Assembly: GCF_036178845.1 (NCBI RefSeq) | Contig: NZ_CP108070.1 | Coordinates: forward strand, 806,001-870,000 | Direction of reading: 5' to 3' | DNA from: Streptomyces sp. NBC_00271 | GTDB lineage: Bacteria > Actinomycetota > Actinomycetes > Streptomycetales > Streptomycetaceae | DNA length: 64,000 bases | Shown: piece after piece, positions 1 to 64,000 of the stretch | Numbering within the stretch: the stretch's first letter is position 1 | Layout: the number at the start of each line of letters is the position of its first letter | Program-made: the position numbers and the translations under genes | Notes under the pieces: model-generated | What the model was told of the DNA's origin: nothing | The model's database searches: none | What the model saw: only the letters and a program-made list of their open reading frames with translations

Positions 1-2
1 CC

Positions 3-27
3 CGTGAACGTTCACGTGATCGCTCAC
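3..27. promoter_or_regulatory. Overlapping palindromic operator upstream of the sugar operon
   Basis: Positions 3-16 form a perfect 14-bp palindrome, CGTGAACGTTCACG. It runs into a second inverted repeat, GTGA-N4-TCAC, at 16-27. The pair lies about 95 bp upstream of the binding-protein start. A centred CG flanked by AA/TT is typical of LacI/GalR-family operators in actinobacterial sugar operons (family knowledge). No regulator gene is in the window; it may lie just to the left. That this site controls genes 119-9062 is inferred from position. Confidence 0.6.
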
Positions 28-118
28 GGACCTTATCCCAACCAGAAGGCATCCCCGCCTGAGCTGTCAACGTCGACCCGCCTAGCGCCGCCGCTAGTCG
101 TTCTCTGGAACGGAAAAC

Positions 119-1453
119 ATGAGCAAGACAGTCACGCGCACCCGTCTCGCCGCAGTCGCCGCGGCAGCCACTCTCGTCGCCCTCGCCGGTTGCTCGTCGT
201 CCGCTCCGTCGGACAAGGCGTCCGCGGCCTCCTGCACCCCCGCCAAGGGGAAGGTCACCCTCCAGTACTGGAACACCGTTCCGGGCATGGACAAGGTCGT
301 GGACCTGTGGAACAAGAAGAACCCGGACATCCAGGTCCAGACGAAGAACATCTCCAACGACCAGTACGGCACCCTCGGCAACGCCCTCAAGGCGGGGAAG
401 GCGCCGGACCTGGCTCAGGTGGGCTACGACGAGCTCCCCGCCCTGCGCACCCAGAACGCCTTCGTGGACGCCTCGGCGTGCTCGGCGGCCACGGCGGCCA
501 AGTCGAAGTTCGTGCCGTGGACCTGGTCGCAGACCAGCTTCGGCGGCACAGGTGTCTTCGCGCTCCCGCAGGACACCGGTCCGATGGCCCTGTACGTGCG
601 CAGTGACATCTTCAAGAAGTACGACATCGCGATCCCCACGACCTGGGACGAGTACGCGGCGGCCGCGCAGAAGCTGCACAAGGCGGACCCCAGCCTCGAC
701 ATCACGTTCTTCGACCCGAACAACGCCGAGTGGTTCAACGGGCTCCTCTGGCAGAACAGCGCCCAGATGTACAGCTACTCCGGCGACAAGTGGCACGTCA
801 CCGTCACGTCGGACCAGAGCAAGCAGGTCGCCGACTACTGGCAGAAGCTGATCGCCGGCAAGCTCGTGCGCACCGACCTCGCCAACGGTTCGACGCAGAT
901 GTACGCCGCGTACCAGAAGGACCAGATCGCCAGCTACGTCGGTGCCGCCTGGGGCTACAGCATGTTCCGCGACAACCTGCCCAAGCAGTCCGGCAAGTGG
1001 TCGATCGTACCGATTCCGACATGGGGCGCGAACGGCTCCTCCGGTGACTGGGGCGGCTCGACCGTCGCGTTCATGAAGGGCAGCCAGCACCTCTACGAGT
1101 CGGTCAAGTTCAACACCTGGCTGAACTCCGACCCGGAGGCCCTGGCACTGGAGAACCAGTTGGGCGGCCTCTACCCGGCGGCCGACGCGGGGCTCAAGCT
1201 GCCCGCGCTGTCGAAGGGGGTGCCGTACTACAACAACGAGAAGGTCTTCGACGTCTTCGCCGACTCGTCCAGGAAGATCAACACCAACTTCGCCTGGGGC
1301 CCCACCCAGAAGACGGTGAACCTGGCCCTCCAGGACGCCATGGCCAAGGCCGCGGCCGGTGACGGCACGCTGACCGACGCGCTCTCGGCCGCCCAGGCCG
1401 CCGCCCTGAAGTCGATGAAGGCCCAGGCGATCCCGGCCACGGCGGGCAAGTGA
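119..1453 (+). CDS. Sugar ABC transporter substrate-binding lipoprotein
   Basis: This 444-residue extracellular solute-binding protein (family 1, UgpB/MalE-like) is the ligand receptor of a carbohydrate ABC importer. The N-terminus is a lipoprotein signal: a basic stretch, an alanine-rich core and the lipobox LAGC with the lipidated cysteine at residue 25, so the protein should be anchored outside the membrane. A purine-rich site (GGAACGG) precedes the ATG. Two permease genes follow directly, and no ATPase gene is present, as is usual in Streptomyces where one MsiK-type ATPase serves many sugar importers. The downstream GH38 and GH2 genes suggest mannose- and galactose-containing oligosaccharides as ligands, which is inference. 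Confidence 0.9.
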   Translation: MSKTVTRTRLAAVAAAATLVALAGCSSSAPSDKASAASCTPAKGKVTLQYWNTVPGMDKVVDLWNKKNPDIQVQTKNISNDQYGTLGNALKAGKAPDLAQVGYDELPALRTQNAFVDASACSAATAAKSKFVPWTWSQTSFGGTGVFALPQDTGPMALYVRSDIFKKYDIAIPTTWDEYAAAAQKLHKADPSLDITFFDPNNAEWFNGLLWQNSAQMYSYSGDKWHVTVTSDQSKQVADYWQKLIAGKLVRTDLANGSTQMYAAYQKDQIASYVGAAWGYSMFRDNLPKQSGKWSIVPIPTWGANGSSGDWGGSTVAFMKGSQHLYESVKFNTWLNSDPEALALENQLGGLYPAADAGLKLPALSKGVPYYNNEKVFDVFADSSRKINTNFAWGPTQKTVNLALQDAMAKAAAGDGTLTDALSAAQAAALKSMKAQAIPATAGK

Positions 1454-1460
1454 CCCAGGA

Positions 1461-2393
1461 ATGACCGACATCGCACCCCGCGCGGTGACGTCAGGTGGCC
1501 GCCGCCGTCCAGGCGGCGGCCCCCGGGCGGGCACCGTCATCGCGTTCCTCACCCCGTTCTTCCTGCCGTTCGTGCTGTTCTACCTGGTGCCCGTCGGCTA
1601 CGCGCTCTGGCAGAGCTTCCGTGTCGTGCGCCGCACCGGAGGCCAGTACGGGACCTCGTACACGACTTTCGGCGGATTCGACCAGTACACACAGGTGTTC
1701 CAGAACAGCGAGTTCTGGAACAGCATCGGCCGCATCGGGCTGTTCGGCATCGTGCAGGTGCCCGTCATGCTGTTCGTGGCGCTGATCATGGCGCTACTGC
1801 TCGACACACCCCTGCTGAAGCTCAAGGCGTTCTTCCGCATCACCGCGTTCATGCCGTACGCCGTGCCCGGCGTCATCGCCGCGATCATGTGGTCGTACCT
1901 GTACTCGCCGCAACTCAGCCCCGTTGTCGACCTGTTCCAGCGCATCGGCCTGCACCCCGACTTCCTCGGTCCGGGCGCCGTGCTGTGGTCGGCGGCGAAC
2001 GTCTCCACCTGGCTCTGGACCGGCTACAACATGCTGATCATGTACTCGGCGCTCCAGTCGATCCCGCAGGAGCTCTACGAGGCCGCCAAGATCGACGGCG
2101 CGTCCAACTGGACGATCGCGTGGCGGATCAAGGTCCCGATCATCGCCCCGTCGATCGTCCTGACGACGGTGTTCTCGATCATCGGCACACTCCAGCTCTA
2201 CGCCGAGCCGGCCGTGCTGCGCCAGATCTCCTCGAACATCTCCAGCACGTTCACCCCGAACATGCTGGCGTACGCGGTGGCCTCCGGGAACAACTACCAG
2301 CAGGCCGCGGCCATTTCGGTGGTCATCGCCGTCATCACCTTCGTCTTGAGCTTCGGGTTCATGCGACTCACCTCGAAGAAGGCGGGACTGTGA
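1461..2393 (+). CDS. Sugar ABC transporter permease, MalF/UgpA type
   Basis: This 310-residue inner-membrane permease begins 7 bp after the binding-protein gene. The first hydrophobic segment follows a basic glycine-rich N-terminus, and about six membrane spans are visible. The cytoplasmic EAA loop that docks the ATPase appears near residue 208 as YEAAKIDGASNWTIAWRI. The spacing to the Shine-Dalgarno-like AGGA is very short for the ATG at 1461, so a start at a GTG near 1482 is possible. It forms a heterodimer with the next gene product. Its 3' end overlaps the next start by GTGA, indicating translational coupling. Confidence 0.9.
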   Translation: MTDIAPRAVTSGGRRRPGGGPRAGTVIAFLTPFFLPFVLFYLVPVGYALWQSFRVVRRTGGQYGTSYTTFGGFDQYTQVFQNSEFWNSIGRIGLFGIVQVPVMLFVALIMALLLDTPLLKLKAFFRITAFMPYAVPGVIAAIMWSYLYSPQLSPVVDLFQRIGLHPDFLGPGAVLWSAANVSTWLWTGYNMLIMYSALQSIPQELYEAAKIDGASNWTIAWRIKVPIIAPSIVLTTVFSIIGTLQLYAEPAVLRQISSNISSTFTPNMLAYAVASGNNYQQAAAISVVIAVITFVLSFGFMRLTSKKAGL

Positions 2394-3247
2394 GCAACCC
2401 ATCCACGATCCGCGAGAGCCGGGGCAGCCGTACGGCCGTCATGGCCCTGATGTTCCTCCTGGCCGTCTACTTCCTGCTGCCGGTCTACTTCCTGATCGTC
2501 GCGGCGACGAAGCCACAGGGTGAGCTCGCCACCACCAACGGGCTGGCGTTCTCGCACTTCAACCTGTTCGAGAACCTGCGCATCCTGTTCACCCGCAGCG
2601 ACGGCATCTTCGGGCGGTGGGCCCTCAACACCGTCGTCTACGCGGTGCTGGGCGCGGCCGTAGGCACCCTGATCTCGGCCCTGTGCGGCTACGCGCTGGC
2701 CAAGTTCCGCTTCCGCGGCAGGGAATTCCTCTTCTCCGTCGTGCTCGGCGGTGTCCTCGTCCCGACCACCGCACTGGCCCTGCCGCTGTTCCTGCTCTTC
2801 TCGGCGACCGGGATCGTCAACACCTACCTCGCGGTGTTCCTGCCCAGCATCGTCAGCCCGTTCGGTGTCTACCTGGCCCGCATCTTCGCCAACGCCGCCG
2901 TCCCGCAGGAGCTGATCGAGTCGGCGCGGCTGGACGGCGCGGGCGAGTTCCGCACGTTCTTCTCTGTGTCGTCCAGGCTGATGACGCCGGCCCTGGTGAC
3001 CATCTTCCTGTTCCAGTTCGTGGCCATCTGGAACAACTTCTTCCTGCCGATGGTGATGCTCCAGAAGGAGTCACTGTTCCCGATCACGCTCGGCCTGTAC
3101 GAGTGGAACGGCCAGACCGCCCGGGCCCCGCTGCTCCAGGAGTCCGTGATCACCGGCTCGCTGGTGTCGATCGTGCCCGTGATCATCGTGTTCATCCTCC
3201 TCCAGCGGTTCTGGCGCACCGGGCTCGCCGCCGGTTCCCTCAAGTGA
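2390..3247 (+). CDS. Sugar ABC transporter permease, MalG/UgpE type
   Basis: This 285-residue inner-membrane permease is the partner of the upstream MalF-type gene. It starts at a GTG that overlaps the upstream stop (GTGA), which I chose over a much longer open frame because the peptide from there (MSNPSTIRESRG) precedes a clean first membrane span. The EAA loop near residue 176 reads IESARLDGAGEFRTFF. About six spans are visible. The next gene, an alpha-mannosidase, may also begin by GTGA overlap at 3244, suggesting that import and hydrolysis are translated together. Confidence 0.9.
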   Translation: MSNPSTIRESRGSRTAVMALMFLLAVYFLLPVYFLIVAATKPQGELATTNGLAFSHFNLFENLRILFTRSDGIFGRWALNTVVYAVLGAAVGTLISALCGYALAKFRFRGREFLFSVVLGGVLVPTTALALPLFLLFSATGIVNTYLAVFLPSIVSPFGVYLARIFANAAVPQELIESARLDGAGEFRTFFSVSSRLMTPALVTIFLFQFVAIWNNFFLPMVMLQKESLFPITLGLYEWNGQTARAPLLQESVITGSLVSIVPVIIVFILLQRFWRTGLAAGSLK

Positions 3248-3288
3248 CCGCTCTCCCCCGCACGTCCGCACAGAAGGTCCCCCTCGCC

Positions 3289-9062
<5,774 letters not shown>

Positions 9063-9107
9063 CCTCCCCGGCTCCCGGACCGACGTAGCACCGCGCCGCG
9101 AGGGGCA

Positions 9108-9151
9108 CCCGTGTCGGCCGACCGCAGCACAGCGGCCGGCCGACACGGGTC
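9108..9151 (+). terminator. Hairpin terminator after the glycosidase operon
   Basis: A perfect 14-bp inverted repeat (ACCCGTGTCGGCCG at 9108-9121, complement at 9138-9151) with a 16-nt loop begins 45 bp after the beta-galactosidase stop. It has no U-tract, as is common for Streptomyces terminators. Confidence 0.75.
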
Positions 9152-9194
9152 TTGCGTATGAGCCACCGATGGCGCGCCTCCCCTCGTCCAAGGG

Positions 9195-9258
9195 CGTTCA
9201 ATAAATCGAACGCAGTGTTCACTCTCTGCGATGGTTCGGTATAGTGAACACATCGTTC
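9195..9258 (+). promoter_or_regulatory. Promoter and repeat-rich operator of the XRE-cupin/lyase operon
   Basis: This AT-richer stretch contains three nested inverted repeats: CGTTC-N8-GAACG (9195-9212), GTGTTCAC/GTGAACAC (9215-9222 and 9244-9251), and GAAC-N5-GTTC (9246-9258). The sequence TATAGT at 9240-9245 is a good -10 element and overlaps the second GTGAACAC arm, an arrangement expected for repression. The likely binder is the XRE-cupin protein encoded immediately downstream (autoregulation), which is inference. Confidence 0.55.
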
Positions 9259-9322
9259 ATTCAATCGGGGCTCCTTGGGTCCGCATCCGCGTCTCCCGCA
9301 CCGCAACCCACAGGAGCCGCTG

Positions 9323-9898
9323 ATGACGCCCCCTCCGTCCGGCCGCCGGCCGGTGAGCAGTACCGCAGCCGCGGTCGGCGCGAAGATCCGCCTGCGCCGC
9401 CAGCAGCGCGGGATGAGCGCCGCCGAGATGGCCCGGCGCGCCGGGCTGAGCAAGGCCACCTTGTCGCAGCTGGAGGCCGGCAACGGCAATCCGACGATCG
9501 ACACCCTGGATGCGATCGCCATCGCCCTGCGCATTCCGATCGCCGACCTGCTGGCGCGTGACGCCGACACCGGGCCGGTCTTCCGACCGGGTACGGACAT
9601 CGAGCCCGGCGAGGTCTCCCGGGAACTGCTGCGCCGTATCAGCAGCGGCAACAGCCTGGAGATCTGGCGGCTGCGCATTCCGCCCGAGACGGAGCTGCCC
9701 GGTGTTCCGCACGCCACGGGCACGATCGAGCACCTGCTCATCGCCACCGGGCACGTCACCGCCGGCCCCGTCGACGCCCCGCAGGATCTGGGCCCCGGCG
9801 ACATGCTCGCCTTCGCAGGGGACGCCCCGCACTTCTACCGCACCGGCGCTGAGGAAGTGGACATCACCGTCGTCTTCGCCTCCCCCCTCAGCACCTGA
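9323..9898 (+). CDS. XRE-family regulator with C-terminal cupin domain
   Basis: This 191-residue transcription factor has a helix-turn-helix at about residues 18-70, including the recognition-helix region AGLSKATLSQLEAGNGNPT, and a single cupin barrel at about 110-185. XRE-cupin regulators usually sense small molecules linked to amino-acid or polyamine metabolism through the cupin. The ATG at 9323 was chosen because AGGAG lies 7 bp upstream and the N-terminus fits the family; an open frame from 9275 adds an unlikely leader. The lyase gene follows 17 bp downstream, so the pair is an operon and the lyase is the likely target. Palindromes in the promoter suggest autoregulation. Confidence 0.88.
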   Translation: MTPPPSGRRPVSSTAAAVGAKIRLRRQQRGMSAAEMARRAGLSKATLSQLEAGNGNPTIDTLDAIAIALRIPIADLLARDADTGPVFRPGTDIEPGEVSRELLRRISSGNSLEIWRLRIPPETELPGVPHATGTIEHLLIATGHVTAGPVDAPQDLGPGDMLAFAGDAPHFYRTGAEEVDITVVFASPLST

Positions 9899-9915
9899 GA
9901 CCAAGGGAGACGCTC

Positions 9916-10977
9916 ATGAGCACCACCATCGCCATCACCCCCTCCAGCCGTGCCTTCATCAGCGACAACATGGCCGGGGCGTCCCCGCAGATAGCCCAGG
10001 CCGTCGCCGACGCGGCCGCCGGGCAGGTCCTGCCGTACGGCAACGACCCCTTCACCGACAGTGCTCGCCGCAGGCTCAGCGAGATCTTCGAGCGGGACGT
10101 CGATGTCTTCCCGGTGTCCACCGGGTCCGCCGCCAACGGCCTGAGTCTGGCGGCCCTCACCCCGCCGTGGGGCAGCGTGCTCTCCCACCCCGGCAGCCAC
10201 ATCAACACCGACGAATGCGGCGCTCCGGAGTTCTTCACCCACGGCGCCAAGCTCGTCGGTGTGCCAGGCTCCGACAGCAAGATCGACCCCGAGGCACTGC
10301 GGGTGGCGGTGCGCCGCCGGGCCGGTGACGTGCACAGCGTGCAGCCGTCCGTGGTGAGCATCAGCCAGGCCACCGAGAGCGGCAGCGTCTACACCCTGGA
10401 GGAGATCCGCGGCCTGTCCGCCATCGCCAAGGACGCGGGACTGCGCGTCCACATGGACGGCGCGCGCTTCGCCAACGCCCTCGACCATCTCGGCGCCACC
10501 CCGGCCGAGATGACCTGGAAGGCCGGCGTCGACGTCCTGTCCTTCGGCGCCACCAAGAACGGCGCGATGACCGCCGACGCCATTGTCTCCTTCGACCCCG
10601 CACTCGCCGCCGAACTCGCCTTCCGCGTCAAGCGTGCCGGCCAGCTCACCTCCAAGATGCGCTTTCAGGCGGCCCAGATCGACGCGTACCTCACCGACGG
10701 CCTGTGGCTGCGCAACGCCCGCCAGGCGAACGCGATGGCCACCCGCCTCGGCGACGGCCTCAAGTCCATCCCCGGCACCGGCCTTCTGGCCACCCCACAG
10801 GCCAACATCCTCTTCTGCCGCCTGCCCCAGCAGGTCACCGAAGGACTTCTCGCCGAGGGCTACGTGTTCTACCACGACCGCTGGGAACCGGGGATCGTCC
10901 GGCTCGTCACCGCCTTCTCCCACAGCGCCGACGACATCGACCAGCTGCTCGACGCGGTCCGCCGCCACATCCGCTGA
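9916..10977 (+). CDS. Low-specificity threonine aldolase / beta-eliminating lyase family PLP enzyme
   Basis: This 353-residue fold-type I PLP enzyme cleaves beta-hydroxy amino acids such as threonine to glycine and an aldehyde (family knowledge). The Schiff-base lysine is Lys214 in SFGATKNGAM. The Asp-containing HMDGARFANAL motif that contacts the PLP nitrogen is about 40 residues upstream. AAGGGAG precedes the ATG. Length is normal. Co-transcription with an XRE-cupin regulator suggests induction by an amino-acid-like effector. Related beta-eliminating lyases share these motifs, so the exact substrate is open. Confidence 0.88.
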   Translation: MSTTIAITPSSRAFISDNMAGASPQIAQAVADAAAGQVLPYGNDPFTDSARRRLSEIFERDVDVFPVSTGSAANGLSLAALTPPWGSVLSHPGSHINTDECGAPEFFTHGAKLVGVPGSDSKIDPEALRVAVRRRAGDVHSVQPSVVSISQATESGSVYTLEEIRGLSAIAKDAGLRVHMDGARFANALDHLGATPAEMTWKAGVDVLSFGATKNGAMTADAIVSFDPALAAELAFRVKRAGQLTSKMRFQAAQIDAYLTDGLWLRNARQANAMATRLGDGLKSIPGTGLLATPQANILFCRLPQQVTEGLLAEGYVFYHDRWEPGIVRLVTAFSHSADDIDQLLDAVRRHIR

Positions 10978-11887
10978 CCGACGGCCGGGGGCAACGGCTC
11001 GGTCACACCGACGCCCCAGGCAAGGGGGAACCGCGAGCCACAGGGCCGGCCTTCGGACAAGACGGTCCCGGCCGCGACTCGTAGCCGCCTCCAGGGAGCC
11101 CTCGATACCTCACCCCAGAGGACAGCCCGGACAGGCCCGACGATCGGCCAGGAGAAGAAGTCCCGGTCAGGTGGACCGGGCCGTGACGCCTGATTGCATC
11201 CTCAGCTCACCGGAGGGCGGACAGGACGGGCCACTCGTCTTCCACCACTTTCCCGGCGCCCACGGACAAACGGGCGCCCCTCTGCCAAGTGAATCTTGAG
11301 CCCCCAGCACCTCGAATGCCGTACTCGCCCAAGTCGAAGACAAGGGCTACGAGCTGACCAAGACGCAGGTCATCCCCATCACCGACGACGAACTGCGGAA
11401 CCTTCCGCTGCCGGGTTTGTTCGCGGGAATCGGTTCTGGCTCAAGTTCCGCGACGCGGGCACGGTGAGGAGTGGAGTGGAGCGACGGGTCTGGCTGGACA
11501 GGCTCCGGGTCCGAGCGGTCCGGTGCCGGTGATCGAGTTGGCGCAGGCGGTCCCGCGGACGCGATCCGGCGCGCGCGAGTTCCTCCTGGCCGCGTCAGTG
11601 CGACGACCTGGCGCCAGCCCTATGTCGACCACGCGCGTGCCACCGACCAGGGCCTGGGCCCACGTTGGGAGCTGCACGAGGGTTCGTTCGGAGTTCACCA
11701 GCCGTCCTGCAGGGCCGCCGGCCTGATCCGTACGCGGTCGGCCGATCTTTGCCGGGGAACCGCACCGACCCTGAAACGTGACCCCTGGTGGACTTACAGA
11801 CATTCCAACCAGTCGGTATCGTGCGCCGCCCAACCCATTCCCCCCGGTTCACCTCCACGGATCCGAGCCGAAGCGGAAGGCCAGGCG
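10978..11887. other. 900-bp intergenic region, mostly without recognisable genes
   Basis: Apart from a short Ku-like fragment at 11300-11415, I see no supportable gene here. A small hairpin (GGCGCCC, 11255-11261 with 11272-11278) may end transcription from the lyase operon. The open frames in 11441-11833 on either strand lack family resemblance. Confidence 0.5.
11300..11415 (+). pseudogene. Internal fragment of a Ku DNA-end-binding protein gene
   Basis: In the frame through 11321 the DNA reads GYELTKTQVIPITDDELRN and then LPLP. This matches the region of bacterial Ku just before its conserved LPLPTxKxI segment. A stop codon at 11297 lies upstream and homology ends after LPLP, so only about 30 codons remain. 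Bacterial Ku works with LigD in end joining; this fragment cannot be functional. Identification rests on motif memory over a short stretch. Confidence 0.45.
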
Positions 11888-12343
11888 ATGACATACCCCG
11901 ATGAGAACAAGTACCCGCAATCAGCGACGAGATGGCCGCTGCCCCACACCGCGCCCCAGTCGTACGGGCACGACGCCCCTCGGTACGGGTCGTACGGGCA
12001 AGCTCCTTGGGATGAGCCGTACGCGCACGAGACGCATCGGCGCAGTGCCGACCTCGACGCCCTCCGCTCGGCCTACCGCCTGCTCCGACGGATCTCCACA
12101 CTCGCCGCGCTCGGCTCCTTCGTGGTGTACGTCGCACTGTCCTGCTATGCGCCTGGCCTGATGGGGGCCAAGATCGCCGGAGAGCTGAGCCTGGGAATGG
12201 CTCTGGGGGTCTTCCAGCTCGTCGTCACCTTTGCGGCGGTCTTCTGGTACGGACGCAGCGCACAACGCTCGGTGGATCCGTTGGCCCGCGCCGTCAGGGA
12301 GCGGACGGTCCCCACCGGCCGGAACCCGGAGGCGGCGAGATGA
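11888..12343 (+). CDS. DUF485 family small membrane protein
   Basis: This 151-residue protein has a hydrophilic tyrosine- and proline-rich N-terminus of about 50 residues, then two membrane spans at about 71-90 and 100-121. This is the DUF485 layout. DUF485 genes are characteristically found directly before acetate/monocarboxylate sodium-solute symporters, and that is the case here: its stop overlaps the symporter start by ATGA. GGAAGG lies 7 bp before the ATG. Its role is presumably assembly or regulation of the symporter; the biochemical function of DUF485 is not known. The N-terminal extension is longer than in the minimal family. Confidence 0.85.
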   Translation: MTYPDENKYPQSATRWPLPHTAPQSYGHDAPRYGSYGQAPWDEPYAHETHRRSADLDALRSAYRLLRRISTLAALGSFVVYVALSCYAPGLMGAKIAGELSLGMALGVFQLVVTFAAVFWYGRSAQRSVDPLARAVRERTVPTGRNPEAAR

Positions 12344-13956
12344 ACCATTTCAACCCCGGGACGCAGGCCACCGTCCTGATTCTGTTCACCACGCTGGTCA
12401 CCGTCACGCTGCTGATGTGCATCATGGCGGGACCGGACCGCGACGACCTGACGAACTTCTACACCGGCTACCTCTCGCTCACCCCGCTCAAGAACGGCCT
12501 GGCGATCGCGGGCGACTACATCTCGGCGGCCACGGTGCTGAGCACCACGGGCATCATCGCGCTCGCCGGTTACGACGGCTATGTCCTCGCGGTCAGCACT
12601 GCCCTGTCACTGGTGCTGCTGATGTTCCTGCTGGCCGAACCCCTGCGCAACGCCGGCAGGTTCACCATGGGCGACGTCCTGGCCCGCAACATGCCGGGGC
12701 GGGCCGTGCGTATCGCCGCCTGCCTGGTGACGCTCTCTGCGACCCTGCCCTTCCTGGTCGTCCAGCTCTCCGGGGCCGGGTCGCTGCTCACCTTCATCCT
12801 GAACATCCCGCACGTGGCGGGCGCCAGGACGGCGTGCATCGTCATCGTCGGCAGCCTGATGATCATTTACGCGGCGCTCGGCGGCATGAGAGGAACCGCG
12901 CTCATTCAGATGATCAAGATTGTGCTCCTGCTCGGCACCAGCGTCGTCGTCGCCGCTCTCGTCCTGAACCGCTTCGACTGGAGCCCCGGCGACGTCCTCA
13001 GCGCCGCCCAGCACGGCAGCGGCGCGGGCCCCGCCTTCCTCCGGCAGGGCCTTCAGTTGGGCACCTCGGCCGTTGACCGGCTGGACTTCGTCAGTCTCCA
13101 GATCACCGTGGTCCTCGGCGTGGCCTGTCTGCCCCACATCACGATGCGTCTGTACTCCGCGCAGGACGTGCCGGCCGTGCGTCGCTCCATGTCGTGGGCA
13201 GTCGGCACGGTCACCGCGTTCTGCCTGCTCGTGATCATCATCGGTACGGGCGCGGCGGCGCTGGTGGGATCGCGGTATATCACCGCGGCCGACCCGCAAG
13301 GCAGAACATCGGTCCTCATGCTGTCGCAGGTACTCGGCGGGGCCCCTGCCTCCGCAGGCGCGACGATTCTCTACGCGGCCGTGGCGGGCATGGTGTTCAT
13401 CACGCTGCTGTCGTCGGTCGCTGGGATGACCCTGGCCGCGGCCTCGTCGCTCGCCCACGACCTGTTCGCCCATGCGGTGCTACGGGGACGGGCGGAGCCG
13501 CGCACGGAGATGACGGTGGCGGCGTGGACGAGTGTGGCCGTGGGAACCGTTGCCATCGCGCTCTCCGCCCTGGTCCAGAACTGGGACGTCGGCGTACTGA
13601 CCACTCTGGCCATCTGCATAGGGGCATCGGCTGTGGCACCCGCGCTCACCTACTCCCTGTTCTGGCGAGGATTCACTCGAACCGGCCTGCTCGCCACCCT
13701 CTACGGCGGCGCGGCCTGCGCACTGCTGCTGATGGTCTTCTCCAAGGCCGTCTCGGGCACCCCGTCCGCCGTCTTCCCGAACGCCGACTTCGACCTGTTC
13801 CCCATGCAGTCCACCGGACTGGTCTCCATCCCGTTCGGCTACCTGGCGGGCTGGCTGGGCAGCCGTCTTGACCACCGGCGCCACACCGCCGACAGTCACG
13901 AGAACCGACGGCTGTACGACGAGAGCGAGGCACGGCTGCTCGCCGCAGCCGAATGA
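12340..13956 (+). CDS. Sodium/solute (acetate/monocarboxylate) symporter, SSS family
   Basis: This 538-residue integral membrane protein has about 13 hydrophobic spans and resembles the ActP/MctC acetate-pyruvate permease branch of the SSS family. The segment TGYLSLTPLKNGLAIAGDYIS resembles the motif following the first helix in ActP-like transporters. It starts by ATGA overlap with the DUF485 gene. The C-terminus is short, charged and cytoplasmic. Likely cargo is acetate, propionate or another short monocarboxylate; the substrate cannot be fixed from sequence. Confidence 0.87.
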   Translation: MNHFNPGTQATVLILFTTLVTVTLLMCIMAGPDRDDLTNFYTGYLSLTPLKNGLAIAGDYISAATVLSTTGIIALAGYDGYVLAVSTALSLVLLMFLLAEPLRNAGRFTMGDVLARNMPGRAVRIAACLVTLSATLPFLVVQLSGAGSLLTFILNIPHVAGARTACIVIVGSLMIIYAALGGMRGTALIQMIKIVLLLGTSVVVAALVLNRFDWSPGDVLSAAQHGSGAGPAFLRQGLQLGTSAVDRLDFVSLQITVVLGVACLPHITMRLYSAQDVPAVRRSMSWAVGTVTAFCLLVIIIGTGAAALVGSRYITAADPQGRTSVLMLSQVLGGAPASAGATILYAAVAGMVFITLLSSVAGMTLAAASSLAHDLFAHAVLRGRAEPRTEMTVAAWTSVAVGTVAIALSALVQNWDVGVLTTLAICIGASAVAPALTYSLFWRGFTRTGLLATLYGGAACALLLMVFSKAVSGTPSAVFPNADFDLFPMQSTGLVSIPFGYLAGWLGSRLDHRRHTADSHENRRLYDESEARLLAAAE

Positions 13957-14275
13957 CCACGCCGGCGGGGGCGGGCTACGCGAGCGGCCTCGGTGCCGCC
14001 GCCGTGGTCCGCCCAGGGGGCAAGTCCCGTCGCGCGGCCCCTTCATGCCAGCCGCACGTCGCGGCCACCCGTGCTCACGACATCGCCGCGGGATGGATCG
14101 CGGCTCTCGGACAGTTCCCCGGAGGCGGCCCGTGTCGGCCGCGGCCTGCCCGATGTTCTCGTGGTCCTCGGCCCGACCCCCGGAAGCGCAGCTCGCTCCG
14201 GCCACCCTGCCGCCGTACGCCCACATCGGCGCTCCGCGTCCTGCCCCCGCCAGAGCCCGGCACGGCCTGAGGCGG
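13957..14275. other. Gene-free convergent intergenic region
   Basis: This roughly 320-bp stretch lies between the symporter (+) and the phosphatase remnant (-). A + strand frame starting by ATGA overlap at 13953 has a proline/arginine-rich product typical of GC-rich noncoding DNA. I see no supportable gene. Confidence 0.5.
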
Positions 14276-15612
14276 TCAGGTGGGTGGGCCGGTCAGTGGT
14301 TGTTCGGTCCACACGGTCTTGCCCTCACGGGTGTAGCGGGCACCCCAGCGTTCGGCCATCTGGGCCACCAGGAACAGGCCGCGCCCGCCCTCGTCGGTGG
14401 TACGGGCGCGGCGCAGGTGTGGTGCGGTGTGGCTGGTGTCGCTGACCTCACCAGGCACCGTTCACGCATCAGCCGCAGAGTCGCGGGCCCGTTGGCGTAC
14501 CGGTAGACATTGGTGATCAGTTCGCTGGCGATCAACTCGGTGGTGAACGCCAAGTGCTCCAGACCCCATTCGGTCAGCTTGGCCGAGGCCAATTCCCGGG
14601 CCCGGGCGGCGCTGGCAGGCTCCAGCGGCAGACTCCAGAAGGCGACATCGTCCGGTGGCAGCAGGCGGGTGCGGGCGACCAGCAGAGCGACGTCGTCGCT
14701 GGGGCGCGACGGCACGAGCGAGTCGACCACCGCTTGGCATGTCCGCTCCAGCGCGTCCGCGGGGCGGGTGAGCGCCGCGCACAGCTTCGTCAGGCCGACG
14801 TCGGCATCGATGTGACGCTCGCCGATGACTCCGTTGGTGGACAGGCACAACAGACATCCCTCGGCCAGTTCGATCTCCCGGGCCTCGAACGGCAGGCCGC
14901 CCAGGCCGAGCGGTGGGCCGGCGGACAGGTCGAGCGGAGCCGCCTCTCCGTCCGGAGTCGTCACCACCGGCGGTGGGTGACCTGCGCGGGCCACGGAGCA
15001 GCGCCGGGAGACAGGGTCGTACCCGGCGTACAGGCAGGTGGCGCCGACGACCTGCTCGCCCACGGGCCGTTCGCCGGCTGCCTCCTGTTCGGCCGCCAGC
15101 ATGCTGACCAGGTCGTCCAGGCGGGAGAGGACCTCGTCCGGTTCCAGGTCGAGGCTGGCGAGCGTATGTACGGCGGTACGCAGCCGGCCCATGGTGGCGG
15201 CGGCATGGATGCCGCGTCCCACCACGTCACCGACGACGAGGGCGACTCGGGCCCCGGACAGGGGAATGACGTCGAACCAGTCGCCGCCCAGGCCGGGAGC
15301 CCCACTGGTCGGCAGGTAGCGCAGGGCCACCTCGACCGCCGACTGGTCCGGAACCGCCCGGGGCAGAAGGCTGCTCTGCAAGGTGAACGCGGTCTGCTGC
15401 TGGGTGAAGCGCCGGGCGTTGTCGACGGCGACGGCGGCACGCGAGGCGAGTTCCTGGGCGAGGGTCGGGGTGATCACGATCGTCGACGCGCTGCGGCTGG
15501 ACAACTCCGCGGCCACCCACCCATTCCGGCTCGGCCCCGTGATATGGACCGGCCGCTTCGTGACGGGTGCCGTTCTTCGCCGAACACATGCCGCCCTGGC
15601 GAAGAAGGACAT
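14276..15612 (-). pseudogene. Decayed SpoIIE/RsbU-type PP2C phosphatase with HATPase domain
   Basis: The reading frame from 15612 contains the end of a GAF-linked helix (ELASRAAVAVDNARRFTQQQ), a complete PP2C/SpoIIE domain (metal-site GGDWFDVIPL and VVGDVVGRGIHAA) and the start of an HATPase_c anti-sigma-kinase domain (ASELITNVYRYA). At about 14449-14455 the frame shifts: the true C-terminus (EVSDTSHTAPHLRR, then EGGRGLFLVAQMAERWG) continues in another frame to the stop at 14276. The first 50 residues do not resemble the GAF/PAS regions normally preceding this phosphatase, so the 5' end also looks lost. Intact homologues tune anti-anti-sigma switches. A sequencing error could explain the frameshift but not the missing 5' part. 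Confidence 0.7.
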
Positions 15613-16114
15613 GGCTCCTCTTCGCGAGGAGCAATGCGCGCATTCGGTCCTCCTGGACGGTTCTCACGGCTTCGCTCACCTGAGGGACCGGGCACCATCG
15701 AGAGCGACGCGGCCGTACGCACGCTGTTGCTGTGGGGCGGCGCCCTTCGCCGACCTGGTACATCTGCTCAGCGTCTCGCTGTGGTCGGGCGGACTACCTT
15801 CCTGCTGCTCGGGGTGCTGCCGCTCCGGGCAGGGAATCCTCGCCTCGCTGTCCACCTTGGCATCGCCGTCGACGTGCAATGCGCTGATCCGGGCTGAGCG
15901 GCTGACCCGCGCGCTGGACAGGCGTGCCGACAACAACACCTCCGAGACCTGATCAAGCTTTGAGACGCGGATGTGCACGTCGCCCATCTGGATCTGCGCG
16001 AAGGCAACGCCGAGGCCCGGCAGAACCGTTGAACGTCTTGAGGACCGAGCCTCATGGGCGCGCGTTGACCGACGATGTGTCGCATCCGTCGTGGGGCACC
16101 GCGTTCAGCCCACA
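15613..16114. other. 500-bp region without a recognisable gene
   Basis: This stretch lies between the phosphatase remnant and the aldehyde dehydrogenase. A 103-codon minus-strand frame (15676-15987) has no family resemblance. It may include remains of the missing 5' part of the phosphatase, but I could not recognise any. Confidence 0.45.
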
Positions 16115-17560
16115 TCACAGCGATGTCATGACGTGCTTGATGCGGGTGTAGTCCTCGAAGCCGTAGGCCGAAAGGTCCTTGCCGTAGCCGGACTTCTTGT
16201 ACCCGCCGTGGGGCATCTCGGCGACGAGGACCATGTGGGTGTTGATCCATACGCAGCCGAAGTCCAGGCGCTTCGACATGCGCATCGCGCGAGCGTGGTC
16301 CTTTGTCCAGACCGAGGAGGCGAGAGCGTAGTCGACGCCGTTGGCCCACTCCACGGCCTGATCCTCGTCGGCGAAGGACTGGACGGTGACGACCGGCCCG
16401 AAGACCTCGTTCTGGATGATCTCGTCGTCCTGCCTGAGGCCGGAGACGACAGTGGGAGCGTAGAAGTAGCCCCTGCCACCGACACGGTGACCGCCCGCCT
16501 CGACAGTGGCGTGCGAGGGGAGCCGGTCGACGAATCCGCCCACCTGCGCGAGTTGGGTGGCATTGTTGAGCGGGCCGAAGAGCACGCCCTCCTCGTCGAC
16601 GCCACCGGTCTTGACGCCGGTGGCGGCCTTGGCCAGCTCGGCGACGAACTCGTCGTGGACGTCCTCGTGCACGAGCACGCGGGCGGCGGCCGTGCAGTCC
16701 TGCCCCGCGTTGAAGAAGCCCGCGGTCGTGATGCCCTCGACGGCCTGCACGATGTCCGCGTCCTCGAAGACGACCACGGGTGCCTTGCCGCCGAGCTCCA
16801 GGTGGACCCGTTTGACGTCCTTGGCGGCGCTCTGGGCGACCTGGATGCCGGCACGGACCGAGCCGGTTATCGCGGCCAGGGCTGGAACCGCGTGCTCGAC
16901 CATCAGCTGCCCGGTGTTCCGATCGCCGCACACGACATTGAGCACACCGGCGGGAAGATCCAGCTTCGTCAGTACCTCGCCCACGATCGATGCGAGCAGC
17001 ACCGTGGACGCGGGGGTGGTGTCCGACGGCTTGAGGACCACGGTGTTCCCCGCGGCGATGGCCGGTGCGAACTTCCACACCGCCGTCATCATGGGGTAGT
17101 TCCAGGGCGCGACCTGCGCGCACACACCGATCGGCTCGCGCCGGATGACAGAGGTGAGGCCCTCCGCGTACTCCCCTGCCGCCTTGCCCTCCAACAGGCG
17201 CGCCGCGCCCGCGAAGAAGCGCAACTGGTCGACCATGGGAACGATCTCTTCGCTCCTGGTCACGGCGCGGGGCTTGCCGGTGTCCCGGCACTCCGTCTCG
17301 ACCAGTTCCTCAGCACGTGCCTCGACGGCGTCCGCGATTTTCAGGAGCAGCCGCTGCCGGATACCGGGGGTTGAGTCGCGCCACACGACAAAGGCCGCCG
17401 CCGCGGCCGCCATCGCCGCGTCCACGTCCGCCGGCCCCGAGAGCGGTGAGTTCGCGTAGACCTCACCGGTGGTGGGGTCGAGTACCGGCAGCGTACGGCC
17501 GTCCTTCGCGTCGACAAATGCACCGTCGATGTAATTGCGCAGCACCTGGATTTCGCTCAC
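16115..17560 (-). CDS. Gamma-aminobutyraldehyde dehydrogenase family ALDH
   Basis: This 481-residue NAD(P)-dependent aldehyde dehydrogenase resembles the PatD/KauB branch, which oxidises 4-aminobutyraldehyde from putrescine to GABA. The cofactor segment APWNYPMMTAVWKFAP, the catalytic glutamate in HLELGGKAPVVVFED and the nucleophilic cysteine in FFNAGQDCTAAARV (near residue 280) are all present. The GTG at 17560 was chosen because a GAGGAG site precedes it and the protein begins VSEIQVLRNYIDG, as expected; upstream codons are low-complexity. It is divergent from a polyamine-type ABC importer, fitting uptake and oxidation of a polyamine. The substrate is inferred from family and context. Confidence 0.85.
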   Translation of the reverse strand: MSEIQVLRNYIDGAFVDAKDGRTLPVLDPTTGEVYANSPLSGPADVDAAMAAAAAAFVVWRDSTPGIRQRLLLKIADAVEARAEELVETECRDTGKPRAVTRSEEIVPMVDQLRFFAGAARLLEGKAAGEYAEGLTSVIRREPIGVCAQVAPWNYPMMTAVWKFAPAIAAGNTVVLKPSDTTPASTVLLASIVGEVLTKLDLPAGVLNVVCGDRNTGQLMVEHAVPALAAITGSVRAGIQVAQSAAKDVKRVHLELGGKAPVVVFEDADIVQAVEGITTAGFFNAGQDCTAAARVLVHEDVHDEFVAELAKAATGVKTGGVDEEGVLFGPLNNATQLAQVGGFVDRLPSHATVEAGGHRVGGRGYFYAPTVVSGLRQDDEIIQNEVFGPVVTVQSFADEDQAVEWANGVDYALASSVWTKDHARAMRMSKRLDFGCVWINTHMVLVAEMPHGGYKKSGYGKDLSAYGFEDYTRIKHVMTSL

Positions 17561-17857
17561 GACGTTCTGTGCTCCTCGTAGCTCGGGAATCATGGCAGGG
17601 GCGATCGGCGATCTGACGGAAAGCTGCTGTCGGCAGATCTGTGTGCTCGGGCTGGCTAGACGATGGCGGTGAAGCGGCGCCCCGGGGGGTGGGGGGCTCC
17701 GTGCGACCGCGTTCCGGTCATGCCGGGAACGAGGGGTCGACCCGGACGATGCGGAAGGGGCAACGACGACGCTATCCATCACGCAACCAGCCAAGAAGTG
17801 GCGGATTCATCCATGCCCCGCCGCCTCAAAGTATGGTTTGCACACTGCCTTTGAGCG

Positions 17858-17886
17858 TTGACGCGCGGAGGACATGTCCCTACTGT
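17858..17886 (+). promoter_or_regulatory. Candidate sigma-70-type promoter for the polyamine importer operon
   Basis: TTGACG (17858-17863), a 17-bp spacer and TACTGT (17881-17886) form a near-consensus promoter in the divergent region 17561-18135. It lies about 250 bp upstream of the binding-protein start, implying a long leader. The rest of the 575-bp region shows no gene. Confidence 0.4.
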
Positions 17887-18135
17887 TGCGCCACGCGGTC
17901 GCCGGGCTGGCACAGACCGCGTGTACCGGCTCGTTCCCCTTCCGCAGGTCGCCTGATCGTGGCGGCGGATGTCAACGCATTCCGGAAGTCATGTGCCAAG
18001 AGCGACGGCTGTAAGCCGCGGGCCACACTCCGGTCTGTCCACTCTCGGCACACATCGCAGTTCGCTGAATTCCCTCTTTCCCCTCTGGGGTTGATCCCTG
18101 CCGTGCCCCTTCATTGCTGGAAAGGCATGCCCACC

Positions 18136-19245
18136 ATGAACGAGCAGTCACACAGAAGCACGAGCCGCCGGTCGATCCTCCGGGCGGCCGGAGCCTCCGC
18201 GCTTGCGGCACCCCTCGCGGGGAGTCTGCTCACCGCGTGCAGCACCAAGTCCACCCCTTCGGCCAAGCCGAACACCACCGTGACCGTCACCTCCTACGGC
18301 GGCTCGTACAACGACCAGCTGACGAAGACCCTGCTCAAGCCTTTCGAGAAGAAGACGGGTGTGCGACCGTCGCTGCTGGCCAACACCAGCCTCGCCGGCC
18401 TCAAGGCCCAGGTGCAGTCCGGCGATGTCCAGTGGGACATCGTGGAGTTGACCGCACCGGAGTACCTCCAGGCTGTCGACGAGGGGCTGCTGGAGAAGCT
18501 CGACTACGGCGTCATCAGCGACAAGGGGCTGCCGTCCTATGCGAAGGCCGACTACGGCATCAAGTACCTGAGTTTCCTGTTCGTGATGGCCTGGGACCAG
18601 AAGCACATTCCCGACGCGCAGGCGCCCAAGAACTGGGAACAGTTCCTCGACCCGGGGCGCTACAAGGGCAAGCGTTCCGTCTACGCGCAGTTGTCCGACA
18701 GCTCGATCCTGGAGGCTGCACGGCTCGCCGCGGGCGTCGCCTTCGACAAGATCTACCCACTCGACGTCGATGCCGCCCTGAAATACCTGGCACAGCAACC
18801 CGGGCGCGACAAACTGATCTACCACACCGCCAACCAGGAGCCGATCCAGCAGCTGACCTCGGGTGAGGTCGCGCTCTCGACCAGCTTCAACAACCGGATC
18901 AGCGCCGCCCGCAAGGACGGGGCAAGGCTGAACTTCACCGCCAGGAACAGTGTCGTCGCGGGCGACTACTTCGTGGTCCCCAAGGGCGCCAGGAACAAGG
19001 AGGCGGCCTTCCGGCTTCTGGACTTCATGAGCAACGACGCCGCAGCCGGCGCCGACTTCGTCCAGACCACGAACCTCACCCTGGCCAACACCCCGGCCCT
19101 CGCCAAGCTGCCTGCTTCGGTCGCCGACTCCCTGCCCACCAGCCCCAAGCTGGCAGACTCCATCCTGGTCCGCGACGACGCCTGGTGGGCCAAGAATCTC
19201 AAGGCGACCGAGCAGCGCTTCAAGCTGTGGCAGGCGGGCAGTTGA
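18136..19245 (+). CDS. Polyamine-type ABC transporter substrate-binding lipoprotein (PotD/PotF-like)
   Basis: This 369-residue periplasmic-binding-protein type II receptor is exported by a Tat-type signal (SRRSILRAAGASALA) ending in a lipobox-like LLTACS, so it should be a Tat lipoprotein. The early motif VTVTSYGGSYNDQLTKTLLK is typical of spermidine/putrescine binding proteins. Two ATGs are in frame (18127, 18136); the second is preferred because GGAAAGG sits 10 bp upstream. The gene is translationally coupled (TGATG) to the first permease. Ligand is inferred to be putrescine or a related amine from the divergent aminobutyraldehyde dehydrogenase. Confidence 0.88.
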   Translation: MNEQSHRSTSRRSILRAAGASALAAPLAGSLLTACSTKSTPSAKPNTTVTVTSYGGSYNDQLTKTLLKPFEKKTGVRPSLLANTSLAGLKAQVQSGDVQWDIVELTAPEYLQAVDEGLLEKLDYGVISDKGLPSYAKADYGIKYLSFLFVMAWDQKHIPDAQAPKNWEQFLDPGRYKGKRSVYAQLSDSSILEAARLAAGVAFDKIYPLDVDAALKYLAQQPGRDKLIYHTANQEPIQQLTSGEVALSTSFNNRISAARKDGARLNFTARNSVVAGDYFVVPKGARNKEAAFRLLDFMSNDAAAGADFVQTTNLTLANTPALAKLPASVADSLPTSPKLADSILVRDDAWWAKNLKATEQRFKLWQAGS

Positions 19246-20126
19246 TGCCGTCCACCGTGACGCCTGCCGCGGCCTCCGCGTCCACAGGCACCGACACGCC
19301 GCGGCGGCGCAGGCGTATGCGCGGCACCTGGTTGCTGCTTCTGGCGCCCGCACTCGCCTTCGACGCCGTACTCTTCCTGACGCCTCTCGGCAGACTCGTC
19401 GCGGCGAGCACCCACGACCACGCCTACCAGCGCGTGCTGAAGGACCCGCTGGTGTCCCGCTCGCTGCTCAACACCTTCGAGATCAGCGCGCTGTCCACGC
19501 TCGCCACGGTCATACTCGGCTACCTGCTGGCCATGGTGATCTGGCGGCGCGGCCCGCTGGCGCGGGTCGTCCTCTTCGCCCTGGTGCTGCTGCCCTTCTG
19601 GACGGGCGTCCTGGTGAAGAACTTCGCGTGGGCGGTGCTCCTGCAGGACAACGGCCTGGTGAACACCGCACTGCAGAGGCTCGGCCTCACCGACGCCCCG
19701 CTGGCCCTGCTCCACAACCGCTTCGCCGTCGTGGTCGGCATGGTGCACTATCTGCTGCCGTACGCCGTCTTCCCGATCTTCGCGGCCCTGGCCGCGATCG
19801 ACGACCGGCTCGAACTCGCGGCCCGGTCACTGGGGGCGGGCGAGGCATCGGTCTTCCGGCGGATCACCCTGCCCCTGACAGTGCCAGGGGTCTCCGCCGC
19901 GGGTCTGCTGGTGTTCATCATCAGTACGGGGTTCTTCATCACGCCCGTCGTGCTCGGCGGCCCCGGCGACATGATGATCGCCAATCAGATCGACTTCTAC
20001 GCACGCCAGTTGACCGACTTCGCCGGAGCGTCGGCGCTCGCGCTGCTGCTGACCGCCGTCGTCAGCGTACTCGTCGCCGTGTACCAGCGGATCCTTCGCG
20101 CAGGAGGCGAATATGAGGCTCACTAA
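19245..20126 (+). CDS. Polyamine ABC transporter permease, PotB type
   Basis: This 293-residue inner-membrane permease has about six spans. Its ATG overlaps the binding-protein stop (TGATG). The conserved loop ELAARSLGAGEASVFRRITL near residue 190 is the ATPase-contact motif of PotB-like permeases. The 3' end overlaps the next permease by 14 bp. The segment FWTGVLVKNFAWAVLL is typical of the PotB/HisM-like fold of this subfamily. It acts with the PotC-type protein and PotA-type ATPase. Confidence 0.88.
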   Translation: MPSTVTPAAASASTGTDTPRRRRRMRGTWLLLLAPALAFDAVLFLTPLGRLVAASTHDHAYQRVLKDPLVSRSLLNTFEISALSTLATVILGYLLAMVIWRRGPLARVVLFALVLLPFWTGVLVKNFAWAVLLQDNGLVNTALQRLGLTDAPLALLHNRFAVVVGMVHYLLPYAVFPIFAALAAIDDRLELAARSLGAGEASVFRRITLPLTVPGVSAAGLLVFIISTGFFITPVVLGGPGDMMIANQIDFYARQLTDFAGASALALLLTAVVSVLVAVYQRILRAGGEYEAH

Positions 20127-20943
20127 ACCTCGGCATGTGTCCTCGCTGATCGCCTTGGTGCCGGTCTTCGTGTTCCTTGTGGTGCCGACGCTGATCGTGC
20201 TGCCGGTGGCGTTCACGGGCAGCCGCTACATCACCTTCCCGCCCGGGCAGTTGTCCACGGACGCGGTCACCGGCTTCTTCCGCGACCAGGCGTGGATGGC
20301 TGCCCTCTCCGCGAGTCTCCAGGCGGCCGGCGTCGCCGTGGCGATCGCCGTGGCGATCGGGGGGACGGCAGCCGTGGCGCTGCACGGGCGTACGTTTCCC
20401 GGGAAGGCGGCGGTGACGGGCCTGCTGCTCGCGCCCATGATCGTGCCTGCGGTGGTGATGGCACTGGCGTTCTACCAGTTCTTCATCTCCCTGGGCATGG
20501 TGGGGACGGTCCTGCCGATCGGCCTCGCCCATGCCGTGATCGCGGTGCCGTACGCCTTCCTCACCGTGCGGGCCAGCCTCGCCGGGCTGAATCCGGCGCT
20601 CGTCCGCTCGGCGAGCAGCCTGGGCGCGGGAGCCTTCTCCGTCATGCGGTTCGTCTATCTCCCGGTCGTCCGCCCGGGGCTCGTCGCGGGGGCCCTGTTC
20701 GCCTTCTCCGTGTCCATCGACGAGACGGTGATCGCGCTGTTCCTGCAGTCCCCGGACGCGACGACACTGCCGGTGAAGATGTTCACCGACATTCAGTACA
20801 ACCTGACCCCGAAGATCGCCGTGTCATCGGCGATGCTCGTCACCGTCGCCACACTCGGTCTGCTCGTCCAGGTCTGCCTCACCATCCGCCGCCGCTCCGT
20901 CGCACGGCTGCTCCCCTTGACCGCCCCCGAACAGACAGGGTGA
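20113..20943 (+). CDS. Polyamine ABC transporter permease, PotC type
   Basis: This 276-residue inner-membrane permease overlaps the upstream permease by 14 bp, with GGAGGC before its ATG. About six spans are visible. The ATPase-docking loop reads LVRSASSLGAGAFSVMRFVY. The segment FSVSIDETVIALFLQSP near residue 198 matches the PotC signature, in which an acidic residue follows the loop. It is the second half of the transmembrane channel. Confidence 0.88.
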   Translation: MRLTKPRHVSSLIALVPVFVFLVVPTLIVLPVAFTGSRYITFPPGQLSTDAVTGFFRDQAWMAALSASLQAAGVAVAIAVAIGGTAAVALHGRTFPGKAAVTGLLLAPMIVPAVVMALAFYQFFISLGMVGTVLPIGLAHAVIAVPYAFLTVRASLAGLNPALVRSASSLGAGAFSVMRFVYLPVVRPGLVAGALFAFSVSIDETVIALFLQSPDATTLPVKMFTDIQYNLTPKIAVSSAMLVTVATLGLLVQVCLTIRRRSVARLLPLTAPEQTG

Positions 20944-20946
20944 ACC

Positions 20947-22068
20947 ATGACGACCACGACCACACAGCAGGCATCCGCCTCGGCGCCCAGTGAAGAGCGC
21001 CGTGGCGCCATCGAGTTGCGGAGCGTCCGTAAGACGTACGGCGACGTCGCCGCCGTCGACCATCTCGATCTGTCGGTCGAGCCCGGCGAGTTCGTGACGC
21101 TGCTCGGGCCAAGCGGCTCCGGCAAGACCACGACGATGATGATGGTCGCCGGTTTCGAGGAACTCACCTCCGGTACTGTGCTGATCGACGGCGAACCCGT
21201 GGACCGGCTTCCCCCGAAAGACCGCAACCTCGGCGTCGTCTTCCAGAGTTACGCCCTGTTCCCGCACATGAGCGCCGCCGAGAACGTCGATTTCCCGTTG
21301 CGCATGCGAGGGGTCCAGCGGAGCGAGCGGCGCAGGCGAGCGGAAGAGGCACTCACCCGCGTCGGACTGGCCGGGCTCGGCGACCGTCGTCCGCGTCAGA
21401 TGTCCGGCGGCCAGCAGCAGCGTGTCGCACTCGCCCGCGCCCTGGTGTTCAACCCGGCTGCCCTGCTGCTGGACGAACCGATGGCCGCTCTGGACAAGCG
21501 TCTGCGTGAGCAGATGCAGGGCGAGGTGAAGACACTGCAGCAGTCGCTCGGCATCTCCGTCCTGTTCGTAACCCATGACCAGGATGAGGCGATGTCCATG
21601 TCCGACCGGATCGTGGTCATGCGCGACGGCAGGATCGTGCAGGAAGGCGCCCCCGAGGACGTGTACGCGCATCCGAGTACCGACTGGGTGGCCAACTTCC
21701 TCGGCGACACCAACCTGCTGCCCTGCACGGTGCTGGAGCGGGGGGACGGCGAGGCCGTCGTCGACCTCGGCGCCTGGGGAGTCGGCCGGGTAAGGGACCG
21801 CGGGGCGAAGGGCGACGCGTACGCGGTCTCCGTCCGCCCCGAGCATCTGCGTTTCGTCGACGTCGACCGCACCGAGAACCGCGGCTCCGGCCGGTTGCTG
21901 TCGTCCACCAGCCTCGGCGCCACGGTCCGTCACCGACTGCACGTAGGCGGCCGGGACGTGGTCATGCGCGAACTCGGCACGGGCTCGCGCGCGACCGGCG
22001 ACCTCGACACCGAGGTGACGGTCGGTTGGTCACCGGAGGAGGCACAGCTGCTCGTACTGGAGCAGTGA
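20947..22068 (+). CDS. Polyamine ABC transporter ATP-binding protein, PotA type
   Basis: This 373-residue cytoplasmic ATPase has Walker A GPSGSGKTT at residues 54-62, the Q-loop FQSYALFPHMSAAENV, the ABC signature MSGGQQQRVALARAL and Walker B LLLDEPMAALD. A C-terminal TOBE domain of about 100 residues is typical of PotA/MalK-type subunits. It is 4 bp from the permease stop, so it is the last gene of a binding protein-permease-permease-ATPase operon. Nothing is unusual apart from the gene order, which is common in actinobacteria. Confidence 0.92.
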   Translation: MTTTTTQQASASAPSEERRGAIELRSVRKTYGDVAAVDHLDLSVEPGEFVTLLGPSGSGKTTTMMMVAGFEELTSGTVLIDGEPVDRLPPKDRNLGVVFQSYALFPHMSAAENVDFPLRMRGVQRSERRRRAEEALTRVGLAGLGDRRPRQMSGGQQQRVALARALVFNPAALLLDEPMAALDKRLREQMQGEVKTLQQSLGISVLFVTHDQDEAMSMSDRIVVMRDGRIVQEGAPEDVYAHPSTDWVANFLGDTNLLPCTVLERGDGEAVVDLGAWGVGRVRDRGAKGDAYAVSVRPEHLRFVDVDRTENRGSGRLLSSTSLGATVRHRLHVGGRDVVMRELGTGSRATGDLDTEVTVGWSPEEAQLLVLEQ

Positions 22069-22137
22069 GGGGCGGCGCTGGACCGCCGGCCAGGTGTACG
22101 GGTGGACCATCGTCGAGGCGGCCCCTGCGCGCCGTCT

Positions 22138-23399
22138 TCACTTGCGGCGCAGGACCTTCGACCCGTGCCAGCGGCAGATCGTGAGAGCGAAGTGGAGGTC
22201 GAAGGCGTTGGCGTCGAGGTCGAGGTGGTAGTGGTCGACGGCGCGCTGGACGCGGTAGTGGACGGTGTTGCGGTGGACCACCAGCCGGTCCGCGGTGGCG
22301 GCGTAGCTGCGGTTGGTGGCGAGGAAGACCCGGAGCGTCTCGCGGAGGAGTTCGCGGCGGCGGTCGTTCACGGCGAGGTCGCCGAGAGTGTCGAACACGA
22401 AGTCGGCCAGTTCGCGGGGCTCGTCGGCCAGGAGAGCTACGGGGGCGACGCGGGTGAAGGCCACCACTTTGGGTGTGCCGGCCCCCGCGGAGAGGGCGAG
22501 GGTCTTGGCGCGGGCGGCGGCGCGGGTGCTGCGGCGGAAGCCGTCGAGGCCCGGACGGACGATGTCGAGGGCGACGCGTACCGGTAGCGCGGCGTCGCCC
22601 AGTTCGGCGGCGACGGTGTCGGGGTCTACCGGGCAGCCAGGCCTGACGGCAAGCCAGATCCGGGCGTCCGCCTCGTCCGTGTGGACCAGCAGGGGCCGGC
22701 CCCGTGCATGCAGGACGGTGTACAGCAGCGAGGTCAGCCGGTCGAAGACGGCGGCGGGGTCGACGGTCGCGGTCGTGCCGTGGAGCCAGCCCTCGACGGC
22801 CAGATGGGTGCCGGACAACCGGTGGTCAAGGGCGGCCTCGGCCTGCCGCAGATCGACCCGGGGGTTGTCGAGGAGCTGGTTGACCCAGTACTGGCGCAGC
22901 ACGCTTCGGCCGCCCACCCAGCGTTCGCGCTCCTCCTCGTAGACACGGCCGATCTGGTCGCAGACCCGGTCCAGAAAAGCCGAGGTGAGGCTGACCAGGG
23001 TGATGACAGTGCCGGCCGGGTCCGGCAGCCCAGTCGGACCGCCTCGCCGAGGACCAGGTCCAGGCTCTGCGCATGGCCGATCCGGTAGGCGCGCGGCAAG
23101 GCCGAGAGCGGAACGTCGCGCTGGGCGAGCCCGCGTGCGTAGGAGACGGCCGAGGCCAGCGCGTCGACGGTCTGCGGGTCGATGCGGTTGATGATGACGT
23201 GCAGGACGGTGACGATGTTCTCGGTGATGCTGGCTTTCAGAAGCCCGTGCAGCGATTCGTCGTGTTCCAGCTGGGCGATCTCCGCCTCGGTCGTGGCGAC
23301 CAGCCCGGCGATGACCTCGTCCCGGTTGGCCTGTATCACCTGGGCCGCGAGAACGACCGGATCCGGTGCCCCGTCCGGCCGCCGTACAGGACCGCTCAC
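22138..23399 (-). pseudogene. PucR-family transcriptional regulator with a frameshift
   Basis: Translation from GTG 23399 gives the N-terminal part (VVLAAQVIQANRDEVIAGL to LGEAVRLG). At about 23029-23031 the frame changes, and homology resumes as LPDPAGTVITLVSLTSAFL through to the C-terminal PucR/CdaR helix-turn-helix (ATADRLVVHRNTVHYRVQRA) ending at 22138. The shift is explained by loss of one G from a run that would encode LGLPDP. PucR proteins control purine, amino-acid or polyamine genes, so this was probably the regulator of the adjacent importer or dehydrogenase. Its start overlaps the stop of the upstream oxidoreductase remnant (GTGA). A sequencing error is possible. Confidence 0.78.
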
Positions 23400-23880
23400 C
23401 GGTCCAGGTACCGCAGTGCGGAGCGGGCGGCGTTCGCACCGCACATGCCGTGCACCCCCGCACCGGGTGGGGTGGCCGCCGAGCACAGGTACACGCCGGG
23501 GATGCCGGTGCTGTAGGGGTCGAGGGACATCCGGGGACGCAGCGCGACCTGTCGTGCGGTGTTGGCACCGGCGACGATGTCGCCACCGACGAAGTTCGCG
23601 TTGTAGCGGGCCAGTTCGGTGGACGAGCGCGCCGAGAGTCCCACGATCCGCTCCCGGACCCCCGGCGCGAACCGCTCGATCTGACGCAGCACCGCCTCGG
23701 TGGCGTCACCGGGGTGGCCGTGCGGGACGTGGGCGTACGCCCGGATGGGGTGAATGTCGCCGCAGGAGCGGTCGGGGTCGGCGAGGTACTGCTGGCCGAC
23801 CAGGACGAACGGGCGCTCGGGCATCCGCCCGGCGGCGGTCTTGCGCTTCCGTACGAACGACCTCCTCCAGGGTGCCGCCC
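23396..23880 (-). pseudogene. C-terminal stump of a CrtI-like FAD-dependent oxidoreductase
   Basis: About 150 C-terminal residues of an NAD(P)/FAD-dependent oxidoreductase of the phytoene-desaturase-like family remain: PFVLVGQQYLADPDRSCGD, ELARYNANFVGGDI and the FAD-contacting end GIPGVYLCSAATPPGAGVHG. Upstream, EEVVRTEA lies in another frame, so there is a further one-base shift near 23850. Everything N-terminal is missing: at about 23880 the sequence switches to a group II intron reverse transcriptase. Related oxidoreductases commonly neighbour PucR and aminobutyraldehyde dehydrogenase genes, so this was likely part of the same amine catabolic locus. Confidence 0.72.
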
Positions 23881-24445
23881 AGGTCCCTGCTCACCTCGGG
23901 TGAGGCAGACGATGCCGGTCTTCTCGGGATGCAATCGCATCCCGAGCCGTTCCAGCACTCGCGCCGCCAATTCACGGGCCTGTTGGGCCCGTTGCTCCGT
24001 CGGCGACAGGACTACGAAATCATCGCAGTATCTCACCAGCGTCCCCAGTCGGCGTCCTTCGTTCTGCCACGCCTCGTCGAGAACGTGCAGCGCGATATTC
24101 GCCAGCAACGGGGAAATCGGCGAGCCCCGAGGGGTTCCCGCCCCGGTAGGCGAGGTCACCCCGCCCTCCAGGACTCCCATCCGCAGCCAGGCCCGGATCA
24201 GCTTCAGCATCAACCGGTCCACCACACGCCGTGCCACCTGGGCCATCAGCGCCTCATGGTCGATCGTGCCGAAGCAGTCGCGGATATCGGCCTCGAACAC
24301 CCACTCCCGCCGCTGGTTCGCGGCGACGCGCACGGCTTCGCATGCGTCGATCGCGGACCGCTTCGGCCGGAATCCCTAGCTCGCCTCGGTGAACTGGGCC
24401 CCGAATACTGGTTCAAGGACCATTTTCGCAGCCGTCGGACCGGCG
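23876..24445 (-). pseudogene. Group II intron reverse transcriptase fragment (palm domain)
   Basis: The minus strand encodes AAKMVLEPVFGAQFTEAS, a TAG stop (24376-24378), then GFRPKRSAIDACEAV, FEADIRDCFGTIDHE, GTPRGSPISPLLANIAL and RYCDDFVVLSPT, ending LHPEKTGIVCLTRGEQG. These are reverse-transcriptase blocks 2-6 of a bacterial group II intron protein. The catalytic box is YCDD instead of the usual YADD. The fingers, the thumb/maturase (X) domain and any endonuclease are absent, and the TAG replaces the tyrosine of the usual YGFRP motif. It is therefore a dead relic abutting the oxidoreductase stump at one end and the SGNH gene region at the other. Confidence 0.85.
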
Positions 24446-24509
24446 CCGCGGGACGCCGGGCCGCACCCCTTCGGACTGGCCGGCACCCGACCTGCCGCCT
24501 CTACCGCCG

Positions 24510-25784
24510 TCACGTCCCCGTCAGCAGGGAGAGGTTGACCGCGTTGGCCAGCGCCTGCATGCCGGCCTCGTTGGGGTGGATGTGGTCGCCGGAGTCGTAG
24601 GCCGGGTTGAGGGCGGCGGGGTCGGCCGGGTCGGCGGCGGCCTTGGCGAAGTCCACCACGCCGTCGAAGGCCCCGCTGGTGCGGATCCACTGGTTGGCCG
24701 CCTGGCGGATCGCCTCCGCGGAGTCGCTGTAATAGCCGTTGCCCTTGTCGGGCAGCATGGTGCCGCCGATGATCCGGACTCCCGCGGCGTGCGCCTGCCG
24801 GATCAGGTCGCGGTAGCCGTCGATCAGGTCCTGCGCGGTCAGTGGCGCGCCGCCGGGACCGGCGTTGTTGCCGATGTCGTTGATGCCCTCGAAGAGGATC
24901 ACGTCCCTGACTCCTGGCTGGCCGAGCGCGTCATGGGCGAAGCGCTTGCTGGCGCTGACGCCCTGCCAGATGTTGGGGACGTCCGTCAGGACGCGGTTGC
25001 CGCCGATACCGGCGTCCACGACGCCCATCGGGCTGGTGGCGGCCAACCGCCGGGCCAGGTCGTCTGGCCAGCGGCGGTAGGCCCCCGCCGGGGTGTTGTA
25101 ACCGTCGGTTATCGAGTCGCCGAAGGCCACCACGGTGCCGCGGGCGTGCGTCGGGACGACGTCGATCCCGGACAGGTAGTACCAGGAGGTTCTCGCCGCG
25201 ACGTAGGACGCGTCGGAGGTCTCGGTGGTGTGGTCACCCGGCGTCGACAGGTAGCTGGTGTCGAAGGCGTCGGAGTGCCAGGTGGCGGAACTGGTCGCAT
25301 GGGGCAGGTAGATGCTGATCAGGACGCTCTGGTCGGCCTTGACGTGCATGGCCACCGGGTCGCTGACCACTTCCCCGCCGGTGGGGACGGTCACGGACCG
25401 CCGGTGATCGAAGGTGACCGGGAGCAGTGACCGGGCGACCGCCGTAGCCCGGTCGGCCTGCGCGCCGATGGTGACGTGTGCCACCGACAGCGGGATCGTG
25501 CCGCGCAGGTTGGACAGGTGGATGCGCAGTGCGTCGCCGTCGACGGTGGAGTGGGCGACCATCCGTATGGTCTGGTCGTTGAAGTTCGGTCCGCCGACCG
25601 TCATGCTCGGCGACCAGGCCGCGACCCGCCGGTCCTGAGGCGCCTGGGCGTGCGAGGCGGTGGACGCGGTTGCCGGGGAGTCGGCCGTGCGGCCTACGGC
25701 GAGTTGCGCGCCGGCGAGCAGTGCGACGACCGCGGCGGGTGCCGTCAGCACGGTGAGCAGTTTACGTCTGGGTGCGGCAAGCAT
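24510..25784 (-). CDS. Secreted SGNH/GDSL esterase
   Basis: This 424-residue protein has a signal peptide (MLAAPRRKLLTVL then an alanine/valine-rich core). It has an N-terminal beta-sandwich-like region of about 180 residues and a C-terminal SGNH hydrolase domain: block I FGDSITDGY (near residue 222), block II GIGGNRVL, block III GINDIGNN and block V DHIHPNEAG with the catalytic Asp-x-x-His. Such enzymes deacetylate polysaccharides or hydrolyse lipids outside the cell. GAAAGGAAA precedes the ATG at 25784; a longer upstream frame is low-complexity. The upstream flank holds a transposase remnant and IS110, so its promoter may have been altered. Confidence 0.87.
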   Translation of the reverse strand: MLAAPRRKLLTVLTAPAAVVALLAGAQLAVGRTADSPATASTASHAQAPQDRRVAAWSPSMTVGGPNFNDQTIRMVAHSTVDGDALRIHLSNLRGTIPLSVAHVTIGAQADRATAVARSLLPVTFDHRRSVTVPTGGEVVSDPVAMHVKADQSVLISIYLPHATSSATWHSDAFDTSYLSTPGDHTTETSDASYVAARTSWYYLSGIDVVPTHARGTVVAFGDSITDGYNTPAGAYRRWPDDLARRLAATSPMGVVDAGIGGNRVLTDVPNIWQGVSASKRFAHDALGQPGVRDVILFEGINDIGNNAGPGGAPLTAQDLIDGYRDLIRQAHAAGVRIIGGTMLPDKGNGYYSDSAEAIRQAANQWIRTSGAFDGVVDFAKAAADPADPAALNPAYDSGDHIHPNEAGMQALANAVNLSLLTGT

Positions 25785-25861
25785 GGGTGTTTCCTTTCTC
25801 CCGGCGCATGGCCGGCCCGGTGGCGGTGAGTTGCCTGTGACCGCGGATGCTCCTATGGCTG

Positions 25862-25963
25862 TCAAGCCGCTGGAGTCAGGTCGGTTTGGGTGATTCGTTC
25901 GGTTGGTGTGCTGGTCAGTGCGCGGTAGACCTCGCGGGCCGCGTAGCGTTTGAGTCCTCTGAG
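25862..25963 (-). pseudogene. C-terminal fragment of a transposase gene
   Basis: The minus strand reads LRGLKRYAAREVYRALTS, then a short polar tail ending TDLTPAA and a stop at 25862. The LKRYxAREVYRAL pattern is what I associate with C-termini of IS110-family transposases in Streptomyces. It sits right beside the stop of the intact IS110 gene at 25969 and is not part of it, so the element may have landed in or beside an older one. Confidence 0.4.
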
Positions 25964-25968
25964 TCAAG

Positions 25969-27183
25969 TCAGCTGGCTTTGAGGCGTTGGGTGGCGGGGT
26001 GGTTGTCAGGGTCGTAGGGGGTGGCGTTGTGCCAGCAGGCCCATATGACGCGGAGCCACGCGCGGGCGACGATGCGGGTGGCGTGGGGGTTGTGTTTCCC
26101 GCGTGCGCGGGCGTTTGCGTAGAGGGCGGCGGCCCAGGGTGATTGCATGCGGGAGTTGTGAGCGAAGGCGGTGACGGCCTTGCGGGCACGTGTGTTGGCG
26201 GCCCATCGGAAGTAGACGCCATGTGCCTTCCCGGATGCCTTGGTCACCGGTGCGGCTCCGCACTCGGCGGCGGCCTGTTCGGCGGACTCGACGCGGTCGA
26301 GGATCGGGCCGACCTCGGCAAGCAGCTGCGCGAGGTTGATGGTGCCCACGCCAGGCAACCGGGCGAGGAGGACGGCGCGCGGGTGCCTGGCGAGACACTT
26401 CTTGATGGTCGTCTCGAGCTGGGTGATGGTGGCCTGCAGACTGCGCAGGAGCTGGACTTGTGCCGTGATGAGCGCGGTGAGGACGGGCGTGGGGAGGCTG
26501 ACCGGGGCGACGGGAGCGGAGCGGAGCCGGGCCAGCAGTGCGGATGCCGGTTTGCCGCCGCGGTAGGCATGGCGCTTGCAGAAGGCGGCCATGCGGGCTT
26601 CGCCGAGTCGGGCGGCCGCCTGCGGGGTGGGGTAGTCGGTCAGGAAGTTCAGGGCGATGTCGGAGACGAGCGAGCAGAACAGGTTCCTGGGCCCAGGCCA
26701 GTGCTGTTCGAGCAGGCCGCGGATCTGGTTCATCGCCTGCGTGCGGGCCTTGACGGCGCTGCGGCGGGCGATCCGCAGCACCCGCACCGCCTCGACCACG
26801 CCGTCCCGGCTCTTGGGGATACCGGTGGCCCGGCCGGACAGCACAGCCGTCGCGGCGGCGTAGGCGTCGATCGGATCGGACTTGCCCTTCATCCGCCGCG
26901 TCTTGCGGTCCGGGCGGTCCACATCGGCGACGGTGACCCCCGCGGCGGTCAGCACCCGGGCGAGCTCGGCGCCGTAGGCACCGGTGCCCTCCACCCCCAC
27001 CGCGACCAGCGTGCCGTGCGTGCGCATCCAGTCCAGCAGGTCCCGGTAACCCCGGATGGTGGCGGGGAACTCCCGGTCGGCCAAGTGCCGGCCGATCGGG
27101 TCGATCACGGCCGCGTGGTGAGTCAGGCCGTGGGTGTCGACACCGCCGGTGATCTGCGGGCCGTCGTGCGTCATGCTGGTCAT
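25969..27183 (-). mobile_element. IS110-family transposase (intact)
   Basis: This 404-residue DEDD recombinase begins with the RuvC-like domain (GGVDTHGLTHHAAVID; VEGTGAYGAELARVL; then DRPDRKTRRMKGKSDPIDAYAAA, given here in parts) carrying the acidic active site. It ends with the transposase_20 domain (ARLPGVGTINLAQLLAEVG) and the serine-containing C-terminal region. The start at 27183 follows AAGGAC and gives the normal length. IS110 elements lack terminal inverted repeats and cut-and-paste through circular intermediates guided by a structured RNA from the noncoding end. The 228 bp between this start and the next gene is the obvious candidate for that RNA. The gene looks functional. Confidence 0.88.
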
Positions 27184-27411
27184 GTCCGTCCTTGTGGCGT
27201 GTCCGTTCCGAGGGCGGCACGCGCCGGTCGGGCGGGTGGACAAGACAGTGACGGGGCTTCTGGACCAAGCTCCTATAAGGTCACAAACGCCCGTCCGGCC
27301 GCGTGCGTGGTGACGTCCGGCGGGCCGACAAATCCCAAACAGGACAGTCGAGACGTCAGTCAGTCGGAGGGTCAGACCCACCCGCAGCGTCACCACGTCA
27401 CATCCTCACTG
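27184..27411 (-). ncRNA. IS110 noncoding end, candidate bridge-RNA locus
   Basis: A 228-bp gene-free stretch precedes the IS110 recombinase on the same strand and stops where the beta-helix gene ends. In the IS110 group, the left noncoding end encodes a bridge (seeker) RNA with target- and donor-binding loops (established for IS621 and relatives). Small self-complementary pieces are visible, for example GGGTCAGACCC at 27370-27380. I could not fold the region, so the RNA is inferred from position. Confidence 0.45.
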
Positions 27412-30039
27412 TCAGTCGAGGGTGAAGCCGTCCACCAGGAGGTAGTCGCCGCCGGCCTTGGTGAGAGTCAGGGTGTGCGTGCCGGCCGGCAGGTTCGAGA
27501 CCGTGTACACGCTCTGCTGGGCGTGCCGTTGCGGGGTGTTCGCGCTGACGGTCTCCTTGGAGTGGCCGTCCAGCGTGACGGCGATGTCGCCTTCGTCGGG
27601 GTTCGTCTCGGTGAGGAAGCTGATCCCGGTGCCGGGGAAGGTGATCGTGGCGGCGGCGCCGTCGTGCTGTGCGTAGTGCACGCCGTTGTCGAGGTCGCCG
27701 TAGCCGCGGGAACCGCTGGAGGACCAGCTGCCGGTGTACGAGATCCGCAGGTCGTCGTCGTCGACGGTGCGGCCGGGGAGGGTGCCGGGGCCGGCGGCGT
27801 CGATGATGGCCCTGGCCGCCGGCGGCCAGTTCCCGTCCGTCACCACGGTGGCCTGCTCGAACGTGATGTCGGTGCCGCTGTTGTTGTAGGAGGCGGTGTC
27901 GCTGTAGTTGTCGTGGATCGAGTCGTCGTGGATGCTCGGCGTCCACAGGTTCGTCCAGAGCGACCCGTTGGCGAAACGCACGACGTTGTCGTGGGTGTTC
28001 CACATCGAGCTGCCCTCGTCGTGGTAGATCATGTTGCAGCCGTCGATGCACTCCGACAGCACGTTCCCGGCGAATTCCGAGGGTGCGGACTGGCCGCCGA
28101 GGGTGTAGATCGGACCGCCGTCGAAGAGCGCGCCCATCACGCTGTGCACGTGGTTGCCGAGGATCTTGTTGCCGCCGGCGTACGTGGTGCCGTGCAGGCA
28201 GGGGTCGGGCAGACCTTGCTTGGCCTGCAGGGTGCAGTTCGACGCCCATCCCCAGCCCCAGCCGATGGACATGCCGGAGTACGGGGTGTAGCCGACGTCG
28301 TTGTGGGAGACGGTCGTCGCCCTGCTGTGGCCGACCCAGACGCCGACCGCGTCCTGGTACTCCTGGCCGGGGAACTGCACGGTGTTGCCCGAGACGGTGT
28401 TGCCGCTCGTCATCAGGGCGGGGTCGGTCTGGTAGTAGTCGTCCACCTCGCCGACCGAGACACCGCTGCCGGAAGTGTCGGTGACGGAGCTGTCCTCGAT
28501 CGTGGAGTCCTGTGTCTGGTCGGCCAGGTCGATGCCGCTGGTCCCGGTGTGCTGGACCACGTCGCCGGAGAAGGAGATCCGTTTGCCCCGGTGCACCTGG
28601 ACCGCCGCAGGGATACGGATCGGGGTGCGGGTCGCCGGGTCCCAGAGCACCCCGGCCTGGTTGTCCACGTAGCCCTCGGCGGACGGGGCGTTCCATGTGG
28701 TGCAGGCGAAGGTCAGCCCGGAGAAGACGATGTCGTGCACGGGTGCCACGACGTCGGGGATCACGGTGAATCCGTCGACGAGCAGGTAGGTGCCGCCGGT
28801 CTTGACCAGACGCAGGGTGTGCTTGCCCTTCGGGAGTCCGGTGACGGAGACCATGGCCTGCTGGGCCAGCCGCTCCGGGCCGTCGCCGGAGACCGTCGAG
28901 ACCTTCTTCCCGTCGATGTACACGTCCGCGGTGCCCTCGTCGGAGTTGGTCTCCGACAGCACCTGGATCCCGGTGCCGGTGAAGGTGTAGCTGACCGCGT
29001 CGCCGTTGCCGGAGGTGTAGTGCACGTCCGCGTTCAGGTCGCCGAGGTGCCGGCCGTCGGAGTAGCCCCAGTTGCCGGTGTAGGTCGCCCGCCAGTCGGT
29101 GTCGTTGACCGGGGCCAGGTGTCCCGGGGTGCCCGAGGCGTCGACGAGTTCGGGCGCCACCGGCAGTTCGACGTCCGCCGTCGCCAGGTTCTCGCCCGCG
29201 CGTGGCACGTAGTAGAGGTACCCGGCGTTCTCGTCGAGATAGAACTGGCCTGGTGTGCCAAGGAGTTGGTAGGCGTTCTCCAGCCAGGTGATGCCGTCCA
29301 TCGACGGCAGTCCGGCGCCGTTGAAGGGAAAGCTCGGGTTGGGCACCGCGTTGTGGTTGTTGTTCCAGCAACCGGGATCGACGGTGAGGTCCGAGCCGCC
29401 GTGCGCGGAGCGGGTGATGGACGCCAGCGGGCAACGCATCTGCTTCCAGCCGCTGTTGTGCACGACCTCGACCTGCGCGGGGTTCGTCCACGCGGTGTAC
29501 GAGGCGTCAGCGGTGGTGAAGCCGGTGGCGGTCACGGAGAACCCCGACGGGTTGCGCGTCCCGCGGGCGCGGTCGGCGCGCTTCCCGTCGACGAACAACT
29601 CCCGACTGGTGATGCCTGCGGGAACCTTGGCCCGGTAGATGTTCTTCGCCACGTCGACGCGCGCGAAGCCGGTGATCCGGGTCGCGCCGCTGAGCACCGG
29701 CGTCTGCCCCGCGGCCGCCCGGTACACCACCGGGTGGCCGGGCCGGCCGGAGTTCTGGACGCCCAGCCGGAAGGGAGCGGTGAGCCGGTAGGTCCCGCCG
29801 TCCAGTTCGACCACGACATCGCCCGGGGCCTGCGGGACGAGAGATCTCGCACGGTCGCGAGCGGTCTCGAGACTGCACGGATTCCGGTCACTGCACGCCG
29901 AACCGCGCCCGTCTGGCGCGACATGCAGAGTGTCCGCCGCGTGGGCGGACGCGTCGGCGGCGACGGCTTCGGGCGGGCCGCCGGTGAAACCCAGACAGGC
30001 CACGGCGGCAGCAAGGCACGCGGCGACAATGGTGCGCAT
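27412..30039 (-). CDS. Large secreted right-handed beta-helix protein with duplicated sandwich module
   Basis: This 875-residue protein has a signal peptide (MRTIVAACLAAAVACLGFTGG) and GGGAG before the ATG at 30039. Its start resembles secreted polysaccharide-active parallel beta-helix proteins (LHVAPDGRGSACSDRNPCS). The middle contains many Asn/Gly/Ser/Val helix turns. A module of about 110 residues occurs twice, once internally (ATYTGNWGYSDGRHLGDLN to GGTYLLVDGFTV) and once at the C-terminus (ISYTGSWSSSGSRGYGDLD to GGDYLLVDGFTLD). Both resemble carbohydrate-binding beta-sandwiches. The likely role is binding or cleaving an extracellular glycan; the catalytic family is not determined. Alternative start codons upstream are unsupported. 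Confidence 0.82.
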   Translation of the reverse strand: MRTIVAACLAAAVACLGFTGGPPEAVAADASAHAADTLHVAPDGRGSACSDRNPCSLETARDRARSLVPQAPGDVVVELDGGTYRLTAPFRLGVQNSGRPGHPVVYRAAAGQTPVLSGATRITGFARVDVAKNIYRAKVPAGITSRELFVDGKRADRARGTRNPSGFSVTATGFTTADASYTAWTNPAQVEVVHNSGWKQMRCPLASITRSAHGGSDLTVDPGCWNNNHNAVPNPSFPFNGAGLPSMDGITWLENAYQLLGTPGQFYLDENAGYLYYVPRAGENLATADVELPVAPELVDASGTPGHLAPVNDTDWRATYTGNWGYSDGRHLGDLNADVHYTSGNGDAVSYTFTGTGIQVLSETNSDEGTADVYIDGKKVSTVSGDGPERLAQQAMVSVTGLPKGKHTLRLVKTGGTYLLVDGFTVIPDVVAPVHDIVFSGLTFACTTWNAPSAEGYVDNQAGVLWDPATRTPIRIPAAVQVHRGKRISFSGDVVQHTGTSGIDLADQTQDSTIEDSSVTDTSGSGVSVGEVDDYYQTDPALMTSGNTVSGNTVQFPGQEYQDAVGVWVGHSRATTVSHNDVGYTPYSGMSIGWGWGWASNCTLQAKQGLPDPCLHGTTYAGGNKILGNHVHSVMGALFDGGPIYTLGGQSAPSEFAGNVLSECIDGCNMIYHDEGSSMWNTHDNVVRFANGSLWTNLWTPSIHDDSIHDNYSDTASYNNSGTDITFEQATVVTDGNWPPAARAIIDAAGPGTLPGRTVDDDDLRISYTGSWSSSGSRGYGDLDNGVHYAQHDGAAATITFPGTGISFLTETNPDEGDIAVTLDGHSKETVSANTPQRHAQQSVYTVSNLPAGTHTLTLTKAGGDYLLVDGFTLD

Positions 30040-30231
30040 AGTCGATCTCCCACAGGACGAGCGAAGGCTCAGACATCCGATGAATGTACGGAACCATGTC
30101 GCCAAGTCCTAGACCTGGGACGGAATTTGTATGACGACATCCGACCTGTCTCGGAGCGAGTCCGGAAACGCGGCAGTGTTCACCGGCTTCGACGACTTCT
30201 CCGCTCCGGGCGTCCGTGCGCTTGAGGGCAG

Positions 30232-30280
30232 CCCGAAGGCACTGACATCGATGTGCGGTGTCGCTGTCAGTGCCTTCGGG
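30232..30280 (-). terminator. Strong hairpin terminator after etfA
   Basis: A perfect 16-bp inverted repeat (CCCGAAGGCACTGACA at 30232-30247, complement at 30265-30280) with a 17-nt loop lies about 80 bp beyond the etfA stop. It should end leftward transcription of the beta-oxidation operon before it reaches the beta-helix gene. Confidence 0.75.
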
Positions 30281-30359
30281 GGTTCAGGGGGCTGGGGCGA
30301 ACGGGAGGGGCTCCCCTTGGTGTCGTAGGCCCGCGCGCGGTGCGCGGGTCTCGACGCGA

Positions 30360-31322
30360 TCAGGCCTTGCGGGCCCGGATCTCCTCGGTGAGACGGGGCA
30401 CGACCTCGAACAGGTCGCCGACCACGCCGTAGTCGGCCAGGTCGAAGATCGGTGCCTCGGCGTCCTTGTTGATCGCCACGATCGTCTTCGAGGTCTGCAT
30501 GCCGGCCCGGTGCTGGATCGCGCCCGAGATACCCGCCGCGACGTACAGCTGCGGCGACACGCTCTTGCCCGTCTGGCCGATCTGGTGCGCGTGCGGATAC
30601 CAGCCGGAGTCGACGGCCGCGCGGGACGCGCCCACCGCCGCGCCGAGCGAATCGGCCAGGGCTTCGATGATCCGGAAGTTCTCCGCGCCGTTGACACCGC
30701 GGCCACCGGCGACGACGGTCTCCGCCTCCGTCAGCTCCGGGCGTCCCGTCGACTCGCGCCGGGTCCGCGAGGTGATCCTGGTGCCCGTCGCCCGGTCCGC
30801 GAAGACCACTGCCAGCTCCTCGACCGTGCCGGCGGCCGGGGCGGCCTCCACCGGGGCCGAGTTGGGCTTGACGGTGATGACCGCGACGTCCCGGGTCACG
30901 CGCGAGCGGGTGGTGAAGGCCGCGGCGAACGCCGACTGCGTGGTGACCGGGCCGTCGGGGCCCGCCTCGACGTCGACGGCGTCGGTGACCAGGCCGGCGC
31001 CGACGCGCAGCGCCAGGCGGGCGGCGATCTCCTTGGACTCGGCCGAGGACGGCAGGAGGACCACGGCCGGGGAGACGGCGGCGCAGGCGGCCTGCAACGC
31101 GTCGGCCTTGGGGGCCACCAGGTAGTCGGAGTACTCGGGGGCGTCGTGCGCGAGGATCCTGACCGCGCCGTGGTCGCCCAGGATCTCGGCGGCGGCCTGC
31201 GCGCCGGCGCCGAGATGCACGGCGACCGGCTCGCCCAGGCGGCGGGCGAGTGTGAGCAGTTCGAGGGTGGGTTTGCGCACCGCTCCGTCGACGTGGTCGA
31301 CGTACACGAGGATGTGGGTCAT
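30360..31322 (-). CDS. etfA: Electron transfer flavoprotein alpha subunit
   Basis: This 320-residue EtfA/FixB protein carries the FAD domain in its C-terminal half: [14 protein letters not shown], then [25 protein letters not shown] (given here as parts of one continuous region) and [21 protein letters not shown], all conserved. EtfAB accepts electrons from acyl-CoA dehydrogenases and passes them to the quinone pool. The ATG at 31322 opens with the expected [11 protein letters not shown]. It is the last gene of the 3-hydroxyacyl-CoA dehydrogenase-etfB-etfA operon, 58 bp after etfB. An acyl-CoA dehydrogenase gene 10 kb away in the same island is the likely partner. Confidence 0.95.
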
Positions 31323-31380
31323 GGACGTGTCTCCTGCGGATGAAGAAGAAGGACGTGGACGGGTGGGCGTCGGCCCGGGC

Positions 31381-32166
31381 TCAGATGTACTTCCGGGCCG
31401 CCAGGAACTCCGCGAGCTGCTTGCCGCCCTCGCCCTCGTCCTGGACGATCGTGCCCGCGGTGCGGGCCGGGCGCTCGGCCACCGCCTCCACCGCGGTCCA
31501 GGCGCCCTTGAGTCCCACCTCGTCGGGGTCGATGCCGAGGTCCGACAGGTCCAGGGAGTCCACCGGCTTCTTCTTGGCCGCCATGATGCCCTTGAACGAC
31601 GGGTAACGGGCCTCACCGGACTGGTCGGTCACCGACACGACCGCCGGCAGGGACGCCTGAAGCCGCTCGGACGCCGCGTCGCTGTCCCGGCGGCCCGTGA
31701 TCTGACCGCCGGCCACCGAGACCTCGGACAGCAGGGTGGCCTGCGGGACGGCCAGGCGCTCGGCCAGCAGCGCGGGCAGGACCCCCATGGCGCCGTCCGT
31801 GGAGGCCATACCGCAGACGACGAGGTCGTAGCCGATGTGCTCGATGGCCTTGGCGAGCACGAGCGAGGTGCCCAGCACGTCCGTGCCGTGCAGGCCGTCG
31901 TCCTCCACGTGGACGGCGCGGTCGGCGCCCATGGACAGTGCCTTGCGCAGCGCCTCCCTGGCGTCCTCGGGACCCACCGTCAGTACGGTGATCTCCGCGT
32001 CGTCCGACTCGTCGGCGATCCGGAGGGCCTGCTCGACCGCGTACTCGTCGAGTTCCGAGAGAAGTCCGTCGACGTCTTCGCGGGCGACCGTCGAATCGTC
32101 GGCGAAGTGCCGGTCGCCTGTCGCGTCGGGCACGTATTTCACGCAGACGGTGATCCTCAGGGTCAT
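31381..32166 (-). CDS. etfB: Electron transfer flavoprotein beta subunit
   Basis: This 261-residue EtfB/FixA protein starts [19 protein letters not shown]. It contains the AMP-binding signature region [22 protein letters not shown] and the docking peptide segment near [26 protein letters not shown] precedes the ATG. Length and motifs are normal. It pairs with etfA downstream and is co-transcribed with a 3-hydroxyacyl-CoA dehydrogenase upstream. Streptomyces usually have a housekeeping etfBA pair elsewhere, so this is likely a dedicated copy. Confidence 0.95.
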
Positions 32167-32267
32167 GACTGTTCTTCCTTCGCTCGTGCGTTGTCGTGCG
32201 ATTCGTTCGTCGTGCCGGGGCGCTCGCCCCGGCGATGCGTTCCCGGAAGCGAGAGGGGGCGCGTGCC

Positions 32268-33809
32268 TCAGGCGTCGGCGACCGGCGGGACGGCGCCCGG
32301 TTCGGTGAGCGGCAGGCCGAGATGCGCGCGCTCGGTGACCCAGCGGGTCGGCCGGTAGCGGGGGTCACCGGTGCTGCGGTGGAGCCCTTCCTGCAGGGCG
32401 AGCAGGCGCCGGGCCCCGATCCGGTCGCCCCAGGCCAACGGACCGACCGGGTAGCCGAGTCCCGCCGTGACGGCGAGGTCGATGTCGCCGGGGGCCGCGA
32501 GGGAACGCTCCGCGACGGAGGCCGCCACCGAGATGATCGACGCCAGCACCCGCTGGGCGACCGAGCCCGCCGTGTCGCGCACGACGGACACCGGGACGGC
32601 CTCTGCACCGCCGGCCGCCCGTGCCAGCACCGCGCGCGCGTCGCGCACCGCGGTCCCGTCGGACGCCGGGGTCATGGCCAGCACCCGGCGACGGGCGGTG
32701 AGGGACAGGGGGTCGACGCCCAGGGTGCGCTCGGCCGGCAGGCCGCCCTCGGCGATCGCGGAGGCGACGGTCGTTCCCCAGACCGGGCACAGCACGAGAG
32801 CCTGCTCCGAGGGCGCGGACGCCTTTTCGAGGGCCGCCCCCGACTCGCTGAGCACCGTGCGCAGCGTGTCGCCGTCCCGGCCCTCGCCGGCGACCCACAC
32901 CGGCCGGCCCGGATCGCCGGTGACGGGTTGTTCCGGCAGGTCGGCGGGGGCCGGGATGCCGGGGCCGTACGCGTAGAAGCCGCGCCCGGTCTTGCGGCCG
33001 TGCAGGCCCGCCGCCACCCGGTTGGGAGCGAGGTAGGAGGGGCGCAGCCGGTCGGAGTGCCGGAAGCCCTGCCAGATGGAGTCGGTCACCGCGGCGGTCA
33101 CGTCCAGGCCGGTGAGGTCCATCAGCTCGAAGGGGCCCATGCGCAGTCCGAGTACGTCGCGGGCGATGCGGTCGATGCCCGTCGTGTCGCTGACGGACTC
33201 CTCCAGCAGGGCGAACGCCTCGGTGATCAGGCCGCGGCCGACGTGGTTGATCAGGAAGCCGGGGGTGTCCGAGGCGACTACCGCGGCGTGTCCGGTGGCC
33301 CGGACCAGTTCGACGAGGGTCCGGGGGATCTCGGGGCGGGTCAGCGCGCCCGGAACTACCTCGACGATCCTCATCAGCGGCACGGGATTGAAGAAGTGCA
33401 GGCCGCAGAGGCGGGACGGATCAAGGAGTCCCGACGCGATCTGTGTCACAGGCAGCGAGGACGTGTTGGTCGCGAAGACCGTGCCCGCGGGCAGGATGTC
33501 CTCCAGCTGCCGGAACAGCTCCGTCTTGGTGGCCAGGTCCTCGCGGACCGCCTCGATGACCAGCCCCACGTCGTCGCCCGGCGCGGCCGGCGAGTCCACC
33601 GGCAGCAGCCGTGCCGAAGCGGCTCCGGCGGCCTCTTCGGTCATCCGCTGCTTCTGGGCGGCGCGTTCGAGCATGTGCTGGACGAAGACGACGGCCTCGC
33701 CGACGGCCTCCTGCCGCACATCGGCGAGTTCGACGGTGTGGCCGGCGACCGCCGCCCACTGGGCGATGCCGCGGCCCATGGCGCCGGCGCCGACAATCCT
33801 GATGCGCAT
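32268..33809 (-). CDS. 3-hydroxyacyl-CoA dehydrogenase (PaaH-like, two C-terminal domains)
   Basis: This 513-residue enzyme oxidises 3-hydroxyacyl-CoA to 3-ketoacyl-CoA with NAD. The Rossmann motif GAGAMGRGIAQW is at residues 8-19. ATNTSSLPVTQIA and LCGLHFFNPVPLMRIVEVV, with the catalytic histidine, follow. A first C-terminal domain (DTPGFLINHVGRGLITEAF) is followed by a degenerate second copy, giving the PaaH-type length rather than the 280 residues of single-domain enzymes. GGAGG precedes the ATG. It is divergent from the LysR regulator and heads the etfBA operon. Confidence 0.92.
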   Translation of the reverse strand: MRIRIVGAGAMGRGIAQWAAVAGHTVELADVRQEAVGEAVVFVQHMLERAAQKQRMTEEAAGAASARLLPVDSPAAPGDDVGLVIEAVREDLATKTELFRQLEDILPAGTVFATNTSSLPVTQIASGLLDPSRLCGLHFFNPVPLMRIVEVVPGALTRPEIPRTLVELVRATGHAAVVASDTPGFLINHVGRGLITEAFALLEESVSDTTGIDRIARDVLGLRMGPFELMDLTGLDVTAAVTDSIWQGFRHSDRLRPSYLAPNRVAAGLHGRKTGRGFYAYGPGIPAPADLPEQPVTGDPGRPVWVAGEGRDGDTLRTVLSESGAALEKASAPSEQALVLCPVWGTTVASAIAEGGLPAERTLGVDPLSLTARRRVLAMTPASDGTAVRDARAVLARAAGGAEAVPVSVVRDTAGSVAQRVLASIISVAASVAERSLAAPGDIDLAVTAGLGYPVGPLAWGDRIGARRLLALQEGLHRSTGDPRYRPTRWVTERAHLGLPLTEPGAVPPVADA

Positions 33810-34193
33810 GTGGATCTCGCCTCCCTCTCGGTTCTCGGATTTCCGCTCCCGCTCCGGTGGTGCGGGAGCCGGATCCGTTCTGCTGACCCGGCTGCTTCGG
33901 TCCGCGGCCGCCGGCGGATCGCCGGCACTCCGTGCCTGCCGTGCCCGGGCCCCGTTGACACCCGGCGTATCGCGGCCCGGGTGCGGTGACCACCCACCGC
34001 CGACGCACCCCGCGGGGCCCTGTCGCCCTGACCTCCCGACTCTGGGGAGACCGAAGTCCGCACGAACGGCCGCCGTCCGAGGTGGACGGACGTGTCCGCC
34101 GGTGTGCCACGCGGGAACGCCCGCCCCCAGACGCCAGGCCGGAGCTGCGCGGACCGGTTCGGCGGACGGTCTTACGCTGCCAGCCGCAATCCA

Positions 34194-34246
34194 TTAATGT
34201 CCAATACTAAATGGCACACGCTTTAAGACGTTCATTCGATGAATGA
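34194..34246. promoter_or_regulatory. Candidate LysR binding region between the divergent operons
   Basis: The AT-rich core of the 475-bp divergent region (33810-34284) contains TTAATGTCCAATACTAA (34194-34210), which fits the T-N11-A pattern of LysR-family sites. It also contains TCATT-N5-AATGA (34232-34246). Both lie within 95 bp of the LysR start. The rest of the region shows no gene. Confidence 0.4.
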
Positions 34247-34284
34247 CCGGGATTCCTCCCGGAGTCGGAACAGTGGGAACCACC

Positions 34285-35187
34285 ATGGAACTGCGCCGCC
34301 TGGTCGCCTTCGTAGCCGTCGCCGAGGAACTGCACTTCGGCCGTGCCGCCAAACGGCTCCAGATGGCCCAGCCACCGCTGAGCCAGCAGATCCGGCAGTT
34401 GGAGAAGGAGCTGGGGGTCCAGCTCTTCGAGCGCAACACCCGCTCGGTCAGGCTCACCAGCGCCGGCCAGTCCTACCTGGAGCCGGTGCGTACCGTGCTC
34501 AAGGACCTCGACCTGGCCACCCGGGCCGCCAGGGCCGCCGGGCTGGGCCAGTACGGGCGCGTGACCGTGGGCTTCGCCGGCGCCTCCAGCCATGAGAGCC
34601 TGCCCCGGCTGACCCGGGCCGTCAGAGCCGTCCACCCCGGCATCGAGCTGGTCCTGAAGGGCCAGACCTACGCCAACGCGGCCCTGGCGGGCGTCGCGGA
34701 GGGCTCGCTGGACCTCGGTTTCGTCCGGCTCTCGGCAACTCCCCCGGGTGTGACACTGCGGGTCATCGGGGAGGAGGAGATGATCTGCGCGCTGCCCTCC
34801 TACCACCCCCTGGCCCAGCGCGATCGCATCCCGATCGCCGCCCTGGGCGAGGAGCCCTTCGTGAGTTTCCCCGCCAACGCCGGCTCCAGCCTGCGCGACG
34901 CCACGTTCCAGGTCTGCGACACGGCCGGGTTCACGCCGCGGGTGGTCCAGGAGGCTCCGGACTCCCACACCATCCTGGCGCTGGTGGCCGCCGGAGTCGG
35001 GGTGACGCTGACCCTGACGTCCTGCCTGCACGTCCAGCAGACCGGCCTGGTGTACCGCCCGCTGGCCGGGCCGCCCATCCGGCTCCAGGCGGCGCTGGCC
35101 TGGCGTACGGACAATCCCTCGGCCGCGCTGCACTCGGTCCTCACCGTGGCCGAGGAGGCGCTGCCGACCCCCACCCTGAGCACCTAG
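34285..35187 (+). CDS. LysR-family transcriptional regulator
   Basis: This 300-residue regulator has an N-terminal winged helix (MELRRLVAFVAVAEELHFGR, then RAAKRLQMAQPPLSQQIRQL) and a periplasmic-binding-like effector domain from about residue 90. The region is similar to BenM/CatM-like aromatic-responsive regulators, though the effector cannot be named. The ATG at 34285 was chosen over a frame opening at 34243 because it gives the canonical MELR start. It is divergent from the 3-hydroxyacyl-CoA dehydrogenase-etf operon and upstream of the thiolase and MaoC genes, which are likely targets. Confidence 0.9.
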   Translation: MELRRLVAFVAVAEELHFGRAAKRLQMAQPPLSQQIRQLEKELGVQLFERNTRSVRLTSAGQSYLEPVRTVLKDLDLATRAARAAGLGQYGRVTVGFAGASSHESLPRLTRAVRAVHPGIELVLKGQTYANAALAGVAEGSLDLGFVRLSATPPGVTLRVIGEEEMICALPSYHPLAQRDRIPIAALGEEPFVSFPANAGSSLRDATFQVCDTAGFTPRVVQEAPDSHTILALVAAGVGVTLTLTSCLHVQQTGLVYRPLAGPPIRLQAALAWRTDNPSAALHSVLTVAEEALPTPTLST

Positions 35188-35304
35188 ACGATTTCCGTCC
35201 GAGTCCGGCGTGAATCAGGTATTGGATCTTCTTGGTGCCGGAGTGCGAGGCTCGGTGGGAACGGTTCCGCCGTAGAGCTTCCCCCACCAGGGAAAGGCAG
35301 TTGC

Positions 35305-36528
35305 ATGTCCGAACAAGCCGATGTCGTCATCTGCGAGCCGCTGCGCACACCGATCGGGCGCTTCGGCGGCGCGCTCGCGGACCAGCGTCCGGCCGGTCTC
35401 GCGGCGCTCGTCATCGCCGAGATCGTCGGCCGCACCGGGATCGATCCCGAGCGGATCGACGAGGTGATCCTGGGCCACGCCTACCCGACCTCCGACGCCC
35501 CCGCGATCGGCCGGGTCGCCGCCCTCGACGCGGGGCTGCCCGACTCGGTCACCGGCGTCCAGGTCGACCGCCGTTGCGGATCGGGCCTCCAGGCCGTCCT
35601 CGACGCCGCCATGCAGATCCGCAGCGGCTTCAGCGATGTCGTCGTCGCGGGCGGGGTGGACGTCATGAGCGCGGCCCCCTTCTACACCCACGACGGCCGG
35701 TGGGGTATCAGGACGCCGAGTCTCGAACTCCACGACTCCCTGGCGCGTGGCCGGGCCACCGCCGGCGGCGTCAACCACCCCGTTCCCGGGGGCATGATCG
35801 AGACCGCGGAGAACCTCCGCCGCGCCTACTCCATCTCCCGCGAGGACCAGGACACCCTCGCGGTGCGCTCCCAGCAGCGCACCGCTGCCGCCATGGCGGC
35901 CGGGCTGTTCAAGGACGAGATCGTCCCCGTCACGGTGCGCACCCGCAAGGGCGAGGTCACCGTGGCGGAGGACGAACACCCCCGCCCCGGCACGACGGCG
36001 GAGCAACTGGCCGCACTCCGGCCGATCATGGGCAGGTCCGACCCGGAGGCGACCGTCACCGCGGGCAACGCCAGCGGTCAGAACGACGCGGCGGCCGCCT
36101 GCCTGGTGACCACCCGTGCCACGGCCGAGCGCCTGGGCCTGACCCCGCTGGTGCGGCTGGTGTCCTTCGCCCGCGCCGGGGTGCCCGCCGAGACCATGGG
36201 GATCGGCCCGGTGCCGGCCACCCGGAAAGCCCTGGACAGGGCCGGGCTCACGCTCACCGACATGGGCCTGATCGAGCTCAACGAGGCCTTCGCCGCCCAG
36301 GTACTGGCCTGCACACGGGTGCTGGGTCTGACCGACGCCGACCACGAGCGGATCAACGTCAACGGCTCCGGCATCTCCCTCGGCCACCCCGTCGGGGCGA
36401 CCGGCGCCCGGATCCTGGCCACCCTGGTGCGCGAGATGCACCGCAGGGGGACCCGCTACGGCCTGGAGACGATGTGCATCGGCGGAGGCCAGGGCCTGGC
36501 CGCGGTGTTCGAACGCATCACCGGCTGA
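35305..36528 (+). CDS. Acetyl-CoA acetyltransferase / 3-ketoacyl-CoA thiolase
   Basis: This 407-residue thiolase has all catalytic residues: Cys91 (RRCGSGLQAVLDA), His361 (GISLGHPVGATGARI) and Cys391 (MCIGGGQG). It cleaves 3-ketoacyl-CoA, releasing acetyl-CoA as the last step of a beta-oxidation round. AAAGGCAG precedes the ATG. Its length and N-terminus (VICEPLRTPIGRFGG) match PcaF/FadA-like degradative thiolases. It is followed 84 bp later by a MaoC hydratase. Confidence 0.93.
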   Translation: MSEQADVVICEPLRTPIGRFGGALADQRPAGLAALVIAEIVGRTGIDPERIDEVILGHAYPTSDAPAIGRVAALDAGLPDSVTGVQVDRRCGSGLQAVLDAAMQIRSGFSDVVVAGGVDVMSAAPFYTHDGRWGIRTPSLELHDSLARGRATAGGVNHPVPGGMIETAENLRRAYSISREDQDTLAVRSQQRTAAAMAAGLFKDEIVPVTVRTRKGEVTVAEDEHPRPGTTAEQLAALRPIMGRSDPEATVTAGNASGQNDAAAACLVTTRATAERLGLTPLVRLVSFARAGVPAETMGIGPVPATRKALDRAGLTLTDMGLIELNEAFAAQVLACTRVLGLTDADHERINVNGSGISLGHPVGATGARILATLVREMHRRGTRYGLETMCIGGGQGLAAVFERITG

Positions 36529-36612
36529 CGTCCCGCCGGACCGCAGGCACCGATCGGCCGATGACCGGCCGTCATCCAACCAGGAACTGAACCAAGGAAA
36601 TCGGAGTCCATC

Positions 36613-37071
36613 GTGACACTGACCGCCAACGGCATACCGGAGATCGCGAAGCTGGCCGGCCGCGATCTCGGACACTCCGAGTGGAGGGAAGTCACTCAGG
36701 AGCTCATCGACGCCTTCGCGGCGGTCTCCGGCGACGGCCAGTGGATCCACACCGACGTCGAGCGCGCGGCCGCGGGCCCGTTCGGGCGCACGATCGCGCA
36801 CGGCTACATGGTGCTCAGCTGGGGCATCCCCATGGTGGCGGAACTCCTCCAGGTCACCGGCGTGGGCATGGCCCTCAACTACGGTGTGAACAAGGTGCGT
36901 TTCCCCGCGCCCGTGCCGGTCGGCAGCAAGATCCGCCTGCACGCCGGGATCACCGAGGTGCGCGAGGTGAGCCGGGGCGGCATCCAGGTGCACCGCGCCT
37001 TCACCTTCGAACTCGAAGGATCCGACAAGCCCGCCTGCGTCGCGGAGTCCCTCACGCACTACTACCCGTAA
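36613..37071 (+). CDS. MaoC family (R)-type enoyl-CoA hydratase/dehydratase
   Basis: This 152-residue hot-dog-fold protein starts at GTG 36613 after GGAG. The hydratase-2 motif is present: SGDGQWIHTDVERAAAGPFG with catalytic Asp and His, followed by RTIAHGYMVLS. These proteins hydrate trans-2-enoyl-CoA. In this island a crotonase-type hydratase is also present, so the two may act on different intermediates. It is the last gene on the + strand before a terminator hairpin. Confidence 0.9.
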   Translation: MTLTANGIPEIAKLAGRDLGHSEWREVTQELIDAFAAVSGDGQWIHTDVERAAAGPFGRTIAHGYMVLSWGIPMVAELLQVTGVGMALNYGVNKVRFPAPVPVGSKIRLHAGITEVREVSRGGIQVHRAFTFELEGSDKPACVAESLTHYYP

Positions 37072-37097
37072 AGAGAGCCATCCCCGAAGAACAGCGG

Positions 37098-37138
37098 CCT
37101 TGGCGGCCGGGCACCCTCGATCTCTCCGGCCGCCAAGG
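37098..37138. terminator. Bidirectional hairpin terminator between MaoC and cofC
   Basis: A perfect 13-bp inverted repeat (CCTTGGCGGCCGG at 37098-37110, complement at 37126-37138) with a 15-nt loop separates the convergent genes and can serve both. Confidence 0.75.
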
Positions 37139-37144
37139 TCGTTC

Positions 37145-37861
37145 TCATGCCCGCGGCGGGTGACGTACGACGCCCGGCGACGCGGTACGGCCGGGGAGGC
37201 CGGGGAGGTACGAAGCGTCCACGAGGGACGGTACGGGCCGCAGACGGGCGAGGACGTCGGAGAGGTGGGTGTGTCGTGCCGGGGGTGGCACGAGGGCGAG
37301 GTGAGCGAGGTGGGCGAGGCAGTCGAGGTCGTAACGCAGCGCGGCGAGGCCGGGTCCGGTCAGTTCGACGGCGCCGGAACGGCGGTGGGCCTCGCGGGAG
37401 CCGATTCCGTAGACGGGACCGAGCGCGTGTCCGGGACGGGCGGTGAGGAGCGTGGTGCCCTCGTCGTCCGCGTCGGGGAGGAACGCCCGGTCGTGGGCCC
37501 CGGCCTCGGCCAGGGCCCGGCCGAGGAGCGCGGGTTCGATCAGCGGCAGGTCGGCGGGGAGCGCGGCGACACCGCACCCGGGGTGGCCGGCACGGGCGGC
37601 CCGTTCGCCCTGGTGCAGGGCCTCGTTGAGACCCGGGCCGGTCCCGAGGACATGTCCGACACCGAGACCGGCGACGGGTTCGAGGTCCTGGATCCGGTCG
37701 ACGACGACGATCACCGTGGCCACGCCAGGCGTGTGCTGCGCGGCGGCCACGGTGTCGCGGAACAGGGCGCTCGCGACCCGCTGCCGGTCGGGCGAGTCGA
37801 GTGCGAGGCGGCTCTTCGCCAGGCGGAGGTCCTTCTGCGGGACGACAACGGCCCAACGCAC
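37145..37861 (-). CDS. cofC: CofC/FbiD-type guanylyltransferase of F420 biosynthesis
   Basis: This 238-residue nucleotidyltransferase activates 2-phospholactate or, in many actinobacteria, phosphoenolpyruvate with GTP for transfer to the deazaflavin Fo. The nucleotide-binding N-terminus is VRWAVVVPQKDLRLAKSRLA, and VAALPADLPLIEP carries the conserved metal-binding Asp pair. The GTG at 37861 was selected because the protein starts at the family's first beta strand; the upstream frame is arginine-rich noise. The C-terminal tail of about 30 residues is longer than usual. It follows fbiC by 104 bp on the same strand. FbiA/FbiB are not in the window. Confidence 0.82.
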   Translation of the reverse strand: MRWAVVVPQKDLRLAKSRLALDSPDRQRVASALFRDTVAAAQHTPGVATVIVVVDRIQDLEPVAGLGVGHVLGTGPGLNEALHQGERAARAGHPGCGVAALPADLPLIEPALLGRALAEAGAHDRAFLPDADDEGTTLLTARPGHALGPVYGIGSREAHRRSGAVELTGPGLAALRYDLDCLAHLAHLALVPPPARHTHLSDVLARLRPVPSLVDASYLPGLPGRTASPGVVRHPPRA

Positions 37862-37965
37862 CTCACCGCGCGCACGGTTGTCGCGGTGTCCGCCCCTGTC
37901 GGCGGGATGGTGGGCCCGGCCGTGCGTACCCCCGTCCGCGCGGCCGCGGCCGGGCCGGCCGGTGG

Positions 37966-40536
37966 TCATCGTACGAATCCGACACTCAGCGGCACGACCC
38001 GGTGGACCTCCGTGTCGAACCGGCGGGCCGCTTCGGCGCGTTCCGCGCTGACCTGGCCGTAGGTCGTCGAGCGCTGCCGGGCCGGCCGGCCGGCGGCCGC
38101 GGCGAGGGCCTCGATGTCCGCGATGGTCTTCATCGACCCGTTCGTCGAGCCCGCCATCCGGCTGATGGTCTCCTCCATCAGTGTCCCGCCCAGGTCGTTG
38201 GCGCCCCCGCGCAGCATCTGCACGCACTGCTCGGGCGACAGTTTGACCCACGAGCACTCGATGTTGTCGATGTGCCCGTGCATCAGCAGGCGCGCGAGGG
38301 CGTGGACGGCTCTGTTGTCCCGGTGGGTGGGGCCCGGCCGGGCGATCCCGGCGAGGTAGATCGGGGAGGAGTGGTGCACGAACGGCAGCGGTACGAACTC
38401 GGTGAACCCGCCCGTCTCCCGCTGGATGCCGACCAGGGTGCGCAGGTGCCCCACCCAGTGCCGGGGCTCGTCGACGTGCCCGTACATCATGGTCGCGGTC
38501 GTGGGGATCCCCAGTCCGTGCGCGGTCTTCACCACCCGGATCCATTCCGCGGCGGGGAGTTTGCCCTTGGTCAGGATCCAGCGGATCTCGTCGTCGAGGA
38601 TCTCCGCGGCGGTGCCCGGGACGGAGTCCAGCCCCGCCTCGCGCGCCCCGGCGAGCCACTCGGCGACGGAGATCCCCATCCGGGACGCGCCGCTGATGAT
38701 CTCCATCGGGGAGAAGGCGTGCAGGTGCATGTCGGGGCAGCGTTCCTTGACCGCGCGGGCCAGGTCGTGGTGGACGCTGCTGGGCAGGGCCGGGTCGATA
38801 CCGCCCTGCATGCACACCTCCGTCGCGCCCACGGCCCAGGCCTGTTCGACCCGGTCGCCGACCTCGCCCAGCGACAGCCGGTAGGCGTCCGCGTCGGTCT
38901 CCCGTTGCGCGAACGCGCAGAACCGGCAGCCGACGTAGCAGACGTTGCTGAAGTTGACATTCCGGTTCACCACGTAGGTCACGGTGTCTCCGACCGCGGA
39001 CCGGCGGACCTGGTCCGCGAGCCTGCACATCGCGTCGAGCCCCGGACCGTCCGCGTAGGCCAGCGCCAACGCCTGTCCGTCCGTGAGGCCCGCCGGGTCC
39101 CGCTCGGCCGCCCGCAGGGCGTCGGCGACGTCACTGTCGAGGCGCTCCGGTGCACCCGCGCCGGCTCCGGTGGGGAGGTCGTGCACCTGGTCGGCCAGGA
39201 CCTGCCAGTCGCCGAACGCGTTGTCGAAGTCACCGCGCGCGGTGGTGAGCCGGCCTTCCCTGTCGATCGCGGTGTGCAGGTCGGTACGCCCGGACGAGAC
39301 GGCCTCGGCTGCTTCCTGCCACGGCATCCCCACCGGCAGCACGTCGGCGGCGAGGCCGGTGTCCGGGTCGGCGAGTGCCCGCAGGTGCGGCTGGACGCGG
39401 GCGTCCGCCCAGGGGCTGCCCGCGCGGATGTACTCCGGCTGTGCCGCGAGGCGTTCACGCAGTTCGAATCCGGCCCCGGCGGTCAGTTCCGCGAGGCGTT
39501 CCAGGTGCGGCCAGGGCCGTTCGGGGTTGACGTGGTCGGGCGTCAGGGGCGACACACCGCCCCAGTCGTCGACGCCGGCCGCGAGCAGGAGCCGCAGCTC
39601 GTCCGGGTCGGACAGGTTCGGCGGGGCCTGGATCCGCGTCTTCGGGCCCAGCAGGATGCGCGCGACCGCGATCGCCGCGAGGTACTCCTCCAGGTCCGCG
39701 TCCGGCACCGCCCGCATGGCCGTGTCGGGCTTGGCCCGGAAGTTCTGCACGATCACTTCCTGGACCGCCCCGTACTGCCGGGCGATGCGGCGGATCTCCA
39801 GGATCGACTCGACCCGGTCCTCGGCGCTCTCGCCGATACCGATCAGGATCCCCGTCGTGAAGGGGATACTGCTGCGGGAGGCGTCCTCGATGGTCCGCAG
39901 CCGCACCGCGGGGTCCTTGTCCGGGGACCCGTAGTGGCAGCCCCCCGGCTCCGACCACAGCGACCGTGCCGTCGACTCCAGCATCAGGCCCATCGACCCC
40001 GCGACGGGCTTCAGTCGCTGCAGTTCCGTCCAGCTCATCACCCCGGGGTTCAGGTGCGGGATCAGGCCGGTCTCCTCCAGCACCAGGATCGCCATCGCCC
40101 GCACGTACGCGAGGGTGTCCTCGTAGCCGTGCGCGCCCAGCCACTCCCGGGCGGCCTTCCAGCGATCCTCCGGCCGGTCCCCGAGCGTGAACAGGGCCTC
40201 CTTGCAGCCCAGTCGGGCACCCTCGCGGGCGATGTCCAGGACCTGCCCGGGCGTGAGGTAGGCCTCCTCGACCCGGCCCGGGGTGGTCGCGAAGGTGCAG
40301 TAGTGGCACCGGTCCCGGCACAGCCGGGTGAGCGGTACGAACACCTTCTTGCTGTAGGTGACGATGCCGGGCCGCCCCGCGTCGAGGAGACCCGCGGAGC
40401 GCACGGACCCCGCGACCTCGCACAGCGAGGCCAGGTCGTCGCCGCGCGCCCCGAGCAGGGCCGCCGCCTCCCGGCGGTCGATGTTCTTGCCCGCCCTGGC
40501 CCTGGCCAGCGCACGGCGTACGGGTGCGGAAGTCAC
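37966..40536 (-). CDS. fbiC: FbiC, two-domain radical SAM Fo synthase
   Basis: This 856-residue fusion of CofG (N-terminal) and CofH (C-terminal) makes the deazaflavin Fo from tyrosine and the ribityl-uracil intermediate. Each half has its own CxxxCxxC iron-sulfur motif: CRDRCHYC near residue 72 and CYVGCRFC near residue 532. Full length equals the usual actinobacterial FbiC. The GTG at 40536 has GAGGAG 8 bp upstream. It begins 32 bp after the acyl-CoA dehydrogenase stop, so F420 synthesis is in one transcription unit with catabolic genes. Most actinobacteria carry one chromosomal fbiC; whether this is an extra copy cannot be seen here. Confidence 0.95.
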
Positions 40537-40568
40537 CGCGGTCTCCTCACATGGACGCTCAGGCATGG

Positions 40569-41723
40569 TCAGTTGCCGCGCAGGCCCATGGACCGCGCGA
40601 TGAAGTTCAGCTGCACCGACGGCGGGCCGGCCACGACCCGCGCGATGATTCCGTCCGAGTGGTGCATCGGCAGGGTGTGGTCGCGGACATAGCCGTACGC
40701 GCCCTGCAGCTGGACCGCCAGCGCCGACGCCTCGGCGTATATCTGGCCGCACAGGAACTTCGCCATCGTGCTCTCCGTCTCGCACGGCAGGCCCGCGTCG
40801 AAGAACGCCGCCGACCGCTGCACCGCGCAGCGCGCCGCGTCCTTGCGGACGAACATCTCCGCGAGCGGCAGCGTCACACCCTGGTACGAGGAGATCGTCT
40901 TCCCGAACTGCTCGCGCTCGTTGGCGTACTCGACCGTCATGTCCAGGACCTGTCCGACACTGCCCAGGAACCCCGAGCTGATCATGATCCGCTCCAGGAC
41001 CAGCCGCTCCTTGAGGATCTGCCAGCCCTGGCCCGGCTCGCCCAGCAGGGCCTCGTCGGGGACCAGGACGTCGTGGAGGAACACCTCGTAGATCCCGCTG
41101 ATGTTGCGGCCCAGGGCCGGCATCCGGCGGATCTCGACACCCGGGTGGTCGGAGGGGACCAGGAACACGGCGAGGTCGTCCCGCTTGCGGCCGCTGTCGC
41201 CGGTCTTCGCGAACAGCTCCATCACCGTGCCCGGGATCCCCGCGCCCTCGCAGTACGTCTTCTGCCCGTTCAGCAGCCAGCCGCCCTCGACGCGCTCCGC
41301 GGTCGTCGCCACGCTCGCCGCGTCCGAGCCGACGTCCGGCTCCGAGACCGCGATGGAGAACCGGCCGTCGCCCCGCAGCACGGGCTCGGCGTACTTCTCC
41401 TGCTGTTCGAGGGTGCCCCAGCGGATCAGGTCGCGGATCCCGCTGATGTTCAGGTTCAGCAGCGCGACCAGGTCCGAACTGGCCCGCCCGACCTCCTCGC
41501 ACAGCGCGATCAGCAGGCCAGCCATGCCCTCGAGGGGCTCGTCGTCCGCGACGATGTCGTACCAGCCCAGCTTCGCGATCTCGCGGTAGAGGTGCTCGGG
41601 GTAGGAGCCCTCCTCGTCCCAGATCCGCACGTCACGCTGCGGAGCGTGCCGTGCGATCACCGCACGGGCCGTGGCCCGCAACTGCTCCTGGTCCTCGGAC
41701 TCGATGAAGGGGTTCGCACTCAT
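40569..41723 (-). CDS. Acyl-CoA dehydrogenase family protein with an altered catalytic loop
   Basis: This 384-residue flavoprotein has the three ACAD domains: N-terminal helices, a beta domain ([34 protein letters not shown]) and C-terminal helices ([36 protein letters not shown]). Where MCAD-like enzymes have the catalytic Glu in YEGTxxIQ, this protein has [12 protein letters not shown], so the usual base is missing. It may use another glutamate, as isovaleryl-CoA dehydrogenase does, or catalyse a different flavin reaction. GGAAAGG precedes the ATG. It lies between the enoyl-CoA hydratase gene and fbiC; EtfAB is encoded in the same island. Confidence 0.88.
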
Positions 41724-41799
41724 GGTTGTCGCCTTTCCGGAGGGCATCGGGCGGCCGGTGGATCGGGTGGTCCGAACGGTGCGGTCGCCGCGGGGGAAA

Positions 41800-42453
41800 T
41801 CAGGTGGTGAGAGCCGTCCGAAGGGTCTGGACAAGATCCGACGGCGCGGCCGCGAACTGCTCGGCGAGGTGCCGGGCCCGGTGGCCGAGGTCCGCGGCCC
41901 CGACCACATCGACCAGGCCCAGCCGGGCCAGGTCGTCCCCGGTGAAACGTTCATCTGCCACCAGCAGCCGGAACGCCGCGGCGGGACCGACAGCGGCCCG
42001 CAGGCGGCGGACCGTCTGGTCCGGGGGCAGGAAGCCCAGCCGGAGCTCCGGGAAGCGGAACATCGCGCCCGGAGCCGCCAGGGTGACCACGGCGGCGGCG
42101 GCCAGGGCCCATCCGCCGCCCACGGCCGGGCCCTGCACGGCGGCGACCGAGGCGGGGAACGCCTCGACGAGGTCGCACGCCTCCTCGATCAGTTGCCGGC
42201 GCAGGCCCGGCCGGCCCATCGCGGTGCCGTCGTCCGACCGCACGTCGGCACCCGCGCAGAAGGCCGGGCCCTCGGCCTTCAGCAGCAGGACGCCGACACC
42301 CTGTTCGCGGGCGCCCTTGAGCGCCGCGACCAGTTGCTGGAGCAGCGGGATGTTCATGGCGTTGCGCGCGTCGGGGCGGTTCAGCGTCACCGTCGCGACG
42401 CCGCCCCCGGTCTCCGACAGGCACAGCGGTGTCTCGTCCGCGACGGCGTTCAT
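41800..42453 (-). CDS. Enoyl-CoA hydratase/isomerase (crotonase) family protein
   Basis: This 217-residue crotonase-fold protein has the oxyanion-hole motifs AFCAGADVRSDDG and QGPAVGGGWALAAAA. It is shorter than the usual 255-260 residues, mainly at the C-terminus. In crotonase the two catalytic glutamates fall in the segment occupied here by FPELRLGFLPP; at least one Glu (PEL) is kept. It overlaps the upstream LLM oxidoreductase gene by ATGA, so the two proteins are co-translated. It may act as hydratase, isomerase or ring-cleaving C-C hydrolase, since crotonases do all three. Confidence 0.88.
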   Translation of the reverse strand: MNAVADETPLCLSETGGGVATVTLNRPDARNAMNIPLLQQLVAALKGAREQGVGVLLLKAEGPAFCAGADVRSDDGTAMGRPGLRRQLIEEACDLVEAFPASVAAVQGPAVGGGWALAAAAVVTLAAPGAMFRFPELRLGFLPPDQTVRRLRAAVGPAAAFRLLVADERFTGDDLARLGLVDVVGAADLGHRARHLAEQFAAAPSDLVQTLRTALTT

Positions 42454-43499
42454 ATGAGCTCCGGGAGAACTTCGGTGGTGAGCAGGTCCACGGCTTCCGC
42501 CGGGTCGGGACCGACGGGGGCTCCGACGTATGCCTCGGTGAAGCCGGCCCCGCGGGCGTACTCGAGGAGTTCGGCGAGCGACGCGATGCAGTCGCCGGGA
42601 GTTCCCGAGATGACGAGCTGGTCGGCCACGTGCTGGGGCAGGAGTTCGGCCGCGGCGGCGATGCCCCGGCCCGTGTGGACGGCCTCACGGGTCGCCGCGT
42701 AGTCGGCCTGTTCGAAGCCGACCTGCTGCAGACTCTCGTGCGGCTGCTGGGAGACGATCAGGGCGGCCTGCCGGCGGGCGGCGGCGTTGGCGCGGTCGCG
42801 GTCCGCCGAGACGGACACGTTCACCCCGTAGATACGGGTCAGCTCCGGGCGGTCGCTGCGCTCCCGGCCTGCGTCGAGGCGGTCGAGGTTGCTGACCGCG
42901 TCGAACTGGCCGCTGCGGAAGGCCGCGAGGCTGTGTGCCGGGAAGTTGCTGGCGCAGATCACACCGTCGGCCAACTCGCCCGTCATCTCAAGGATCTTGG
43001 GACCCGTGCCGGCCACGATCACCCGGACCGCGGGGTCGTCCACCCAGTCGAGGGACGCCCGGCCCTCCGCACGCAGACCCAGGTCCGCGCAGGTGAGGGG
43101 GTAGTCGCCCATGCGGACGCTCTCACCCCGCCAGAGCGCGCGGCAGAACCTGATGAGTTCGGCGACGCGGCCGACGGGCTGCTGCCGCTCCATCAGGGCG
43201 CTCACCAGGCCACCGCCGGTTCCGATCCCCATGCTCACCTGGCGGCCGGCCGGCATGAACTCGGCCAACGTGGCCATCGTGGAAGCCTGTTCCAGGGGGT
43301 TGCGCCCGAACGGGAACGTCACCGCCGTGCCGACACCCGCACCGGTCCTGGCCGCGATCGCCCCCAGGACGGCGCCCACTCCTCGCGACTGCATCTGGTC
43401 GGTGACCCAGATCGTCTCGAAGGTCCGAGCGGCGACCTCGGCGACCTCGACCAGGCTCGGTCCACCTGCCCAGGCGTGTAGCTGAATGCCCTTGATCAT
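42450..43499 (-). CDS. LLM-class F420-dependent oxidoreductase / hydride transferase candidate (NpdI-like)
   Basis: This 349-residue luciferase-like TIM barrel is of the type that binds F420. It opens MIKGIQLHAWAGGPSLVEVA, and ETIWVTDQMQ and MGIGTGGGLVSALM match F420-binding barrel strands. The start at 43499 follows GAGAG. It lies third in the order npdG - NIPSNAP - LLM, which mirrors npdG-npdH-npdI of picrate degraders, where NpdI transfers hydride from F420H2 to an electron-poor nitroaromatic ring. That assignment is inference from order and family. It overlaps the crotonase gene downstream (ATGA). The 142-bp gap upstream contains GTGAACA, also present in the main island promoter. Confidence 0.85.
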   Translation of the reverse strand: MIKGIQLHAWAGGPSLVEVAEVAARTFETIWVTDQMQSRGVGAVLGAIAARTGAGVGTAVTFPFGRNPLEQASTMATLAEFMPAGRQVSMGIGTGGGLVSALMERQQPVGRVAELIRFCRALWRGESVRMGDYPLTCADLGLRAEGRASLDWVDDPAVRVIVAGTGPKILEMTGELADGVICASNFPAHSLAAFRSGQFDAVSNLDRLDAGRERSDRPELTRIYGVNVSVSADRDRANAAARRQAALIVSQQPHESLQQVGFEQADYAATREAVHTGRGIAAAAELLPQHVADQLVISGTPGDCIASLAELLEYARGAGFTEAYVGAPVGPDPAEAVDLLTTEVLPELI

Positions 43500-43641
43500 C
43501 GACTCTCGATTCACGATGGTGAACAGTGTCCACGGCAATGGATAAAAGGGAATTGCGAATCCATTCCGGCCGAGGCTTGAACGCCCGCCGGCCGGTCACG
43601 GCGGGGCCGCATGCGCGACCGCATCCGGCCCCGCCGGAAAA

Positions 43642-43965
43642 TCAGCGATGAGCCGCCACGTACTCGGGTTCGGTGAGGTACGTGCTCACGATTTCCTCGA
43701 TCAGCGGGCCATCGGCCTCACTGCGTTCCTTCAGCTCGATCCACCGCGGATCCGCCCTGAAGGCATCCCAGAACTCGATCGCCGCGTTCACATCCTCGAA
43801 CGCACACAGGTAGTAGATCCGCCGTCGGTCGTCGACGACGTGCCAGAAACCCCTGAGGTCGAGACCGAAATCCCTGAAGAGGCCGAGGGTCTCGTCGGCG
43901 AAGCGCCTGTGCAGGTCCTCGGTCCGGTCCGGCAGCGCGGTGTACTCGCGCAGTTCGAGGATCAT
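43642..43965 (-). CDS. NIPSNAP family small protein (possible NpdH-position tautomerase)
   Basis: This 107-residue dimeric alpha/beta-barrel (ferredoxin-like) protein has the NIPSNAP pattern: MILELREYTALPDRTEDLHR, GFWHVVDDRRRIYYLCAFED and AFRADPRWIELKERSE. Such proteins often handle hydrophobic or aromatic intermediates, but few have known activities. Its ATG overlaps the stop of npdG, so it is co-translated with the F420 reductase, and it precedes the LLM oxidoreductase. In the known npdGHI order this position is held by the tautomerase acting on hydride-Meisenheimer complexes; equivalence here is a hypothesis. Confidence 0.82.
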   Translation of the reverse strand: MILELREYTALPDRTEDLHRRFADETLGLFRDFGLDLRGFWHVVDDRRRIYYLCAFEDVNAAIEFWDAFRADPRWIELKERSEADGPLIEEIVSTYLTEPEYVAAHR

Positions 43966-44630
43966 GCCGGGATCCCGGAGACCGAGACGCCCGAACGGGT
44001 CTTGTAGCGCCGGTTGATGTTGATGAGGACGGCGGTGAGCGGCTCCAGCTGACGGGCCAGCCGCAGGACCCCGCCGTCGATGCCGGGCCGGCCGGTGATC
44101 GTCGCGGCGAGGGCGGCGACCTTCTCCTTGGCGTCCCTGTCGTCACCCACCACCAGGACGTCCTCGTGCCCGAGGGGACCCTCGGCCTCCCACAGGGAGA
44201 CGGCGGACAGGTGATGGAAGGCGCCGACGACCACGGCATCGGGCACGAGCCTCTGCGTCTGCTCGGCGGCGCTGCCTTCCTCGACGTCCAGGCCGTACGC
44301 GCCGCGCTTGTCGAAGCCGAGCGGGTTGACGCAGCTGATGACCAGCTTCCCCGCCAGCACCGGCGCGAGCGCCGCGACCAGTTCCTCGTGGCCGTCCCAC
44401 GGCACGACGATCAGGACCGCGTCGGCCGCCTCGACGGCAGCCTTGTTGTCGAGGCCGAGCACGTCGACGGCCGAGCCGGCACGCGCGCGGATCTCGGCCG
44501 CGGCCTCCTCGGCGCGCCCGGCCGAGCGGGATCCGATGACGACCTTGTGGCCGGCGCGGGCGAAGTGCAGGGCCAGGCCCTTGCCCTGTGGTCCGGTACC
44601 TCCCACAACGGCGATGGTGTGGCTGTCCAT
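43962..44630 (-). CDS. npdG: NADPH-dependent F420 reductase
   Basis: This 222-residue Fno/NpdG enzyme transfers hydride between NADPH and F420. The N-terminal NADP Rossmann motif VVGGTGPQGKGLALHFARAG is followed by IGSRSAGRA, whose arginines contact the 2'-phosphate. VVPWDGHEELVAALAPVLAG, VNPLGFDKRG and VVGAFHHLSAVSLWE match the F420-binding half. AGGAG precedes the ATG. It is first in the npdG-NIPSNAP-LLM-crotonase-ACAD-fbiC-cofC run and would regenerate F420H2 for the LLM enzymes in the same operon. Confidence 0.93.
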   Translation of the reverse strand: MDSHTIAVVGGTGPQGKGLALHFARAGHKVVIGSRSAGRAEEAAAEIRARAGSAVDVLGLDNKAAVEAADAVLIVVPWDGHEELVAALAPVLAGKLVISCVNPLGFDKRGAYGLDVEEGSAAEQTQRLVPDAVVVGAFHHLSAVSLWEAEGPLGHEDVLVVGDDRDAKEKVAALAATITGRPGIDGGVLRLARQLEPLTAVLININRRYKTRSGVSVSGIPA

Positions 44631-44675
44631 GGTTCGTGCTCCTCAAGGAAGTGCCCGCGACCGGCGGTGCGGGTT

Positions 44676-44707
44676 CACAGGACCGGCGTGCGGGCGCCGG
44701 TCCTGTG
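44676..44707 (-). terminator. Hairpin terminator after the IclR gene
   Basis: A perfect 13-bp stem (CACAGGACCGGCG at 44676-44688, complement at 44695-44707) with a 6-nt loop lies 12 bp beyond the IclR stop and upstream of npdG. It divides the minus-strand island into an upstream unit (CoA transferase to IclR) and a downstream unit (npdG to cofC). Confidence 0.78.
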
Positions 44708-44719
44708 GGTCTGATGGGG

Positions 44720-45526
44720 TCAGCCGGCGGATCCCTCCGGTCCGGCCTCCGGGTAGTCGGCCGGTACCCGGCCGCCGCTGCGCACCGTGATGGCACGCGC
44801 GGCGGTGACCAGGTAGGGGGCCAACTCGTCGATGTCCTGCGGCGTGAGATCCGTTCCCATGCCGAGCAGGCTGATCACGAGGCAGGGCTGCCCGTCACGG
44901 TCGAAGACGGGGAAACCCATGACGTTCAGCTCGGGGGCGTACTCCCCGAAGACGACTCCGAAACCGCGGGAGCGCACTTCCTCGCGGCGCGCATCGTCGT
45001 CCGCAGCCGGCACGACGTCACGCCACGCGTCCGTCAGCCGGCTGAGCAGCGGCGCGTCCCGGTCGAACCGGGAGCCGATCTCGATGGTGATCTTGATGTC
45101 CTTGCGGCTCTCGATCTTCGCGATCGCGGTGAAGTGCCCGTCGGGCATCGGCGAGATCGCGAGGCACGCCAGCTCGGTCCGCTCGGCCAGCCGCTCCATG
45201 AACGGCCGCGCCTCCGCGACCGGGGTGGTCCTGGTGACCGCCGCCACGCCGTACTCCACGAGCAGCGGTCCCAGGTTGTAACGCCGGGTGTCGGAGTCGT
45301 ACTCGATGAGACCCTCGCTGACCATCGTCCGGATCAGGTTCGATGCCGTGCTCTTGGCCAGCCCACATGATTTGGCGAGTTCGGTGACCGTCGCCCCGTC
45401 GACATGCCGGACCAGGTGGTCGAGTACCCGTACCGTGCGTGACACCGCCGGTACGAGAACCCCGGCTCCCTGCTCGGCATCGTCGTCGGCGACCACGTCG
45501 CTGGATTCGGAAGGCCCCTTCGCCAC
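44720..45526 (-). CDS. IclR-family transcriptional regulator
   Basis: This 268-residue regulator has an N-terminal winged helix (VSRTVRVLDHLVRHVDGATV, then ELAKSCGLAKSTASNLIRTM) and an IclR effector domain from about residue 95 with PFMERLAERTELACLAI. The GTG start at 45526 follows AGGAG. IclR proteins commonly repress aromatic and short-chain catabolic operons and respond to a pathway metabolite. It is co-directional with the island and ends at a strong terminator just before npdG. It is the likely regulator of the repeat motif GTGTTCAC in the main promoter at 51324-51381, which is inference. Confidence 0.9.
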   Translation of the reverse strand: MAKGPSESSDVVADDDAEQGAGVLVPAVSRTVRVLDHLVRHVDGATVTELAKSCGLAKSTASNLIRTMVSEGLIEYDSDTRRYNLGPLLVEYGVAAVTRTTPVAEARPFMERLAERTELACLAISPMPDGHFTAIAKIESRKDIKITIEIGSRFDRDAPLLSRLTDAWRDVVPAADDDARREEVRSRGFGVVFGEYAPELNVMGFPVFDRDGQPCLVISLLGMGTDLTPQDIDELAPYLVTAARAITVRSGGRVPADYPEAGPEGSAG

Positions 45527-45553
45527 GTCTCCTACTTTCCGGTCAGGGAAACC

Positions 45554-46024
45554 TCAGTGCTTGGCTGAGTCCCCTACCAACTCGACAAAGTGGAACAGCG
45601 TACCGTCGGGGTCCGCCGCGAAGAGGATCTTCCATCCGTTCACCCCGTCGGGAGCCATCACGGTCTGCGGGGTGTGCAGGAACTTGACGCCCGCGGCGCT
45701 CAGGCGGTCGTACTCGCCCTGGATGTCGTCCGTGAGGATCGAGAAGCGGCACAGGCCCGGGTTGACGGTGTCGGCGATGGCCCGTTCGCGGGTCGCCGGC
45801 ACGTCGTGCCACTCGATGATGTCGAGCAGCGCCTCGTCGGGCGAGTTGTTCAGGCGCATGTGCGCGAAGCGCAGCCTGCTGCCCTGGTCGATCATGAACG
45901 CCCGCGCGAGGTTGGCGTCGTCGACCTCCTTGTCCTGCACGACCTCGAAGCCGACGAGTCGGTAGAACTCGATGGTGCGGTCCATGTCGGTGACGTTGAG
46001 ACCGACATGCCAGAATCTACGCAT
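45554..46024 (-). CDS. VOC family (glyoxalase/bleomycin-resistance/dioxygenase) protein
   Basis: This 156-residue vicinal-oxygen-chelate protein has a start typical of lyases or dioxygenases of this fold, MRRFWHVGLNVTDMDRTIEF. The metal-ligand candidates are His6 in the first beta strand and the terminal Glu in LFHFVELVGD. It is twice the length of one beta-alpha-beta-beta-beta module, as expected for a complete two-module fold. GAGAGGGA precedes the ATG. It lies between the acyl-CoA synthetase and IclR genes. Possible reactions include isomerisation, epimerisation or ring cleavage; none can be fixed from sequence. Confidence 0.86.
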   Translation of the reverse strand: MRRFWHVGLNVTDMDRTIEFYRLVGFEVVQDKEVDDANLARAFMIDQGSRLRFAHMRLNNSPDEALLDIIEWHDVPATRERAIADTVNPGLCRFSILTDDIQGEYDRLSAAGVKFLHTPQTVMAPDGVNGWKILFAADPDGTLFHFVELVGDSAKH

Positions 46025-46121
46025 AGGTGGTCCCTCTCGTGATGTGTGTCTGGGTGTGACATCCGGGCACGGACGCCGCCGGGACGCCGTCTCGGGCGGT
46101 GGTGCCTCGGAAGGGGCCCGG

Positions 46122-47744
46122 TCAGTGCGGGGCCGGAGCGAGTTCGCGACGCAGGAGCTTCCCGGTCTCCGTCCTCGGCAGGGACGAGACCACTTCGAAC
46201 TCCCGGGGTCTGGCGTGCGGCCCGACCGTGGCGGCCACCAGGTCGCACAGCTCCGCGCGGAGCGCCTCCCCGACCTCACCGCCGGTCTCGCCGCCGGTGA
46301 ACCGCAGGAAGACCTTCACCCGCTGGCCGATGCTGTCGTCCGGGATGCCGACCGCGGCGGCCTCGGCCACCAGCGGGTGGTTCAGCAGGGCGTCCTCGAT
46401 CTCCGAGGGGCCGATCCGGTAGCCGCGGCTCTTGATGACGTCGTCCGCGCGGCCCAGGTACTCCAGGCGCCGTCCATGAGCACGCCTGGCCAGGTCGTTC
46501 GTCCGGTGCCACTCGCCGGCCGGGGGTACCGGGCCCTCGGTCCTCGCATCCCAGATCCCCAGCAGCGCGACCGGGTCGGGAAGCCGCAGGGCGATCTCGC
46601 CGACCTCACCGTGGGCGACCTCCCGGCCGTCCTCGCCGAGCAGGGCGATGGTGTGACCCGGATACGGGGCGCCCATCGTGTCGTCGTCGACGGAGCCCAG
46701 CGCCGCCGAGTCACCGATGAGAGCGTTGGCCTCGGTCTGGCCGTACGCCTTGTTCACGGCCTGCGACAGGTGCAGCCGGGACCACGCCATCTCCGAGCGC
46801 CCCGCCGGTTCGCCGCCGGTGACGACGGCACGCAGCCTGCGCTCCGGCGCCCGGCCGTTCGCCTGCAACAGGCGCAGGACGGAAGGCGGCAGGAAGGCGG
46901 TCGTGACGCCGCACCGCGCGAACAGCTCCAGCGTGGCGTTCGCATCGAAACGCGTCTGCCGCTGCGCGACGACCGGGACGCCGAACGACCACGGGACGAG
47001 GAGCCCCAGCATGAGGCCGCCGATCCACCCCCAGTCGGCCGTCCCGTAGTAGACGTCCCCGGGCTGGAACAGCTCGAAGGCGTAGTCCACTCCGGCGTGG
47101 CCGAGCAGCACCTGGTGGCCGTGCAGGATGCCCTTGGGCGTACCGCTGGTGCCCGAGGTGTACATCAGCAGCGCGGGGGTCGTCGGACCGGCCGGCCAGG
47201 GGGAGTCGGAGTGGTCGTCGACCTTACGGCCGGCGATCCCCTTCTCCTCGGTCCCGTCGACCGTCAGCACGGCGAGGCCCTCGACGTCGCAGCCCGTCGA
47301 CCGCAGCCGGTCAAGACCCAGCCCGTCGGTGACGAGCACCTTCGCCCCCGAGTCGCTCAGGCGGTGGGCGACCGAGCCGCCGGCCATGAGACGCGGGATC
47401 GGAAGGAGCACCGCCCCGGCGGCCAGCACTCCGAAGACGGCCTCCGCCGCGGCCGGCGAGGGGTCGAGGTAGAGCGCGACCCGGTCGCCCGGAGCGACTC
47501 CTTGCGCCCGCAGTACATCGCCGACCCGCAGCGCGGCCTCCTGGACCTCGCCGAACGTGATCTCGCCGACTTCCTGCGGTCCGGCCGTGAGTACGGCCAC
47601 CGCGTCCGGATCCTGCGCGAAGAGCGCGTCCTGGGCGATCGAGTAGTCCGCGGCCGGCGACCACCGGGAGACACCCCGGAGGTCCCGCAGGCGGGCGACG
47701 ACCGGGACGTCGGCGCCCTGCGGCGCTAGTCCAGACGTGCCCAT
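46122..47744 (-). CDS. AMP-dependent acyl-CoA synthetase (MACS/benzoate-CoA-ligase-like)
   Basis: This 540-residue ANL-family enzyme activates a carboxylic acid to its CoA thioester. Motifs in order: P-loop LLMYTSGTSGTPKGILHGH, the substrate-pocket segment YYGTADWGWIGG, the adenine motif KAYGQTEAN, HRTNDLARR in place of the usual YxTGD, the hinge SRGYRIGPSEIEDA and the catalytic lysine in SLPRTETGKLLRREL. The pocket and hinge resemble medium-chain or benzoate-CoA ligases. GGAGAAGAG precedes the ATG, which lies 19 bp inside the end of the aldehyde dehydrogenase gene, so both are tightly coupled. The exact acid is unknown. Confidence 0.9.
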   Translation of the reverse strand: MGTSGLAPQGADVPVVARLRDLRGVSRWSPAADYSIAQDALFAQDPDAVAVLTAGPQEVGEITFGEVQEAALRVGDVLRAQGVAPGDRVALYLDPSPAAAEAVFGVLAAGAVLLPIPRLMAGGSVAHRLSDSGAKVLVTDGLGLDRLRSTGCDVEGLAVLTVDGTEEKGIAGRKVDDHSDSPWPAGPTTPALLMYTSGTSGTPKGILHGHQVLLGHAGVDYAFELFQPGDVYYGTADWGWIGGLMLGLLVPWSFGVPVVAQRQTRFDANATLELFARCGVTTAFLPPSVLRLLQANGRAPERRLRAVVTGGEPAGRSEMAWSRLHLSQAVNKAYGQTEANALIGDSAALGSVDDDTMGAPYPGHTIALLGEDGREVAHGEVGEIALRLPDPVALLGIWDARTEGPVPPAGEWHRTNDLARRAHGRRLEYLGRADDVIKSRGYRIGPSEIEDALLNHPLVAEAAAVGIPDDSIGQRVKVFLRFTGGETGGEVGEALRAELCDLVAATVGPHARPREFEVVSSLPRTETGKLLRRELAPAPH

Positions 47745-49174
47745 ACGCTCTTCTCCTTCGTGAAGCTCTCGATCGCGCTGCGCCCGAGATCACTGCCGTA
47801 GCCGCTGTGGCGGAACCCGCGGTACGGCGAGGCCGGGTTGAGCACGCCCCAGCTGTTGATCCACACGTTCCCGGCGTCCAGCGTCCCCGCGAAGCGCAGG
47901 GCCCGGCCGACGTCGCGGGTGAACACGCCGGCCGCGAGGCCGTAGATCGTGTCGTTCGCCAGCCCGATCGCCTGCTCCTCGCCCTCGAACGGCAGTACGC
48001 CGAGGACGGGGCCGAAGATCTCCTCGCGAGCGATCCGCATGTCCGGGGCCACGTCCGCGAACAGCGTCGGCTGGTAGAAGAAGCCCGGACCGTCTGCCGG
48101 AGCCTCGGTGCTGCCCGCCAGCAGACGGGCACCCTCCTCGGCACCCGACACCACGTAGGAGTGAACCGAGTCCCGCTGTGCCGCGTTGACCAGCGGGCCG
48201 ATCTCCGTCTCGGGGTCGAGCGGGTCTCCGACCCTGGCCGCGTCGACCCGCGCCCTGACCAGCTCCACGACCTCGTCGTAGATCGGGCGCTCGACCAGGA
48301 GCCGGCTGGGCGCGGTGCAGGTCTCGCCCTGGTTGCCGTACATGGCCGTGAAGACCACGTCGGCGACCGCCTTCGGGGACGCGTCCGCGAAGGCGACCAG
48401 TGCCGACTTGCCGCCCAGCTCCAGGGAGGTGGTGATCAGCCGGTCCGCCGCCATCCGGCCGATCTCCTGGCCGATCTCGGTCGAACCGGTGAAGGTGATC
48501 TTGCCGACGCCCGGGTGCTGGACCAGCGCGTTGCCCGCCACCGAGCCGCGGCCCGGCAGGACGTTCACGACACCGGGGGGGATGCCGGCCTCCAGGGCCA
48601 GCTCACCCAGCGCCACCGGCACGAGGGGCGCGAGCTGCGCCGGCTTCAGGACGATGGAGTTGCCCATGGCCAGCGCCGGCGCGATCTTCCAGATCGACTG
48701 CACGGCGGGGAAGTTCCACGGGGTGATCGCACCGACCACACCGATCGGCTCGCGCACCGTGTAGTTCAGGAAGCGGCCGGGGGCGGGGGTCGTCCGTCCC
48801 TCGATCTTGGTCACCAGGCCGGCGAAGTACTCGACGGTCTCGACCATGACCGGCAGGTCGATCTTCGCGGACTCGCGGATCGGCTTTCCCATGTCGCGGG
48901 TCTGCAGCTCGGCGAGCCGCTCCTTGTTCGCTTCGATGAGCGCCGCGTAGCGCAGCATCAGGCGGGTGCGCTGCGAGGGGCGCATCCGCTGCCAGGCCTT
49001 GGCGCCGGCTCGCGCGGCCTCGACGGCGCGGGCGACGTCGTCCACGGTCGCCTCGGCGACCTTCGCTATGACGCTGCCGTCGGCGGGGTTGACGGTCTCG
49101 AACGTGGCTCCGTTCGAGGCGTCCGTGAGCTGGTCGCCGAGGACCAGCGGAACACTGGAGGTCAGTGCACGCAT
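47726..49174 (-). CDS. NAD(P)-dependent aldehyde dehydrogenase
   Basis: This 482-residue aldehyde dehydrogenase has the cofactor segment ITPWNFPAVQSIWKIAPALA, the catalytic Glu in SLELGGKSALVAFADA and the nucleophilic cysteine in YGNQGETCTAPSRLL. The final signature HSGYGSDLGRSAIESFTKEK is of the BADH/PatD-like group. It is co-translated with the acyl-CoA synthetase, suggesting a route aldehyde to acid to acyl-CoA in which an alcohol- or ring-derived aldehyde is oxidised and then activated. The substrate is not known. Confidence 0.92.
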   Translation of the reverse strand: MRALTSSVPLVLGDQLTDASNGATFETVNPADGSVIAKVAEATVDDVARAVEAARAGAKAWQRMRPSQRTRLMLRYAALIEANKERLAELQTRDMGKPIRESAKIDLPVMVETVEYFAGLVTKIEGRTTPAPGRFLNYTVREPIGVVGAITPWNFPAVQSIWKIAPALAMGNSIVLKPAQLAPLVPVALGELALEAGIPPGVVNVLPGRGSVAGNALVQHPGVGKITFTGSTEIGQEIGRMAADRLITTSLELGGKSALVAFADASPKAVADVVFTAMYGNQGETCTAPSRLLVERPIYDEVVELVRARVDAARVGDPLDPETEIGPLVNAAQRDSVHSYVVSGAEEGARLLAGSTEAPADGPGFFYQPTLFADVAPDMRIAREEIFGPVLGVLPFEGEEQAIGLANDTIYGLAAGVFTRDVGRALRFAGTLDAGNVWINSWGVLNPASPYRGFRHSGYGSDLGRSAIESFTKEKSVWARLD

Positions 49175-49198
49175 GATCGGCTCTCTTTCGTTCGGGCC

Positions 49199-50086
49199 TC
49201 AGGGGAGGCGGTGCGCGGTCGGCAGGACCGCCTCGGCGAGGGCCTGCAGCTCCTCCATCGCGGAGTCGAGCGTGGCGTGCTCGAACGAGGTGTCGCAGAT
49301 GAAGTGCGTGACGCCGAGGTCGCCGTACGCCTCGATCGTCTCGGCGTTGTAGGGCGCCTTGCGCAGCGGGCGCGCGGTGAGCGTGATCTCGCTCATGTCA
49401 CGGCCGGCCTCCGCCACGTACGACTTCAGCGTGGCGAGGTAGCCGGCGTAGTCCTCCGGGCCCACGGCCAGCGGGTGCCAGCCGTCACCGATCGCGGCGA
49501 TACGGCGCAGCGACGCCTCGCTGTAGCCGGCGAACCAGACCGGGATCGTGCCCCGCACGGGCTTGGGGAACATCATGAAGTCGTGCAGGTTGTAGAAGTC
49601 GCCGTCCCAGGAGACCTCGTCCTCGGTCCACATCTGGCGCATGGCCTTGACCATCTCGGTCACCCGGCGGCCGCGGTCCTTGAAGGGCGCGCCCAGCGCC
49701 TCGAACTGCTCCTTCATCCAGCCGACGCCGATGGCGACGGACAGCCGGCCCTTGGACAGGACGTCGATGCTCACGAGCGTCTTCGACGTCTGCACCAGCG
49801 GGCGCCAGGGCAGGATCAGGCAGGACGTGCCCAGCTCGACGGTCTCCGTCGCGGCCGCGGCCCAGGTCAGCGCGGTGAGGCAGTCCAGGTAGGGGGTTTC
49901 GGGCGCCCAGAGGAACTTGCCGTCGGCGGTGTACGGGTAGGCCGTCTCCACCTTCGTGGGCAGGGCCACGTGGTCAGTCATCCACAGCGAGTCGAAGCCG
50001 ATCTTCTCCGCGTAGCGGGAGACCTCGCTGATCGCGTCCGGTCCGGCCCAGGGACCGGCGCCGGGGATCCTGATACCAACCTTCAT
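49199..50086 (-). CDS. LLM-class F420-dependent oxidoreductase (second copy)
   Basis: This 295-residue luciferase-like barrel opens MKVGIRIPGAGPWAGPDAIS and contains FDSLWMTDHVALP, GTSCLILPWRPLVQTSKTLVS and AIGVGWMKEQFEALGA. This is the TIGR03619/F420-dependent subgroup pattern rather than FMN monooxygenases of the alkanesulfonate type. AGGAG precedes the ATG. It is second in the operon after the CoA transferase. With the other LLM gene it gives the island two candidate F420H2-dependent hydride transferases, as in nitrophenol degraders. It is only distantly related to the other copy, so the two likely act on different intermediates. Confidence 0.87.
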   Translation of the reverse strand: MKVGIRIPGAGPWAGPDAISEVSRYAEKIGFDSLWMTDHVALPTKVETAYPYTADGKFLWAPETPYLDCLTALTWAAAATETVELGTSCLILPWRPLVQTSKTLVSIDVLSKGRLSVAIGVGWMKEQFEALGAPFKDRGRRVTEMVKAMRQMWTEDEVSWDGDFYNLHDFMMFPKPVRGTIPVWFAGYSEASLRRIAAIGDGWHPLAVGPEDYAGYLATLKSYVAEAGRDMSEITLTARPLRKAPYNAETIEAYGDLGVTHFICDTSFEHATLDSAMEELQALAEAVLPTAHRLP

Positions 50087-50114
50087 GTGATGCTCCTGTC
50101 AGGACGTTGTGTGT

Positions 50115-51311
50115 TCAGCGGACGACGCGCGCGGCCAGCAGCCGTGCGATGTCTTGGTCGTTGTGTCCGAGCTCCTGGAGAAGCTCGGCGGTGTGCTCGC
50201 CCAGGGCGGTCGGCGGACGCTCCACACGGCCCGGAGTGTCCGACAGCTTGATCGGCAGGCCCGGTACCCGGACCTCGCCGAGTGCCTCGCTCTCCAGGCC
50301 GACGACCATCTCGAGCGCGCGGATCTGGGGGTGATCCACGGCCTCGTCATACGCGAGGACCGGGGCGCAGATGATGTTCTGGTCGGTGAGCAGGGTGACG
50401 ATGTCGTCCCGGTCGCGCTCGGCGAACCAGGGAGCGAGCACCACGTCGAGTTCCTCGCGGTGGGCCAGCCGGCTCGCCGCGTTCGTGAACCGCTCGTCGT
50501 CGAGCAGGTGCTCGGCGCCGGCCGCCTTCACGAACCGCTCGAAGTGCCGGTCGTTGAAGGCGACGATGTGGACGGCCCCGCCGTCGCGTGTCGCGTACGC
50601 GTTGTACGGCGCGTAGAAGTTGCTCGCGTTGCCGACGCGCGGTGCCACGTAGTCGGCCAGCATGTACTGGCCCAGCCACGGTGACTGAAGGTGGAACAGC
50701 GAGGCCACCAGCGACACCGAGCCGTTCTGGCCGGCTCCGGTCTTCTGCCTGGCGAAGAGTGAGACCAGGGCCGCGATGGCGACAAGGTATCCGGCCGAGC
50801 TGTCGGCGACCGGCGGGCCGGCCTTGATGCCGCGGCCGTCGGGGTCCCCGGTGCCCTGGATCATGCCGGTGAGGGCCTGGGCGACGGGATCCAGCGCGGG
50901 CCGGCCGGCCGACGGGCCGCTGTCACCGTAGCCGCTCACGTTCAGGCAGATCAGGTGGGGGTGGCGCTCGCGGAGCTCCTCGGCGGTCAGGCCGAACTTG
51001 GCACGCACCGTGGGCAGCATGTTCTCGATCAGCACGTCGGCGCCGGCGCACAGCTCGTGGAAGAGTTCCCGGCCCTCCTCCGTGCGCAGATCGAGTGCGA
51101 TCGCCCGCTTGTTCCGGTTGACCCCGGCGTAGACACCGCTCATACCGTCCCGGCCGGGGCCGAACGTACGGGACTCGTCCCCTGCGATGGGCTCCACCTT
51201 GACCACGTCGGCACCGAAGTCAGCCAGGATCGACGCGCCCAGCGGGCCCGCAACCATCGTTGCGGCGTCGATCACCCGCGTTCCTGCCAGAGCCCGCACC
51301 TGCTGAGTCAT
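50115..51311 (-). CDS. Family III CoA transferase (CaiB/BaiF type)
   Basis: This 398-residue formyl-CoA-transferase-fold enzyme moves CoA between carboxylic acids through an Asp-bound anhydride. The start is RALAGTRVIDAATMVAGPLG, and the catalytic Asp is expected in the segment KAGPPVADSSAGYLVAIAAL. Further signatures are VYAGVNRNKRAIALDLRTEEG and the C-terminal GEHTAELLQELGHNDQDI. The ATG at 51311 was chosen over an extended frame. It heads the main minus-strand operon behind a near-consensus promoter. With the acyl-CoA synthetase gene it gives two ways to form CoA esters in the island. Confidence 0.9.
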   Translation of the reverse strand: MTQQVRALAGTRVIDAATMVAGPLGASILADFGADVVKVEPIAGDESRTFGPGRDGMSGVYAGVNRNKRAIALDLRTEEGRELFHELCAGADVLIENMLPTVRAKFGLTAEELRERHPHLICLNVSGYGDSGPSAGRPALDPVAQALTGMIQGTGDPDGRGIKAGPPVADSSAGYLVAIAALVSLFARQKTGAGQNGSVSLVASLFHLQSPWLGQYMLADYVAPRVGNASNFYAPYNAYATRDGGAVHIVAFNDRHFERFVKAAGAEHLLDDERFTNAASRLAHREELDVVLAPWFAERDRDDIVTLLTDQNIICAPVLAYDEAVDHPQIRALEMVVGLESEALGEVRVPGLPIKLSDTPGRVERPPTALGEHTAELLQELGHNDQDIARLLAARVVR

Positions 51312-51323
51312 CCTTGACCACCC

Positions 51324-51390
51324 GTGTTCACTATCTCGAACTCGCGCCAGCATTTGGAACGACCATAGGTAGGGTGTTCACCGGCGTCAA
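51324..51390 (-). promoter_or_regulatory. Promoter and operator of the main F420 island operon
   Basis: On the minus strand, TTGACG (51390-51385), a 17-bp spacer and TATGGT (51367-51362) make a near-consensus promoter 50-80 bp upstream of the CoA-transferase start. The octamer GTGTTCAC (plus strand) occurs at 51374-51381 inside the spacer and again at 51324-51331 just past the expected start site, exactly 50 bp apart. A repressor bound to both could block initiation; the IclR protein is the natural candidate. Confidence 0.6.
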
Positions 51391-51994
51391 GACTCGCCTG
51401 GGGACTTCCTGAGAAGGCCCTTTCGTCCCGGGGCCCTGGCGCCGGGGCGCCGACGACCGGACCGAAGGGCCGGCGCGCAGGCATGACACGTCGCCAAATC
51501 GCTTCACCTGACGGCAACTTGGAGTCGAACTGATGGCGCATCACCGGAGAGTGGCGAGACCCCGGCCGAGCCCGGAGGAGCCGCGAAGAGACCTCGGCCA
51601 ACGGGAGTCGATCAACGAATCCGCCGCTCACCGGGAGTTTCGCTCGCACGTCCAGCCGCAGCGGCGACGGCGTGTACAGTGCTGCCGATCACCCACACCC
51701 TCGGGAATTGGCCCGTTCTGCCGCCTTTGCTCTACCGTGCGGGAGATCCTTCGGCACCCCGAAGCTCCCGGGTTTCCAGCGCCCCGCACGGTCGGCGGCT
51801 GGCCCGCCGGGCCACCCACTTCCGCACAGCGGACATGTGGCGCATTCCACACCAGCAGCATCATTCCGGCCGGGTCGCGACAGGACGTCCTTGCAACGAC
51901 ACCCCCGTCCTGGACACACCTCCGCCGGGCCCGCCCGGATGCGACCGGCGGGCGGACCGCCTACAGGACACAGCCACCTTTGAGGAAGGCGTTC
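51391..51994. other. 600-bp divergent intergenic region
   Basis: This stretch lies between the main operon promoter and the divergent binding-protein-like gene. I see no supportable gene; open frames here are shadow-like and proline/arginine-rich. It presumably carries the promoter for the + strand pair. Confidence 0.5.
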
Positions 51995-52873
51995 ATGCAC
52001 ACGATCGATCTCGCCTACGTGGGGCGCGGTCCCCACGAGGAGCTAGTCACCTACATCGCGGACCAGCAGGACTTCTACGCCGACGCCGGTGTCCACGTCG
52101 CCCTGCGGGACGGCTCGATCTGGGATCCGGAGCGGCTGCGCCGCGGGGCCGTCATCGGCCTGGGCCGGACACTGCTGTCCCGGCTGGTCGGCGGCATCCC
52201 ATGGGTCGCGCTCAATGTGAACACCCAGCAGCCCCAGTTCTGGTTCCTCGCCCGGCCCGGCCTGGACTCGCTGGCCGACCTGGCCGGGAAGCGTCTGGCC
52301 GTGCATCCGCACCACACCGGGCCCGGCTGCTTCACCCGCATCATGCTGCGCCAGGCCGGACTGGACCCGGACCGCGATGTCGAGACCATCGTCCGTGCAC
52401 CCGGCGACTACGGCATGGACCTGCGCAGGCTTCGCGAGGGCACGATCGACGCCGCGGTGGTGGGCGACACCCTGGTGCCCGAAGCCGTGGCCGCCGAGAA
52501 CGGCTGGCGGGTGCTGGCCTTCGCCGGTGACCTCTTCCAGATCCCGACCGTCGGTGTGGCCGTCGACCCGACCTACACCGATCCGGAGGACCCCGCGGTC
52601 CAGGCCGTCGTGCTGGCCCACCGGCGCGCGCTACGGGTGATCCGGGACGAGCCCGACACCACGGTCAGGTATCTCCAGGCCTTCCTCAACGGACACACGG
52701 AAGAGGAAGTCCGGGCGCACTACGAGAGGTTCATCGCCCCGTCGTTCGGCATCGACGGTCAGACGGACCTCGCCACCGCCGAGACGGCCGTCAAAGCGGT
52801 CGCCGCCGAACTGGGCGTGCCCGCCACGTTCACCGCGGCCGATTTCTATCGCACCCGACCCACCACGGCTTAG
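51995..52873 (+). CDS. NMT1/THI5-like (ABC substrate-binding fold) protein without signal peptide
   Basis: This 292-residue type II periplasmic-binding fold protein reads HTIDLAYVGRGPHEELVTYI, then WFLARPGLDSLADLAGKRLA and GTIDAAVVGDTLVPEAVAAE. Such proteins normally serve taurine/sulfonate/pyrimidine-precursor ABC transporters, but this one has no signal peptide: AAGG is 6 bp before the ATG and the fold begins at residue 4. No permease or ATPase gene is near. It could be a cytoplasmic enzyme, since dihydroxyphthalate decarboxylase-like and THI5-like proteins share this fold, or an intracellular sensor. It forms a + strand pair with the muconolactone-isomerase-like gene. Confidence 0.75.
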   Translation: MHTIDLAYVGRGPHEELVTYIADQQDFYADAGVHVALRDGSIWDPERLRRGAVIGLGRTLLSRLVGGIPWVALNVNTQQPQFWFLARPGLDSLADLAGKRLAVHPHHTGPGCFTRIMLRQAGLDPDRDVETIVRAPGDYGMDLRRLREGTIDAAVVGDTLVPEAVAAENGWRVLAFAGDLFQIPTVGVAVDPTYTDPEDPAVQAVVLAHRRALRVIRDEPDTTVRYLQAFLNGHTEEEVRAHYERFIAPSFGIDGQTDLATAETAVKAVAAELGVPATFTAADFYRTRPTTA

Positions 52874-52913
52874 GCCGCGGTGTCTTTTCGCAGCATCAGA
52901 GAAAGGCTGGCTT

Positions 52914-53216
52914 GTGAAAGAGTTTTTGATCGAGGTCACCACCAACATTCCCGACGGAACCGAGGCGGCCGAAGTCGACCGCCGTCGCGCTGCGGAGGCC
53001 GCCCGGGCCGTCGAGTTGATCGCCTCCGGCCACCTGGTCCGGATCTGGCGTCCGGTGGGTGAGATGCGCAGCATCGCCCTGTGGCGGGCCAACGACGTGG
53101 CCGAGTTGCGTGACAGGATCCTGAGCACCTTGCCGCTGTGGTCCTGGATGACGTCCGTCGTCACCCCTCTTGAGTCGCACCCGAGCGACCCCGGCAAGGC
53201 GGACACCACCGTCTGA
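52914..53216 (+). CDS. Muconolactone delta-isomerase family protein
   Basis: This 100-residue protein begins at GTG 52914 after AAAGG and matches the muconolactone isomerase (CatC) family: KEFLIEVTTNIPDGTEAAEV, RAVELIASGHLVRIWRP and the C-terminal LPLWSWMTSVVTPLESHP. CatC shifts the double bond in muconolactone in the beta-ketoadipate pathway. No catA or catB is nearby, so here it may act on another lactone or enone, or belong to the many uncharacterised relatives. It follows the binding-protein-like gene by 40 bp and is the last gene of the island. Confidence 0.82.
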   Translation: MKEFLIEVTTNIPDGTEAAEVDRRRAAEAARAVELIASGHLVRIWRPVGEMRSIALWRANDVAELRDRILSTLPLWSWMTSVVTPLESHPSDPGKADTTV

Positions 53217-53374
53217 CTCTTCTTCCTCCGTGCACCTGCCCGACTGCGGTCGGAGCGGTCGGCGGGTGTGCGGGGCAGTGCGTGCCCACGGAGGGAGGCC
53301 GGGGTTCCCAGTGCCGCCTGCCGCCAGGTACGGTCAGCGGCTGGCCTGCTTCACAAGCCCATTCAGAGCAGGGG

Positions 53375-53662
53375 TCAGTCGGCAGCGAGGATGTCGGAAA
53401 GACTCACAGCCGGGCGGCCAAGCATGGTTGTCAGCGTGCGCTGTTGTCGCTCGGTCAAGGTGGGTACGAAGACCACCGTGTCAGCGTCGGCCTGGTCGCA
53501 GGCCTGAGCCACCTCGCGGACCTTTCCATGGCTCAGCAGCGTCCGCGAGGAGTAAGGCAGCCCCATCCTCCGGACCCCGCCGTCCGAGACACCTCGTCGT
53601 TGGACCATCTGCACGACGACCTGAGCGCCACGCACCGCCAGCGCATCGGCTGCCGACGCCAT
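53375..53662 (-). CDS. HflX N-terminal-domain-like small protein, possibly truncated
   Basis: This 95-residue open frame resembles the N-terminal domain of HflX GTPases: VVVQMVQRRGVSDGGVRRMG, SSRTLLSHGKVREVAQACDQ and DADTVVFVPTLTERQQRTL with LGRPAVSLSDIL. The GTPase domain that should follow is absent; a stop comes after DILAAD. Upstream the frame continues only about 30 codons past the ATG to a stop, close to the IS110 element. It may be a free-standing N-domain protein or what is left after IS insertion. The annotation rests on pattern recognition. Confidence 0.5.
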   Translation of the reverse strand: MASAADALAVRGAQVVVQMVQRRGVSDGGVRRMGLPYSSRTLLSHGKVREVAQACDQADADTVVFVPTLTERQQRTLTTMLGRPAVSLSDILAAD

Positions 53663-53774
53663 GAGCGTTTCGAAGTCTGCCTGCTTAGGGCTTGCCGGAG
53701 AACAAGTCGTGGCTTCCAGCTGCGGGACTCGTTGAATCTCAATGACCTGTCAAGCCCCGTAGGACGCGGTGGAG

Positions 53775-54980
53775 TCAGCCGCTTGCTGAGGCGGACGGTA
53801 AGGCGGGTACGTAGGGGCGGTGGTCGCGGAGCATCGCCCAGAGCACGTCGACGCGGCGTCGGGCGAGAGCGAGGACAGCTTGGACGTGGCGCAGGCCCTC
53901 GGCCCGTTTGCGCAGGTAGAAGTCCCTGGACGAGCCGGGATACATCATGGCGCTCTGAGCGGAGAGGTAGAAGACCCAGCGCAGGCGGCGGTCGTAGCGT
54001 TTGGGCCTGTGCAGGTTGCCGGTCCGGCGGCCTGAGTCGCGTGGGACCGGGGCCAGGCCAGCGTGCGCGGCCAGGCGGCCGGCGTCACGATAGGACGAGA
54101 GGTCTCCGGTGATGGCAACGAACTCGGCGCCGAGGATGGGGCCCATGCCGGGTAGCGACTCGATGATCTCCGCGCGGTCGTCTGTGCGGAACAAGTCCCG
54201 AATCTCTTTGTCATTGGCCGCGATCCGCTCGTCGAGTGCGAGCAGCTGGTGGGCCAGTTCTCCCAGGAGGACTGCGGCGCGGGCCTCACCCGGCAGGGCG
54301 GTGTGCTGCTGTTCAGCTGCCTCCACGGCCTTCTCCGCCAGCCGCTGGGCACTGCGGACCTTCCGTCGCTGAAGCCAGCTGGCCAGGCGCTTGAGGCCGG
54401 TGCGGCGGAGAGCAGCCGGTGTCTGGTAGTGCGTCAGCAAGATGACTGCGCCCCTGGAACGGGCGTAGTCAAAGGCTTTCTCCAGGGCGGGACTGATGCC
54501 GCACAGCAGGTCACGCATCCGGTTGACCAGCCGCACGCGGTCCGCGATCAGGTCGCGCCGGTGGGCGGTCAACAGGCGGAGGGTGCAAATCTGTTCGGGC
54601 GGGATCCTGATGGCGGTGAAGTCCCAGCGGACGCGGGCCATGTCCGCGATGATCAGGGCGTCCTTCGCGTCGGTCTTGCCCTCGCCGCGGTAGCCCTCAG
54701 CGCCCCGGCTCACACTCCGGCCCGGGACGTAGGTGATGTGCTGGCCGTGTGCGGCAAGCAGAACCAGCAGCAGCGTCGCGGTCTTTCCCCGCAGGTCAAC
54801 GGCCCACTTCACCTGGTCTGCGACTTCGCAGGCGGTGGCGATGAGTTTGAGAATCTCTGTCTCGTCGTTGGGGATCTTCCGGGAGAAGACGGCCTCACCG
54901 GCAGAGTTGATCGCTACGGCCCAGTGGTGCCCCTTGCCGACGTCGATGCCGACCCATAAGTGTTCGTGCCGGGTGTTCAT
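53775..54980 (-). mobile_element. IS110-family transposase (second element, intact)
   Basis: This 401-residue DEDD recombinase starts MNTRHEHLWVGIDVGKGHHW, with the first Asp. GEGKTDAKDALIIADMARVR contains further acidic residues, and the transposase_20 domain reads IIESLPGMGPILGAEFVAIT with AGLAPVPRDSGRRTGNLH after it. The ATG at 54980 gives normal length; a longer frame to 55121 is not supported. It differs clearly from the IS110 copy at 25969, so this is a separate element (IS116/IS117-like). The noncoding side upstream (54981-55309) contains repeats and is the probable guide-RNA end. Confidence 0.88.
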
Positions 54981-55309
54981 TGCTACGGCTCCGTTCCTTG
55001 CCGACCAGCCTTTTGGTCCGTAGAACACTCCGCAGCAGGCCCTTAACCAGCGATGACCGCAGATCTCAATCAGCAACACAGAGCGTCCCGGAGGACCAGG
55101 TGGCCATTCAACGAAAGCCATAACAACGACAGCCTGGCATCAGCCATGCCCAGTCCTCCCGGACCGTCGCCATTGTCCAGCAGTCTGGTATCAGCCGTGC
55201 CTGGTCCTCCCGAACCACTGCTGATTCTTAAGGTTCTGGTATGGGGAGACCGGAGGGGATGGAGGCCGTCCTGGCTGCGAAATGAGCTTCCCCCGAGATG
55301 CGGAGTGAG
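54981..55309 (-). ncRNA. Repeat-containing noncoding end of the second IS110, candidate bridge RNA
   Basis: This 329-bp gene-free stretch lies between the IS110 start and the IS3 left end. Two imperfect 36-bp direct repeats (55130-55165 and 55181-55216, 51-bp period) share the core CCTCCCG-ACC. A further inverted copy of the CCTGGTCCTCC core lies near 55085-55100. Paired half-repeats are what target- and donor-binding loops of an IS110 guide RNA could look like. No folding was possible here. Confidence 0.4.
55130..55216. repeat. Tandem imperfect direct repeats of 36 bp
   Basis: The first copy starts CAGCCTGGCATCAGCCATGC and the second starts CAGTCTGGTATCAGCCGTGC. They differ at roughly 8 of 36 positions and are offset by 51 bp. 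They lie just outside the IS3 element, upstream of the IS110 gene. Confidence 0.7.
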
Positions 55310-55351
55310 TTGACAGGGGGTCAGATGGGACTCATGAGAGGAACATCGACC

Positions 55352-55660
55352 ATGGCTGCCCCCAGAAAGTACTCGCTGGAGTTGCGTGAGCGTGCGGTAC
55401 GGATGTACCGCACCGCCGATCCAAAGCCGCAGATCAAGAAGCTCGCGGTCGACCTCGGCGTGCATCCGGAGGCTCTGCGCGGCTGGATCCGCCAGGCCGA
55501 GGCGGACTCCGACGAGCGCGACGACCGGCTGACCACCGACGAGCGCGCCGAGCTCGCCGCGCTGCGCAAGGAGAACGTCCAGCTCAAGCGGGCCAACGAG
55601 GTCCTGCGGACGGCCTCGGCTTTTTTCGCGGCGCAGCTCGACCCGACCCGGCCCAGGTGA
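55352..55660 (+). CDS. IS3-family transposase OrfA
   Basis: This 102-residue helix-turn-helix protein (transposase_8/InsE) contains RKYSLELRERAVRMYRTADP and VHPEALRGWIRQAEAD. A leucine-zipper stretch follows: LAALRKENVQLKRANEVLR. GAGAGG precedes the ATG at 55352. It binds the IS ends and multimerises. Its stop overlaps the OrfB GTG start. Confidence 0.9.
   Translation: MAAPRKYSLELRERAVRMYRTADPKPQIKKLAVDLGVHPEALRGWIRQAEADSDERDDRLTTDERAELAALRKENVQLKRANEVLRTASAFFAAQLDPTRPR
55621..55626 (+). promoter_or_regulatory. Slippery T6 for -1 frameshifting between orfA and orfB
   Basis: The run TTTTTT sits in the orfA codons GCT TTT TTC. Slipping back one base enters the orfB frame, which is open from here through to the OrfB domain. 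IS3 elements make their active OrfAB fusion by such -1 shifts (established). Confidence 0.6.
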
Positions 55661-56574
55661 CGGCGCTCGTTGACGAGCACCCGCACCTGGGAGTCGAGTG
55701 CGTACTCCGGGAACTCTCCATCGCCTCCTCGACGTACTACCGCTGGCGTCGTGCCGAGCGCGAGCCGTGCGAACGCCGGCGCCGCGACGTGGAACTCACC
55801 GAGCAGATCAAGGAGATCCACGCCGACTCGGGCGGGATCTACGGCTCGCCGCGCGTGCACGCCCTGCTCAAGCGCGAGGGCGTCCACGTGGGCCGCAAGC
55901 GGGTCGAGCGGTTGATGCGCGAGGCCGAGATCGCGGGGATCAGCCCACGCCGGGGCGGCTTCACGCGCCGCGATCCCAAGGCCACACTCGCCCCGGACCT
56001 GGTCGAGCGGGACTTCACTGCACCCGCGCCGAACCGGCTGGGGGTCACCGACCTCACCATGATCACCACCAGTGAGGGGCCCTTGTGGCTCTCGGCGATC
56101 CGGGACGCGTTCTCCCGCCGGGTGGTCGCCTGGGAGACCTCCGCCCGCGCGGACGCCGACCTGGTCCTGACCACCCTCGAGTACGCTCTCGCGAGCCGGG
56201 AAGTCGAACCGGGCAAGCTGATCCACCATGCGGATCACGGCTGTCAATACACATCCGTGAAGCTCACAACCCGACTGCTACGAGCGGGAGTTGAAGCATC
56301 CATGGGCTCGGTCGGGGACAGCTACGACAACGCTCTCGCGGAGAACCTGTGGATGATCATCAAGACGGAGTGCATCCGCGGCCGCGTCTTCGCCACCCGC
56401 GCCGAGGCGAATCTCGCTCTGTTCGAGTACATCGACGGCTTCTATAACTCCCGGCGCATCCAGAAGCGGCTCGGCTACCTCAGCCCGATCGAGTTCGAGG
56501 AGAAGCACTACGCCGACCAGGCAACGGCCGAACGAACGAGCCTGAAACCCCGTCAACCCGCCCTGACCAGCTGA
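55657..56574 (+). CDS. IS3-family transposase OrfB (DDE integrase)
   Basis: This 305-residue DDE recombinase has an HTH_21 segment (IASSTYYRWRRAEREP; IKEIHADSGGIYGSPRVHAL). The retroviral-integrase-like core carries Asp in NRLGVTDLTMI, Asp in HHADHGCQYTS and Glu in DNALAENLWMIIKTEC. All three catalytic residues are kept, so the element looks active. A separate GTG start overlaps the orfA stop, but the functional product is probably the frameshifted fusion. The last residues (TSLKPRQPALTS) extend past the proposed right inverted repeat. Confidence 0.9.
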   Translation: MTALVDEHPHLGVECVLRELSIASSTYYRWRRAEREPCERRRRDVELTEQIKEIHADSGGIYGSPRVHALLKREGVHVGRKRVERLMREAEIAGISPRRGGFTRRDPKATLAPDLVERDFTAPAPNRLGVTDLTMITTSEGPLWLSAIRDAFSRRVVAWETSARADADLVLTTLEYALASREVEPGKLIHHADHGCQYTSVKLTTRLLRAGVEASMGSVGDSYDNALAENLWMIIKTECIRGRVFATRAEANLALFEYIDGFYNSRRIQKRLGYLSPIEFEEKHYADQATAERTSLKPRQPALTS

Positions 56575-56614
56575 TCAGCACCTCCCGCACACCGGGGGAA
56601 CCTCAAAATTCCAG

Positions 56615-56908
56615 GTGTTGTTGCCGCATCTGGACGAGCACACCACTGCCACCGACAGCATCATCACGGCGACCGGCACCCTGCCCCCGTCCGGGCCCGC
56701 CGACCTCGTCGGCGTCATCGGCCGGGCTGTCCTCGACGCCCTGCACCCGGCCCGCAGGCGGCACCGTGTCAAGGTCCGCACACGCAAGCCCCCCCCCAGC
56801 AAATACGGTCCGAACGCCGGACAGCACCCCGCGACCAGCCAGAACTACACCGTCAGCACCACCACCACGTTCTTCGAACACGGCCTCAGTAACCGCTCAA
56901 GGCGCTAA
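56615..56908 (+). pseudogene. C-terminal fragment of an IS4-type transposase
   Basis: The frame encodes ADLVGVIGRAVLDALHPARR, RVKVRTRKPPPSKYGPN and SQNYTVSTTTTFFEHGL. This matches the C-terminus of IS4-family transposases common in Streptomyces, where the segment ends near SKYGPNAGxHPxTxQNYT. The catalytic DDE core is absent. The right neighbour is another IS fragment, so this is a dead end of nested insertions. Confidence 0.65.
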
Positions 56909-56936
56909 CGCAACGGTGTTGAGCTGTACTTATAGC

Positions 56937-57128
56937 GACGGTCATCGACCGGTGGAGTACGCCCACCGGCATGCCTTCCGGACCCGCACCGAGGCCCGCA
57001 TCAAGATCGCCACTTGGATCACCGACTTCTACAACGCCAGACGGCTACACAGCGTGTGCGGGATCAAGAGCCCGATCGACTACGAACGTGACTACCGAGC
57101 CACCCTCGCCGAGGGACTGGCCGCATAG
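56937..57128 (+). pseudogene. C-terminal fragment of an IS3-family OrfB
   Basis: About 60 codons encode HAFRTRTEARIKIATWITDF, YNARRLHSVCGIKSPIDYE and a short tail to the stop at 57128. This is the end of an rve integrase-core transposase, distinct from the intact OrfB upstream (FYNSRRIQKRLGYLSPIEFE). Upstream codons in the frame are unrelated. The remnant marks an older IS3 element. Confidence 0.7.
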
Positions 57129-57227
57129 ACCGTCTCCACGCTGCGAAGGGATTGACACGCAGCGGCAGCACCATTGGCGCCAGGCCCGCCGCGGCCGCAG
57201 ACGCTCGCTTTCGCCGTCGGCGGCACA

Positions 57228-58688
57228 TCAGACCACGCGCTCCTTGGCGTTGGTCCTCGCCGTCGGAGTCTCGGCCGGAGTCGGGTGGATTCCGGCGAAG
57301 CCGAGGAACGCACCGAAGGCCGTCAGGCTGGCGGCGATGGTGAAGCTGAAGGCGTAACCGTGCGCGGCGGCGGTCACCTGGTCGGCGCCCGCACGCCGCA
57401 GCGCGGCGGCGTGGCCGGTGCCCAGTGAGACCAGGGCTGCCAGGCCGATGGCGCTGCCGATCTGCATGGACGCATTGTTCATGCTGGTGGCGATGCCCGC
57501 GTCCTCACCGGTGGCGCCGTCCACTCCGGCGACAGTGGATCCGACGAGGACGAGGCCGCCTCCCAGCGGCACGAGGATCAGTCCGGGCAGTACGTCGGCC
57601 ACATAGGTGCCGTGGCTGCTGAGGCCGGCAAGGAGGACGTAGCCGACCGTGGTGACTGCAAGCCCTCCTCCGTTCAGGGCCCGCAGGCCGAACCGGGGAA
57701 GGAGGCGTGGTGCCATCACGGTGGCGCTGAAGAGAATGACCAACCCGAACGGTACGAAGGCGAATCCGGTCGCCAGCGCGGAGAAGTGCAGTATGTGCTG
57801 GACATACAGGCTCAGTGAGAAGAAAAGGGTGGCGAACCCGACGTAGTAGCAGATGCGCACGATGTTGGCGATGCTCCGGTTACGTGAGCGCAGGAATGCG
57901 AGGGGTACCAGGGGCTGGGCTACGTGAGCCTCCACCAGCACGAAGCCGATCAGGCAGAGCACACCGATCACGACGCAACCCAGGACGGGGAACGAGAACC
58001 ATACGTGACTGTCCTTCTCCAGGAGGCCGAACACGACCAGGAGCAGACCGAGGGTGACCATGACGGCGCCGAGGACGTCAGGCCGACCGCGCTTGGTGGC
58101 CCGGCTTTCGGAGACGAGCTTGAAAGTGGCGAAAAACGCGAACGCGGCGATGGGCAGATTGATGAAGAATATCCAACGCCAGGAGGCGATGGTGGTCAGG
58201 ATGCCCGAGAGCACGACTCCCAGGGCTACCCCAACTCCGGCCAGGCCGCTCCAGATGGCCATGGCCCGTGCCCTTTCCTGCCGCTGTGTGAACAGCAGCG
58301 TCACCAGGGACAGGGCTGCCGGGCTGACGAGTGCCGCACCGACGCCCTGTACGAAGCGGCCGGCGATCAATACACCGGCTTGCTGGGCCACTCCCGCGCT
58401 CGCCGACGCCAGCGCGAAGATCGCCAAGCCGGTCAGAAAGAGGCGTCTGCGGCCGAGCAGATCACCCAGGCGTCCGCCAAGCATCAGCAGCCCACCGTAG
58501 GTGACGGTGTAGCCGTTGACGACCCATGCCAGGCCCGTGGTCGTGAAGCCGAGATCGTGCTGGATGGGGGGAAGCGCGACATTGACCACGGTCACATCGA
58601 GGAGCAGCATCACCTGCACGAGGCAGATGATCCCGAGCGCGCGCCACCTGCGCGGATCCGGTTCGGGAGTGGGACTGATCGGAGTCAT
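57228..58688 (-). CDS. MFS drug exporter, DHA2 (14-TMS, EmrB/QacA) type
   Basis: This 486-residue membrane protein has about 14 hydrophobic spans. Motif A-like GGRLGDLLGRRRLFLTGLAI is between spans 2 and 3, motif B-like RFVQGVGAALVSPAALSLVT follows, and motif C-like GLAGVGVALGVVLSGIL lies in span 5. The first span LVQVMLLLDVTVVNVALPPI has the Asp typical of proton-coupled DHA2 exporters. The ATG at 58688 follows GAAGGCG; longer upstream frames are not supported. No regulator lies next to it. The substrate is unknown. Confidence 0.9.
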   Translation of the reverse strand: MTPISPTPEPDPRRWRALGIICLVQVMLLLDVTVVNVALPPIQHDLGFTTTGLAWVVNGYTVTYGGLLMLGGRLGDLLGRRRLFLTGLAIFALASASAGVAQQAGVLIAGRFVQGVGAALVSPAALSLVTLLFTQRQERARAMAIWSGLAGVGVALGVVLSGILTTIASWRWIFFINLPIAAFAFFATFKLVSESRATKRGRPDVLGAVMVTLGLLLVVFGLLEKDSHVWFSFPVLGCVVIGVLCLIGFVLVEAHVAQPLVPLAFLRSRNRSIANIVRICYYVGFATLFFSLSLYVQHILHFSALATGFAFVPFGLVILFSATVMAPRLLPRFGLRALNGGGLAVTTVGYVLLAGLSSHGTYVADVLPGLILVPLGGGLVLVGSTVAGVDGATGEDAGIATSMNNASMQIGSAIGLAALVSLGTGHAAALRRAGADQVTAAAHGYAFSFTIAASLTAFGAFLGFAGIHPTPAETPTARTNAKERVV

Positions 58689-58977
58689 CACTGATCGCCT
58701 TCTATACGGTCGGGCCGCCGCCGTCCCCGCGGACGCCGTCTCAGGAGGAGAGGCAGCAAGCGGGCCCGGCCCCACGGACATTTCCTGAGGTTTTCAACTC
58801 GCAGGCGCCAGGTATGCGTGGCCGCGGATAAGGACAGCGAAGGCGCACATTCGGTCTTCGCTGCGGGTTCGTCGCAGACTCCGGCGCCGGTACCGGAGCG
58901 AGGCTGAAGCACCTCCGGGTGCCGCCGCCTCCGGGGAGGGGCGCCGGCACTCGTGATGTCCCAGGCCGGCGGGAGGG

Positions 58978-59700
58978 TCAGCCCTTCGCCCGACTCCGTT
59001 GGCGGGACCCCGGGTGCGCCCGATAGGCGCTGACGCTCGACTCGCCCAGCATCCAGAAGCGCCAGGGGTACAAAGCAGCAGGACCGCCCACCCCCGTCCG
59101 CGGCCCTCGACCGACCCGCGCGGACGAGACGCCCCCGGCGGGTTCCGCGAGGAACAACTCCGCCGCTGCGTCGCATGCTGACTGTCCGTCACGATGCAGA
59201 TCGGCGATGCCCAACGCCCGAGCGAGGTTGGCCGGGCCGCGCGCCAGATCGCGCGCCCGCACCCCAGGCCCCCGGCGTTCTTGCGCGACGTCTGCTCCCT
59301 CCACGACGGTGCCGGCGCGGAGCAGCACCGAAGCGGGACGCCGCCCCGGTCCGCAGACGGCGTTCAGGCACCGATGCACTGCGTGCGTCCGGTACACATA
59401 GAACGTCCCCGGGGCACCGAACTCCGCTCGATTGGTCCGGTTCGGGCCCCGGAACGCGTGCGAGGCCGGATCGTCCGGCCCCTCGTACGCCTCGACCTCG
59501 GTGATACGCACCGCCGTCACGCCGCGCTGCGAGCGCGAGACCACGAGAGCCCCCAGGAGTTCGGGAGCCACTTCAAGGGCGGGCCGGTCGAAGAAGTGCT
59601 CGCGCAAGGCGGGCCGCCCTGCCGACGCCGCCCCTGGCCCATCGAACGCTCGCAACTGCTCGTGATCGGTCCCGCCCGGGGCCGTCATGTTCTCTGTCAA
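58978..59700 (-). CDS. 3-methyladenine DNA glycosylase (AAG/MPG family)
   Basis: This 240-residue protein of the alkyladenine glycosylase family removes alkylated bases. Family segments are FDRPALEVAPELLGALVVSR, ITEVEAYEGPDDPASHAFRG (catalytic Glu), NRAEFGAPGTFYVYRTHAVH and ARDLARGPANLARALGI. The segment usually reading TYGMHxCxNxVCGP is THAVHRCLNAVCGP here, so conserved tyrosine and glycine positions differ. The N-terminal extension and C-terminal Arg/Ser-rich tail make it longer than the usual 200 residues. It stands alone between the MFS exporter and NTF2-like genes. Confidence 0.85.
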   Translation of the reverse strand: MTENMTAPGGTDHEQLRAFDGPGAASAGRPALREHFFDRPALEVAPELLGALVVSRSQRGVTAVRITEVEAYEGPDDPASHAFRGPNRTNRAEFGAPGTFYVYRTHAVHRCLNAVCGPGRRPASVLLRAGTVVEGADVAQERRGPGVRARDLARGPANLARALGIADLHRDGQSACDAAAELFLAEPAGGVSSARVGRGPRTGVGGPAALYPWRFWMLGESSVSAYRAHPGSRQRSRAKG

Positions 59701-59765
59701 GCCGCTGCCTCCTGTCGAGATTCTGGGTCGCCGGATCCCGCGACCTCACAGTCCCAGCGCACTCC

Positions 59766-60212
59766 TTGCGTCACTCCATGGCCATAGAAGCTGCCGTGGA
59801 GCGCTCGGATACGGACTTTCGAGCCAGATGCCCGCCATGCCGTTGGAAGAGGGAACAGGCCTCGGAGCGAGGTGACTTCGAGGCCGAGCATGCGATCTAC
59901 GCTGTGGACGCGATGCTGGACCATCCGCAGTCGGGTGACCGTTTCCGGGGCCGCGAGACGATCGCGGCGCAACGCGGCGGGCACCCGGCCGACCGGCACT
60001 TCACCCTGCGCATCACCGGCCACGCGCATGTATGGGTGAGCGAATGCGTCACCATCTACGACGGTGCGCCTTCGTACACGGTGACTGTCATGGGATTCGT
60101 CGGCCATCAGGTCGTGCACGAGACGCAGTACTTCGCCGCTCTTTTCGGCACGCCCGCGTGGCGGGCCGCGCTCGCGGAGCCGACGCCGGGGCGGACCATC
60201 GAGGAGGCCTGA
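59766..60212 (+). CDS. SnoaL/NTF2-like protein, N-terminus uncertain
   Basis: The 148-residue frame has a clear nuclear-transport-factor-2-like core: FEAEHAIYAVDAMLDHPQSG, RFRGRETIAAQRGGHPADRH and HVWVSECVTIYDGAPSYTV with VVHETQYFAALFGTPAWRAA. These form small dimeric cone-shaped barrels with varied roles. The first 40 residues look wrong for the family. In another frame MPAMPLEEG starts at about 59828, so one extra G near 59852-59857 may have shifted the frame. Either the true gene is frameshifted or it uses an unusual start. Its function is unknown. Confidence 0.6.
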   Translation: MRHSMAIEAAVERSDTDFRARCPPCRWKREQASERGDFEAEHAIYAVDAMLDHPQSGDRFRGRETIAAQRGGHPADRHFTLRITGHAHVWVSECVTIYDGAPSYTVTVMGFVGHQVVHETQYFAALFGTPAWRAALAEPTPGRTIEEA

Positions 60213-60284
60213 TCGGTCTCGTCCGGCAAGGCCGGGCTGTCGGATTCCGGCGATTTCCTGTGTTCGCCGGACACCTCCAGGGCA

Positions 60285-61289
60285 TCAGGCGCGTTTGCCG
60301 TCGCCCGCGGTGTGCGTCGTACGGAAGCGTGCCCGGTAGGCCCCCGGCGTGATGCCCAGGTTGCGCGTGAAGGCGCGGCGCAGCGACTCCGGTGACCCGA
60401 AGCCGGTGCGCCGGGCCACCGTGGCCATGGGGTTGTCGCTTTCCTCCAGCATCGCCTGGGCGGCTTCCATGCGGACCTGCTCGACATAGCGGGCCGGGGT
60501 CATGGTCATCTCGTCGTGGAACAGGCGCGTCATGTGGCGGGGGCTCACACCCGCACGGCGTGCCATGGCGGCCAGGGTGTGGGGGGCGGACGGGTCCTCG
60601 GCGACCGCGTCCAGGATCCGGCGCAGCATCTCCTGTCTCGCGTGCGGGGTGTGAGTACGGACACTGAACTGAGACTGGCCGCCCGGCCGCTGCATGAACA
60701 CGACCATGTCCTTGGCCACGGCGCGGGCGACATCGGCGCCGAGGTGCTCTTCGACCAGGGCGAGCGAGAGGTCGATGCCCGAGCTGACGCCGGCCGAGGT
60801 CATGATGTGGCCGTCGCGCACGAACAGGGCGTCCATCTCCACGGTCACCCGCGGGTAGCGCAGAGCCAGCTGGTCGGCGAAGCGCCAGTGCGTGGTCGCC
60901 TTGCGTCCGTCGAGCAGGCCGGCCGCGGCGAGGAGGAACGCCCCGGTGCAGACGGACGCGGTGCGGCAACTGCGTGCGTCGAGCTCCCTTATGGCGTCCA
61001 GCAGGGCGTCGTCCTTGATGAGAGACGGCCACTCCGGGCCGCCGGGGATGACGACCACATCGCTGGCCCCGCGCACCTGCGCGGCCGCCAGGTCGACGCG
61101 CAGTCCGGTGCCGGATGCGGTGACCACGTCGGCGCCGTCCGGGGAGACCGTGTGCACGCGGTACCGGCCACCGAACTCGTTGGCCGTCGAGAACACCTCG
61201 ATCGGACCCGTGACGTCGAGCAGCCGGACGGCCGGGAAGACCAGCACGGTCACCACCAGCGGCTTCCTGCCTGTCGAGCTGTCCTTCAT
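60285..61289 (-). CDS. GlxA-family transcriptional regulator (DJ-1/PfpI plus AraC HTH)
   Basis: This 334-residue regulator has an N-terminal class I glutamine-amidotransferase-like domain (VLVFPAVRLLDVTGPIEVFS; DVVVIPGGPEWPSL; TASVCTGAFLLAAAGLLDGR with the nucleophile-elbow cysteine). It also has a C-terminal AraC-type DNA-binding domain (LAAMARRAGVSPRHMTRLFH; VARRTGFGSPESLRRAFTRN). GGGAGG lies 7 bp before the ATG at 61289. Such proteins respond to small metabolites and can act as ThiJ-like sensors. It is convergent with the NTF2-like gene and has no obvious target operon beside it. Confidence 0.9.
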   Translation of the reverse strand: MKDSSTGRKPLVVTVLVFPAVRLLDVTGPIEVFSTANEFGGRYRVHTVSPDGADVVTASGTGLRVDLAAAQVRGASDVVVIPGGPEWPSLIKDDALLDAIRELDARSCRTASVCTGAFLLAAAGLLDGRKATTHWRFADQLALRYPRVTVEMDALFVRDGHIMTSAGVSSGIDLSLALVEEHLGADVARAVAKDMVVFMQRPGGQSQFSVRTHTPHARQEMLRRILDAVAEDPSAPHTLAAMARRAGVSPRHMTRLFHDEMTMTPARYVEQVRMEAAQAMLEESDNPMATVARRTGFGSPESLRRAFTRNLGITPGAYRARFRTTHTAGDGKRA

Positions 61290-61665
61290 CGTGCGCCTCC
61301 CGAATGGACTGGGACCCACAGTGGAGGACACCATCATCCGCCCAGGGACGCCGCCCGCGCCCGTGCTGAGCGTCGTCCGCGTCGCCGCGGGATGATGCTG
61401 CGTTCCTTTGTATGGGTCGAGGCGTCAAGTTTCGGCGCCTCACCCGCTTTCAGCGGTTGCCTGCAGTGGCGTCATGGCCACATATGCGGCCATGACACGC
61501 TCGGATGAGGACATCAGCATCCGGCCGGCACGCCTCACGGGTCTGCTCAGTGGTCGATGTCCTGATGCGAGGGCGTCATGGCGCATGCTGTTCTGTGGCA
61601 GGAGCGGTGCTTCGACACAGGGCGGTTTCCATCGGTGGTTGCGACACCCGAGAGGAGTCGGACCT

Positions 61666-61856
61666 ATGCCTCGAGGTGGAGCCAACAGACTGCCGCCGGC
61701 GGTGCCGAAGGAGTACTTCGAGCTGCGTAGAGGTGGCCTGAAAGGGACAGCTGCCGCCCGCCGAGTGGGCGTATCCACCAGTGCGGGCTCGCTGTGGTTC
61801 ATCAAGGCTGGACGCATGCTCTTGCCCGACAGGCCCATCGACGACCGATACCCATG
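61666..61856 (+). pseudogene. N-terminal fragment of an IS30-family transposase
   Basis: From ATG 61666, preceded by AGAGGAG, the frame reads VPKEYFELRRGGLKGTAAAR and GVSTSAGSLWFIKAGRML. This is the N-terminal DNA-binding region of Streptomyces IS30-family transposases. Similarity stops at about residue 60 (PIDDRY) and the frame runs into unrelated sequence. The DDE core is absent. Confidence 0.65.
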
Positions 61857-61919
61857 CCCAGGGCACGTACCCGGGGTGGCGATGCGGGCCTCCTGTAGGG
61901 CCCTGGGCCACCCCGGTGC

Positions 61920-62043
61920 CCTCCTCCGGTGCGCAGGGCGTCCTGGACCGTGACGACCAAGGCGTGGTCGGCGGAGAGCTCGGACTATTCACGGGGGATC
62001 GGCTTGACCCACAGCGGGTCCACGACGGTGATCTCCACGCAGG
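61920..62043 (-). pseudogene. C-terminal fragment of 1-deoxyxylulose-5-phosphate synthase (dxs)
   Basis: The minus strand encodes CVEITVVDPLWVKPIPRE, a TAG stop, then SELSADHALVVTVQDALR and GGGHRGG. This is the C-terminal transketolase domain of Dxs (VVDPxWVKP and HxLVVTVEDxxR motifs), with an in-frame stop. Only about 40 codons remain, so it is a relic, perhaps from a duplicated or transferred dxs broken by IS activity. Confidence 0.6.
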
Positions 62044-62189
62044 CACACGGCTCCGCCTTTGAGATGCCCGGTTGCGCCGGGTGGTCCGGGAATGATCCGA
62101 ATCTTGGTCGTAGCCCGGCTGACTACATGGTCGGGCAGGACCGAAGGCGCAGCCACCCGGCGCGACCAGCGCGTGCGGGCCTGCGGCGG

Positions 62190-63698
62190 TCAGTGGGACG
62201 CGGGGAAGCCCAGGTCCGGGCCAGCCGGCGTCTCGGCCGGGTCCGGCCAGCGGCTCGTGATGACCTTGCCGCGCGTGTAGAAGTGCGTGGCTTCGCTGCC
62301 GTACATGCGGTGGTCGCCGAAGGCCGAGTCCTTCCAGCCGCCGAAGGAGTGGTAGCCCACCGGCACGGGCATCGGCACGTTCACGCCGACCATGCCGGTT
62401 TCGACCTCCAGCTGAAACCGGCGGGCCGCGCCGCCGTCGCGGGTGAAGATGGCGCTGGCGTTGCCGTAGGGGGAGCCGTTGATGATGGCCATGGCCTCCT
62501 CGTAGGTTTCTGCACGCAGCACGCACAGGACGGGACCGAAGATCTCGTTCCGGTAGGCGTCCGAGTCTGTGCTGACCTTGTCGAGGAGCGAGATGCCCAT
62601 CCAGTGCCCGTTCTCCAGACCCTCGACGGTGAAGCCCCTGCCGTCGAGTATCACGTCGGCTCCCTGGGCGGCCGCACCCGCGACATAGTCCGCGACCTCG
62701 TCGCGGTGCGCCTTGGTGATGAGTGGGCCCATGTCGGACGTGGGGTCGTTGCCCGGGCCGATCTTGATTTTTGTGGCCCGCTCGGCGATCCGGGACACCA
62801 GCGCGTCGCCCGCCGAGCCGACCGCGACTACCACGGAGACTGCCATGCAGCGCTGACCTGCGGAGCCGTAGGCTGCGGTCATGGCGGCGTCGGCCGCCGC
62901 GTCGAGGTCGGCGTCGGGCAGGACCAGCATGTGGTTCTTCGCTTCGCCGAGGGCCTGGACACGCTTGCCGCTGGCGGACGCCCTGGTGTACACGTGGCGG
63001 GCGACAGGCGTGGAGCCCACGAACGAAACGGCCGCCACGTCCGGGTGGTCGAGGAGCGCGTTCACCGCGACCTCGTCACCGTGCAGGATGTTGAGCACAC
63101 CGTCGGGCACGCCGGCTTCGGCCGCGAGTTCCGCGAGGAGCATGGACGCGGACGGGGCCTTGCTGCTCGGCTTGTGGACGAAGGTGTTCCCGCAGGCGAT
63201 CGCCATGGGAAACATCCACATGCTGATCATCGCGGGGAAGTTGAACGGCGAGATGCCGACGATCACACCGAGCGGTTGGCGGATCGACGCGACGTCGATC
63301 TGGCTCGACACCCCCGTGGACGTCTCGCCCTTGAGTGCCGTGCCGAGCCCGCAGGCCAGTTCGACGATCTCTAGGCCCCGGGCCACCTCGCCCAGCGCGT
63401 CCGCGTGGGTCTTGCCCTGCTCGGCGGTGATCAGCGCGGCGAAGTCGTCGCGGCGCGCGTTCAGCAGCTCGCGGTAGCGGAAGAGGATCGCGATCCGGTG
63501 CGCGAGCGAGGACGTGGACCAGGTGGCGTACGCCTGCTTCGCCGCGGCGACCGCAGCGTCGACCTCGTCGGCGCCGGCCATCGCAACCTGCGCGGTGACC
63601 TCCCCGGTCGCGGGGTCGGTGACGGGGCCCCAGGTGCCGGAGGCGCCTGAAGCGTCTCCGAACGGCTTGCCACTGATCCAGTGGGTGACGGTCTTCAT
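62190..63698 (-). CDS. mmsA: CoA-acylating methylmalonate-semialdehyde dehydrogenase
   Basis: This 502-residue aldehyde dehydrogenase of the MMSDH class converts methylmalonate or malonate semialdehyde with CoA and NAD to propionyl- or acetyl-CoA in valine and inositol catabolism. Signatures are HWISGKPFGDASGASG, VGISPFNFPAMISMWMFPMA and the catalytic Cys in GSAGQRCMAVSVVV. The position of the general-base Glu of other ALDHs is taken by LGEAKNHMLVLPDAD, as is standard for MMSDH. AAAGGAG precedes the ATG at 63698. The end GKVITSRWPDP is near the expected C-terminus. No other valine genes are in the window. Confidence 0.92.
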   Translation of the reverse strand: MKTVTHWISGKPFGDASGASGTWGPVTDPATGEVTAQVAMAGADEVDAAVAAAKQAYATWSTSSLAHRIAILFRYRELLNARRDDFAALITAEQGKTHADALGEVARGLEIVELACGLGTALKGETSTGVSSQIDVASIRQPLGVIVGISPFNFPAMISMWMFPMAIACGNTFVHKPSSKAPSASMLLAELAAEAGVPDGVLNILHGDEVAVNALLDHPDVAAVSFVGSTPVARHVYTRASASGKRVQALGEAKNHMLVLPDADLDAAADAAMTAAYGSAGQRCMAVSVVVAVGSAGDALVSRIAERATKIKIGPGNDPTSDMGPLITKAHRDEVADYVAGAAAQGADVILDGRGFTVEGLENGHWMGISLLDKVSTDSDAYRNEIFGPVLCVLRAETYEEAMAIINGSPYGNASAIFTRDGGAARRFQLEVETGMVGVNVPMPVPVGYHSFGGWKDSAFGDHRMYGSEATHFYTRGKVITSRWPDPAETPAGPDLGFPASH

Positions 63699-64000
63699 CG
63701 GCGGAACTCCTTTAAGGATGACGGCGGCGGGCCCCGCGGTTCTTGTTCGGACGCCCCACCACGCCCGTGTGAGTAGGGCTGCTGACATCGAAGCTACCGA
63801 GCCGATTTGCACGTGCAGGCGCTGCGGAGCCTCCCGGCCCGAAGTGCCTCACTCAGGTCCCGTACAGTTGTGGCGTGGTTCACTCGCCTGCCCGTGTTCG
63901 CCACGCGTTCGAAAATGGCCTGGGGCGGGGCCGGCTTCTACGGCTGAGGCGCATCGCTGTGCCCGTTGATCGGTACTCAAAGGGCCGCTCAGGGCCGAAT
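63699..64000. other. Upstream region of mmsA at the window edge, no gene seen
   Basis: The last 300 bp contain no frame with recognisable family features. A short cysteine-containing frame near 63800 is not supported. The region probably holds the mmsA promoter and the edge of a gene beyond the window. Confidence 0.45.

Follow-up and report, generated by a model that had tools for sequence, protein, structure and literature searches.

An npd-type operon with its own FO synthase in Streptomyces, probably for F420H2-dependent polynitrophenol breakdown

A thirteen-gene run and its surroundings

The window, by which we mean the whole 64,000-nucleotide stretch of Streptomyces sp. NBC_00271 DNA that was analysed, contains a run of 13 consecutive minus-strand genes at 37145-51311, with intergenic gaps of -19 to 142 bases. 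A preliminary description had placed these genes in one island (30360-53216) joining F420 biosynthesis and recycling, two LLM-type hydride transferases (LLM1 and LLM2 below) and beta-oxidation. Gene calls, Pfam and NCBIfam confirmed that every type of gene it listed is present; the NMT1-like gene at 51995-52873 was absent from that list.

Seven other loci (M41, G899, G706, G1274, G1298, G1260 and DC4) were fetched via their LLM1 match, and the operon core was present in all seven as well as in the window. These eight loci, all located through LLM1, represent about five lineages: LLM1 is 98.6% identical between M41 and G899, and 94-97% among three loci from genomes whose assignment to Rhodococcus is by inference and which we therefore call Rhodococcus-like. 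Because the 13 genes form a collinear run and the same core recurs in seven other genomes, this association of genes is more than a chance juxtaposition.

Synteny of the whole block, which had been proposed as a check, extended over the core but not over the stretch at 30360-37071. This beta-oxidation module encodes EtfA, EtfB and a 3-hydroxyacyl-CoA dehydrogenase on the minus strand and a LysR regulator, a thiolase and a MaoC protein on the plus strand, and it lay beside the operon in none of the other seven, with contig ends limiting the view in G1260 and on one side of DC4. When the thiolase, 3-hydroxyacyl-CoA dehydrogenase and ETF of the window served as tblastn queries, no match turned up near the operon in M41, G899, G706, G1274 or G1298, and the short G1260 contig had none either; genes of the lower pathway therefore need not lie close to the operon. 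We therefore rejected a single ancient 23-kb island: 30360-37071 is a separate Streptomyces module outside the conserved operon, and the island consists of two units of separate history.

The conserved unit is 37145-51311, to which 51995-53216 is added in Streptomycetaceae loci. The NMT1-like protein of this addition (51995-52873, plus strand; PF13379, PF09084) has no signal peptide by eye and is 80-82% identical in all three other Streptomycetaceae loci. Next to it lies a muconolactone-isomerase-like protein (52914-53216, plus strand; PF02426, 102.5 bits), 76% identical in the same three loci, which scores 53.4 bits against TIGR03221, under the cut-off of 130.6.

The first operon gene encodes a family III CoA-transferase, CoAT3 (50115-51311, minus strand; PF02515, 388 bits), whose best NCBIfam model, succinate-glutarate CoA-transferase, gave 236 bits, below its cut-off of 750. 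We reassigned its start from 51275 to an ATG at 51311, and by eye the start codon has a comparable position in the sequences upstream of the operon in the other loci. Ahead of this gene, all eight loci carry a promoter-like site (TTGACN-17-TAnnnT, with a 17-base spacer) and a palindrome, GTTCNNNATWRTGAAC, in a pattern that was derived from these same eight loci. In the window the palindrome occupies 51326-51341 on the minus strand, downstream of the promoter-like site and just before the CoAT3 start, and resembles an operator. With one mismatch allowed, 0.02 matches to the palindrome pattern are expected in the window; a second match does occur, at 9234-9249, preceding an HTH gene that has no apparent connection with the operon. 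A sigma-70 scan of 30000-49900 gave no promoter-like site; the promoter and operator lie outside that interval and were detected by comparing loci. An IclR-family regulator (44720-45526, minus strand; PF09339, PF01614), in the position of NpdR, accompanies the operon in all eight loci, internally in six and upstream of the operon in M41 and G899.

Several modes of carriage were considered. Plasmid or viral carriage was rejected, as LLM1 had no match in a plasmid collection at E 1e-20 and the 161 viral-contig hits to a search pattern did not include it. IS110-type transposase genes lie at 25969 and 53775, but no repeat of at least 20 bases (14-base seed) joins them, and a composite transposon bounded by the two was also discarded. 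Rfam and tRNA scans found nothing.

Hydride transferases and the likely substrate

LLM1 (42450-43499, minus strand) is an ortholog of hydride transferase II (NpdI), as judged by its identity to named proteins and its position among them. It is 78%, 75% and 72% identical to named picrate or dinitrophenol hydride transferases of Nocardioides JS1661, Rhodococcus opacus and N. simplex, respectively, and it falls within the clade of named hydride transferases (SH-aLRT 100 for a 16-row clade, in a quick tree with SH-aLRT support only and no bootstrap). On this orthology we rejected a wholly novel pathway, and it means that the substrate class, which the preliminary description had given as unknown, is not open.

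LLM2 (49199-50086, minus strand) is a TIGR03619-type F420-dependent reductase (234 bits, cut-off 166.9) and a candidate second hydride transferase that would correspond to HTI/NpdC; it is 80% identical to an R. opacus 'Putative F420-dependent dehydrogenase' and 86% to a Rhodococcus protein. NpdG, the NADPH:F420 oxidoreductase (43962-44630, minus strand; TIGR01915, 211 bits, cut-off 149.8), has the same operon position in all eight loci.

Gene order agrees with these assignments. It equals that of the three Rhodococcus-like loci, whose LLM1 proteins are 92.5, 96.3 and 97.4% identical to the R. opacus 'F420-dependent picric acid reductase', and through them it resembles the npd operon of R. opacus/erythropolis for picrate and 2,4-dinitrophenol, with which the window also shares its LLM1, LLM2 and crotonase orthologs. 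The contrast that had been drawn with npd clusters thus falls away. With the dinitrophenol systems of Nocardioides sp. JS1661 and N. simplex the comparison covered proteins, LLM1 for both and the crotonase for JS1661. In the accessible text of a 2021 review of F420, the hydride transferase is listed for Rhodococcus, Nocardia and Nocardioides and not for Streptomyces (PMC8498797).

By these sequence comparisons, 37145-51311 is an npd-type operon, a relative of the Rhodococcus/Nocardioides picric acid and dinitrophenol gene set. We put at roughly 85% the probability that it is a horizontally spread operon for F420H2-dependent polynitrophenol breakdown which encodes an FO synthase and a CofC of its own and adjoins a Streptomyces beta-oxidation module, the likely substrates being picrate, 2,4-dinitrophenol or natural compounds close to them. 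As first proposed, the best-supported reading is that an electron-poor ring is attacked reductively with F420H2 and the product then enters beta-oxidation, and we infer that the host may grow on nitrophenols. That the target is instead an alicyclic acid or terpenoid, with the LLM proteins reducing an enone, would suit the beta-oxidation and CoA activation genes, but LLM1 is orthologous to nitrophenol hydride transferases and the beta-oxidation half did not accompany the operon in the other loci; we consider this highly improbable.

A natural nitroaromatic or other electron-poor ring from soil organisms could be the main target, nitrophenol use being incidental. The operon is distributed over four or more deeply diverged genera and is rare, in 3 of 394 genomes sampled from the host's own family (Streptomycetaceae), a pattern that would fit a niche trait predating synthetic nitrophenols. 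The growth substrates in the literature are man-made, and LLM1 differs by 17-30% between genera, so a natural substrate may differ from them. Against this, we know of no natural substrate, and in the tree the window LLM1 is bracketed by proteins whose names come from degraders of picrate or dinitrophenol; we hold the idea only tentatively, polynitrophenols and their close analogues being preferred. As to distribution, a scan of genome contigs showed no G706, G899 or Rhodococcus-like genomes among the matches listed, an absence that carries little weight, for these genomes surfaced in later searches of another collection; one scoring comparison across genomes took two candidates per genome.

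F420 biosynthesis genes within the operon

The operon ends with two genes of F420 synthesis. FbiC, the FO synthase (37966-40536, minus strand; NF006687, 1449 bits, cut-off 1018), has both radical-SAM CX3CX2C motifs intact and lies within the operon in all eight loci, so cofactor synthesis does not single out the window locus, as had been supposed. It overlaps by 4 bases with the gene for CofC/FbiD (37145-37969, minus strand; TIGR03552, 128.7 bits, cut-off 105), which was found in all seven testable loci and whose first 37 or so residues fall outside local alignments with relatives.

In a quick tree of the same kind, the operon FbiC copies formed one clade apart from host copies (SH-aLRT 100), which, with its presence in all eight loci, ties FbiC to the operon and not to the host; the tree gives no resolution of the clade's neighbours and points to no donor. 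FbiC as a conserved, monophyletic member of the operon is the new element here. The F420 and npd literature that we searched, including PMC8498797, PMC5352752, PMC10649934 and PMC13101518, held no text on fbiC in an npd operon in its accessible parts; subscription papers fell mostly outside this search, and the observation may be in print there.

Rhodococcus-like loci continue the run with MFS, CofD, FbiB and malic enzyme, whereas the window operon ends at CofC and is followed by the Streptomyces beta-oxidation module. The complete F420 pathway (FbiC, CofC, CofD, FbiB) forms one run in two of the three Rhodococcus-like loci, the third ending at a contig end; in the window there was no match to Rhodococcus-like CofD or FbiB, and the pathway there is not complete. 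An overlapping fbiC-cofC pair is also found on plasmid pRHL3 of Rhodococcus jostii RHA1, in a stretch that holds an LLM protein, a flavin reductase and a deazaflavin-dependent oxidoreductase, but its FbiC lies outside the operon clade and the plasmid collection has no LLM1 relative at the E value used.

Could fbiC and cofC be passengers, with host housekeeping genes supplying all F420? The host genome has a second FbiC and a second CofC, together with a single CofD/FbiA located elsewhere. Yet the retention of FbiC with intact motifs, its monophyly, the overlap with cofC and the extension of the run by CofD and FbiB in Rhodococcus-like loci all make this unlikely. We lean slightly towards a different history, in which a single uptake of an FO synthase, with CofC, by the catabolic operon preceded the operon's spread among actinobacterial families; the Rhodococcus-like lineages would afterwards have added copies of their own CofD and FbiB, and a malic enzyme as a possible source of NADPH for NpdG. 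Such an operon would provide an inducible, nearly self-sufficient source of F420H2 and make the pathway portable between hosts.

A proposed pathway and its candidate enzymes

In the absence of substrate the IclR regulator might keep the single promoter repressed, acting through the palindrome that separates promoter from start codon. From their families, FbiC would make FO and CofC an activated phospho-intermediate, with the single host CofD/FbiA and the host's ligase completing F420, and NpdG would move hydride from NADPH to F420. LLM1 and then LLM2 are predicted, by orthology, to add hydride to the ring and give Meisenheimer-type complexes.

Two small proteins may act next. The VOC/glyoxalase-fold protein (45554-46024, minus strand; PF00903, 50.5 bits; collinear in eight loci) is a candidate ring-opening hydrolase in what we take to be the position of NpdF, and the NIPSNAP-like protein (43642-43965, minus strand; PF07978, 34.6 bits, cut-off 22.3) a candidate tautomerase in what is presumably the position of NpdH; together they could bring about tautomerisation, release of nitrite and opening of the ring by hydrolysis to give a nitro-C6 acid. 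Ring opening in the npd pathway is hydrolytic, so the missing dioxygenase, which had been read as setting this locus apart, is expected. An aldehyde dehydrogenase (47726-49174, minus strand; PF00171, 560 bits) and an AMP-forming acyl-CoA ligase (46122-47744, minus strand; PF00501, PF13193) or CoAT3 might then produce a nitroadipyl-CoA-like ester.

The crotonase-fold protein (41800-42453, minus strand) is a candidate nitrite lyase. Relative to its closest solved relative, 5zai, which has the first of the two glutamates that we take to be catalytic, this position is Ala in 8 of 10 sequences and Gly in 2, and the second Glu is kept in all 10. Both genes initially described as hydratases are present, but because of this replacement the crotonase is probably not an ordinary hydratase. 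With the second Glu only, it could expel nitrite through alpha-deprotonation. It is only 61% identical to an R. opacus homolog and 54% to a JS1661 protein named 'Enoyl-CoA hydratase', which counts against the npd reading. Among reference crotonases, that of RHA1 has the first Glu, that of P. ureafaciens has neither and the solved EchA6 has Gln at the first position; departures from Glu are thus common in the superfamily, which weakens the argument.

The acyl-CoA dehydrogenase (40569-41723, minus strand; PF00441/PF02770/PF02771) has Ala at the usual catalytic Glu and retains a Glu in the helix motif VLER in all eight loci. We dropped the idea that it is inactive, since it retains the helix Glu and the RHA1 reference shows a like combination, with Gly in place of the usual Glu and the helix Glu present. 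With ETF, MaoC, 3-hydroxyacyl-CoA dehydrogenase and thiolase, it may convert a C6 dicarboxyl-CoA to acetyl-CoA and succinyl-CoA. The last two belong to the same superfamilies as the PcaF- and PaaH-type enzymes of beta-ketoadipate and phenylacetate breakdown, but the window thiolase fits PRK06205 best (670 bits, cut-off 551; pcaF 394 bits, cut-off 597) and the dehydrogenase PRK08268 (518 bits, cut-off 508; PaaH 362 bits, cut-off 669). In Actinomadura DC4 the operon adjoins a different lower-pathway set, with a thiolase resembling pcaF (434 bits, short of the cut-off of 597) and CoA-transferase genes of the pcaI/pcaJ families that exceed theirs, and these neighbours are an independent pointer to a 3-oxoadipyl-CoA end.

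An apparently orphan F420 island can now be given a likely substrate class, and Streptomyces and Actinomadura join the likely owners of a picrate/dinitrophenol pathway. With FbiC borne on the operon, one can test directly if a rare cofactor can be carried and induced by the pathway that uses it, which would be useful for the transfer of F420-dependent remediation enzymes into other hosts.

Operon identity and conservation

The preliminary description took the substrate of this region to be unknown. We replace that reading with an npd-type operon, because LLM1 (42450-43499, minus strand) is 72-78% identical to named hydride transferases or reductases of the picrate/nitrophenol type. Protein searches gave 78% identity to the Nocardioides sp. 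JS1661 protein named 'Hydride transferase II', 75% to the R. opacus 'F420-dependent picric acid reductase' and 72% to the N. simplex 'Hydride transferase'. A 28-row tree placed LLM1 with all three in a 16-row clade (SH-aLRT 100), and with Nocardioides proteins in an 11-row group (support 95) that excluded R. opacus. LLM2 (49199-50086, minus strand), a TIGR03619-type F420-dependent reductase, shares 80% identity with a 'Putative F420-dependent dehydrogenase' from R. opacus and 86% with a protein from Rhodococcus, and the operon crotonase (41800-42453, minus strand) is 61% and 54% identical to its R. opacus and JS1661 homologs.

Thirteen minus-strand genes run from the CoA-transferase family III gene CoAT3 to CofC (37145-51311), with intergenic gaps of -19 to 142 bases when the CoAT3 start is set at 51275; between fbiC and cofC there is a 4-base overlap. 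About the first 37 residues of this CofC (37145-37969) lie outside local alignments with relatives; its true start may be internal, although the called start overlaps the fbiC stop.

We compared the eight loci from all genomes that LLM1 searches gave: the window, Streptomyces sp. M41, G899, G706, Actinomadura sp. DC4, G1260, G1274 and G1298. All eight are collinear for CoAT3, LLM2, aldehyde dehydrogenase, ligase, VOC, NpdG, NIPSNAP, LLM1, crotonase, acyl-CoA dehydrogenase and FbiC. CofC follows FbiC in 7/7 testable loci, the DC4 contig stopping after FbiC, and an IclR gene lies between VOC and NpdG in six loci but in M41 and G899 is found upstream of the operon. LLM1 identity between genera is 70-83%, and the loci are not independent (98.6% between M41 and G899; 94-97% among three Rhodococcus-like loci). 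LLM1 identity to the R. opacus picric acid reductase is 97.4% in G1260, 96.3% in G1298 and 92.5% in G1274, so these loci would represent the npd operon of Rhodococcus, a genus assignment that we infer.

Upstream of CoAT3, all eight loci carry TTGACN, a 17-base spacer, TAnnnT and then the palindrome GTTCNNNATWRTGAAC directly before the start codon; the pattern was derived from these same loci, and its fit to them is no independent test. The palindrome resembles the IclR operator of the PcaU/PobR type. With one mismatch allowed, the operator pattern was expected 0.02 times in the window and observed twice. A perfect match (9234-9249) lies ahead of genes for an HTH-domain protein and a beta-eliminating lyase. 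Some 4 kb from the G1274 operon, an NMT1-like gene (28% identical; 7341-8165 of the fetched 40 kb) lies near an operator-like site with four mismatches and possibly belongs to the same regulon.

LLM1 is rare in genome samples. At E 1e-40 its own genome was the sole match among 199 relatives; at E 1e-80 it was found in 1/396 genomes of the phylum sample (its own), 3/394 of its own family (own counted) and 3/351 of a second family, all three from one genus, these samples overlapping in part. A scan of genome contigs gave, among the matches listed, at least two LLM1 loci above 50% identity, in M41 and DC4.

F420 cofactor genes

Two full FbiC proteins are encoded in each of M41, DC4 and the window genome, a housekeeping copy (1522-1526 bits) and an operon copy (1427-1452 bits); CofC, too, is present twice in the window genome. 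FbiC was found at E 1e-150 in 101 of the 396 phylum-sample genomes, and, with at most two candidates per genome scored, the window's genome was the only one with two full-length copies. Two partial pieces were present in G509; G642 had a near-full copy plus a piece starting at a contig edge that could be a second copy. The best phylum-sample identity to the island FbiC was 68% (at most two candidates per genome), versus 73-84% for operon copies. In a 41-row tree the eight operon FbiC proteins formed a single clade (SH-aLRT 100; one label change needed), and in the window genome, M41 and DC4 the housekeeping copy grouped with its relatives, that of our host with M41 and same-genus genomes. Each of the eight operon copies has both CX3CX2C motifs intact. 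FbiC is a conserved and integral part of the npd-type operon. Plasmid stretches (RHA1 pRHL3, L107:14815-18031; P. ureafaciens pCZY, L109:8863-13252; R. opacus VOC-14, L113:7182-10959) likewise carry fbiC with cofC or cofD, accompanied by LLM, nitroreductase or NpdG-like genes, but the FbiC proteins encoded there are not members of the operon clade.

In G1274 and G1298 the run extends beyond fbiC-cofC to an MFS transporter, CofD, FbiB and malic enzyme (L155:6158-11102 in G1274; matching stretch of L156 in G1298), with G1274 scoring 411 bits for CofD (TIGR01819) and 735 for FbiB (PRK13294); in G1260 the MFS gene is present and the contig ends within CofD. A complete predicted F420 pathway is thus encoded in G1274 and G1298, next to a malic enzyme as a possible source of NADPH. 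Both genomes have a second CofD elsewhere (G1260 has two fragments); the five remaining genomes (window, M41, G899, G706 and DC4) carry a single CofD. Within G1274 the operon CofD matches its housekeeping counterpart at 94.4% identity, and within G1298 at 97.5%, which argues for recent copying of this part from the host's own genes or for likeness kept by exchange; the FbiC clade is old.

The adjoining beta-oxidation genes

Gene calls and family searches bore out every gene type previously named here and added an NMT1-like protein (51995-52873). The genes are real and adjacent, but the single island joining them resolves into two units side by side. The operon core is collinear in all eight loci; the beta-oxidation half (30360-37071) adjoins it in none of the other seven, where tblastn at E 1e-10 over about 20 kb per side found no MaoC, ETF or 3-hydroxyacyl-CoA dehydrogenase (3HCDH) next to the operon; contig ends cut short G1260 (16.9 kb) and, on its FbiC side, DC4, so that these two could be judged only in part. 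The order 3HCDH-LysR-thiolase-MaoC is also found in other Streptomyces, apart from the operon (3/3 fetched loci, 72-84% protein identity; in L167 a shikimate-type transporter and two genes carrying CoA-transferase domains stand in between), and the window DNA of this stretch had partial matches at E 1e-100 in 25/150 relatives, own counted. A second EtfAB in the genome matches this one at 81% DNA identity.

IS110-type transposase genes (25969-27183 and 53775-54980) and an integrase-core gene (rve, HTH_21; 55657-56574), identified by family search, flank the region; no long repeat common to the two IS110-type genes was found. The host genome comprises 12.28 Mb in three contigs, the window being 806001-870000 of one. 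The host is most likely a Streptomyces close to S. mirabilis, judging from the operon crotonase, which shares 98% identity with an S. mirabilis protein, and from the grouping of its housekeeping FbiC.

Crotonase and the predicted pathway

We assume the names NpdC, NpdF and NpdH for operon proteins, and presumably the pathway includes dinitrocyclohexanone and dinitrohexanoate steps. In 10/10 crotonases (the eight loci, JS1661 and R. opacus) Ala or Gly takes the place of the first catalytic Glu, with the second one retained, so nitrite elimination from a beta-nitroacyl-CoA would suit this enzyme better than hydration; departures at the first position also occur in other crotonases, which weakens the elimination reading. 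In DC4, pcaI/pcaJ-family genes accompany a LysR-thiolase pair that differs from the window's (36 and 41% identity), and the differing lower-pathway sets adjoining the operon in DC4 and the window both suit conversion of a C6 dicarboxyl-CoA to acetyl-CoA and succinyl-CoA. Altogether, on sequence grounds the run in the window is an npd-type operon, from which growth on nitrophenols and use of the second FbiC are predicted.
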